From a virus, in the IMG/VR virus record IMGVR_UViG_3300031857_020965, positions 1-36,476 of that record: a stretch of 36,476 nt of DNA; one strand, 5' to 3'. Positions 1 through 36,476 of the stretch are shown piece by piece. Position numbers and translations under genes: made by a program. Each line of letters begins with the position of its first letter. The first letter of the stretch is position 1. The notes beneath the pieces are model-generated. The model worked only from the letters and a program-made list of their open reading frames with translations. It did not search any database and was not told the origin of the DNA.

Positions 1-635
1 TTATGATAATTATTTGTTGCGCAAAAATCTCTAAATGTATTAAATATATTTTTTTGATTATAAAAATTATCAAATTGTTGAATTTCTATAAACGTATTAT
101 CTTCAGTAAACATTTGATGTAACTGATCTAGATGTTGATTAAAGCTGGTTTGCCAATTAGGTATTAGTTCATTTTCTATGGTAACAGTATTCCATAATGT
201 AGAACCATAATATCCAGTAATACAAATCAAATGTTCTGTATTGATTTGAGATAATGCAGTTAAGTCTATGCGTGGTTTTTTATAAAAAAAGTCAACACCA
301 TTACATAAAGATATAATCTTAATAAGATTTTTCCATCCATCAAGATTTTTACATAGTAAAGTTATTCTAGATAATTGGTCATTATGTGAATTATGTATTT
401 TAGCAGAATCTTTACATATGAAAATTTCACAACCTAAAATTGGCTTTATATCATAATTTTGCATTTCTTTAAAAAATGCTACAGAACCAGCAATTGTACC
501 AGCGTCGGTAATTGCACACGCATTAATTGATAATTCTTTACATCTTTCCGCAATATCTTTAGGTTTTGATAAGCCTAATTGTAAACTATAATGAGAATGT
601 ACATGCAATGGTATATATTTCATATTTCTATTCAT
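1..635 (-). CDS. dnaE: DNA polymerase III alpha subunit (DnaE-like, C-family), N-terminal part, cut by window edge
   Basis: The visible 211 residues are the PHP domain that opens bacterial replicative C-family polymerases. HVHSHYSL lies near residues 10-17, followed by an AITDAGTIAG segment and a KPILGCEIFI strand, which is the usual DnaE order. In active PHP domains the second motif reads TDHG. Here the His is Ala, so metal-dependent PHP activity is probably weakened, as in E. coli DnaE. The start at 635 forms an ATGA overlap with the stop of the upstream nuclease; an in-frame ATG at 623 is the alternative. The palm, fingers and other domains lie beyond the left edge. Encoding its own polymerase, helicase, primase and recombinase implies a largely self-sufficient phage replisome. 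Family call is confident; whether the full gene is intact cannot be seen. Confidence 0.88.
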   Translation of the reverse strand, partial: MNRNMKYIPLHVHSHYSLQLGLSKPKDIAERCKELSINACAITDAGTIAGSVAFFKEMQNYDIKPILGCEIFICKDSAKIHNSHNDQLSRITLLCKNLDGWKNLIKIISLCNGVDFFYKKPRIDLTALSQINTEHLICITGYYGSTLWNTVTIENELIPNWQTSFNQHLDQLHQMFTEDNTFIEIQQFDNFYNQKNIFNTFRDFCATNNYH

Positions 636-1669
636 TCGCCAGGAGCTTTATAAAAACCAAATGTGTGATTGGGATGTTTATATTCTTGAATCACCGAGTT
701 CATACCCTTGATCTCTATGTCGTGGTGTATTTGTTCACACTTAGACATTATAGCACCACATGGGGTGGTTTGTCCATACCTATATTCTTCCAACGGAGCT
801 ATGGAAGTGCCGTCAAAGGTTGTTTTTCCAAAATGGCATAACTTGCTACACATCCAACTCTTATGTAATTGCGGTTTTTTAACTGTAACAATTTTTTCAA
901 ATTTTTGTTTTATCATTTGTTCAGTTTTTAAAAGATCCTTTTTTTCAAAACAGATAGAGAATGGTCCTCCATCATTAATAAAATTAATTGTTACCATAAT
1001 GTGATCCACATTAGGATATAACTGACTAGCAGCATAATGATATATTCTTAACTGAGGATCATTTTCTAAACATTCTTGGCTTTTTTGTTTACCGGTAGCC
1101 CAGTTTAATCTTTTGCCAGTTTTCCAGTCTACAATCTCATAAAAATTATCGTCTATTTTTGTAATTAGGTCTATAGTTCCTTTTAGTGCCAATTGACCTT
1201 CTAATTTTCCATCGGGAGTATCAAATGAATATTTAGACCACGGTTTATCGATAATAAAGTCAAAATGTTGTTCTGGACAAACAATATCTCTATTTCTTGG
1301 GTCAAACATGCCATTATTAAAAGATAATGTTTTTTCTACCCATTTTGTACAATCTATTTTGTCCTTTTCTGTCCACTTATGATGTTTGTTTGCGGTGCTA
1401 TAGTAATCATATACTTGATCAATAATAGTATATAAATTATAATTCATAGTATCTATATCACCAACAATATCATCAGTAATATTGTTTATATTGTCTTGAT
1501 TAGCTTTTTTAATAAATGCTAATATTTCTAAAATTTTATGTACGATAGTTCCTTTATCGGCCTTTTGATTTGATGGACCTCGCCATCCAAGAACATATTC
1601 AATAAAGTATTGTTGTTCACACATACTGTGTGTATTGTATGAACTACTTCTAAAGTAAGTAATTATAAT
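632..1669 (-). CDS. PD-(D/E)XK exonuclease of the RecB/Cas4-like family
   Basis: RecB-family nuclease core: a KGTIVHKILE helix, then LKGTIDLI (metal Asp) and YEIVDWKTGK (D-x-K), the standard motif I-III layout. A Cys in the first helix (MCEQQYFIEYVLG) plus a Cys cluster near the C-terminus (CSKLC, then PCGAIMSKC) could hold an Fe-S cluster as in Cas4/AddB; that is inferred. The first ATG is at 1624. The reading frame stays open upstream and encodes a family-typical RSSSYNTHS segment just before the Cys. No ATG, GTG or TTG lies there, so I extend to an ATT at 1669 that overlaps the upstream TAA and follows GAAAGG by 9 nt. If ATT is wrong, use 1624. Likely role: 5'-3' or end-processing nuclease in phage recombination and replication. 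There is no CRISPR context. Confidence 0.82.
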   Translation of the reverse strand: MIITYFRSSSYNTHSMCEQQYFIEYVLGWRGPSNQKADKGTIVHKILEILAFIKKANQDNINNITDDIVGDIDTMNYNLYTIIDQVYDYYSTANKHHKWTEKDKIDCTKWVEKTLSFNNGMFDPRNRDIVCPEQHFDFIIDKPWSKYSFDTPDGKLEGQLALKGTIDLITKIDDNFYEIVDWKTGKRLNWATGKQKSQECLENDPQLRIYHYAASQLYPNVDHIMVTINFINDGGPFSICFEKKDLLKTEQMIKQKFEKIVTVKKPQLHKSWMCSKLCHFGKTTFDGTSIAPLEEYRYGQTTPCGAIMSKCEQIHHDIEIKGMNSVIQEYKHPNHTFGFYKAPGE

Positions 1670-2262
1670 GGTAGGACGCCTTTCTTTTTTAGGAAAGATA
1701 ATACAGCATAAGTTTGTTGTTCTATTGTCAGCATATGATTAAATATAACGGTATCAAAATTTTGTTGATTATAGTTTTTTGGATCTAGTGCTGTTTCACT
1801 ATCATGATTAGAATTAAATGGATTTCTGGTTAATTTGATTACTAATCCTCTAGCGTCTTTAATGGCATCTACTTCATTAGGAAATCTGCAATCAGCAATT
1901 ATGGCCAGTTGTGGCTTATCTTCATTAATTTTCTGAATAGTGGCATTAGCCCATATATTATGTTGTAGTTTCCTAAAAATATCAGTTCCAACAAATTGCA
2001 TTACTTCTCTTGCGGTTAATTGTTTTCCATCCCAATAATTATTAGTTAATTCATTCTTATTATCGTCAGTTCCATAACACTGATCATAAGTTAGACCAAG
2101 TAATTTTATACAAATATCTTGCTTTAAAGGATCTGCAAAGTTATATATTTTGACATCATTAGATATTTCAGGATAAAATGTGTTATAATATCTAATAATA
2201 TCTTGCGAACATGTGGTTTTGCCAGATTGTTTTCTTCCGGCAAAAGCTATAATTTGTGTCAT
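1663..2262 (-). CDS. Deoxynucleoside monophosphate kinase
   Basis: 199-residue P-loop kinase. Walker A GRKQSGKTT is at residues 9-17. A DCRFPNEVDAIK segment near residue 125 and a following KLTRNP are typical of the T4 gp1-type dNMP kinases, which phosphorylate dGMP, dTMP and modified dCMP to diphosphates. The gene overlaps the primase gene by ATGA at its start and runs into the nuclease gene at its end, so it is within the replication operon. It complements dCMP deaminase and ribonucleotide reductase further upstream in the same operon. Substrate range, including whether it accepts a modified nucleotide, cannot be read from sequence. Confidence 0.85.
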   Translation of the reverse strand: MTQIIAFAGRKQSGKTTCSQDIIRYYNTFYPEISNDVKIYNFADPLKQDICIKLLGLTYDQCYGTDDNKNELTNNYWDGKQLTAREVMQFVGTDIFRKLQHNIWANATIQKINEDKPQLAIIADCRFPNEVDAIKDARGLVIKLTRNPFNSNHDSETALDPKNYNQQNFDTVIFNHMLTIEQQTYAVLSFLKKKGVLPL

Positions 2263-3383
2263 ATAAATTTCCTTATTTCGTTATGTACTTCTTCATCAGA
2301 CATTTCAGCAATATCATTTTTACTAATTTTAATATTATGTATATTATATGTTCTATAACATTTATTATAAATTTGCGTCCTAGCTTTTTCCCCAGCTTCA
2401 TCATTATCCATTATTACTATAATAGACATAGCTCCAGATATATCCAATAATGTTTTTTGCCTATCGCTTAGATTTGATCCAAAAATAGCTACAGAATTAT
2501 GAATATTATTTTGTTCTAATTTCCATACATTTCCTGGACTTTCAACCAAAATTACATAACCAGATGATTTTATATAATCTTTTGCAAACCATAGATTATA
2601 AAGATTTTCTTGAGTTTTAAATCCTGTACTATGTCTCCATTTTGGAAATTTGTTGATACAGTCTTGGTTTTGTTCATGATAATTGGCACACTGTTTACAT
2701 TTGTCATAAATTATTCTACCAGTACATCCTATCATGTGAGTATAATCTATATCATAGATAGGTACTACGGCCCTATGAGACATTTCTTTATTGTCTGCGA
2801 TACAATCGCCTACATCATATTTATTTAAAATCTCTTGAGAAAAACCACGATCCATAAAGTATCTACTAGGAATTTCAAGATTTTTGCGTACTATGTTCCT
2901 TGTTACGCTTCTATTATTTGGATTGGTATTAGTGCTAACAGGTGCTAGTAATTTACTATTATTAATAAATATATTTTTATTTTGTTCATCATTAGATACC
3001 TTGATCTCAGATAATGACAAATTTAAAAAATCAATTGCATAATTTAATGCTTCTTGAAAAGAAACTGTTGGGTTTCCATTTTTATTCCACTGTTTATTGT
3101 TATGAGACAAAACACCTCTAATAAAACCAATAATTGAAGCTTTGAAAGTATGTTCACAATGGTGTGTACGACAATTCCAATTGCCTCTATATGTATCTCC
3201 AGTATAATACAGATTCAATGCGCTATCATTATCTCCGCCATGAATTGGACAACTCATAGTAATGAATCTACCATTATCTCGATATTCTAAATTTAGATGA
3301 TCTAATAAATCATAAATACGATCACATATCTTATCGCATATTATTTTAATTTTATTTTGATTAATTGAAGTTGATTTGGTCAT
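2259..3383 (-). CDS. dnaG: DNA primase (CHC2 zinc finger plus TOPRIM)
   Basis: Zinc-binding region near residues 50-85 with CPIHGGD and CRTHHCE, matching the CHC2-type primase finger. The TOPRIM domain near residues 270-330 has VILVESPGNV (catalytic Glu) and IIVIMDNDEAG (DxD). The length is about 374 residues, short for bacterial DnaG but usual for phage primases. The frame opens at 3431, but I choose ATG 3383, preceded by a purine-rich GAAGAAGAG and overlapping the helicase stop by only 23 nt. It synthesises RNA primers for lagging-strand replication, presumably with the DnaB-like helicase encoded immediately upstream. Confidence 0.87.
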   Translation of the reverse strand: MTKSTSINQNKIKIICDKICDRIYDLLDHLNLEYRDNGRFITMSCPIHGGDNDSALNLYYTGDTYRGNWNCRTHHCEHTFKASIIGFIRGVLSHNNKQWNKNGNPTVSFQEALNYAIDFLNLSLSEIKVSNDEQNKNIFINNSKLLAPVSTNTNPNNRSVTRNIVRKNLEIPSRYFMDRGFSQEILNKYDVGDCIADNKEMSHRAVVPIYDIDYTHMIGCTGRIIYDKCKQCANYHEQNQDCINKFPKWRHSTGFKTQENLYNLWFAKDYIKSSGYVILVESPGNVWKLEQNNIHNSVAIFGSNLSDRQKTLLDISGAMSIIVIMDNDEAGEKARTQIYNKCYRTYNIHNIKISKNDIAEMSDEEVHNEIRKFI

Positions 3384-4824
3384 CTTGCTCTTCTTCAATA
3401 GCAAATCCTGTACCATTTTTTGAGTCCCCACTATGTAATAATTCTATTCTAGTTTTACCTTCGGTGATTTTGGCACACCAACCTTTCATATGACAATTGA
3501 TATAGTCATTATCTTCGATTCCAGATCCATGTCTGCTAATAACAGGTATTAATTTTCTATTACCATGATTGCTTCCATCTTCGGCTATCTCTTCATCGCT
3601 TTTGCGTTTAAAAATCGTAAAATTACTACATAGCCAAATAATTCTATCGGATCCACTAGCAGTATCTGTTGTTTCTTTAGTTATTCCATCTCTATTTAAT
3701 TGTACAAATGCTACTACTGGTATCTTATATTTGCAAGCAAAATTATGTAAGGATGTCATCATAAATCCTAACACTTGATATTCTTTCATATCTTGACTAA
3801 TACCAGCACTATCCATAAGCTTTAGATAATCATAAAATATTACACACGGTTTGGCTGTACCGTCACTATTTAATCCCACATCTTTAATTATCCATCTTTT
3901 CATAATAGATAATTGTTCTTCAAATGGTTTGCCTGCTATTGGTTTATAATATAGTTTAGCCTCTTTTAATTCCTTCATACCCTTTAATATTTTATCTCTA
4001 AGTACAGTAGATTCATTAAATTTGCCAGTTTCTATTTTATTAATTTCTATTTCACTAATCATTGCTAATAATCTATTAATATGATCCTCTTTAGTCATTT
4101 CAGTGTCTAGATTAAGAACTGGAATTTTAAGTTTACTAGCAATATGAAAGCCCATATTATCAGCCAATAACGTTTTACCGGTTTTGGGTCTGGCCGCAAT
4201 AACATTAATTGTACTTTTTCTTAATCCTCCACCAATAGCAGCATCATAGGCTGGAAATCCTGTAGAAATACCAACTTGATTTATTGGATTTTTAATTAGA
4301 TTATCTATATAATCATCTATACCAACAGAAACATGGGTCGCATTATTTTCTGTATCATTCAGTGTAGATGCAAAATTAAATATTCTATCTTCAGCAAGAT
4401 TTAATATAGAAGTAATACTTTCTGAGCCATTTACTTCTAATATTTTTTCTTGAGCTGTTTCTAACTCTTTATGTAATTTTCTAGCTATTTCTAATTTTTT
4501 TATTTTTGCTGCAAATGTAATTAGATTATCTTTACTAGCTGGAAAATCAAGAATCGCTTTTAAATGTAATGTTTCATCTTTACGATTTAAAATATGATCT
4601 AGTGATAAATCTTTTGCAGCAGAATATATAAGTGCTATGTCGATTTGAGTATTTTTACTGCCAGCATCAAAGATATATTTTAGGCATTTATAAATAATTT
4701 TATTACTATCTATAGTAAATGTCTGATCATTAATTAAATCAGAAATCTCAATATATGCTTCATCGCCAAATTTACATAATATTGACAATAAAGCTCTTTC
4801 TGCTGACGGATCTGTTAAAATCAT
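3361..4824 (-). CDS. dnaB: Replicative DNA helicase, DnaB family
   Basis: About 487 residues. The N-terminal DnaB helical domain is recognisable from PSAERALLSILCK onward. The RecA-like motor has Walker A ARPKTGKT (in place of the usual GRPGMGKT), an LNLDTEMTKEDHINRLL segment (H1a region) and a Walker B-like CVIFYDYLKLM. The start at 4824 is favoured over the open frame at 4848 because GCAGGA sits 6 nt upstream and the ATG follows the previous stop directly. It unwinds the fork for the phage polymerase; genes for primase and recombinase lie nearby. No intein is visible in the P-loop region. Confidence 0.88.
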   Translation of the reverse strand: MILTDPSAERALLSILCKFGDEAYIEISDLINDQTFTIDSNKIIYKCLKYIFDAGSKNTQIDIALIYSAAKDLSLDHILNRKDETLHLKAILDFPASKDNLITFAAKIKKLEIARKLHKELETAQEKILEVNGSESITSILNLAEDRIFNFASTLNDTENNATHVSVGIDDYIDNLIKNPINQVGISTGFPAYDAAIGGGLRKSTINVIAARPKTGKTLLADNMGFHIASKLKIPVLNLDTEMTKEDHINRLLAMISEIEINKIETGKFNESTVLRDKILKGMKELKEAKLYYKPIAGKPFEEQLSIMKRWIIKDVGLNSDGTAKPCVIFYDYLKLMDSAGISQDMKEYQVLGFMMTSLHNFACKYKIPVVAFVQLNRDGITKETTDTASGSDRIIWLCSNFTIFKRKSDEEIAEDGSNHGNRKLIPVISRHGSGIEDNDYINCHMKGWCAKITEGKTRIELLHSGDSKNGTGFAIEEEQDDQINFN

Positions 4825-4826
4825 AT

Positions 4827-5231
4827 TTATCCTGCGTTTGTTGAACAATTATTACATTTATATCTATCTACAGAATCACTAATCAAAACTGGATTTACAG
4901 ATTCTTTTTTGCCACAAGATCTACATACTACAGATATTGGTTTAAAAGATCTATTTCTTGGTGTTGGTGGAAATTTATTTAATGCTTTATCGACTATAGT
5001 ATCTTCCTTATGCAAGTCTTTAACTCCCATGGTTAAAAATCTATTATTCGATGAAGGATCATACTTAGGCGATCTAGTTTTTGATCTAATATTATTTTGT
5101 TTCTGTATTTTAGTTTTTGGTTTTGTTTTTTTAGATTTTTTAGGAGTATTTTCATTTGGCAATAAAGACTGTAATATATTTATTAATAATTTAATTTGTT
5201 CGGGATTATTCTTAATATCGTCAAGATCCAT
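4827..5231 (-). CDS. Hypothetical protein with C-terminal zinc ribbon
   Basis: 134 residues, family not recognised. The N-terminal 25 residues look helical, followed by a Lys/Thr/Pro-rich basic linker (residues about 30-60) that is probably disordered and could touch nucleic acid. The C-terminus carries CRSCGKKE and, about 20 residues later, CNNCS, a four-Cys zinc-ribbon pattern. It overlaps the upstream helical gene by 11 nt and ends directly before the helicase SD, so it belongs to the replication operon. A helicase-loading or ssDNA-binding accessory role would fit the position but is only inference. Confidence 0.6.
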   Translation of the reverse strand: MDLDDIKNNPEQIKLLINILQSLLPNENTPKKSKKTKPKTKIQKQNNIRSKTRSPKYDPSSNNRFLTMGVKDLHKEDTIVDKALNKFPPTPRNRSFKPISVVCRSCGKKESVNPVLISDSVDRYKCNNCSTNAG

Positions 5232-5715
5232 GTTTCACCTTTATTTTTTGTACTGATAGCATGATGTCTGATAAATTCTTAATGCTGTTAGCTATATAAG
5301 ATAATCTATCTATTCTTTGTTTAGCGTATTTTTTAATTTTATTTAGTGCCGCGGCTTTATCATTATGCTTGATGGCTTGTAGCGATTTTTCTATAAATCC
5401 ATAGCCCTTATAATTATTAATCTCGTCTGCAATAGTTTCTTTAATAGTTTCATCAGCCCAATTATGTCTAGCAATTTCTCGATTTAATGTTCTTTGAACA
5501 TAAAATGAATATTGTGCTAATCTATAAGATATTTGAGCACAGTCTTCTGGATTAAGTTTTTCTATAATATCTCTACTCATAGTAAAATAATTATTTAGTT
5601 CTGTTTCATTAAAAGAGTGTAAATTACTATAATTTCCTAGTCCTAGAGATGATTCATATTCATCTAATACTTTATCCCATTCTTCCACTTGTTCTTTGGT
5701 TGTTTTATTATTCAT
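5221..5715 (-). CDS. Hypothetical all-helical protein, possible recombination mediator analogue
   Basis: 164 residues, no recognised family. It appears almost wholly alpha-helical, with a C-terminal half rich in Lys and hydrophobic heptads ending in two helices (around RLSYIANSIKNL and MLSVQKIK). Shape, size and basic character recall T4 UvsY, the recombinase loader. The recombinase gene is only one gene away upstream, with a nuclease between. I see no diagnostic motif, so this is a positional suggestion only. It overlaps its neighbours at both ends (8 and 11 nt), consistent with translational coupling. Confidence 0.55.
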   Translation of the reverse strand: MNNKTTKEQVEEWDKVLDEYESSLGLGNYSNLHSFNETELNNYFTMSRDIIEKLNPEDCAQISYRLAQYSFYVQRTLNREIARHNWADETIKETIADEINNYKGYGFIEKSLQAIKHNDKAAALNKIKKYAKQRIDRLSYIANSIKNLSDIMLSVQKIKVKHGS

Positions 5716-6115
5716 AAATTTTACGTTTCCATTCTTCTATATTTTCATTATATGATAAATCTATATATTTAATTCTATTAATTTCGCACCATTCTTGTTT
5801 TTCTTTATCTCTTTTTTGTGCTTTTAAAAAAGACAGTTTATTAGTGTGATAAAAAGGTATAAATTTATAATGTTGTTCACCATGAACCTCTATACATTTT
5901 TTTAATAATGGTATATAAAAATCTAAATATAATACTTCAGATTTTCTAATATGAATCGGTACTTCTTCTAGAATTTGCATAGTGGGATATGCATCTTTAA
6001 TTAAATCTCTAGCTTTTAGATGATAACTAGACTTATGAGTAAGTACTCCAGCTTTTACAATATTACCAGTCAGTGTCCAATTATACCAATTCCCATCCAA
6101 ATCTTTGGTATTCAT
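5708..6115 (-). CDS. Vsr/DUF559-like PD-(D/E)XK endonuclease
   Basis: 135 residues. The core LYLDFYIPLLKKCIEVHGEQHY (residues about 63-84, split here as LYLDFYIP and CIEVHGEQHY) gives the Asp and the E-x-H-G-x-Q pattern of small very-short-patch-repair-like nucleases. It is followed by an FLKAQKRDKEKQEWC helix and a strand RIKYIDLSY, the usual order in this fold. The start lies directly after the recombinase stop with no gap. Likely a structure- or mismatch-specific nuclease or a junction resolvase for recombination-dependent replication. Its exact substrate is unknown. Confidence 0.68.
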   Translation of the reverse strand: MNTKDLDGNWYNWTLTGNIVKAGVLTHKSSYHLKARDLIKDAYPTMQILEEVPIHIRKSEVLYLDFYIPLLKKCIEVHGEQHYKFIPFYHTNKLSFLKAQKRDKEKQEWCEINRIKYIDLSYNENIEEWKRKIYE

Positions 6116-7129
6116 TTATTTGTTGATACCCATTGTTTTTTGTACTTCGTTATATAATTCTTGATAAATTGAATCATTTTCAATTAAAAACTGTCTAACT
6201 TTTTCAATACCTTGAAATTTAGTCTTATCATCATTTAAAAAGGATAAAGTATACCAAGCTCCACCTTTATTAATTAAACCAATATCAACGGCTAAATTTA
6301 CTAGCTCCATATGCTTATCAATTCCTTGTCCATATCTAATATAGCTAGTAATAGTGGCTCCTGGAGGACCAAGAGCAGAACACAGAGTTTGCCATTCCAC
6401 TTCTTGTCCAATTTGAGTATTATCCGCGCCTAATAGCCATGGTTTAAATGACTTAGCTCTTAATTTTACATCTGTTTGATATGCTATAGCTTGACCGCTT
6501 TTTTCTTTAAACTCAGCACCATATCCTGTGGGATTGCCCATTAGGTGAGTGATACCAATTACAACATTTTTATTAACAGGAATTACATTTGCTACTTTAC
6601 GACAAAATTTAGCTAATAATTTTGCTCCATCTGCTCTTTGCATTTTATCCATATCGCTGGTAATTTCTGCTTCTGTACATAGTGCAGAATAGGAGTCGAT
6701 AATTAATACTGATCCTGGATCTTCATTAATAATTCTTTCTGCTATTTGTAAATACTCTTCAGCATGAAGTATCTTACCTGTTTGTGATCCGATAATATTA
6801 AATCTATCTAAATTGATATTTGGTATACCTTCTAAATCTCTCTTTTTTAACCGACCCTCGATATTTAGATAATACACATTTCTTGGATCACCATTAGTAC
6901 TATATTTCTCTTGTTGTGCTGTAGCCGCAAAATCCAGAGATGTTGTGGTTTTTCCACATTTAGGTTGACCAGTTAAAACCACAAAACTACCTTCTGGAAT
7001 ACCTCCATTTAGAATAATATCTAAAGCAGGACTAACAGGGATGGTTATACATTCTTTATCTATCACTGCTGTGCCAGAAATAATAACGTTTGATCCAAAA
7101 TCTTTTGAAATACTATCTTGAAGTCCCAT
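6116..7129 (-). CDS. uvsX: RecA/UvsX-like recombinase
   Basis: 337 residues, RecA core. Walker A GQPKCGKT is at 54-61, a catalytic-Glu segment NIEGRL near 89-94, and Walker B VLIIDSYSAL near 141-150. An ITHLMGNP segment around residue 195 fits the L2-adjacent region. The N-terminal GGIPEGSFVVLTG is typical of UvsX and RecA. The length is between T4 UvsX and bacterial RecA. AAGGAAAT lies 8 nt before the ATG, inside the end of the upstream gene (17 nt overlap). It catalyses strand exchange in recombination-dependent replication and repair. No intein is present. Confidence 0.9.
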   Translation of the reverse strand: MGLQDSISKDFGSNVIISGTAVIDKECITIPVSPALDIILNGGIPEGSFVVLTGQPKCGKTTTSLDFAATAQQEKYSTNGDPRNVYYLNIEGRLKKRDLEGIPNINLDRFNIIGSQTGKILHAEEYLQIAERIINEDPGSVLIIDSYSALCTEAEITSDMDKMQRADGAKLLAKFCRKVANVIPVNKNVVIGITHLMGNPTGYGAEFKEKSGQAIAYQTDVKLRAKSFKPWLLGADNTQIGQEVEWQTLCSALGPPGATITSYIRYGQGIDKHMELVNLAVDIGLINKGGAWYTLSFLNDDKTKFQGIEKVRQFLIENDSIYQELYNEVQKTMGINK

Positions 7130-7544
7130 TTTCTATTTCCTTGAGTTTATCTAATATATTTTTATTTACAATATCTTTTTTGCCAGTATCTAATAGATTT
7201 CTGTGTATACTTTTTGGTTGCGGTACTGGAAGATCCTTTTTTTGTTTCTTGATTTGTTCTATTATATCGTCGAGATGCGGTGCTCGCAATGAATAAATTT
7301 TTATACCTCTACTGGAAAGCAAACCATCAATTATATCCTTATATGAATATTTTTTTAATAGTTTATGAGCAGCGGTAATTTGTCCTTTATATTCCTTCTC
7401 CCATTCAGGAGATAGCCAAAATCTAAAATGTAAGTCTTTATTTTGTTTTTTTGCTATTCTTTCACAAATAAATTCAGCAATATATTGAGCAGCAGTGACG
7501 GATTTGCCATTTGAATATTTTGATGGAAATAAATTATTATTCAT
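7113..7544 (-). CDS. Conserved-looking hypothetical protein
   Basis: 143 residues, function unknown. The N-terminus (SNGKSVTAAQYIAEFICERIAKK) and the middle (HFRFWLSPEWEKEY, then AAHKLLKKYSYKDIIDGL) read like a compact helical domain that binds a partner. The C-terminal third is basic and proline-containing. It lies directly upstream of the recombinase with a 17 nt overlap, and its own start overlaps the upstream gene by 8 nt. Size and location would suit a replication or recombination accessory factor, but no motif supports a specific claim. Confidence 0.6.
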   Translation of the reverse strand: MNNNLFPSKYSNGKSVTAAQYIAEFICERIAKKQNKDLHFRFWLSPEWEKEYKGQITAAHKLLKKYSYKDIIDGLLSSRGIKIYSLRAPHLDDIIEQIKKQKKDLPVPQPKSIHRNLLDTGKKDIVNKNILDKLKEIENGTSR

Positions 7545-7872
7545 TTGGTCTAAATATATGTTCTAGATTTTTTGCTGGAAGGTTAGCAACGCGTTTTTTA
7601 AATTCATCATTCACTGAAGAAGCTTCTCTAGTCATAATAGAAACATTATTTATCTTTTTATCTCTAGTATGTCTGATCATTAATTCTTTAGATTTTGGTA
7701 GTGCCTTTGATGATTTGATAGGTAATTCTACTTGTTTTATCGGGGTGTTTTTTTCTATGTATCGTTCTACTTGCTTAACCGTGAGCTTTAATTCTTCTGC
7801 TATTTTTTCTGTCGAATAATTTTGAGTTATTAACCAATTGATAGCATAAGATAGTTCTTTAGTAATTTTCAT
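7537..7872 (-). CDS. Small helix-turn-helix protein
   Basis: 111 residues. Residues about 8-38 (INWLITQNYSTEKIAEELKL followed by TVKQVERYIE) match a sigma-region-4 or resolvase-type helix-turn-helix. The remainder is basic and likely flexible, with a VSIMTREASSVNDEFKKR segment near residue 80 that resembles a short conserved tail seen in other phage proteins. The start abuts the stop of the upstream gene. It could be a small regulator or a component of the replication complex. The call of HTH is moderate; function is open. Confidence 0.58.
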   Translation of the reverse strand: MKITKELSYAINWLITQNYSTEKIAEELKLTVKQVERYIEKNTPIKQVELPIKSSKALPKSKELMIRHTRDKKINNVSIMTREASSVNDEFKKRVANLPAKNLEHIFRPNE

Positions 7873-8246
7873 TAGTTCATCTCTCTTTCAGCATTATTGA
7901 TCCATGCGATATTTTTTGTTCTTAAAAAGTTAATATACATATCGAATATTCTATTATTTACTTCTTTGAATTCCCATGCCTTTTTCCCTATTTTTGATAA
8001 AAATTTATTTTCTGTTCCCTCAGAATATAAACCTATAGGATTATAAATTTTACCATATGTGCCAACTTTTATATAATATCTAATTTTTGTATCAGAAATA
8101 TTTTTTTTAGCAAATACCTTATCTGATAGTTCATTTGTTCTTGGATTTTTATCATTGTCTAAAAAGTGATGTTGGCCAATAATAGTATAATATTCAACAT
8201 GATTGGTTGGAGTGGGCTTATTGTTTATAGTAAATAGGTTATCCAT
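7872..8246 (-). CDS. Hypothetical protein
   Basis: 124 residues, not recognised. Mixed alpha/beta composition with aromatic-rich strands (HVEYYTIIGQHHF, RYYIKVGTYGKIYNP) and a basic, Trp-containing C-terminus. No signal peptide, membrane segment or metal motif is visible. The gene overlaps the FmdB-like gene upstream by 8 nt and meets the HTH gene downstream at a shared base, so it is a genuine member of the operon. Confidence 0.55.
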   Translation of the reverse strand: MDNLFTINNKPTPTNHVEYYTIIGQHHFLDNDKNPRTNELSDKVFAKKNISDTKIRYYIKVGTYGKIYNPIGLYSEGTENKFLSKIGKKAWEFKEVNNRIFDMYINFLRTKNIAWINNAEREMN

Positions 8247-8625
8247 TTTTTGGCTTTCTTTTATGTTTCATTCCATTGGTTCCTGGCCATTTAATTTTAG
8301 GTTGCTTTTTTACTCTTGACATACCAGACGGCAATGGTTTAAGGTCTTGCGTATCTTTATAGGAATTGTGTTTTGTATACAGATGATGTTTATAGTCATC
8401 ACTCATTCTCTCAGAGTTCCTTTGTGCTAAGTCGCCTAATGTTTTTAATTCGCTGTCTGCTTTTTTAACAGCAGAATTTAATGTCATGGCGTCTTTTATA
8501 ATTTGTCTATTAGTTGCACAAGAACCACATAATATACAGCTAGGATGTTCTTGATAGTCTTTAATATAAGTAAATAATTCAAATTCTGAATTACATTTGT
8601 TGCAAATATAAGAATACGTAGGCAT
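8239..8625 (-). CDS. FmdB-type zinc-ribbon protein
   Basis: 128 residues. The N-terminal 45 residues (MPTYSYICNKCNSEFE, then CILCGSC) are the FmdB-like regulatory zinc ribbon: two CxxC pairs and an initial MPTY strand. The rest is a basic, probably disordered tail rich in Lys and His. Proteins of this type in phages are usually of unknown role and may act as transcription or nucleic-acid-binding factors. It overlaps the HNH gene upstream by one base. Confidence 0.7.
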   Translation of the reverse strand: MPTYSYICNKCNSEFELFTYIKDYQEHPSCILCGSCATNRQIIKDAMTLNSAVKKADSELKTLGDLAQRNSERMSDDYKHHLYTKHNSYKDTQDLKPLPSGMSRVKKQPKIKWPGTNGMKHKRKPKNG

Positions 8626-9206
8626 TAATAATTAAAAGATTGAGGTAAGTATACAAGCCATTCGTTTGGTATGTCTTTCTTTATTTTATTTAGAAGTTCG
8701 ACAATAGGCAAGTATTTTGGATTCTTATTGGGTTTGATAGGTAGATTCTTAAGAGGCATATTGGCTTCTTTTGGGGTCTTATTACCTTTTCTTCTATTGC
8801 ACCATGTACATGCTGTTACTATATTGGTCCAAGATGTTGGAGAACCTTTATTGTCTCTCCATTTAGACTTAGGTATCACATGATCGTATGTTAAGTGGTT
8901 TAATTCATATTTTTTACCACAATATTGGCAAGAATAATCATCTCTAATGAATATATTTTTACGAGAAAAGGTAACAGTTTGATTATTAATTTTAAAAAAT
9001 CTATTAGTCTTAGCTACAGCAGGTATAGGATATTTTTTATCCACACCATTGATATGGTCATTTTTATAAAAATCTATAATTTCAATTGAATATTTTGGAT
9101 TATTATTAAATCTCATAGACCATATTATTGCCTTTTTCCAAGAAATTATTCCTAATGGAGTATAATCCGCATTAAGCAATAGACACTGTTTATGGTTTTG
9201 TTGCAT
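8625..9206 (-). CDS. HNH endonuclease (HNH_5-like)
   Basis: 193 residues. It begins with the family signature LLLNADYTPLGIISWKKAI. A zinc pair C93-x2-C96 and a second pair C133-x2-C136 flank the HNH core DHVIPKSKWRD (His109 general base) and an Asn in the WTNIVTAC helix. Such stand-alone HNH proteins are widespread in bacteria and phages. They may be free-standing nucleases or take part in DNA processing. It sits between phoH and the zinc-ribbon gene, overlapping phoH by 17 nt, so it appears to be an integral operon gene rather than an inserted homing nuclease. Confidence 0.83.
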   Translation of the reverse strand: MQQNHKQCLLLNADYTPLGIISWKKAIIWSMRFNNNPKYSIEIIDFYKNDHINGVDKKYPIPAVAKTNRFFKINNQTVTFSRKNIFIRDDYSCQYCGKKYELNHLTYDHVIPKSKWRDNKGSPTSWTNIVTACTWCNRRKGNKTPKEANMPLKNLPIKPNKNPKYLPIVELLNKIKKDIPNEWLVYLPQSFNY

Positions 9207-9915
9207 TTTCTATATTGTCTAGTCTTGCTAAGATTTTAGCTATAATTGGATTTCTTACAATATCAGAAGATTCTAGCCTACAATTACCTATACCATCAAT
9301 ACCATCTAAGATATTAATCATATTGATAAAACCACCCTGGAGATGTCTATTTAAATCTGATTGTCCAACGTCTCCAGTTAATACTAGTTTACTCTCTGTG
9401 CCTACTCTTGTCAATAACATTTTTAATTGTTCATAAGAAGCATTTTGACACTCATCAGCAACTATAAAACAATTGTGGAAATTTCTACCCCTCATCAAGC
9501 CTAATGGTACTACTTCTATCTTATTATTTAATTTAAGACTAGCATAGTGAGCAATAGGTATAAAATGATGAATCTCATCTATAATTGGTAATAAATATGG
9601 ATGTAGCTTTTCTTCAGCTGTTCCCGGTAAATATCCAATTTTTTCTCCTGCTTCTAATACTGGTCTGGTAATAATAATCCTACTTACTTTATTGTCTAAT
9701 AAGTATTCTAAGGCCATACCTATAGCAATATGCGTTTTACCAGATCCAGCTAATCCTTGACAAAAAGTAATAGTATTTTCAGCAATTGTTCTTATATAGT
9801 CTTTTTGATTTTCGCTCCTTGGTTTTAGTCTATTTCTAAACGCATGACCAGTTTGTGCATTTTCAATATTATTTGTTAAATCTATTGGTTTTTTCTTTTT
9901 ATTATTTTTTCTCAA
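9190..9915 (-). CDS. phoH: PhoH-family ATPase
   Basis: 241 residues. Walker A GLAGSGKT is at 54-61. RPVLEAGEKIGYLPG and the following EEKLHPYLLPIID are hallmarks of PhoH, and the Walker B region reads FIVADECQNAS. The start codon is TTG at 9915 with AAGGG 7 nt upstream; no ATG fits. PhoH proteins are common in phages and are thought to act as nucleic-acid-dependent ATPases, possibly in RNA metabolism, but their role in infection is unsettled. The gene follows the ribonucleotide reductase with a 22 nt gap. Confidence 0.88.
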   Translation of the reverse strand: MRKNNKKKKPIDLTNNIENAQTGHAFRNRLKPRSENQKDYIRTIAENTITFCQGLAGSGKTHIAIGMALEYLLDNKVSRIIITRPVLEAGEKIGYLPGTAEEKLHPYLLPIIDEIHHFIPIAHYASLKLNNKIEVVPLGLMRGRNFHNCFIVADECQNASYEQLKMLLTRVGTESKLVLTGDVGQSDLNRHLQGGFINMINILDGIDGIGNCRLESSDIVRNPIIAKILARLDNIENATKP

Positions 9916-9937
9916 GTTATACCCTTTGCGAATAAAG

Positions 9938-12130
9938 TTAAATTAGACATGCACCACCAGCGCAACTAATTTCCTCTATTCCCGCGGTATTATCCTCTGT
10001 TTCTGATAGTTGCGTATAATCAACCTTCTTGAAACTATTAAATAGATCACAATATATTTTCCAATTATAAACATCTTTCATGCAATATGTTAAGCGTCTA
10101 GTATCTCCATCAAAATACTTACCAGCAAAATTTTTCATTTTGGTTACAAACATTAGTTTGGATTCATGATGATCTTTATTAGCTTGATTTAATGTTACAT
10201 AATCACAAGCAGCCCATAGATTATTATCAAAAGCATTTAAGGCTAATTCTATTAATCCAGAACACCATAATGCAGCATCTCCGTATTCTTTTACAATTTC
10301 TCTACTTGAGTAGACTGTGGTAAATGGCGCTTGTGGATAATCTTTATCTCCGCTTTGTGGGATAAGACTAATACCAGCAAAATATTTTCTATTATTATAA
10401 ATATATTCTGTAACGCTATCCCACTCATCTGGTTTAACTGTTACGGTGTTACTAACATTATGACATAAATATTCTTTTGTACAAAGAGCTTTGTTTTTAC
10501 CTGTTTGAACCCAATTTTTTTGTGTTTGTTTAACAATTTCCAACATTTCTACTGCTGGTAATTGGTTTTTGAGTTTGGATCCGTCAGGTACTTCTATTGG
10601 AAACTTTATAACTTCATCAGTATTATTTGCTGACCAACTAGATTTTTCACACGCTTGAGGATTTAGTTTTTTAAAATGTTGGTACGGAGCTTCTAAAACA
10701 TTAGCCTGTACATGACGTATATAGCGTTTAGCATGATGAGGGTGGATGCCCGAGCTTGTACCCAACATCGAACTAGAAGTTCCCTCCGGTTTTAAGCATG
10801 TTACTCTAGCAGCTTGATTAATTTCTATTGCTTTAGCCATTAATTTATTTGTTTCGACTGCTATTTTTGCTCCGTTCTTTAATACCTTTTCTGTTAAAAC
10901 TAATTCATGTTTTTCCATTGTTCCAGTCAAGGAAACACCTAGTAGGGCTTCTCTTTCAAAGATTTCTTCACTATTTTTCCCTAAATATTCTAGTTTTGTA
11001 AAACCAGCTTGTAGGGTGCCTATAATAGCAGCAGCTTTGCATCTTTCATAAAAATCATTTTCATCTTCAATTGAAGAACAATTGATAGTAGATAAATTAC
11101 ATCCTTGCCATCCAGACTCTCCTGTTTTTTCATTTACGGGATATAAACTAATTTCTACACAAGGATTAAAAACCATCTCTGTTGAATCGCTCCAGATAAA
11201 TCCTGGTTCTCCAAATTCCTTAACACTATTCATCAATTCTTGAAATTGCTCAAATTTTGTTTCGTCTTTTAATAATAATGCGGAGTTATTGCTTCTTGCT
11301 CTTTGTGGGTTTTCTATGTACCAGTTTCCAGTTTTAGCTTTAGCCATTTCTTCATCGTCTGGACTAAATAATGCTAGACTAGCCGATCTTCTTACTCCAC
11401 CACTTAAAACAGCATCACTACTATGCATCACAATATCATATGCGTCAATTGGTCTAAGTTTTTTCTGTCCATTATTAATGCAGCGATCTAGTAGTGCTCG
11501 TATTTTTTCTAATCCGTTTGCTAATGGTTCATAGCCCGGAGCTTTGCCCACTCCACTGGCGAGAGATGATCCTTTAGGTCTAATATTACTATAGTCAAAT
11601 AGTATGTGAGAGTTTTTATATTGTTTGAATTCTTCTACAGGCTTACTGAAATAAGAACTTAAAAGGACACCCAAAGCATCAGCCCATCCTTCGATACTAT
11701 CGTCGATAACATATTTGACACCCTGATCTTCTGGAGGATTATGTTCTAATGTTGGCAACTTAGCCACATGATGTTTTTGTACACTAAACCCTGTGCCACT
11801 ACCACACAATAATAGCCAGAAACATTCTTGAAAAAATCTTAATCTATCACAATAGCTTGCAGTACAGTTATATAGTTTTGCATTACGTTTTAAAATTGGT
11901 TCGCCACCGAATTGTAAACATCTTTGAGAACCTAATATTTTCTTTTTGTACATCATATCATATGCCCAATTAATATCATCAGATATACCAAAATTGGCAT
12001 ATTTAATATGCATCATATTTTTAACGCGTTCTACGGCTTCTTTCCATGTTTCTCTACGATTTTTATCTTCCAACCAACGAGCATATTTACTAACAAATGT
12101 ATAATTTTGTAATTCTTGTAGAGCCGACAT
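9938..12130 (-). CDS. nrdJ: Adenosylcobalamin-dependent (class II) ribonucleoside-triphosphate reductase
   Basis: 730 residues, the length of monomeric class II RTPR (Lactobacillus leichmannii type). Visible motifs: LYNCTASYC (redox Cys near 89), the catalytic loop NPCVEISLYP (thiyl Cys324 and Glu326), CNLSTINCSS (second redox Cys near 344), and the C-terminal CAGGAC shuttle pair. It reduces ribonucleotides to deoxyribonucleotides using host or imported B12, under aerobic or anaerobic conditions. AGGAGA lies just before the ATG, inside the end of the 47-aa upstream gene. No intein interrupts the conserved loops. With dCMP deaminase and dNMP kinase it provides dNTPs for phage replication. Confidence 0.93.
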   Translation of the reverse strand: MSALQELQNYTFVSKYARWLEDKNRRETWKEAVERVKNMMHIKYANFGISDDINWAYDMMYKKKILGSQRCLQFGGEPILKRNAKLYNCTASYCDRLRFFQECFWLLLCGSGTGFSVQKHHVAKLPTLEHNPPEDQGVKYVIDDSIEGWADALGVLLSSYFSKPVEEFKQYKNSHILFDYSNIRPKGSSLASGVGKAPGYEPLANGLEKIRALLDRCINNGQKKLRPIDAYDIVMHSSDAVLSGGVRRSASLALFSPDDEEMAKAKTGNWYIENPQRARSNNSALLLKDETKFEQFQELMNSVKEFGEPGFIWSDSTEMVFNPCVEISLYPVNEKTGESGWQGCNLSTINCSSIEDENDFYERCKAAAIIGTLQAGFTKLEYLGKNSEEIFEREALLGVSLTGTMEKHELVLTEKVLKNGAKIAVETNKLMAKAIEINQAARVTCLKPEGTSSSMLGTSSGIHPHHAKRYIRHVQANVLEAPYQHFKKLNPQACEKSSWSANNTDEVIKFPIEVPDGSKLKNQLPAVEMLEIVKQTQKNWVQTGKNKALCTKEYLCHNVSNTVTVKPDEWDSVTEYIYNNRKYFAGISLIPQSGDKDYPQAPFTTVYSSREIVKEYGDAALWCSGLIELALNAFDNNLWAACDYVTLNQANKDHHESKLMFVTKMKNFAGKYFDGDTRRLTYCMKDVYNWKIYCDLFNSFKKVDYTQLSETEDNTAGIEEISCAGGACLI

Positions 12131-12131
12131 T

Positions 12132-12275
12132 TTATCTCCTGTGTTCTGTTATTAAAGTGAGAAAACCCAGTATTACTAGGCCATGAAAAGAATAATTTAA
12201 AAAATCTATATTATGAGTAATCCATCTATGATAAAAATATATTATAATATGTAAATAAAATGCTACCTTGTACAT
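12132..12275 (-). CDS. Small hydrophobic protein, 47 aa
   Basis: This short frame exactly fills the space between dCMP deaminase and the ribonucleotide reductase. Its ATG overlaps the deaminase stop in a TAATG junction, and its TAA ends one base before the reductase ATG, with the reductase SD (AGGAGA) inside its last codons. The product starts MYKVAFYLHIIIYFYHRW, and a second hydrophobic stretch (HGLVILGFLTLI) near the C-terminus suggests membrane association. It has no recognised family. Perfect fit and coupling favour a real gene, though it may serve mainly to carry ribosomes to nrdJ. Confidence 0.5.
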   Translation of the reverse strand: MYKVAFYLHIIIYFYHRWITHNIDFLNYSFHGLVILGFLTLITEHRR

Positions 12276-12742
12276 TACAATACACCGCATAATTGTTTCA
12301 GCCAAGAAAGATCTTGATCAACATACTGAATATTAATTTTACTCATTTTGACAAAAGTATCAAATCTTTTTTTTGCATCATTATCAAATAATTGTGTTCC
12401 ATGATTATTTGCCATGATAACGGTCTTTATTCCTTCTTGCCATAATGCAATTATACAATCATTACAGCATTGACCGGTAACATACGCTATTCCATTTTCT
12501 GGCCTTATGATACAATTAGCTAATGCATTACGTTCAGCATGTGTCATCCAGAAATATTTTTCTGGTCTTGATGTTGGTAATTGACTATCATCTAAGCCTT
12601 TTGGAAAACCATTATATCCAACACCTAGAATTCTATTATTAGAGTCCGTAATTACACATCCATGTTGGGTATGTATATCATGACTACGTTGAGAAACAAC
12701 TTTAGCCAAACCTAAAAAATAATCTGTCCACGATGGTCTCAT
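12275..12742 (-). CDS. dCMP deaminase
   Basis: 155 residues with the cytidine/dCMP deaminase zinc site: HAERNAL (His68 ligand, Glu70 proton shuttle) and C93-x2-C96 in QCCNDC. The N-terminus RPSWTDYFLGLAKVVSQRS is the usual opening of ComEB-type enzymes, which fixes the ATG at 12742. It converts dCMP to dUMP for dTTP synthesis. No ribosome binding site precedes it. Instead a strong promoter ends 6 nt before the ATG, so the message should be leaderless. It is the first gene of the nucleotide and replication operon. No thymidylate synthase is in the window. Confidence 0.9.
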   Translation of the reverse strand: MRPSWTDYFLGLAKVVSQRSHDIHTQHGCVITDSNNRILGVGYNGFPKGLDDSQLPTSRPEKYFWMTHAERNALANCIIRPENGIAYVTGQCCNDCIIALWQEGIKTVIMANNHGTQLFDNDAKKRFDTFVKMSKINIQYVDQDLSWLKQLCGVL

Positions 12743-12748
12743 GAAAGT

Positions 12749-12776
12749 ATTATAGTGAATAGATCTGAATCGTCAA
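12749..12776 (-). promoter_or_regulatory. Sigma70-type promoter for the replication operon
   Basis: On the minus strand TTGACG (12776-12771) and TATAAT (12754-12749) are separated by 16 bp. The predicted start of transcription, about 7 nt after the -10 box, falls on the A of the deaminase ATG (12742). This is the only near-consensus host-type promoter I found in a gap, and it heads the genes from dCMP deaminase to the polymerase. Confidence 0.75.
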
Positions 12777-12779
12777 GCC

Positions 12780-13028
12780 TTATTTTGTAATAAGCTTGTT
12801 ATACAACACCAGTGTGAGTATAGATCCAGCAACTCCCATAATAATACCTGCTGGAGATACAGCGTCATAACTTCCTAATAGATACAGTATTGCTCCACCC
12901 ATATAGGAACCAGCAACCCCTAATGCTACTGTTTTTACAAAACCGAAATTTTCTTCTCCTGGCACTATACTTTTAGCAATAGAGCCTACAAATAAACCAT
13001 ATACACACCATACTAAAATATTAAACAT
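12780..13028 (-). CDS. GlsB/YeaQ/YmgE-like small membrane protein
   Basis: 82 residues with three hydrophobic segments (about 3-20, 30-50 and 58-77) and the family's G-rich pattern: GLFVGSIAKSIVPGEENFGF, then GVAGSYMGGAILYLLG and AGIIMGVAGSILTLVLY. Cellular relatives are called transglycosylase-associated or stress-response membrane proteins, and their function is unclear. GGAGG lies 7 nt before the ATG, and the gene overlaps the upstream one by 8 nt. In this late block it could be part of the lysis or envelope-modifying group. It is the last gene before the replication promoter. Confidence 0.75.
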   Translation of the reverse strand: MFNILVWCVYGLFVGSIAKSIVPGEENFGFVKTVALGVAGSYMGGAILYLLGSYDAVSPAGIIMGVAGSILTLVLYNKLITK

Positions 13029-13413
13029 TTGCTGCCTCCACTAAGCATATAACTTCTTGATTATTTAAATTTTCTCCAGTATCTAACAAGGCGCTAACAA
13101 GCGCCAAACCATATTTTTCATATTCTTCTTGATTAAGTTTTTGGCGTAATATTTTTTTAATTCTCATTTTTGTAAACCATCCTCTGCGCAAACTATATTC
13201 TTTTATTTCTTGTCCATATAATTCATATTTATCAGATGACGAGCAGTTACTTGGTAATTTATTTTTATTGCATTCTTGTAAAACTCTAATCACTGTTAAA
13301 ATAATACTGATAATCATTAAGATAGCTATTACGCTACCAAATTTTTGATCTTCTGATATGCCAGCTTTGACTAGTACTTTAGACGCTATAGCATTTAATT
13401 TAGGATCATTCAT
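13021..13413 (-). CDS. Hypothetical membrane protein
   Basis: 130 residues. One strong transmembrane segment near residues 25-43 (FGSVIAILMIISIILTVIRV), then a cytoplasmic-looking C-terminal part that is basic and helical (residues 75-130). No family recognised. The start forms an ATGA overlap with the upstream zinc-finger gene, and the end overlaps the GlsB-like gene. It may be a lysis accessory or a virion-associated membrane protein; nothing in the sequence decides this. Confidence 0.58.
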   Translation of the reverse strand: MNDPKLNAIASKVLVKAGISEDQKFGSVIAILMIISIILTVIRVLQECNKNKLPSNCSSSDKYELYGQEIKEYSLRRGWFTKMRIKKILRQKLNQEEYEKYGLALVSALLDTGENLNNQEVICLVEAANV

Positions 13414-13802
13414 CTTAAGAGCCTTTTTCTATATACTGGTAATGATGAAGGATTGCCGGATTTAATTTTACACTCTGGACCGTCACAATAAGGTGCTTGG
13501 TGAAGCATTATGGGCGGATGAATAATTTCTTTGGTTTGAATAGGTGGTGGGGTCGATTCTTTTTTAGGTTTTTCATCTTCACAATAACCACAATCTACCA
13601 TTTTGATACCATCTCCACTTAAATACTTACCGGTACCTTTGCATACTGGACAGTTTTTTCTTTTATATTTTACTTCTGGTTGTTCTATATGAGTAGACTT
13701 AATAATACCACCAGCCAATACAACAGAAGCTATTGTTGATCCTTCATATCTAGATCCATAAAAACATAATGATGCTAAAAGTACTACTGATATAAATTTC
13801 AT
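13410..13802 (-). CDS. Secreted or membrane-anchored protein with a DnaJ-type CxxCxGxG zinc finger
   Basis: 130 residues from ATG 13802, which overlaps the stop of the upstream 53-aa gene (ATGA) and has GGAG upstream; an in-frame ATG at 13829 is less likely. MKFISVVLLASLCFYG is a plausible signal peptide or anchor. CPVCKGTGKYL and, 14 residues on, CGYCE form one DnaJ-like zinc-binding repeat pair. The C-terminal half is Pro-rich. Role unknown; proximity to a papain-like peptidase and holin-like gene suggests a late envelope function. Confidence 0.6.
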   Translation of the reverse strand: MKFISVVLLASLCFYGSRYEGSTIASVVLAGGIIKSTHIEQPEVKYKRKNCPVCKGTGKYLSGDGIKMVDCGYCEDEKPKKESTPPPIQTKEIIHPPIMLHQAPYCDGPECKIKSGNPSSLPVYRKRLLR

Positions 13803-13960
13803 TTTCTTTTTCTCCAGCGAGGAATCCATTTGCGTCGTTCTTCAACTGGCTTAAGAATATCTTCTGTAGTTTTTGGTACTACTAATTTTAGTACTGCTAG
13901 TATAAAATTTAATATTAAAGAAATTAATCTTTGTAAAGCTATTTTATCTAATAGTCTCAT
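13799..13960 (-). CDS. Small basic, hydrophobic protein, 53 aa
   Basis: Short gene in the gap between the peptidase and the zinc-finger gene. GGAG lies 8 nt before ATG 13960, and its TGA overlaps the next ATG. The product has a hydrophobic or amphipathic N-terminal helix (LQRLISLILNFILAVLKLVV, residues about 9-28) and a strongly basic C-terminus (RRKWIPRWRKRK). The pattern recalls small membrane-active or holin-like peptides, but no family is recognised. A GGTGTATA promoter element lies 22 nt upstream, so it is the first gene of the last late unit. Confidence 0.6.
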   Translation of the reverse strand: MRLLDKIALQRLISLILNFILAVLKLVVPKTTEDILKPVEERRKWIPRWRKRK

Positions 13961-13982
13961 TATAATATCTCCAGTATATTAC

Positions 13983-13990
13983 TATACACC
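13983..13990 (-). promoter_or_regulatory. Putative late promoter element GGTGTATA
   Basis: Exact copy of an 8-mer that recurs before late genes in this window. It lies in the short gap after the peptidase stop and 22 nt before the ATG of the 53-aa gene. The flanks are T-rich upstream and A/T-rich downstream, as at the other copies. Confidence 0.6.
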
Positions 13991-13996
13991 AAAGAA

Positions 13997-14923
13997 TTAT
14001 AGGTAACTATCAAACCCGTAATCTGGTAATTTTTGAACAGGAAAGCCATCAAAATTGCTAAAAGCATAGGCACCATTTTGGGCCAACATACCTGCGGCAA
14101 CATCACTATGAATTAAAAAAGATCCGTCTGGAACTGGACCCCATTCTGGATGACCACCATCATTCCATTTACCCCAAGAGTTTTGTACCAAAAAACTTAA
14201 ATCTCCACTAGTATCATCACAAGCTATCCATGCCATAGCATGGGCCCAACTTCCACTAACTTTAGCAAATCCCTTTTTATCTCTTGTGTTACTGAAGCCA
14301 TAACTAGAACACACCGCTAATCCATAACCGTTAGCTAATGCGTCTCGTGCTTCTTCTATTGTTTTTACAAGACTAACCGTTTTTATTTGATGGTCATTAG
14401 CAAGATCTATTACTTTGTCAGGTAAACCCCTACCTCCCCATCCTGCCCCCAAATTACCATTATATTTAGTTAGATCTACAATTCCTTTATAATCTTTTCT
14501 TACTAATATCCCACCAATTTTACTTACAAATTCTGCTGCTCTAGCACAACTCATGCCTTGACCAGCCCATCCGCGAGCACCATAAATTCCTTCGGTAGCG
14601 CCTCGTGCTATCCAACTTTCTCTTTCTCTATGAATATCTATTTCTATAGCTCTACTAATATCACAAGCATTTCTTGTAGCATGACTTACACAGTCTCCTG
14701 TTGTTTGTCTCTCATTATATGGGTTTTTATCAAACTTTAATACGCTTTTATATGGAACAGAGAGTTTACCTTTACCGCTGCCATTAATACGCTTTGCTCC
14801 ATCTCCAAAATATGCATATTTAGATTCTTCTAATAATCTATTAAATATGTGTTCTTCAAATATACAACCACTAAATCCTTGACGATATCGATCATATAAT
14901 TCTTTTGGAGATAATCTTGCCAT
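13997..14923 (-). CDS. Papain-like (C1-type) cysteine peptidase
   Basis: 308 residues. The triad is readable: QTTGDCVSHATRNA (Gln73 oxyanion, Cys78 nucleophile), SWAHAMAWIACDD (His228) and FLVQNSWGKWNDGG (Asn248), the C1 order and spacing. A conserved-looking GWAGQGMSCARAAEFV segment near 118-133 fits the same fold. There is no signal peptide or evident propeptide, so it probably acts in the cytoplasm or as a virion component. The ATG overlaps the stop of the upstream gene (TAATG). Phage C1 peptidases are uncommon. Cleaving peptide crosslinks or host or virion proteins are both possible; the neighbouring holin-like and membrane genes suggest a late envelope role. Confidence 0.82.
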   Translation of the reverse strand: MARLSPKELYDRYRQGFSGCIFEEHIFNRLLEESKYAYFGDGAKRINGSGKGKLSVPYKSVLKFDKNPYNERQTTGDCVSHATRNACDISRAIEIDIHRERESWIARGATEGIYGARGWAGQGMSCARAAEFVSKIGGILVRKDYKGIVDLTKYNGNLGAGWGGRGLPDKVIDLANDHQIKTVSLVKTIEEARDALANGYGLAVCSSYGFSNTRDKKGFAKVSGSWAHAMAWIACDDTSGDLSFLVQNSWGKWNDGGHPEWGPVPDGSFLIHSDVAAGMLAQNGAYAFSNFDGFPVQKLPDYGFDSYL

Positions 14924-15408
14924 TATTTAGACCCTTCATTACAAGCCCATGCTAATGCCTTAAAGCCATCTACAGCCTGTTGTCTTAATTTATTGTCTAA
15001 CATTAAGCTATCATCTCCTAAACTAGCCACAATAACGCTGTTAGTCGCCTTGGCTAATTTTGGATATCTTCCTTTTATATCTAGCTGAAGCATAACCCCA
15101 GCCAACTTATTAGCCTGTCTAACCTCTTCGGTATTTTTTATTACCATATCTTCATTATCTAAACTTATTAAAGTAGCTAAATCATTATATAATGAGGCTA
15201 GTCTTAACCCATCCTTTTTTCTATCTTGATTTTCTTTGAGAGCATCAACTACGGTTTGACATTCATCTAATAATTCTACATTAGATGGTTTTTCTACAAC
15301 AACAGTAGTATTATTAGAAGGAGAAACATTAATAATATTTGATAAGTCTGGCTTAAATAAACCTATCAGGATTAGTATAGCGGCTAATGATAGAACTAAG
15401 TTTTTCAT
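14923..15408 (-). CDS. Hypothetical anchored or secreted protein
   Basis: 161 residues from ATG 15408, chosen because AGGAAG lies 4 nt upstream and the ATG overlaps the previous stop (ATGA). MKNLVLSLAAILILIGLF is a signal-anchor-like hydrophobic N-terminus, followed by a Ser/Asn linker. The body (residues 50-160) is helical, with several charged heptads. No family recognised. An N-in anchor with an external helical domain would suit a spanin-like or peptidase-partner role, but this is inference. Confidence 0.6.
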   Translation of the reverse strand: MKNLVLSLAAILILIGLFKPDLSNIINVSPSNNTTVVVEKPSNVELLDECQTVVDALKENQDRKKDGLRLASLYNDLATLISLDNEDMVIKNTEEVRQANKLAGVMLQLDIKGRYPKLAKATNSVIVASLGDDSLMLDNKLRQQAVDGFKALAWACNEGSK

Positions 15409-15779
15409 ACTTCTTCCTTTGTGCAAACTACTGGAGATAAATATGGGAACATTTGATCAGCAACCTTTACCGCTTCTGTACAGCCACACTCATTTGCTAA
15501 ATCTCTTGTTTGTTTCCAACTAACAACCAACTTAAAGAAAATATCTTCTTTGCTTGTAACCACAGGTTTAACATTTGGCACTACTACTGCTACAGGAGTT
15601 ATGGGTTTTAGTGGAGAAACGTTCTTCAGTTTTTCTACTAATCCACCCAAGAACTGTTGTGCTGGACTTAATTTATCCTTAAATAATACCCACAATACTA
15701 TACCAACACCAGCATATAAGGCCAAATCCATTGGACCAACTTTACTTGCAAATTGTTCAAAACTTTCTGCGTAATTCAT
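15405..15779 (-). CDS. Hypothetical single-pass membrane protein
   Basis: 124 residues. One transmembrane segment near 17-33 (MDLALYAGVGIVLWVLF), then a Val/Pro-rich linker (PITPVAVVVPNVKPVV) and a C-terminal helical region with a CGC pair and a final Cys. The start overlaps the upstream gene by 4 nt and its stop overlaps the next ATG. Likely a cofactor of the adjacent anchored protein; function unknown. Confidence 0.58.
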   Translation of the reverse strand: MNYAESFEQFASKVGPMDLALYAGVGIVLWVLFKDKLSPAQQFLGGLVEKLKNVSPLKPITPVAVVVPNVKPVVTSKEDIFFKLVVSWKQTRDLANECGCTEAVKVADQMFPYLSPVVCTKEEV

Positions 15780-16162
15780 ATTCCGGCCTCTCTTTTAATA
15801 AAAACACCAGTATTTCTAAAAATTGTAACGGTAGCATCAATAGTAGCACTCACCATGATCATGAGTATATTTTTGATGTACCTATGTATAATAGGTTCTA
15901 TCATGTTTGGAACAAATGGGATATCTATTATTAAAAATATTTTATCATAAAAACCATTGAGAAGATCCATTGCTAATGTTTTTTTATCAGGTCCACTTAA
16001 GTCATTTCCAATAGCTTCTATTATTTGTACAATACTAGCGGTAGTTAATTGCAAAAGTTTCCACGCTTCAGCAAGAGCGAATCGCTGAACTTCTTTAAAT
16101 TTATCTTTACTATTATTTATTAGTTTTTCTACTTCGAGTTTTATTAGATCTTGACTTGACAT
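15776..16162 (-). CDS. Hypothetical late protein, membrane-associated
   Basis: 128 residues, helical throughout. A DIPFVPNMIEPIIHRYIK segment near residues 79-96 and a following hydrophobic helix (ILMIMVSATIDATVTIF) read like a conserved membrane-peripheral domain. AGGAG lies 8 nt before the ATG, inside the end of the holin-like gene, with which it overlaps by 50 nt. No family recognised. Grouping with the holin-like gene suggests the lysis module. Confidence 0.55.
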   Translation of the reverse strand: MSSQDLIKLEVEKLINNSKDKFKEVQRFALAEAWKLLQLTTASIVQIIEAIGNDLSGPDKKTLAMDLLNGFYDKIFLIIDIPFVPNMIEPIIHRYIKNILMIMVSATIDATVTIFRNTGVFIKREAGI

Positions 16163-16445
16163 TATTTTTTCTCCTAGTTATCTTAATTGGCTCTTGTTGT
16201 TTTATCAATTCGTTATTATTTTCTGAAACAATTTTTTTAATTTCATTACGTCCTTTTATATATCTAAATAAAACTGCTAGTTGGCCTATGATTAGTATAA
16301 GAGCTTCTAGACCCTTGCTAGTTTCTGCTATAAGATCTTCTTTTTGAGAATTATTGCTAATTACTCCTAATAAAAAAGCTCCACTAAATATAAAACTTAC
16401 CAGAGTAAACCAAAATTCACTCGTTTTATAGCCGGGTTTTATCAT
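16113..16445 (-). CDS. Holin-like membrane protein
   Basis: 110 residues with two transmembrane segments (about 11-30 and 46-63) joined by a short acidic loop, and a long, very basic C-terminal tail rich in Lys, Arg and Asn. This is the architecture of many class II holins, which open the inner membrane at lysis. It shows no sequence signature strong enough to name a family. A GGTGTATA element is 39 nt upstream, consistent with late expression, and downstream genes include other membrane proteins and a cysteine peptidase. No classical endolysin is visible in the window. Confidence 0.55.
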   Translation of the reverse strand: MIKPGYKTSEFWFTLVSFIFSGAFLLGVISNNSQKEDLIAETSKGLEALILIIGQLAVLFRYIKGRNEIKKIVSENNNELIKQQEPIKITRRKNNVKSRSNKTRSRKTNK

Positions 16446-16484
16446 AATATTATCTCTAGATAATGATGATATGCAATATATTTA

Positions 16485-16492
16485 TATACACC
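16485..16492 (-). promoter_or_regulatory. Putative late promoter element GGTGTATA
   Basis: Exact copy of the recurrent 8-mer, 39 nt before the holin-like ATG in the 108-nt gap between that gene and the 106-aa gene. It is followed by TAAATATAT, so this copy also contains a T4-late-like TATAAATA. Confidence 0.6.
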
Positions 16493-16509
16493 AATACAGA
16501 TCCTTCAAC

Positions 16510-16527
16510 GATCTCAATTAGATCTCA
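16510..16527 (-). repeat. Two direct copies of TGAGATC
   Basis: Two 7-bp direct repeats, 11 bp apart start to start (about one helical turn), just upstream of the GGTGTATA element before the holin-like gene. Such spacing suits an operator for a dimeric regulator, but only this one pair is seen. Confidence 0.3.
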
Positions 16528-16543
16528 TTTAAATTGATATTTG

Positions 16544-16566
16544 GACTATCTGTTTATAAGATAGTC
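16544..16566 (-). terminator. Stem-loop at the end of the 106-aa gene, possible terminator
   Basis: GACTATCT and AGATAGTC form a perfect 8-bp stem with a 7-nt loop that spans the stop codon. No T-run follows on the minus strand (CAAATATC), so termination may be weak. It could alternatively stabilise an mRNA end. Confidence 0.4.
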
Positions 16567-16874
16567 ACGGTACCATCTTCATTTATAGTGAATTGACCAA
16601 CAACACCGGAACCTTCTGAGATAGCTTCTGGTTTTACGCTAGATAATAAAGCTCCTAGTTTAGCGTGTAGTTCAAAAACTTCTTTAGCATCAGACCCAAG
16701 AGCCTCAGCAATTTCTGCTGGAGTAGCTCTAGGATTTTTCCAAAAATTATTAGCTCCTTGATTAAAGGCCATTGCCATTTGTTGAAAAGTTTGACGAGTT
16801 TGATTTTTGAGCATATTGGCCGCACGAACTGCTGGGTCTACTTCTGGAACTGATGGTTGGTTAAGAATACTCAT
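16554..16874 (-). CDS. Hypothetical small late protein
   Basis: 106 residues, family not recognised. The N-terminal two thirds are helical, with a QTRQTFQQMAMAFNQGANNF segment, then ATPAEIAEALGSDAKEVFELH, which resembles a short helix-turn-helix or helical bundle. The C-terminus GQFTINEDGTVTIL is a beta-hairpin-like tail. GGAG lies before the ATG (ATGGAGAAATTAAAATG). It may be a minor structural or tail-region protein. It sits between the sulfotransferase and the holin-like gene. Confidence 0.58.
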   Translation of the reverse strand: MSILNQPSVPEVDPAVRAANMLKNQTRQTFQQMAMAFNQGANNFWKNPRATPAEIAEALGSDAKEVFELHAKLGALLSSVKPEAISEGSGVVGQFTINEDGTVTIL

Positions 16875-16875
16875 T

Positions 16876-17676
16876 TTAATTTCTCCATATTTCTTGGTTG
16901 CTATATTTTTGTACTAGGAACTGCCCTAGTATCTTATTACTATCATGAGGAACTGGCAAAATTTGTGGTCTTATAGAATGTAGATTTGGAATTCTATGAA
17001 CTCCTTCATCATCTTCTTTTGTATATTGCTCAACATTATTAAAATTATGTTGGAAATATGGTACGTCTAGATAATCATACACTCTTTTTAAGCTATGAGA
17101 CGGATTTGAGGTAAGTTCATCAAATTCTAAAAACAATAATTTATCACCATAACCCCTACTAATAGCATCTTTAACTCTATTATAGGCCAATCCAACTGGT
17201 TGAGATGAATTTGACCAAATATCACATCGTCCTTCTACTGTTTGGGCTTTAAAATAATCGCTTTGTTCAAAATTCCACTGAGAGAATCCTGTGCTTTTGC
17301 GCCACAATTTTTCAAAACTACTTAATATTTCAGAAAGATTTCGTACTGGTACAATAATTTTGGGAGTTTGGCCCGTTATAAACTCTATCATTTCTATTAA
17401 ACTTAGCCATCCTCGTCCTTTATCAATAATAATATTTTTATCTGTTGAATGATAGCTATTTAATATGTTTTGTAATACTCTTTTGAGCTGATTATAATCA
17501 ACGCCTTCGGCCTGATGTTCAATTAATCTGTCCCATTGATTTCTTACATTAAATAAAATATCATGACATCCACTAGTAGCTTTGCTAACAAATAAATTAT
17601 TGTTTTGAGCTAATATATTGCACAATAATGTGCTACCGGAACGAGGTAGGCCGCTAATATAATAAAAGTTTTTCAT
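16876..17676 (-). CDS. Sulfotransferase family protein
   Basis: 266 residues. The N-terminal GLPRSGSTLLCNIL (residues 9-22) is the PAPS 5'-phosphosulfate loop. IIVPVRNLSEILSSF near 109-123 matches the 3'-phosphate-binding strand and helix with Arg and Ser. A DYLDVPYFQHNF segment near the end is also family-like. It would transfer sulfate from PAPS to a sugar or protein. The gene follows directly after the big fibre gene, so virion or host-surface glycan modification is plausible. Any substrate claim is inference. The 74-nt gap upstream holds a T-run but no convincing promoter. Confidence 0.8.
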   Translation of the reverse strand: MKNFYYISGLPRSGSTLLCNILAQNNNLFVSKATSGCHDILFNVRNQWDRLIEHQAEGVDYNQLKRVLQNILNSYHSTDKNIIIDKGRGWLSLIEMIEFITGQTPKIIVPVRNLSEILSSFEKLWRKSTGFSQWNFEQSDYFKAQTVEGRCDIWSNSSQPVGLAYNRVKDAISRGYGDKLLFLEFDELTSNPSHSLKRVYDYLDVPYFQHNFNNVEQYTKEDDEGVHRIPNLHSIRPQILPVPHDSNKILGQFLVQKYSNQEIWRN

Positions 17677-17750
17677 ATGTATATGATAGAATCAAAAAAA
17701 ATTTTTCAAAGTGCTAAGTCGATATTATTGAATTCTTCTAAACTAATTGT

Positions 17751-19640
17751 TTAGCCATAGGAGATCTCAACACCCTCAACATGAGCAACCCATCGTATAG
17801 TTTCTTCATCTTTACCAGTTACATTTATCTGTAGTGCGCTATTTGAGTTATCGGCAGTAATCTCTACATCATAAGCTATATCATCTTTAATATCTGTGCC
17901 AAGCGTACTTACGGTGCCAATCAAACTGGTTGTTCCATCTTCATTCTTGATCGCAACTTTACGAATACAATGAACAGCTTTGCTACCGCCATTAATAATA
18001 CCAGCGATATTTATTGTAGCAAATAGTGCTTTACCAGATGGTATAGTTAATTGAATACTACTTCCATCTAAAAATAATGTGGTAGCAGTATTGCTTGAGG
18101 TAATATTTCGTAAAACAAAATCCACACGTTGGGCGTCCCCATTATTTGCGAATGATCCAGCAGAGTTTGCTTCCATACCAAAACGGTCTGCGACAGCATT
18201 AAGACCACCATTGACTGAACTGTAGTAACCGCTTGCGGTGTTGTTGAATCCGCCGCTGACTGCGCTGCCAGTTCCCGCGGCGACGTTAAATGAGCCGCCG
18301 CCGACTACGCTGTAGTTGCCGCTAGCGGTGTTGTTGGTACCGCCGCCAACGGTGCTGTACCAGCCGCTGGCGGTGTTAAATGAGCCGCCACCTACGGTGG
18401 CGCATTCTGCGGCGGCTGTGTTAACACCGCCCCCACCGATAGTGCCGCCACCGCCGCTGGCGGTATTGTTCAAGCCGCCGCCGATTGTACTGAAATTGGC
18501 AGTGGCAGAGTTATTATCTCCTCCTCCAACTGTGGCCCTACCACAGAAGCTAAGCGTCGGATCAGAACCACTAGCGGTATTATTATTTCCTCCACCAACT
18601 GCGCTGAACCAGTTGGTGGCAACATTATCTCTTCCGCCATTGATCACGCTGTATTGGCCGCTGGCAGTATTGTTTTTGCCTCCGGTAATAGCGCTATAAG
18701 TTTTGCTAGCGCTGTTCTGTGCGCCGCCACCGACTACGCTGTAGTTGCCACTTGCAGTGTTGTTGCTGCCGCCACCAACTGTGCTTCGGCCATATTGCGC
18801 CCGATTAGTTGCAGTATCACGTTCACCAGAAGTAATGTTGTTTTTGCCGCCGCTAATGGTGCTGTACCAGCCGCTACTGGTATTATTCATTCCTCCACCA
18901 ACGGTACTACGAGGAGAGCTACTAGTGTTGTCTGATCCGCCACCAATAACGCTACCATCTCCACTAGCAACCATATTGCCACTAGCTCTTATTAGTTGCC
19001 AATCAACAGCATAAGTTCCTCTAGGATCTCCACCACCATCTCTTTGTAAAGCTCCATTTCCGCTGGGGCTAATAATTATATTACCACTAGAACTACTAAT
19101 AGTATTATTATCTAAAATAAGATTATCTACACTAATAGACCCTACAACATTTAATCGATTGCCATCAAATGTTATATTACTTTCAGCATTAATACCAGTA
19201 CTAGTACCTGTGCTAGTAAGCAATCTATTATCACCACTATTGCTTATGGTTGGAAGCAAACCGCTAACACTACTATTAAAATTAGTAATATCGCTGGCAA
19301 CATGATTATGACCAACAAAACTTACTCCTGATGTACTAATAGTTAAACTATTAAGATTATCATTATAAGATATATTAATGCCTGATCCACTAACTAAAAA
19401 ACCATTTCCTATAATATCTTGTATATCTTCTGGATTAATGACAATATCACCACCATCTCCACCGATATATGGTAAACTATTCCATGGAGTTATTCCATCT
19501 CCTATTTTTAGCTTTTTTGTATCTTTTTCGTAGCCTGGCTCTCCTAGTTTTAGTATCTCTCCACCAGGCTGTGGTTCGCTTGCTGCCCATTCAGCTGCGG
19601 TCCCTCTTCTTAATTTTATTATAGTGTGTTTATTTGACAT
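17751..19640 (-). CDS. Tail fibre / receptor-binding protein with Mtd-like N-terminus and 16 glycine-rich head repeats
   Basis: 629 residues. The N-terminal about 60 residues (IIKLRRGTAAEWAASEPQPG, then LKIGDGITPWNSLPYIGG) match the major-tropism-determinant-type attachment domain of fibres. Residues 110-140 hold an ITNFNSSVSGLLP module also found in the neighbouring fibre. The middle is 16 units of the pattern VGGGxNNTASGxYS, like YadA/Hia left-handed beta-roll heads, which form trimers. The C-terminal 130 residues are a beta domain (LFLDGSSIQLTIPSGK, then IRWVAHVEGVEISYG). The repeat part is far richer in GC than the rest of the window. AAAGG precedes the ATG. It likely binds the host surface. 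Confidence 0.85.
   Translation of the reverse strand: MSNKHTIIKLRRGTAAEWAASEPQPGGEILKLGEPGYEKDTKKLKIGDGITPWNSLPYIGGDGGDIVINPEDIQDIIGNGFLVSGSGINISYNDNLNSLTISTSGVSFVGHNHVASDITNFNSSVSGLLPTISNSGDNRLLTSTGTSTGINAESNITFDGNRLNVVGSISVDNLILDNNTISSSSGNIIISPSGNGALQRDGGGDPRGTYAVDWQLIRASGNMVASGDGSVIGGGSDNTSSSPRSTVGGGMNNTSSGWYSTISGGKNNITSGERDTATNRAQYGRSTVGGGSNNTASGNYSVVGGGAQNSASKTYSAITGGKNNTASGQYSVINGGRDNVATNWFSAVGGGNNNTASGSDPTLSFCGRATVGGGDNNSATANFSTIGGGLNNTASGGGGTIGGGGVNTAAAECATVGGGSFNTASGWYSTVGGGTNNTASGNYSVVGGGSFNVAAGTGSAVSGGFNNTASGYYSSVNGGLNAVADRFGMEANSAGSFANNGDAQRVDFVLRNITSSNTATTLFLDGSSIQLTIPSGKALFATINIAGIINGGSKAVHCIRKVAIKNEDGTTSLIGTVSTLGTDIKDDIAYDVEITADNSNSALQINVTGKDEETIRWVAHVEGVEISYG
18185..18975 (-). 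repeat. GC-rich tandem repeat region coding for 16 GGG-x-NNTASG units
   Basis: About 790 bp of degenerate repeats with unit lengths of about 14-16 codons (longer where loops are inserted) inside the fibre gene. The left part (18240-18480) is the most GC-rich, about 60% by eye count on one line, compared with about 30% in neighbouring genes. The right part drifts toward the window's AT-rich composition. Long open frames on the opposite strand here are by-products of the repeats. Confidence 0.8.
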
Positions 19641-19665
19641 ATTTATATACCTTTATTAAATGAAT

Positions 19666-20160
19666 TTATAGTTGTGCAGCCGCAACAAAGCCTTGGTCAA
19701 TTTGTTCTTTAGATAAGCCTAGATATTGAGCTAGACTTTCTATTAAAGGATGATTTCGTTCTATATATGGAGCATATTCCCACTCTATTTTTGTTTTTTC
19801 TCTTAATTTTAAATCATTAATTGTATTAATTGCGTCTTCGACACTATTAAGACTAATATTATTATCTATTAACCATAATCTTATTTGACGAGCGCTAATA
19901 GTTTCTGGAACAACAACTGGAATAGGAACCCAGGTTCTAACTATATCAACGTATGGCTTATCTAAGTTTATAATTCTTGCGCTAATATCTTCTATTGTAT
20001 TTTCTGGTTGAGTAGGACTGTCATTACGAATAATATAATATCCAGCATCTATTAAGATATTAGTATCAAAAGTTTCGCCAGTAATTGCTGTGCCATTACT
20101 AAGAGTTAATGAGGAAGGATAAGAGTTAGTAATTTGCTGATTATTTATATTATAATACAT
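19666..20160 (-). CDS. Fibre-associated small protein (paralogue of the next upstream gene)
   Basis: 164 residues. The N-terminal half (IDAGYYIIRNDSPTQPEN, then KPYVDIVRTWVP) parallels the gene at 20176-20445. The C-terminal half has an ISARQIRLWLIDNNISL segment and helices (SVEDAINTINDLKLREKTKI, WEYAPYIERNHPLI) similar in style to tail-fibre assembly or attachment proteins. It lies between the two fibre genes, so a chaperone or connector role is likely but inferred. Confidence 0.62.
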   Translation of the reverse strand: MYYNINNQQITNSYPSSLTLSNGTAITGETFDTNILIDAGYYIIRNDSPTQPENTIEDISARIINLDKPYVDIVRTWVPIPVVVPETISARQIRLWLIDNNISLNSVEDAINTINDLKLREKTKIEWEYAPYIERNHPLIESLAQYLGLSKEQIDQGFVAAAQL

Positions 20161-20175
20161 TGTACTGCCCTATAT

Positions 20176-20445
20176 TTAAATTTCTGTAGAATCTATTACT
20201 TGTTTCCATACTCTTATAACGTCAGCATACGGATAATCAATAGTGACCTGTCTTTTTAAGATTTCTTCTTCATAAGCGTCAGATGGTTTGGCTGGACTAT
20301 CCGTTCTGATACTAAAATAACCATGATCAGCCCATAGATTTATGTTATCAGCAGAGTCGAAATTGATATAAAATTGACCATCAGACCCAATACTGTTTTT
20401 AGGTAATTTACTGATAATAATATTATTTTTTCTATCATAAAACAT
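20176..20445 (-). CDS. Fibre-associated small protein, short paralogue
   Basis: 89 residues. ADHGYFSIRTDSPAKPSD and YPYADVIRVWKQV match the N-terminal half of the 164-residue neighbour, but the C-terminal helical extension is absent. It lies 10 nt after the big fibre stop. Either a truncated duplicate or the ancestral short form. A role in fibre assembly is inferred from position. Confidence 0.6.
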   Translation of the reverse strand: MFYDRKNNIIISKLPKNSIGSDGQFYINFDSADNINLWADHGYFSIRTDSPAKPSDAYEEEILKRQVTIDYPYADVIRVWKQVIDSTEI

Positions 20446-20455
20446 AATTTATTCC

Positions 20456-22855
20456 TTAGTTGGTTTTTTTGCCCATATAGTGACCCTGTACTATGCCAAC
20501 CCCCATACTTCTTAATAAGACTAAATATTTACCAGAAGAAAAAGTTGGTAATGGATTATACCAATCTGTTACAAAATTAGAATCAAAAGAAACTGTTGTG
20601 GTGGAGGACACCGTTATTTCTAGCATCACATCTACGCTTCTGTTTATTAAATCCCAACCCGTTCCTTCTGTAAAGTTTACGGCAGAACCATTCAATGTTA
20701 ACTGTTGAATTTGTCTATCAACATCATAGTTTATAGCAACATTACCGCTAACAGAACCCAGAGATAGTATTGGTGTTGGTGCCGATAGACCATCTTCTAT
20801 TATCATATATCTATTATAACTTAATTTACCATTTGAATATAAGACAAGACTATTATCTAATTGATTTGGGCCAGAACTTGTGTGAAATGTCATTCTAGTA
20901 GGAGTATATAAATTAACACCGGTGGGCTCGCCATCTGCTTGTGTTAATATTCTACCAACAACAGAATTCACTCCACTAGCATTAAGAGTAAATGTTCTGA
21001 TAACGCTAAGAGTATCATTATTTATAACTCCGGATGGACTATTCAATGTACCCCTGTTTCTGATAAGCTGTATTCGTGCTCCGGTGGTAGGCTCTATATT
21101 ATCATATGCTTCTAAATTACATAGCGCACTTAGTCCAGTATGACCAACACTATTATCATATATTAATTGTAAAGAACTAGTTAAATCATTAAATCTAAGA
21201 TAAGTTTCGGCATTAATATCAGTGTTAGCACCACCACTAGTTAATAATCTATTATTACCACTATTAGTTATTTTTGGTAATAGTCCACTAACAGCACTAT
21301 TGAAATCAGTAATATCTAAAGACTGGTGTTGATGACCACTAATACTAACATTAGTTCCATTAACACTCAGTGTTGAAAAATTTCCACTACTACTTGGTAT
21401 CCACAATGAATTATTGCTATTATATTGTAAAAATTGACCATTAGAAACTCCACTAATAGCCACATTGTGTAACTCTTCTAATTCAAAACCATTTTGAACT
21501 CTTACTTCTATTATGCCTTCATTTTGATGAGTTCTTATAATAGTACCAATTGCCACCATATGATCGGGAGCAGATGGTTTCGTTTTTGTTAAGCCTCCAG
21601 CAACTGTGGGACTTAAGTATAGAGTAGTTCCATTAACATCTCCAGTTGGGGCAGTAGGATTAAACTGATCAGTATCTAGTCCGGTTAAAGCTCCAAAAAC
21701 AATAACTTTCCCGGTACTCATATTACTAATATTTTCTGCTGTTAATCCATAAGTTTTACTACTTGTTAATTCACCACTAGCTTGAGCTAAAGAGATTGTG
21801 GGCATATCTCCTTGACCACCGTTAATATAAACAGCAGTCATTTTTGGAATTGGCGAACCAGTTTTATTGAATACTGTTGTAACTAAAGATTTAGCCTCAT
21901 TTAATAATACTCCTGATCCAGTAGCTTCTATGGTATAAACTCCACTAGCATTATTAACATTTATACCAGTGCCAGACAGTATGTTTTTCACTGGAAGTAA
22001 TCCGCTAACAGCACTATTAAAGTCTGTTATGTTTGTTGATATATGATTGTGTCCAACAACACTATAGTTGCCGCTAGGCTGTAACCCTGTAACTGAGATT
22101 GTATATGTGTTATTATTAAATGATGAATTAACATATCCAGAACCACTAATGCTTGGTAATAAGCCACTGACGCTGCTATTAAAATTAGTAATATCATTCG
22201 CTGTATGATTGTGTAATTTATCTAAACTATAATCTTTCCAAGATGCTGAAAATATACTATTTCTACTATAAACTCTATAAAGATAGACACCAGATAATCT
22301 ATTATAAAGTGTTCCTCCTATAGAGGTACCATTAAGTCCACCCGCTCCACTAGGCTTAATAACTACATACCAGTCTCCGTGTGTTGGAGAAGGAGGATCC
22401 GAAATTGTAGTTAGTAATGGTGCTGTAAAATCTGTTGGAATTATATATTGGCCGCCAGGTTCAGCAGTCGTATTGGTAGCACTTATAATTTGCCATCCTA
22501 GCTTATTTTGTGCTGCATATGATGAGGCTGTCAATATTGCTCGACCAAAACTAGTAGAATCAATAATATCTGTAGAGGGATGAGTATGACCAACCAGACT
22601 ATAATTACCGCTTGGTTGTAATCCAGTTACGCTAATAGTATATGTATCATCTATTAAGTTAGATGATATATAATCACCACCAACAATTGTTATAGGATTG
22701 GTTATGCCACTTCCAATTAAATTACTAATTTCACCAAAAGTAATTTTTTTAGTTGTGCCACTACCAGATGGATCATCCATAAATACTAAGATATCATCAT
22801 TAGATAATAATCCACTACCTTCTGGAAGATCTTTAAGTCTTATTATATTAATCAT
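20456..22855 (-). CDS. Large tail fibre protein
   Basis: 799 residues. The N-terminus (IIRLKDLPEGSGLLSNDDIL) looks like a baseplate-attachment segment. The body carries repeated modules of the type HxHxxxDITDFNSAVSGLLP, about five times, separated by beta-rich stretches with GNYSVVGHNH-like turns. The central part (about 320-460) has a VFNKTGSPIPKMTAVYINGG segment common in fibre or needle-like proteins. The C-terminus (INRSVDVMLEITVSSTTTVS) is a beta domain. The ATG overlaps the upstream gene's stop (ATGA). It is likely a trimeric adhesin. Confidence 0.83.
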   Translation of the reverse strand: MINIIRLKDLPEGSGLLSNDDILVFMDDPSGSGTTKKITFGEISNLIGSGITNPITIVGGDYISSNLIDDTYTISVTGLQPSGNYSLVGHTHPSTDIIDSTSFGRAILTASSYAAQNKLGWQIISATNTTAEPGGQYIIPTDFTAPLLTTISDPPSPTHGDWYVVIKPSGAGGLNGTSIGGTLYNRLSGVYLYRVYSRNSIFSASWKDYSLDKLHNHTANDITNFNSSVSGLLPSISGSGYVNSSFNNNTYTISVTGLQPSGNYSVVGHNHISTNITDFNSAVSGLLPVKNILSGTGINVNNASGVYTIEATGSGVLLNEAKSLVTTVFNKTGSPIPKMTAVYINGGQGDMPTISLAQASGELTSSKTYGLTAENISNMSTGKVIVFGALTGLDTDQFNPTAPTGDVNGTTLYLSPTVAGGLTKTKPSAPDHMVAIGTIIRTHQNEGIIEVRVQNGFELEELHNVAISGVSNGQFLQYNSNNSLWIPSSSGNFSTLSVNGTNVSISGHQHQSLDITDFNSAVSGLLPKITNSGNNRLLTSGGANTDINAETYLRFNDLTSSLQLIYDNSVGHTGLSALCNLEAYDNIEPTTGARIQLIRNRGTLNSPSGVINNDTLSVIRTFTLNASGVNSVVGRILTQADGEPTGVNLYTPTRMTFHTSSGPNQLDNSLVLYSNGKLSYNRYMIIEDGLSAPTPILSLGSVSGNVAINYDVDRQIQQLTLNGSAVNFTEGTGWDLINRSVDVMLEITVSSTTTVSFDSNFVTDWYNPLPTFSSGKYLVLLRSMGVGIVQGHYMGKKTN

Positions 22856-23094
22856 GGGCCTAGTACATCCACTGAGACATCACCGCCATCAATATCTCCG
22901 CCACCACCATAATAGTAAGTTACATCATCAAATCTGTTATCAAACTTACTTTCAATATTTGTTATAGTAAGATTTTTAGGATAATTACCCCTAACTAATC
23001 TTTTACTATAAAAACCAGTAGGTAATGCAGAGCAGATAGCATATTTATTATTAATTGGTTTGGTGGGATCAATTGCTATAATATCATTAGCCAT
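22852..23094 (-). CDS. Hypothetical small structural protein
   Basis: 80 residues, no family recognised. It ends in a Gly/Asp-rich tail (YYYGGGGDIDGGDVSVDVLG) that resembles flexible fibre or collar linkers. It is the first gene of the fibre unit and has a GGTGTATA element 35 nt upstream. Its stop overlaps the fibre ATG, so co-translation with the fibre is expected. Confidence 0.57.
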   Translation of the reverse strand: MANDIIAIDPTKPINNKYAICSALPTGFYSKRLVRGNYPKNLTITNIESKFDNRFDDVTYYYGGGGDIDGGDVSVDVLGP

Positions 23095-23129
23095 AATTAT
23101 TTTGCCTTTATTTAATAGAGTTATTTAAC

Positions 23130-23137
23130 TATACACC
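23130..23137 (-). promoter_or_regulatory. Putative late promoter element GGTGTATA
   Basis: Exact 8-mer copy, 35 nt before ATG 23094 and touching the stop codon of the upstream membrane gene. It would drive the 80-aa gene and the large fibre. Confidence 0.6.
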
Positions 23138-23454
23138 TAATGATCAATTCTGTCTTCAAGAGCCTCTAATGTTTTTCCCAGAGTAGCTATTTGAATCTTA
23201 AGTTCGTTCATAACTTCTGTATTTCTTTGTAGTGCGGAAGCGAAGGCTGCTTGTGTTTCTTTATTAATAGCCAGTCGTTCCATAATAAACTGACGATCTT
23301 GATTATATGGACTCTCATTTTTAATTAATTGAGCAACCTCACTTTTTGTGACCATATTACGACCTATGGCAACCCAAAAACCCATCATAGTCACAATAAT
23401 ACCAATACTAGTAGTAGCAAGATTTTCCCAGAAATGAATAATAGTATCTGTCAT
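23137..23454 (-). CDS. Hypothetical membrane-anchored coiled-coil protein
   Basis: 105 residues. A transmembrane segment near 13-30 (TTSIGIIVTMMGFWVAIG) is followed by helical, charged heptads, including ALQRNTEVMNELKIQIATLG, ending in LEALEDRID. This suggests a coiled coil outside or inside the membrane. No family recognised. It follows a terminator and precedes a late element, so it may depend on read-through or a promoter I could not see. Confidence 0.57.
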   Translation of the reverse strand: MTDTIIHFWENLATTSIGIIVTMMGFWVAIGRNMVTKSEVAQLIKNESPYNQDRQFIMERLAINKETQAAFASALQRNTEVMNELKIQIATLGKTLEALEDRIDH

Positions 23455-23470
23455 AAATAATAATTCCCAT

Positions 23471-23512
23471 AAAAATATAAGCTAGCGATATTATATACCA
23501 CTAGCTTATATT
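23471..23512 (-). terminator. Rho-independent terminator
   Basis: A perfect 12-bp inverted repeat (23474-23485 and 23501-23512) with a 15-nt loop; the minus-strand stem ends run into five T. It lies about 30 nt after the stop of the 23544-24134 gene and should end a transcript read leftward. Confidence 0.7.
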
Positions 23513-23543
23513 ACACTAAAACTGATTATAAATTCTCAATACA

Positions 23544-24134
23544 TCAGCCAGTTTTTTCTTTATATGTATCATTGACAACATTAGATCCTGAAGACATAAA
23601 TGTTAAATTACCTGGAACAGATCTAGTTGGTAAAGCAGCATTATCGTCTGCAAAAACATCTACGCTCACAACAGGATATCCAGATTCGAATTTACCAGTA
23701 TAGTCATTCCATTTGTTTTCACGAATAGCAGACGTAAAGCGTCTAGTTCTAACGCCTTGAACATAACTACTACCATTTTTAACTTTTTGATAATGAATAC
23801 TATGTATTAAGTTGGGAACCAAGGCTCCACTTAATAAGAAAGTATTAGCTGATCCATTGATATTAGTAGTAACTCTTTTTGAAATTGGACCAGGATTGTT
23901 ATATGCTAATGCGCCAGAACTGTATACTTTGTCAATATCATTAGTATCAACAACAGCAGAACCAAAAACACCAGCATCATATCTTGAAACTTCTACTCCA
24001 TCTAAAAGATTTGTATTAGATGCTTTTGCTACAGATCCACCATTTCCGCCAGCACCACTAGCAGTAGCATTTGGAGGAACTGTATCATATGGATTACCAT
24101 TAGTTTGAATTGCAACTACTTGTGAAATAGCCAT
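23544..24134 (-). CDS. Predicted abundant virion structural protein
   Basis: 196 residues from ATG 24134, preferred over 24185 because GGAG lies just upstream. The product is rich in Gly, Ala, Ser, Asn, Thr and Val and contains long beta-like stretches (VVAIQTNGNPYDTV, then RVTTNINGSANTFLLSGALV). Such composition is usual for decoration, tail tube or capsid-associated proteins. No family recognised. It has its own terminator (23471-23512) and a 97-nt gap upstream holding a one-mismatch late element, so it appears to be a single-gene unit, as is common for highly made structural proteins. Confidence 0.6.
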   Translation of the reverse strand: MAISQVVAIQTNGNPYDTVPPNATASGAGGNGGSVAKASNTNLLDGVEVSRYDAGVFGSAVVDTNDIDKVYSSGALAYNNPGPISKRVTTNINGSANTFLLSGALVPNLIHSIHYQKVKNGSSYVQGVRTRRFTSAIRENKWNDYTGKFESGYPVVSVDVFADDNAALPTRSVPGNLTFMSSGSNVVNDTYKEKTG

Positions 24135-24171
24135 TTTTTTCTCCATTAAATTAGGTAAATAATCAATAATT

Positions 24172-24179
24172 TTTACACC
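24172..24179 (-). promoter_or_regulatory. Weak copy of the late element (GGTGTAAA)
   Basis: GATTGGTGTAAA matches the recurrent element at seven of eight core bases plus the T-rich left flank. It lies 37 nt before ATG 24134, the position seen for exact copies. Confidence 0.4.
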
Positions 24180-24282
24180 AATCACTCTAAATATATTACA
24201 TTTTAGAATTAATCAAATAAATATAATCAATTTAAATATTAGTATTTTAGATAAATTTAGAGCCAATTAATATAATCACATA

Positions 24283-25443
24283 TTAGGAACAAGAGTATAG
24301 AGGTATCTCAATAGTTGTAATATCTGTTACATCATCAAATATAGATCCAGCAATATGAATTTGAACAAATTTAAGACCATCATTATCTAAAACTGCGGAA
24401 CATATTAATGGAATAACATTACCATTCGTAACTTCAGTATCGTCCAAGCCTCTATTTCCAGAAATATTATTAACCAAACAGTCAGTTATTGGTATAATAA
24501 TATTGTTAGTAGCAAGAGGAGTATAATTTATAGATACTTTTTTAAACGCTAAAGCGTTAGATTGTGAAAAAGTTACATTTGTTAGAACATCTCCTACCGC
24601 ATATTCATTAGGTACATAAGTTGGAATGGGATCCTGAGATCCACATAGTTGAACAGGAATATTAAATGGTATTTTTTCAGATATCACTGTAAAAGGTAAT
24701 CTTCCTATGGTAAAGTTTAATGCGGAGCTTAAACTACCAGTTGGAGACATATAGACATCTAAAATTACCTGTAAGCCAATACAAACATCTTCACATTCTT
24801 CCTTAGTATCATAAAGAACTACCGGATCTCTATGAGGAAATATAGAGTCTAAAACATTTTGTGGTATAGTATGAAATTTTCTGCATTTTTTAATCGATAA
24901 GAATGGATGATTAGAATCTTCTGGTCCTAAACATGTCCAACGAATACAACGAGCAGGAAAGAACACCCCGATACCGCCGGTCGGCTCACCATCGGGGTCG
25001 AGTAAATTTTCATTAACTTCATCAAGCTTATTTTGAGCTAATTGCATAATTTCATTAATATAGTTTTGATCAGCATTTTTGCAATTATCATCTTCTGAGC
25101 ATAGCCAAGGCATAGTTTCGACTACTTGAGGTGGTCGTGGCGAACCATCAGGATTATTTGCTGCGCTAAAAAAATATTTTAAAGTTAATGTTTCATTGTC
25201 TGTTTTCCAATATCGATCTTCATTATTCAGTTCTGGAATATTTTCTAAATCTACACAATCATAATATAATATTGGTTTGTTTTCGTCATCCTTTTTTATT
25301 TCCCATGTTCTATGGTTAGAGCAATCTGCTTCAAAATGATAAACACAAAACTTTTCACACTCTTTACAATTGTTATCAACTGAACATAATTTACGATTAC
25401 GATTGAGTTTATTATAATAAAGCTTTTGTCTTGACCTATTCAT
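24283..25443 (-). CDS. Cysteine-rich virion-type protein
   Basis: 386 residues, no recognised family. About 20 Cys cluster in the N-terminal half. Two LCSxDxNCK motifs (KLCSVDNNCKEC near 19-30 and WLCSEDDNCKNA near 113-124) and YDTKEECEDVC near 212 suggest repeated small metal- or disulfide-bound units. The C-terminal 150 residues look like a beta domain (LNFTIGRLPFTVIS, YAVGDVLTNVTFSQS). There is no signal peptide. A GC-rich hairpin lies inside the gene (24966-24997). The next upstream gene is also Cys-rich, so the two products may interact in the virion. Confidence 0.6.
   Translation of the reverse strand: MNRSRQKLYYNKLNRNRKLCSVDNNCKECEKFCVYHFEADCSNHRTWEIKKDDENKPILYYDCVDLENIPELNNEDRYWKTDNETLTLKYFFSAANNPDGSPRPPQVVETMPWLCSEDDNCKNADQNYINEIMQLAQNKLDEVNENLLDPDGEPTGGIGVFFPARCIRWTCLGPEDSNHPFLSIKKCRKFHTIPQNVLDSIFPHRDPVVLYDTKEECEDVCIGLQVILDVYMSPTGSLSSALNFTIGRLPFTVISEKIPFNIPVQLCGSQDPIPTYVPNEYAVGDVLTNVTFSQSNALAFKKVSINYTPLATNNIIIPITDCLVNNISGNRGLDDTEVTNGNVIPLICSAVLDNDGLKFVQIHIAGSIFDDVTDITTIEIPLYSCS
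24966..24997. repeat. GC-rich inverted repeat inside the Cys-rich gene
   Basis: CCCCGAT and ATCGGGG form a 7-bp outer stem, with an inner GCCG/CGGC palindrome around a 2-nt loop. The 32-bp patch is strikingly GC-rich in an AT-rich gene and codes DPDGEPTGGIGV. Confidence 0.6.
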
Positions 25444-25453
25444 AGTAGTTTTT

Positions 25454-27058
25454 CTATTGGTTTTTTATAATAATTAATTTTTTTGTTTTATCGTCTGGAT
25501 CTAATTCTAGATTAGGAGTATAATCTTTAGATGGAACATATACGCTCTTATTTACATTCTCTTCTAAACGTCCACTACTATTTAAATTATTAACATAGGT
25601 AGCAGGATGCTCACCAAATTTATCCCATTCTCTAACCCATCCAACATTATCTATAAAAAATATTTGATTACCTTCTTGGTCGGTGGGAGTTAATAGACTA
25701 GAATAAAAAACATTAGCATCAGAAGAATTTTCTTGTTTTATTGGATCAAGATTATATGGTCGAGACATATTTTTAGCATCAGAATCGGTAAAAGAGGGTA
25801 TATCATTGAGGTTAATATCTCGTGTTGGTTTATCAAAAACTATGCTTATAGTGCTTTGTTCCATACGATTATTAAGAACCGCAGATTGCGCTATACTTAT
25901 AGAAGATATATAGCATTCGTTGATTATGTCACAATCTGTAAATTGATAACAATAGCCAGTATATTTACATACTTTCTTATTATTATCACATTTTGGCATA
26001 ACAGTAAAACTGCCTTGAATTTGATTTATTGTGTCTTGTAAAAGATTAGCTATTTTAATTTTATTTTGAATAATTATATTATCATTATGTGGCACTTGAT
26101 TATTTTGAAATAGTTTAAAAAAATTATTCCACGTAAGAGAATTGAGATTTAAAACTTTCTCTAAATTATTTCTCATATATGCTACAGCTTCTTTTTTTGA
26201 CCATTGTGTATTATAATCAGCTGGCATTTTAAGAGCTGGTATTATTGATGATTTGACATCGACTACTCTTTGCATACCTGGAGAATCTTTTGGTCCATCT
26301 GTTAGTGTAGAACTAAATACTTTATGATATTTAAGTTTAGCAAGAAGTTTTCCGTCTGGAATATTAATTTTATCAAAATATAATATAGCTGATGTTACTT
26401 CTTTAAAAGAGACTTTTATTACTATTTCTCTTTCTCTACTAGGATCAACTAGATTATTAAAACTACATAATAATTTAGCAGGCATACCCCTATTATCATC
26501 GTCTGGACAACTAAATGATTGTGTGCAAGGTCTCATGTCTAGATCTAATGCTGATGGCGCTAAATATAAACTTAACCTCATCCAATCTGTAAAATTTAAT
26601 TCTACTCTATCTTTATTACCAGTATCAATACTAAATAAAAGATTGAATTTTTCTTTTCCTTTATCATATAAACGGAGTGTTTTACTACTTGGTAGTTTAA
26701 ATGTTTTTGATTTATTATTAATATATGTCGTTATCCTAGATACGTTTTGTTCTTCAAAACATTGCTTAAATATATTTTCAAAATTACTATTTTTTATCGA
26801 ATGTAGTTGTGTTTCGTAGTTGTTGAGATATATGCTTGGAGATTGGGCTGGTTTTTTTCTCCAATATCCACCACAGTCACCATCGTTTGCTTCTCGTTGT
26901 TCTTCTTTTGGAATTCCTTTATCATTAACAGATGCAGCATCAAACGCATACTCATCATATCTAGGTTCACCATCAGAAAACAAGCCATTATGGAGAATTA
27001 TTAAATCAAAATCTTCTTTCATTTCTTCAATTTCTGCATCTGTAAAATTTTTTGACAT
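25454..27058 (-). CDS. Large hypothetical structural protein
   Basis: 534 residues, family not recognised. The N-terminal 75 residues are acidic, with a DGDCGGYWRKKPAQSPS segment. The middle (150-290) contains beta strands and a CTQSFSCPDD pair. The Cys cluster CDNNKKVCKYTGYCYQ with further Cys near 385-405 suggests a metal-bound loop. Hydrophobic beta segments near 410-430 (ISSISIAQSAVLNNRMEQST) look like a virion domain. The ATG overlaps the upstream stop (TAATG). Position between the head protease group and tail-fibre genes suggests a baseplate, tail or head-completion protein. Confidence 0.6.
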   Translation of the reverse strand: MSKNFTDAEIEEMKEDFDLIILHNGLFSDGEPRYDEYAFDAASVNDKGIPKEEQREANDGDCGGYWRKKPAQSPSIYLNNYETQLHSIKNSNFENIFKQCFEEQNVSRITTYINNKSKTFKLPSSKTLRLYDKGKEKFNLLFSIDTGNKDRVELNFTDWMRLSLYLAPSALDLDMRPCTQSFSCPDDDNRGMPAKLLCSFNNLVDPSREREIVIKVSFKEVTSAILYFDKINIPDGKLLAKLKYHKVFSSTLTDGPKDSPGMQRVVDVKSSIIPALKMPADYNTQWSKKEAVAYMRNNLEKVLNLNSLTWNNFFKLFQNNQVPHNDNIIIQNKIKIANLLQDTINQIQGSFTVMPKCDNNKKVCKYTGYCYQFTDCDIINECYISSISIAQSAVLNNRMEQSTISIVFDKPTRDINLNDIPSFTDSDAKNMSRPYNLDPIKQENSSDANVFYSSLLTPTDQEGNQIFFIDNVGWVREWDKFGEHPATYVNNLNSSGRLEENVNKSVYVPSKDYTPNLELDPDDKTKKLIIIKNQ

Positions 27059-27306
27059 TAATAATATATCCTGATTGGGTAATTGGGTGAAAATGTAATT
27101 ATATTATTGTGTGATAATTCAGGAGATATTGATAGTGATCTATATAATATATTATTTCTACCAATAATAGATCTAGAATAATGAATAAAGCCATTGAAAT
27201 TATTATTGTTGGTAATATTATTATTGGTACTATAATTTATAAATTGACCAAAATAAGTTATTAACTTATTATTATTTATAGTAGAATTAATAATAAAATT
27301 AGACAT
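27058..27306 (-). CDS. Small Asn-rich hypothetical protein
   Basis: 82 residues with many Asn and Ile residues and no family. Composition tracks the extreme AT content here. Beta-like alternation in IINSTINNNKLITYFGQF suggests a small beta-structured virion protein. It overlaps the DeoC-like gene upstream by 8 nt and the large gene downstream by one base, which supports it being real. Confidence 0.5.
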   Translation of the reverse strand: MSNFIINSTINNNKLITYFGQFINYSTNNNITNNNNFNGFIHYSRSIIGRNNILYRSLSISPELSHNNIITFSPNYPIRIYY

Positions 27307-27943
27307 AATTAAGCTTTATGCTTTCTATTTGATTTGTACTAAATCCAAATGGTGACATTTTTTGAATATGTTGAATTTGATCATTTTTCCACACATTACC
27401 ATTCACAATAGTATTAATACCTGTTTTATTATTTAAATAAGCACAAGCAATTATATTGTCATCAATATTATCTAAAAATAATCCAGTTGATGGATAAACA
27501 ATATTTACACCACACTCTAATAATATTTCACAAGCTTTAATCAATAATTGGTGATCAAATTTGCGATATTCTAATATATATCTAAGTTGAATATTATGAT
27601 TATTACATAATGCTATATTTTTTTTAATATCATCTCTAAATTTAGCGTATTTTCTATTTACTACGTTAAAGTATGGCATAGTAACACTGACAAAATTTAT
27701 GCCAATATTTATTGTATCTACGATTAGATCCTGTCTACGCTCTATATCAGAAGAAGCTAATGGATAATCTACAAAACAACCTAGTTGAATTTGAGATGAT
27801 AATGAACAATTTTTTTTTATATATTTAATATGATGAATTGTTCCAAGAATACTAGATATTGGATACTGAATAACTGTTTCTATATTATTTTTAATATCGA
27901 TTTCTTTATCGTCAATATTATTAAGATAATATTCTATAAACAT
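27299..27943 (-). CDS. DeoC-like TIM-barrel protein, catalytic residues apparently lost
   Basis: 214 residues that follow the deoxyribose-phosphate aldolase pattern: LGCFVDYPLASSDIERR (compare VIGFPLG), a central FVSVTMPYFNVVNRKY, LRYILEYRKFDHQLL (compare VIIET) and NIVYPSTGLFLDNI (compare VKTSTGF). The Schiff-base Lys position is Tyr150. The Asp102 equivalent is Ser86 and the second Lys region reads IVNGN. The barrel seems kept and the chemistry lost. It lies next to the head protease and among late genes, so a structural or assembly role is more likely than nucleotide salvage. The family call rests on my own alignment by eye. Confidence 0.6.
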   Translation of the reverse strand: MFIEYYLNNIDDKEIDIKNNIETVIQYPISSILGTIHHIKYIKKNCSLSSQIQLGCFVDYPLASSDIERRQDLIVDTINIGINFVSVTMPYFNVVNRKYAKFRDDIKKNIALCNNHNIQLRYILEYRKFDHQLLIKACEILLECGVNIVYPSTGLFLDNIDDNIIACAYLNNKTGINTIVNGNVWKNDQIQHIQKMSPFGFSTNQIESIKLNYV

Positions 27944-28608
27944 TTAGTAAGTTTTTTCTTAATATGATCAATAGATTGATATGGACTTTCTCCAAAAATA
28001 CCATCAGCAAAACCATAATACACCGATTCTTCCGAATTTAATATCCAATCAGATTTATTAGATAATTGAGAAGTTATATGTTTTTTTACCATAGATCTCT
28101 TCCAGCTTTTTTCTTTAGCCATTGGGGATGTGATACTTTTTTCCGTAAAAATATCAATCATTTTAGAAGCTTCTTTTTCGGTCCATTTTAAATTACTCAA
28201 TGCCGCTTTGTGTTCGCCATCCAAAGTTAATGAGCCGTAATGTATTAACATATAAGCATTGGGCATTAAAATTCTAATATCAGCAGCTTGAAAAATAACA
28301 CCGCTAGCAGACTCGGCTTTAGCATAAGCTAAACAACCAATTGGAGATTCTGATTGTTGAATAGCGTCATAAATACCCAAACAATCAGACCAGTCTCCTC
28401 CAGGCATGTGCATATGAATAACTATTGGATCATATGATAATGTATTTAAATATCTTAAATTTTTTTCGAAAGCCACAGCACATCGATAATCAACACCATT
28501 TTCGTCTTCACTGTCCATTAGGTAAGAATGCAAATAAATTTCTCTATTTTCTGGATCAATACCATAATGGTGCAAATTTGTAAGTTTTTGTTCAAAATTA
28601 GATGTCAT
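27934..28608 (-). CDS. ClpP-like serine peptidase, probable prohead protease
   Basis: 224 residues with ClpP/SppA-type fold features. IVIHMHMPGGDWSDCLGIYD is the early beta strand and oxyanion Gly-Gly. AKAESASGVIFQAAD carries the nucleophile, best aligned as Ser100, and LMPNAYMLIHYGS holds His123. In phages such proteins usually mature the head by cleaving scaffold and capsid. The C-terminal part is helical and basic. It lies within the late unit a few genes after the scaffold-like gene. The alternative, a regulatory ClpP homologue, is less likely given the context. Confidence 0.78.
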   Translation of the reverse strand: MTSNFEQKLTNLHHYGIDPENREIYLHSYLMDSEDENGVDYRCAVAFEKNLRYLNTLSYDPIVIHMHMPGGDWSDCLGIYDAIQQSESPIGCLAYAKAESASGVIFQAADIRILMPNAYMLIHYGSLTLDGEHKAALSNLKWTEKEASKMIDIFTEKSITSPMAKEKSWKRSMVKKHITSQLSNKSDWILNSEESVYYGFADGIFGESPYQSIDHIKKKLTKCL

Positions 28609-29009
28609 AAAAGTATTTCTTTGATTTTATGATTTATAGTATCCATAACTTTACGATCTTCAAATGCTTTACCAAAAGAAATTCTAAATCTATATCTTGT
28701 AAAAATATCTAATGTTTCTACACCACTAATAGATTGTAATAATTCTGCAACAGTTTTAGTAATATCAAAATTAGTATGCCCAATCCAAAAATTAAAAATT
28801 TTAGTGCAATCTGTGTGTTCATTGAATGGGATGATACCCATAGTTGTTGCTAAAACATTATTTTTTTTGTATGTAGGTTGTTCTATATATTCTTCATTAT
28901 CCTCGATAATAGTGCTTTGATCATATCCTGGCCATTCAACAGCATCTGGATCACTACCATATGGATCTACCCATTTTTCCCAAATGATAACTGGTTCAAG
29001 ATTTAACAT
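28605..29009 (-). CDS. Hypothetical late protein
   Basis: 134 residues, no family recognised. The N-terminal part is acidic and Trp/Tyr-rich (IIWEKWVDPYGSDPDAVEWP), followed by a TTMGIIPFNEHTDCTKIFNFW segment and a helical C-terminus. It overlaps the protease by 4 nt and the upstream gene by 14 nt. It might be a minor head or neck protein; no direct evidence. Confidence 0.58.
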   Translation of the reverse strand: MLNLEPVIIWEKWVDPYGSDPDAVEWPGYDQSTIIEDNEEYIEQPTYKKNNVLATTMGIIPFNEHTDCTKIFNFWIGHTNFDITKTVAELLQSISGVETLDIFTRYRFRISFGKAFEDRKVMDTINHKIKEILL

Positions 29010-29319
29010 TTTTTTGAAAAGTTTCTAGTGGTTTAATAATAGCTGTATTATTGTTTAATGTATAATAATGATTTAGTTTATTTAAAATAAGATTAATAAA
29101 ATGTTCATCGATATTATTCTTATCTTGTAAAGATTTAATAATAGCGTTAAACAATAAACCATTATTTATGGCATATAACATAATAGCAATTTGATTAGCA
29201 CTATCATCAGAATAGTCATTATGATTAATAATAGTTTCAATACTGTCGTTGTCTATATGAAAAATTAGTTTAAAAATATTTTTAGATTTAGATTTTTTGC
29301 GGGAAAATAAATTAAACAT
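28996..29319 (-). CDS. Hypothetical small protein
   Basis: 107 residues from ATG 29319. An in-frame ATG at 29331 overlaps the upstream gene more and lacks a ribosome site; GGA lies 7 nt before 29319. The product is helical, with a basic start (MFNLFSRKKSKSKNIFKLIF) and an Asn-rich body. It has the size and style of small acidic-basic phage proteins encoded near head genes. Function unknown. Confidence 0.52.
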   Translation of the reverse strand: MFNLFSRKKSKSKNIFKLIFHIDNDSIETIINHNDYSDDSANQIAIMLYAINNGLLFNAIIKSLQDKNNIDEHFINLILNKLNHYYTLNNNTAIIKPLETFQKNVKS

Positions 29320-29320
29320 A

Positions 29321-29710
29321 TTATAATCCATATTTTATAGTGTCACCAATAATTGATAATTCATTTGGAATATTGGTATCTATAAAATTAAAAGTTTTCC
29401 AAAAGTATCCATCATGAGTATCTAATGGGGGTAATGTTAAACCATATAGTATATTTATATTATTATTATCAAATAAATTATTTAATATATCATTATTAAT
29501 AGCTAATAATTGTACTCGATCTTCATAATTATCTATATATTTATCATTAATAAATATAGTTTTAATAAATGTAATGATATTTTTTTGTAAATTTTTATAA
29601 TTATTTGGTGTAAATTTTGGAAAAATAATCTTATTTTGATCTATAGATAAAATATATTTTTCATTATTTTTTAAATTGGCACTAACTATACTTAGAATAA
29701 TATTAATCAT
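29321..29710 (-). CDS. Hypothetical protein
   Basis: 129 residues, AT-driven Asn and Ile richness, no family recognised. Mixed alpha/beta with a YGLTLPPLDTHDGYFWKTF segment near 90-108 that may be a conserved loop. It starts one base after the sigma-factor stop and its stop lies one base before the next gene's ATG, so co-transcription is clear. Confidence 0.52.
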   Translation of the reverse strand: MINIILSIVSANLKNNEKYILSIDQNKIIFPKFTPNNYKNLQKNIITFIKTIFINDKYIDNYEDRVQLLAINNDILNNLFDNNNINILYGLTLPPLDTHDGYFWKTFNFIDTNIPNELSIIGDTIKYGL

Positions 29711-29711
29711 A

Positions 29712-30359
29712 TTAATTACTCATATTACGAATTTTATCAATGGCTTTTTTAATCCCTTGTCTAACTGCTTCTCTAGTAATAGAAAATTTTTGACCAATTT
29801 CAGCAAATGTTTTATTTTCAAAATAATACATTCTAATATATTCACATTGTTTTTCAGATAAAATATTATTTTTTGGCGATAATATTGTTTCAAAATATTC
29901 TTTGAGATTTTTATCACTTTCTGCTTTTAATATAATATCAACTGGATTTTGCTTTTCAACACATAAAATATCTAATAATGAACATTCTTCAGTATTGTCA
30001 AAACCACTATGAATGTCTATGCCTCTTTTGCTTTTTTTATTTTTTTTACGACTAACATAGCTTTTTATAGCCCATATCGCACATTGATTTCGATATGAAT
30101 ATTTAGTTTTCTGTTGACCAGTTTCTCCTTTGCGGTCTTTATCCCATCTCCAATCTGCCATCATAATACAGTTGGCTACACTGGAAATAGCATCTTCACT
30201 CTTCAGCATTTCTTTACCGATATTTCCTGGAAAATTTTTGCCAAATTTAGAGATAGCTTTTTGTGCTAGATTAATGTAAAAATCTAAAGATTCAAACTGT
30301 ATATTTTGATGATCCTGATAAGCAAGTTTTCTATTACCAACAGATACAATATCTATCAT
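29712..30359 (-). CDS. Phage sigma-70-family factor (late sigma-like)
   Basis: 215 residues. Residues about 60-110 (EDAISSVANCIMMADWRWD, then KYSYRNQCAIWAIKSYVSRKKNK) match sigma region 2, including the -10 recognition helix with aromatic and basic residues. Residues about 165-210 (LSEKQCEYIRMYYFENKTFA and the HTH FSITREAVRQGIKKAIDKI) match region 4. There is no region 1 or 3. The size and the split are like T4 gp55 and other phage late sigma factors. It probably directs host polymerase to phage late promoters, and the recurring GGTGTATA element in this window is a natural target. Confidence 0.8.
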   Translation of the reverse strand: MIDIVSVGNRKLAYQDHQNIQFESLDFYINLAQKAISKFGKNFPGNIGKEMLKSEDAISSVANCIMMADWRWDKDRKGETGQQKTKYSYRNQCAIWAIKSYVSRKKNKKSKRGIDIHSGFDNTEECSLLDILCVEKQNPVDIILKAESDKNLKEYFETILSPKNNILSEKQCEYIRMYYFENKTFAEIGQKFSITREAVRQGIKKAIDKIRNMSN

Positions 30360-30413
30360 ATATTTTCCTTATTAAGAAGTCCTAATTTAATTATTATTTG
30401 AAGTCTAAACTAA

Positions 30414-31376
30414 TTACTTAGTTAATTTTTTCCATTGTTCTGGATCTGGTCTATCCGGATCGCCTGGTTTTGCAGGTCGATATTTTTTGCCTTCTCGTTC
30501 TTTTTTCTTTCTAATATTATCCCATAGTCCAGGTTTATCACCAGACATGGTTTCCTCAACAGGGGCGGTAACTATAGTATCGTCCTTTGAGGGTTGAAAA
30601 GTATAGTGCGGAAGATTTTTTATCTTAACTTTTTTTTTACGTTCAGATGCTTCTGTATCAGTCTCTGTGCGACCGAACATAACAAAATTATGGATTGTTA
30701 ACATATAGTCTTCCGTCACAGCAATTTTACCCTGTAGCCAGCTTTCTGTCAAGGCTTCTTTTACCGCAGGATTGTCTAATGCTTGTAATATAATATTTGC
30801 ATGTGTCGCAATAGATTTAATAGAACCCACACTCATTTCATAAAAATCATTTTTGTATTCCATAAGTTCTTGTTCTACTGTTTCTTGTTCCATCTCTTCA
30901 ACCTGTGTAAAGTCTTGACCTTTAGATTTTTTAATTTCCATTAGTTTTTTCTTTAAAAGTTCTAATTCTATTTCTTTTTCAATTTTTTCCATTTCTATTT
31001 CTATTTGGTCATTTTCTTCTTCATCTTCCTTCATATCATTTTCATATTCATTATTCATTAATTCGCAAGCTTTAATATTTAATTTTTCTTTGGTAGCTTT
31101 TGGTAAAGCTGCGACAAATTCTGGGCCTTTCTTTTTAGCAAAGTTATAGAGTTTCTTTAAGAAAGCATCATAACTCATTTGACCCTTCATGCGACCAAAA
31201 TTGCTGATAGCATCTGGAATATCTTGTGGACTAACAATTGGAAATGAGCGAGTTTGTGGAAATAAGAAATCGCTGTCCTTTAAATCGCTTCTTTTTTTGC
31301 CTTTGTATGTTTTTTGTGCAGCTTCTGACAATGTCTCATTTACTGAACCTAAAATATCTTTGATTCGCTCACTCAT
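30414..31376 (-). CDS. Predicted head scaffold or core protein
   Basis: 320 residues. The N-terminal region (FLFPQTRSFPIVSPQDIPDA, then ISNFGRMKGQMSYDAF) is a short conserved-looking domain that I recall as DUF6582-like. A highly charged Glu/Lys coiled coil covers residues about 110-170. It is followed by a VGSIKSIATHANIILQALDN domain with WLQGKIAVTEDYMLTIHNFV, a pattern common in phage head-region proteins. The tail is basic and Pro-rich. Charged coiled coil plus neighbourhood of a protease suggest scaffold or prohead core. GGGG lies before the ATG (AAAGGGGCAAATAATG). Confidence 0.62.
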   Translation of the reverse strand: MSERIKDILGSVNETLSEAAQKTYKGKKRSDLKDSDFLFPQTRSFPIVSPQDIPDAISNFGRMKGQMSYDAFLKKLYNFAKKKGPEFVAALPKATKEKLNIKACELMNNEYENDMKEDEEENDQIEIEMEKIEKEIELELLKKKLMEIKKSKGQDFTQVEEMEQETVEQELMEYKNDFYEMSVGSIKSIATHANIILQALDNPAVKEALTESWLQGKIAVTEDYMLTIHNFVMFGRTETDTEASERKKKVKIKNLPHYTFQPSKDDTIVTAPVEETMSGDKPGLWDNIRKKKEREGKKYRPAKPGDPDRPDPEQWKKLTK

Positions 31377-31398
31377 TATTTGCCCCTTTATAAATTAA

Positions 31399-31908
31399 TT
31401 ACCATGCTTTGCAAGACCAATATCTTGCTTTCCACTTTGGACCAGGATTATCACAATTGTGTCTAGCTCTAAAACTTTTTCTACGTTCTGGAATATTCTT
31501 TTTGATAGTCATATTAGGATCGCCAAAATTAACTTTAACAACATTACCATTTTCGTTTTTAACATAAACACTAAATTTTTTAGGACCATCTGGTGTTCTA
31601 AATGGCTTATTAAGAGTGACTTTACGGCCCTGATATTCTGATCCTAAAATTTTGCCTTCTTCATCATATATCTCTGAGGCTTCTATCTCCCATACAAACT
31701 CATCCCATTCATCATCCCATGAACAATTTTGTGCAAAAAGTTCATCATGAACTTCTTCTATTAAATTACCTTTTGTGCGCGTTTGACCTAAACAAATAGC
31801 TACTCTTTGTTTAGTATCTGGATAATCCTTTTTCATTGTCTCATTACTCATACAGCGAGACACATACTTATTTTTATCTTCGTTTTGTTTTCTTTTTGGA
31901 ATGGGCAT
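31399..31908 (-). CDS. DUF5872-like head-region protein
   Basis: 169 residues. The N-terminus (MPIPKRKQNEDKNKYVSRCM, then KDYPDTKQRVAICLGQ) is a short module found at the start of many phage head proteins. The C-terminus FGDPNMTIKKNIPERRKSFR, then ARHNCDNPGPKWKARYWSCKAW, fits the DUF5872 pattern. The middle is acidic. AAGGAG precedes the ATG, with a GGTGTATA element 23 nt upstream, so it begins the head transcription unit. Domain names are from memory. A structural or capsid-assembly role is likely. Confidence 0.68.
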   Translation of the reverse strand: MPIPKRKQNEDKNKYVSRCMSNETMKKDYPDTKQRVAICLGQTRTKGNLIEEVHDELFAQNCSWDDEWDEFVWEIEASEIYDEEGKILGSEYQGRKVTLNKPFRTPDGPKKFSVYVKNENGNVVKVNFGDPNMTIKKNIPERRKSFRARHNCDNPGPKWKARYWSCKAW

Positions 31909-31931
31909 ATATTATCTCCTTGATAGTATAT

Positions 31932-31939
31932 TATACACC
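31932..31939 (-). promoter_or_regulatory. Putative late promoter element GGTGTATA
   Basis: Exact 8-mer copy, 23 nt before ATG 31908 in the 42-nt gap after the glycosyltransferase stop. In this copy the sequence continues AT, giving a TATAAT inside the element. Confidence 0.6.
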
Positions 31940-31950
31940 AAATAATTGGT

Positions 31951-33021
31951 CTAATTATTCATATGATCATATATAATATTAGCTGTTTTTTGCCATGTTA
32001 AATTTTGAGCAGTTTTTAAGCCATTATTATTTGTTCTAATATTATTTTTATATACATATCTCATATATTCAATAGCTTGATCTATCTGATTTTGTCCGAT
32101 AGTTGCCCAGTTGCCGCTCTTGCCATGAAACCATATATTATCAATAGCTGATTCTATTTGATCAATATTAATTAGATAAGAATTATTACTATTACAATAT
32201 TCTGTATGCGCTGAATAATTAGTTATAATAATAGGCTTATTCATAGCCATTAATTCTATAGCTTCATTATTCCATCCTTCACCCCTTGAAGGGAAAATAC
32301 CACAATCAGCATAAGACATAACATTTGCTACAGTTTTTTGATTTGGTAATCTAGGGAAAAATCTAATTTTATCAGATAATTTACTATTTTTATAAAATTC
32401 TATCCATTTGTTAGTTTGTTCTGTATTCAAAAATGGATTATGATTCACCATCCATAGTTCTACATCATCATGAGATTCGAACGCACTATTAAATATTTCT
32501 ATTAAAATATCATGACCTTTTCTAATTTCCCATTTACCTATATTAATAAATATATAAGTATTATTTTCTTTTTTATCTTCTGGTACTATTCCATTAAAAA
32601 TATTAGTATCTACTCCTTGTGGACATACTACTATTGGTTTGGTAATACCATTTTGTTCTAAAACGTTTTTAGCCCATTCAGAAGGCATAAAAATTATATC
32701 TGCTAAATTATAACTTTTTTTATCTAGTTCTTGAATTTTGTCTGTTTCAAAAAATGATAATACTCCATATTTAGAATTACCATATGGCTTAGTAAAAAAA
32801 TCATTACTATGCCACAGCTTAAAAGATGGTTGGTTTGGGTCAAAATGAATTTTATTATCAATACCATGTTTAATACAATCGGTATTCCAATCAGATTCTA
32901 CATTAGGATGGGCTACAGGAAATAATACTGATTGATTATTTATATCAAATATATGCTTCCATATATTATATCCAGTAATACCATATCCAGTATAACAATC
33001 AATTGGCGAGACTATATTCAT
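31951..33021 (-). CDS. Glycosyltransferase, GT4 family
   Basis: 356 residues, GT-B fold. PIVVCPQGVDTNIFNG marks the start of the C-terminal domain, FINIGKWEIRKGHDILIEIF is the first Rossmann strand and helix, and FPSRGEGWNNEAIELMAMNKPII gives the E-x7-E nucleotide-sugar motif. It transfers a sugar from an activated donor. The ATG overlaps the GuaC stop (ATGA). Targets could be virion proteins, host surface or DNA. No DNA-base-modifying enzyme is visible, so DNA glucosylation is not supported. Confidence 0.85.
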   Translation of the reverse strand: MNIVSPIDCYTGYGITGYNIWKHIFDINNQSVLFPVAHPNVESDWNTDCIKHGIDNKIHFDPNQPSFKLWHSNDFFTKPYGNSKYGVLSFFETDKIQELDKKSYNLADIIFMPSEWAKNVLEQNGITKPIVVCPQGVDTNIFNGIVPEDKKENNTYIFINIGKWEIRKGHDILIEIFNSAFESHDDVELWMVNHNPFLNTEQTNKWIEFYKNSKLSDKIRFFPRLPNQKTVANVMSYADCGIFPSRGEGWNNEAIELMAMNKPIIITNYSAHTEYCNSNNSYLINIDQIESAIDNIWFHGKSGNWATIGQNQIDQAIEYMRYVYKNNIRTNNNGLKTAQNLTWQKTANIIYDHMNN

Positions 33022-34157
33022 TTTTCATAAACCTTATTGTGAGTATTATTAACTTGTATAAAAGTTGTTTTTTTACCAAAATCTTTAATATTGTTAGCGC
33101 CAATATAAGTACATGCGCTTCTTAGTCCACCATAGATATCTTGTATAATATCTTGTGCTGTTCCTTTGTATGGTACTATCACGCATTTGCCTTCATCTGT
33201 TCTATAATCCGCCACTCCATTATGGTGTTTATTCATAGCATCTTTGCTACTCATACCATAATATTTCAATGATACTTTTCTTTTTGGTGAGTTATTGCCT
33301 GGATCAAAAGGTTGCCAAAATAAATAATCTGTATCTTTGCCTCCCAAATATTCATATTGCCATTCTCCTTCACACTCGTCAACACCAGCAAACATACTTC
33401 CCAACATTACAAAATCCGCATTTCCACCAAGAGCTTTCGCAATATCTCCGACTACTTTACAACCTCCATCGCTACAAATATGACCACCTAGACCATGAGC
33501 AGCATCGGCACATTCCATGACTGCGCTCAACTGTGGGTATCCAACACCAGTTTTTAAACGAGTGGTACAAACACTGCCTGACCCTATACCGACCTTGACT
33601 ATATCCACACCTCCATGAATAATTAATTCTTCTGTCATTTCTGGGGTAACAACATTACCAGCCATAATTATAGAATTAGGAAAAAGTTTTCTTAAAGATG
33701 CTGCTTTTTTAACAAATTGTTCCGTATATCCGTTAGCCACATCTAAGCAAATATTAGGATATGGGTGATGATGTTGGATCGCACTAAATACAGTTATAGC
33801 CTTTTCAAAGTCTTTATCACTAGTACCAATAGAGTAAAATACTAAATCTCTATATATGATATTGCTTTCTTTATCATATAATTCTTGTTTATAAAAATCA
33901 ATATATTCTTGTGCTGAATAGTGTTTGTGTAAACAAGTTATGGCTTGGTGCTTACCTATTGATTTAGCCATTTGCATTGTTCCAACAGTATCCATATTAG
34001 CTACCATAATTGGTGATGCTAATAATTTGCGCTTAGAATATTTGAACTTATATTCTCGCTGAATACAAACCTCGGATCGACTATTTAGTGTGGATCTTTT
34101 TGGACGTATTAACACATCATCAAAGTCCAACTTTAATTCATTAATTATTTTTTGCAT
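33018..34157 (-). CDS. guaC: GMP reductase
   Basis: 379 residues, IMPDH/GMPR barrel. The catalytic loop GSGSVCTTRLKTGVGYPQLS places Cys197 and the GMPR-typical TGVGYPQLSAVMECADAAHG. The flap YYGMSSKDAM and C-terminal DEGKCVIVPYKG and GGLRSACTYIGA are GMPR rather than IMPDH signatures, and there are no CBS domains. It converts GMP to IMP with NADPH, shifting purines from guanine to adenine. GuaC is rare in phages. It overlaps the deoxyribosyltransferase-like gene by 17 nt, so the two are likely co-expressed and may act in one purine pathway. Confidence 0.9.
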   Translation of the reverse strand: MQKIINELKLDFDDVLIRPKRSTLNSRSEVCIQREYKFKYSKRKLLASPIMVANMDTVGTMQMAKSIGKHQAITCLHKHYSAQEYIDFYKQELYDKESNIIYRDLVFYSIGTSDKDFEKAITVFSAIQHHHPYPNICLDVANGYTEQFVKKAASLRKLFPNSIIMAGNVVTPEMTEELIIHGGVDIVKVGIGSGSVCTTRLKTGVGYPQLSAVMECADAAHGLGGHICSDGGCKVVGDIAKALGGNADFVMLGSMFAGVDECEGEWQYEYLGGKDTDYLFWQPFDPGNNSPKRKVSLKYYGMSSKDAMNKHHNGVADYRTDEGKCVIVPYKGTAQDIIQDIYGGLRSACTYIGANNIKDFGKKTTFIQVNNTHNKVYEK

Positions 34158-34680
34158 TGAAGAAATACCATCTTTTATGAGTATCTATATTTTCAGAATT
34201 ATTAATATGCTCTAAGTAGTGTTTGATTTCATCCCAATTGGAAAAAATCATTTGGTGAGGAATCATGCCGAATAACCAATCTGGAGCATGATTTTTACCT
34301 TGAGCCATATGTATTATGATAGGTTTTTTCTGGCGGTTTGCCAGACTTATTTCTTCATATGTTCCACAAGCATAGTGATCTAAATCCAAATTAACTACAA
34401 GAAAATCACTTATATCAACCAGTCTTAAGTCTACTGCTCGTATAGTTTTCATCATAGCAGATAATTCATCATATCGTCCCATATGTTTTAATTTAGTTTT
34501 GATTTGATGAGTATCACTATCTTCTAATCCTATATCTGTTGGTTTGCTAATAGGATTAAAAACTATCACACCTAAATTTTCTAGAAAAGGAGTTATACTA
34601 TCTCTCCATCCAGTACCACGGTCAGCAACCCTATCCATAGCACCAGCAAGATAAACTCTTTGATTTTTAAGTCTATTCAT
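34141..34680 (-). CDS. Nucleoside 2-deoxyribosyltransferase-like protein
   Basis: 179 residues with the family layout: QRVYLAGAMDRVADRGTGWR at the start (substrate-loop Asp), DISDFLVVNLD near residue 91 and CGTYEEISLANRQKKPIII, where the Glu of GTYEE matches the nucleophile position. It would cut or exchange the base of a (deoxy)nucleoside or nucleotide. It is immediately upstream of guaC with a 17 nt overlap. Possible roles are base salvage, purging of damaged or modified nucleotides, or making an unusual base. Substrate is unknown. Confidence 0.75.
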   Translation of the reverse strand: MNRLKNQRVYLAGAMDRVADRGTGWRDSITPFLENLGVIVFNPISKPTDIGLEDSDTHQIKTKLKHMGRYDELSAMMKTIRAVDLRLVDISDFLVVNLDLDHYACGTYEEISLANRQKKPIIIHMAQGKNHAPDWLFGMIPHQMIFSNWDEIKHYLEHINNSENIDTHKRWYFFNAKNN

Positions 34681-34686
34681 AATAAT

Positions 34687-35334
34687 TTATTTTGGCTTTC
34701 TGAATATCCAGAAATTATTCTGATATATTTCTATGTCTTTTCCCAAGGAATCTTCTACTGCCTTCCCAACATCCTTCCAGGTTATCATATCGTCACCGAA
34801 CATGATTCCGCCTGGATTGAGCAACGGTATGTAATCTTGAATATCGTTCTTGACATCTACGTACTCATGCGATCCATCTATGTATATTAGATCGGCCATT
34901 AGTCTATAATGGGAAAGAATTATGGAACCGATATGACTTGTATTGGGTATTGGTACTATTATATCCTGCATGCCATGCTCTATGACATTGGACAAGAAAT
35001 CAAAGTAAATCTGTGGGTATCCGTTCTTTATTTTAAGATTCCTTTCAGCATCGTTTTTACCCGTTGTCCAGAACTCTTCCGCTCCTAACCAAGTGTCAAC
35101 ACAATATATCTTTATGTCAAGTGATATACTTTTAGCGTGATGGGCCATATTGATAGCAGATGCTCCTAGCCAAGTTCCGACTTCGAATATAATGGATGGT
35201 CTAATCTCATCAATTAGCTTCATAAAGACTTCACTGTTGCTGTTCCATCCGGGAATTTCTTTGTTTCCAGATGGTACTATACCATCATATAAGTCGTAAG
35301 GATGTATTAAGTTAGCCATTTGTTTGTTCATCAT
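34687..35334 (-). CDS. Class I SAM-dependent methyltransferase (Methyltransf_24-like)
   Basis: 215 residues. Motif I IIFEVGTWLGASAINMA near 49-65 binds SAM. KIYCVDTWLGAEEFW, LIYIDGSHEYVDVKNDI and LLNPGGIMFGDDM complete the order of the methyltransferase-24 type, which often acts on sugars. Its GC content is about 40% by counting several lines, well above the 8-32% of lines sampled from the flanking genes, and its codons differ, suggesting recent transfer. Two ATGs in tandem begin the frame (35334 and 35331) with no clear ribosome site. Substrate unknown; glycan methylation fits the neighbourhood. Confidence 0.82.
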   Translation of the reverse strand: MMNKQMANLIHPYDLYDGIVPSGNKEIPGWNSNSEVFMKLIDEIRPSIIFEVGTWLGASAINMAHHAKSISLDIKIYCVDTWLGAEEFWTTGKNDAERNLKIKNGYPQIYFDFLSNVIEHGMQDIIVPIPNTSHIGSIILSHYRLMADLIYIDGSHEYVDVKNDIQDYIPLLNPGGIMFGDDMITWKDVGKAVEDSLGKDIEIYQNNFWIFRKPK

Positions 35335-35403
35335 CTAGATATTATTGATTATTTATAGTTTGTATGGAATGAGAAAGATTATAAATAGTCATATTTAATT
35401 GTA

Positions 35404-36036
35404 TTAATTTAATATAAAGTTTTTATATTTATTAGATAGCTTAATATTATTATTAAATATATATAGCCATAATCTTTCAAAGATATAGCCTTCTATTGGA
35501 TTAGTTTCATATGATACAAATTTAAGTAAAAATTCATAAAATTCACGAGGTCTACTCAATATAGCTTGTTTAGTACAAGCAAATTGAGCACCATATGTTA
35601 CATTAACTGTTTGATTGATATCCATTTTAATACCAAATAATAAATCCATAAAATATGCTAAAAATAAACCATGTGGATGTAATGTTTTGTGTTTTCTATT
35701 TATAGAATATTCATTTTCTACTATGATAGTATTTAATGATAATATACCATTCTGTAAATTATTAATATTATCTATGATAGAATATAGATTACAACAATGA
35801 GGAAAAGGATTTCCTTGTAAGAAGATAGTAATATCATTTAAATTATTATAATTATTAACTATATGATACAAATATGTGTGAGCCTCTCTGCCAACGTTCG
35901 GTAATTTTATATTTAACTCATAGAATTTATTATATAGATAAATATTTTTAATTATAGGATTAGATTTAATATTATTTATCCAGTCTATATTTTCTTTATA
36001 TCTAGATATGACAATATCAATATTTTGATAATTCAT
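35404..36036 (-). CDS. DUF3431-like protein
   Basis: 210 residues. IDIVISRYKENIDWINNI at the start, LPNVGREAHTYLYHIVNNY near 65-83, TIFLQGNPFPHC near 94-105 and VTYGAQFACTKQAIL near 148 fit the DUF3431 pattern that I recall from cell-surface-glycan-associated proteins. It has a GT-A-like feel but no confirmed enzyme. It is very AT-rich. The second half resembles the gene to its right, so these are tandem paralogues. A 69-nt gap follows, without an obvious promoter. Confidence 0.7.
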   Translation of the reverse strand: MNYQNIDIVISRYKENIDWINNIKSNPIIKNIYLYNKFYELNIKLPNVGREAHTYLYHIVNNYNNLNDITIFLQGNPFPHCCNLYSIIDNINNLQNGILSLNTIIVENEYSINRKHKTLHPHGLFLAYFMDLLFGIKMDINQTVNVTYGAQFACTKQAILSRPREFYEFLLKFVSYETNPIEGYIFERLWLYIFNNNIKLSNKYKNFILN

Positions 36037-36043
36037 AAATATT

Positions 36044-36476
36044 CTAATAAAAAATAGTATACCATAATCTTTCTAAGATATATGCATGAACATCATCTTG
36101 TGAAGAAAAATCATATAATTTTTGATAAAATTTTAAATCATGCTGTATAATATTATCTTTTTTAACACCAAATATAGCTCCATAATTAAATTTAATAAAT
36201 GTTGTAGTAATTTTATTATGTAAACCAAGAAGATCTTTTATATATGGTACTAAATAATCAATATTTTTAAGTTTATGTATTTTTCTAAAACGGTCTAATA
36301 AAGGAAATAAGCCATGATCTATATGAAAATATGGCATTAAATTATAATCGCATACATCCATATATATAGGATAATTTTTAATATAATTAGATTTATCGTA
36401 TAAAATATGATTTGGTGGCGGAACATTTGAATTTTCAAGCCAGTATGTAGTTAATGGTTGAAAATCACGATAACCA
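36044..36476 (-). CDS. DUF3431-like protein, C-terminal part, cut by window edge
   Basis: The frame stays open through the right edge of the window, adding residues such as YWLENSNVPPPNHILYD before the first internal Met at 36361, so the true start lies outside. The C-terminal half (KFNYGAIFGVKKDNIIQHDL, then AYILERLWYTIF) matches the same region of the 35404-36036 protein (VTYGAQFACTKQAI and GYIFERLWLYIF). It is therefore a tandem paralogue with probable common function. The N-terminal VGRE-type motif is not in the visible part. Confidence 0.65.
   Translation of the reverse strand, partial: GYRDFQPLTTYWLENSNVPPPNHILYDKSNYIKNYPIYMDVCDYNLMPYFHIDHGLFPLLDRFRKIHKLKNIDYLVPYIKDLLGLHNKITTTFIKFNYGAIFGVKKDNIIQHDLKFYQKLYDFSSQDDVHAYILERLWYTIFY

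Follow-up and report, generated by a model that had tools for sequence, protein, structure and literature searches.

The window analysed here, a stretch of 36,476 nucleotides that makes up IMG/VR virus record IMGVR_UViG_3300031857_020965, carries on its minus strand a gene run that encodes a phage sigma factor and, further down, a head maturation protease, together with five sites of a short element, four of the form GGTGTATA and one of the form GGTGTAAA (Table 1). All four exact GGTGTATA copies that a previous, sequence-only reading had listed were recovered on the minus (coding) strand, the plus strand contained none, and the left flanks of the sites agreed with those quoted. The distances to the ATG also came out at the reported 22-39 nt, although the copy at 23137 does not lie cleanly in a gap, as it overlaps the stop codon of the preceding gene by one base. 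GGTGTAAA had been counted once (24179), but it occurs three times, the two additional copies at 27511 (minus) and 29607 (plus) both being within genes. The relaxed version proposed before the gene at 19640 (site 19651) is not a credible promoter, as it starts 11 nt from the ATG and contains a ribosome-binding-like AAAGG.

Table 1. Features of the window that are discussed in the text.
Feature	Position	Strand	Remarks
GGTGTATA site	13983..13990	-	22 nt before ATG 13960 (53-aa gene); GGTGTA before 3/5 orthologs, window included
GGTGTATA site	16485..16492	-	39 nt before ATG 16445; GGTGTA before 3/7 orthologs, window included
GGTGTATA site	23130..23137	-	35 nt before ATG 23094; GGTGTA before 3/4 orthologs, window included
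Probable intrinsic terminator (stable hairpin, then U run)	23474..23512	-	After gene 23544-24146; fold z-score -5.4
GGTGTAAA site	24172..24179	-	25 nt before ATG 24146; GGTGTA before 5/10 orthologs, window included
Head maturation protease, later in the sigma gene run	27934..28608	-	PHROG 94, E=5e-19
Phage sigma factor, 215 aa	29712..30359	-	Pfam Sigma70_r4, E=1.2e-12
Gene 2 of the sigma gene run	30414..31376	-
Gene 1 of the sigma gene run (PHROG 7595 family)	31399..31908	-
GGTGTATA site, fuller letters TTATTTGGTGTATAATATAC	31932..31939	-	23 nt before ATG 31908; heads the sigma-containing gene run

The five genes directly downstream of the sites had been labelled as head, fibre, structural or lysis genes, and for these five the labels are unproven. 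Genes 22852 and 23544 had no match in PHROGs or Pfam, gene 16113 had no match in Pfam, against which alone it was scanned, and gene 31399 matched no Pfam family and, in PHROGs, a family without known function; neither scan included the 53-aa gene at 13799. The labels fare better for the run after 31908, with its sigma factor and its protease, which probably belong to one operon. The genes led by the motif include endonuclease VII and, in the packaging/head block of genome G037, a weakly tail-like gene. GGTGTA lies 28-31 nt before the ortholog of ATG 31908 in 7/10 genomes, with differing flanks. The ortholog of the 13983..13990 site in genome G038 is kept only 11 nt from the ATG, which leaves no room for transcription to start ahead of that ATG. 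An inverted repeat equivalent to the terminator hairpin is present in G037 and G038, and the hairpin of the window overlaps a weak AGTGTAAT.

The recurrent element is real and its placement is non-random. Its count alone is weak evidence, as shuffles of the window contained 1.26 GGTGTATA copies on average and 4/100 reached four, and its overall abundance is not raised, with 104 copies of GGTGTATA and 104 of the reversed letters in 32 related records. The position of the copies is distinctive. All four window copies lie in sense-strand gaps at no more than 100 nt from a start codon (window plus a 15.8-kb extension, P=5.9e-8), and in three relatives that the earlier reader had not seen 8/12 copies were located in sense upstream gaps, which together cover 9.8 kb out of some 470 kb of strand (P=1.7e-11); as the cells and loci are related to each other, the P values given here overstate independence. 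One genome (G011) showed a weak enrichment (P=0.026). The earlier reading had said that it would be refuted by a word just as common within genes or on the opposite strand, and this was put to the test. Among 12 genomes, GGTGTATA was found in sense upstream gaps in 37/63 copies and the reversed word in 2/56, and the GGTGTA core preceded 100 of 695 gap-bearing genes at a distance of up to 75 nt, compared to 9 for its reverse complement. Among 60 permutations of its letters GGTGTA ranked best, with 100 genes against 41 for the next and a median of 12. At 51 non-redundant sigma loci GGTGTA preceded 77/279 gap-bearing genes and its reverse complement none, and 43/51 of the loci carried it before some gap-bearing gene; totals alone are quoted, because a division of these loci into groups A and B rested largely on the presence of the run-head site and was circular. 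GGTGTA preceded 0/83 genes in four other phage stretches. As a positive control, the same pipeline found the T4 box TATAAATA before 12/26 T4 genes. All genes were taken from our own ORF calls with ATG starts only. A de novo motif search in 139 gaps returned a GGTGTATA-type element as the best of the forms found. The 6-mer is also present elsewhere, as 278/380 of its copies in the 12 genomes are outside sense upstream gaps. A weight matrix was dropped as proof, since its training partly overlapped the scanned sequence and its low scores mostly matched genes; at scores of at least 10 it gave 38 upstream sites and 73 elsewhere.

The fuller element reads TTGGTGTATAAT, is followed by an AT-rich stretch and is positioned mostly 27-53 nt before the ATG; the two bases preceding TGTATA are GG (or AG), not AA. 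An alignment of 31 sites, of which six lie inside predicted genes, had no position beyond -2 with more than 0.27 bit, which bears out the earlier remark that a matching -35 box is missing, and nothing else promoter-like was conserved between 45 nt upstream and 34 nt downstream of the element start. The element is found mainly around the particle-building genes of the phage and its relatives. Motif-bearing gap gene cells numbered 24/66 in the virion/sigma block, 1/33 in the replication block, 7/66 in the rII/clamp/ligase block and 0/5 in the glycosyltransferase block, whereas TTGACA-type cells numbered 4/66, 6/33, 30/66 and 0/5, respectively. The 7/66 rII/clamp/ligase cells indicate that the motif is not restricted to virion genes. 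Promoters of the TTGACA-N17-TATAAT type precede rIIA, ligase and similar genes, and the two signals shared a gap in 8 cases where 22 were expected (695 cases).

That a phage sigma factor is encoded in the same block was confirmed, and its orthologs accompany the motif in 10/12 genomes; genomes G031 and G015 have the motif and no detectable sigma factor in the contig, and may be fragments. The protein consists of a helical region 2-like domain (residues ~22-110), a flexible linker and a region 4 helix-turn-helix (~150-214). Region 2 had no Pfam match, and Sigma70_r4 was detected in all seven scanned orthologs at E values of 2.9e-11 to 2.6e-13. Its profile matches the C-terminal parts of RpoD/SigA. 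In an AlphaFold2 model with a mean pLDDT of 83, residues 22-215 align to SigA chains across regions 2 to 4, the match to 5tjg_F having a Z of 9.2 and 155 aligned residues at a hinge-displaced rmsd of 14.9; a first model (4 sequences, mean pLDDT 64) and the fold searches derived from it were set aside. Across 50 sequences, residues 87-94 are at least 96% conserved and the region 4 recognition helix R-E-A-V-R-Q is almost invariant. Relatives of the sigma factor are encoded in 197 IMG/VR stretches, and the orthologs are 40 to 74% identical to that of the window. A pattern search of genome contigs gave 43 matches with no relative among them. Isolate phages were distant, with a best sigma match at E 4e-5, a best reductase match of 48% and terminase matches of 22-26% among the 12 listed of 41 records.

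At the sigma loci themselves, the gene run was headed by GGTGTA in only 19/47 readable cases; the other 28/47 lacked it at the run head, some of them through mis-called starts. When a peptide pattern was used to re-anchor the PHROG 7595 gene start (15/45), several loci were mis-anchored and the result was discarded. In the sigma clade with an altered region 2, the first motif base was T in 7/13 gap matches compared to 5/99 in the others (P=2.9e-5), a covariation that represents one event and was examined after G011 had stood out.

Taken together, the GGTGTATA element is very probably a core promoter, and very probably the start signal by which the phage's own sigma factor switches on the late genes. 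We give a probability of about 75% to a late promoter with a single GGTGTATA core element that is read by the phage sigma factor together with the host core polymerase, and the late-promoter interpretation of the sequence-only reading is supported. The host RNA polymerase core, with the two-domain phage sigma factor in place of the host sigma, would bind the element; region 2 would read GGTG and the -10-like TATAAT and melt the AT-rich stretch that follows, and, if phiEco32 is a guide, transcription may start about 6-9 bp past the element. The -35 box would be unused, with region 4 mainly holding the polymerase flap, and the early genes would be served by host-type TTGACA-N17-TATAAT promoters. 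The first sigma molecules could be made by upstream read-through, after which the element would amplify their production in a self-reinforcing late switch; such self-amplification is suggested because the sigma gene sits in an element-headed gene run.

As a more tentative proposal, for which we would not quite offer even odds, the sigma family keeps a canonical region 4 and yet works at single-GGTGTATA promoters without a -35 box, so that region 4 is kept for another task, and the sigma gene belongs to its own regulon. Region 4 could hold the polymerase flap in the manner of T4 gp33 or meet a phage co-activator, and one polypeptide would then unite what T4 divides between gp55 and gp33. With the sigma gene within its own regulon, a self-amplifying late switch would operate across a family of uncultured large phages.

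Other explanations have to be weighed against the phage sigma promoter. The strongest of them, which we nevertheless consider unlikely, is that the sites are extended -10 promoters of the host primary sigma, perhaps helped by a phage activator or by changes to the host polymerase, and that the phage sigma factor reads something else. The TATAAT-like 3' half is indeed a standard -10, the preceding G and T bases resemble an extended -10, some early promoters of these phages carry AGTG directly before the -10 (in rows picked for AGTG), and G031 and G015 have the motif with no sigma factor in the contig. However, the TG of the element is one base nearer to the -10 than the classical TG, which is described in PMC11598898 as one bp upstream of the -10. 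The rarity of gaps shared with TTGACA-type promoters, the different gene groups served and the covariation of the first motif base with sigma region 2 also argue against the host sigma. A site at which a phage activator or repressor binds the DNA, and not a core promoter, would fit a short conserved word close to start codons; this reading is made improbable by the -10-like half, by the fixed orientation of the element and by the lack of any other conserved promoter-like sequence between -45 and +34 nt.

The sense-strand bias and the distance to the ATG would also suit an RNA-level signal in the 5' leader, acting in processing, stability or translation. This we consider very improbable, since folding of two window sites out of five showed no unusual structure in either (z 1.0 and -0.3), Rfam at gathering scores gave no match in the window, and many of the printed sites have a separate AGGAG-type sequence further downstream. 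An origin by chance in an AT-rich, one-strand genome agrees with the shuffles and with the equal totals for the reversed letters; the position tests, with the reversed word, at the sigma loci and in the other phages, refute chance placement for the phage family as a whole and leave this explanation with next to no weight.

For this group of large uncultured phages, the element offers a late promoter that can be tested and a sigma factor that is its likely partner, and with it probable late operons could be marked in metagenomic phage DNA. The orthologs, with their range of identities and one clade with a shifted motif, form a natural series of sigma-promoter pairs for studying the recognition by region 2 of the bases that precede the -10. 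Should the sigma factor indeed read the element, having a region 4 would be separated from using a -35 box.

Among known systems, Ma-LMM01 is described as having sigma70-like promoters throughout (PMC5780444), late promoters of phage K are not identified in the excerpted text of PMC11598898, and a table of PMC5587285 contains the letters of GGTGTATA within one sigma70 promoter. In phage 7-11, as is proposed here, a region-4-bearing phage sigma factor (gp47) directs late genes via the host RNA polymerase, but its late promoters are reported as bipartite, GTAAtg-(16)-aCTA (PMC8948821), whereas no second element was present in our 31 sites. The T4 late promoters work with gp55 and gp33 and are activated by the DNA-loaded gp45 sliding clamp. 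They have a TATA-like element, placed roughly one turn of the helix upstream of the start, and no -35 box (PMC2988020, PMC7892883). The earlier comparison with T4 holds for this architecture of one element without a -35, with an AT-rich downstream stretch and virion genes, and rIIA, rIIB and clamp-loader genes were found in our phages too. It does not hold for the sequence or for the sigma factor. The T4 late box, spelled TATAAATA after the consensus given in PMC5587285, preceded 11/693 gap-bearing genes in the 12 genomes and its reverse complement 14, and the T4 late polymerase is described as having no sigma4 equivalent, whereas region 4 is part of the sigma factor here. Comparisons by hhalign of A2 and A3 with T4 gp55, and of A3 with the HTVC008M late sigma, gave no meaningful match, with single sequences and low power.

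The closest known system is that of the phiEco32 gp36 promoters, with the T4 late promoters next. The gp36 promoters consist of one short element, tAATGTAtA, without a -35 box, are used by a small phage sigma with the host core (PMC8948821, PMC4331800) and start transcription 6-8 bp downstream; TGTATA is common to them and GGTGTATA. They are reported to serve middle and late genes, with early genes on sigma70 promoters. Differences are found in the bases before TGTATA, AA there and GG (or AG) here, and in the phages, a 77.5-kb coliphage compared to uncultured contigs that reach about 205 kb. The gp36 protein aligns weakly by hhalign in region 2 (56-100 against 46-94, E=0.008, probability 4.8) and is described as being without region 4 (PMC8948821), in agreement with the lack of a Pfam region 4 match, whereas region 4 is clear in our sigma factor. 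In PMC8948821 the missing -35 of the phiEco32 promoters is explained by the missing region 4, and a sigma factor with region 4 at promoters without a -35 would, if true, depart from this explanation. Systems of this kind are known; the GGTGTATA signal and its pairing with the sigma factor look new against the literature consulted.

The virus record is 36.5 kb long, with all genes on the minus strand in our ORF set (ATG-only calls, 40 aa minimum). Overlap with contig G001 lengthens it to 52 kb and adds a clamp loader, rIIA and rIIB, as well as the terminal part of a DNA ligase that was recognised via its ortholog in the related contig G037. Protein searches found no close isolate.

Features of the window and, where named, of related contigs
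Feature	Position	Strand	Remark
Nucleotide and replication genes (exonuclease, dNMP kinase, primase, DnaB, UvsX, ribonucleotide reductase, dCMP deaminase)	632-12742	-	
HNH/homing endonuclease gene	5708-6115	-	adjoins UvsX
GGTGTATT	12279-12286	-	within 3' end of dCMP deaminase gene, ~150 nt upstream of ribonucleotide reductase
GGTGTATT, G038	about 27196-27203	-	same gene end; 101 nt upstream
Gene related to cyanophage proteins annotated sulfotransferase	16876-17676	-	25-34% identity in annotated records
Tail-fibre-like gene, head maturation protease	higher coordinates than replication genes	-	
Probable intrinsic terminator, strong	23474-23512	-	inverted repeat and U run after gene 23544-24146; overlaps weak AGTGTA motif
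Same terminator, G037	about 111900		kept, as in G038 (three lineages)
Same terminator, G038	about 42786		
Sigma factor	29712-30359	-	
Site upstream of 53-aa gene ortholog, G038	28817-28824	-	11 nt before ATG
Trypsin-like protease, then subtilase, G001	29943-31596	-	pair led by motif, also in orthologs

Four copies of GGTGTATA, which the sequence-only reading had proposed as a late promoter word, do lie on the minus strand of the window (starts 13990, 16492, 23137 and 31939) and none on the plus strand, and all four stand in sense-strand gaps, ending 22-39 nt before a start codon. Their number is unremarkable (shuffle mean 1.26; at least four copies in 4 of 100 shuffles); the signal is their position. 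The variant GGTGTAAA, counted once before, occurs three times, twice within genes, and the relaxed version before 19640 was discarded as a promoter because it begins 11 nt from the ATG and covers the ribosome-binding region.

The same placement was found in relatives unseen in that reading. Among the first, located via the sigma factor (G037, 122 kb, 74% identity; G038, 80 kb, 64%; G042, 32 kb, 66%), 8 of 12 GGTGTATA copies stood in sense-strand gaps no more than 100 nt from an ATG. Such gaps account for 9.8 kb of the roughly 470 kb of strand searched (P=1.7e-11). Forms of TTTGGTGTATAATA were the best motif in a de novo search of 139 gaps from the window, G001, G037 and G038. Searching with the ribonucleotide reductase yielded 558 relatives; 80 loci were retained, from contigs up to 205 kb, and a sigma ortholog was present in six of the eight longest contigs, which were retrieved. 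GGTGTATA occurred in 31 of 32 records searched with no overall excess (104 copies vs 104 of the reversed letters), and abundance is thus not the signal. Placement was also checked against equal frequency inside genes or on the other strand: in a set of 12 genomes, 37 of 63 copies lay in sense upstream gaps, vs 2 of 56 for the reversed letters. With the core GGTGTA the figures were 102/380 and 7/567, and therefore most copies of the 6-mer lie elsewhere. Within 75-nt windows it preceded 100 of 695 genes with an upstream gap (its reverse complement, 9), a count that no other ordering of its letters reached (60 permutations; next 41, median 12). The 6-mer was enriched in all 12 genomes, most weakly in G011 (P=0.026); 8-mer enrichment was absent in G015 (0/1). 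Additionally, a profile of ten sigma orthologs matched 197 relatives in IMG/VR, and in the surroundings (up to ~12.6 kb) of the 51 non-redundant loci among the best 80, 77 of 279 gap-bearing genes, spread over 43 loci, had GGTGTA in front and none had its reverse complement. The core preceded none of 83 genes in four other phage stretches, and as a control the pipeline recovered TATAAATA before 12 of 26 T4 genes. The element is real and conserved, and very probably represents a class of late promoter.

We aligned 31 sites, drawn from four lineages and including six within predicted genes, anchored on GGTGTA, whose own conservation is thus by construction. The proposed lack of a -35 box held, as conservation was absent upstream of the flanking T's (maximum 0.27 bit, at -33). 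An AT-rich stretch follows the core, the site starts 27-53 nt before the ATG in 29 of 31 cases, and parsed as a -10 hexamer the element reads GGTG-TATAAT. The G038 site before the 53-aa gene ortholog lies 19 nt closer to the ATG than that of the window, leaving no room for a ribosome-binding site. Other words also recur in gaps, namely CTGCCAAA and AAAATGG before genes of G011 and G032, perhaps as an inverted repeat, and GTTGGCT and AGCCAAT at many sigma loci, which may form the stem of another terminator hairpin.

Motif and TTGACA-type promoters by gene block (upper four rows: window plus G001 extension, genes with orthologs in at least 3 other genomes, one gene in one genome per count, related by descent and not independent; lower three: G037 genes)
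Block	Motif, with gap	TTGACA type, with gap	Motif, no gap
Virion/sigma	24/66	4/66	7/112
Replication	1/33	6/33	0/135
rII/clamp/ligase	7/66	30/66	2/87
Glycosyltransferase	0/5	0/5	0/28
Minus strand: terminase, probable major head protein (E=1.2e-4), probable minor tail gene (E=5e-4)	4/7	0	
37-104 kb, plus	2/51	17/51	
104-122 kb, plus, with sigma	3/6	0/6	

TTGACA-N17-TATAAT-type promoters precede other genes in these phages (rIIA, ligase, a glycosylase-like gene), and both types shared a gap 8 times where 22 were expected. In G037 and G038 the motif also leads endonuclease VII, which in T4 belongs to the late genes. In G023, GGTGTA lies 46 nt before ribonucleotide reductase, which may also be late-promoted.

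Region 4 is clear in the sigma factor (215 aa), which gave no Pfam match for region 2. At E up to 0.1, nothing else matched region 4 in any of five records, one of which, G035, is nearly identical to G037. Its structure model is good (mean pLDDT 83, poor in the linker) and shows a helical domain at the N-terminus joined to region 4 by a flexible linker; residues 22-215 align with SigA-type chains, hinge-displaced. Across 50 sequences there is almost no variation at residues 87-94 or in the R196-E197-A198-V-R200-Q201 helix.

GGTGTA heads the gene run containing sigma in 7 of 10 genomes, 28-31 nt before the first gene and with diverged flanks; G032 has AGTGTATA and G030, read by eye, TTGTGTATA at this place, and G011 has no such motif. 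In the wider set it stood within 60 nt of the run in 19 of 47 readable loci, the called start of the first gene falling in the neighbour's end in a large group of loci. Its absence from the other 28 shifts the balance very slightly from a sigma-read late promoter towards a regulator site. Against a link with sigma, the motif is present in G031 and G015 with no sigma match, on contigs that may be incomplete. For the link, a clade of eight sigma loci (FastTree support 1.0) has T as first motif base in 7 of 13 gap hits vs 5 of 99 elsewhere (P=2.9e-5), a covariation that is one event and was examined after G011 looked odd; in region 2, W-K/E replaces aromatic-D in the three of its eight sequences inspected. 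The variant GGGGTA, before 7 of 74 gap-bearing genes in another sigma clade (L260, L266, L274 and others), may be an alternative form of the late element. The phage sigma is likely the partner of the element. The element is probably the sole core element of the late promoters; host core polymerase carrying this sigma would most likely read it, and since the sigma gene belongs to the regulon it would control, the late switch may include a self-amplifying step.

The system resembles known phage sigma/late-promoter systems. T4 late promoters have an 8-bp TATA box with neither an upstream element nor a sigma4 equivalent (PMC2988020), and gp33 sits on the flap (PMC7892883). The nearest known case is phiEco32, where gp36 promoters consist of a single element, tAATGTAtA, with starts 6-8 bp downstream, and their lack of a -35 is explained by gp36 having no region 4; phage 7-11 has a sigma with region 4 and two-element promoters (PMC8948821, PMC4331800). 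Our phages apparently share one-element promoters with phiEco32 but have the region 4 that gp36 lacks, and they share region 4 with 7-11 but apparently use one element instead of two.
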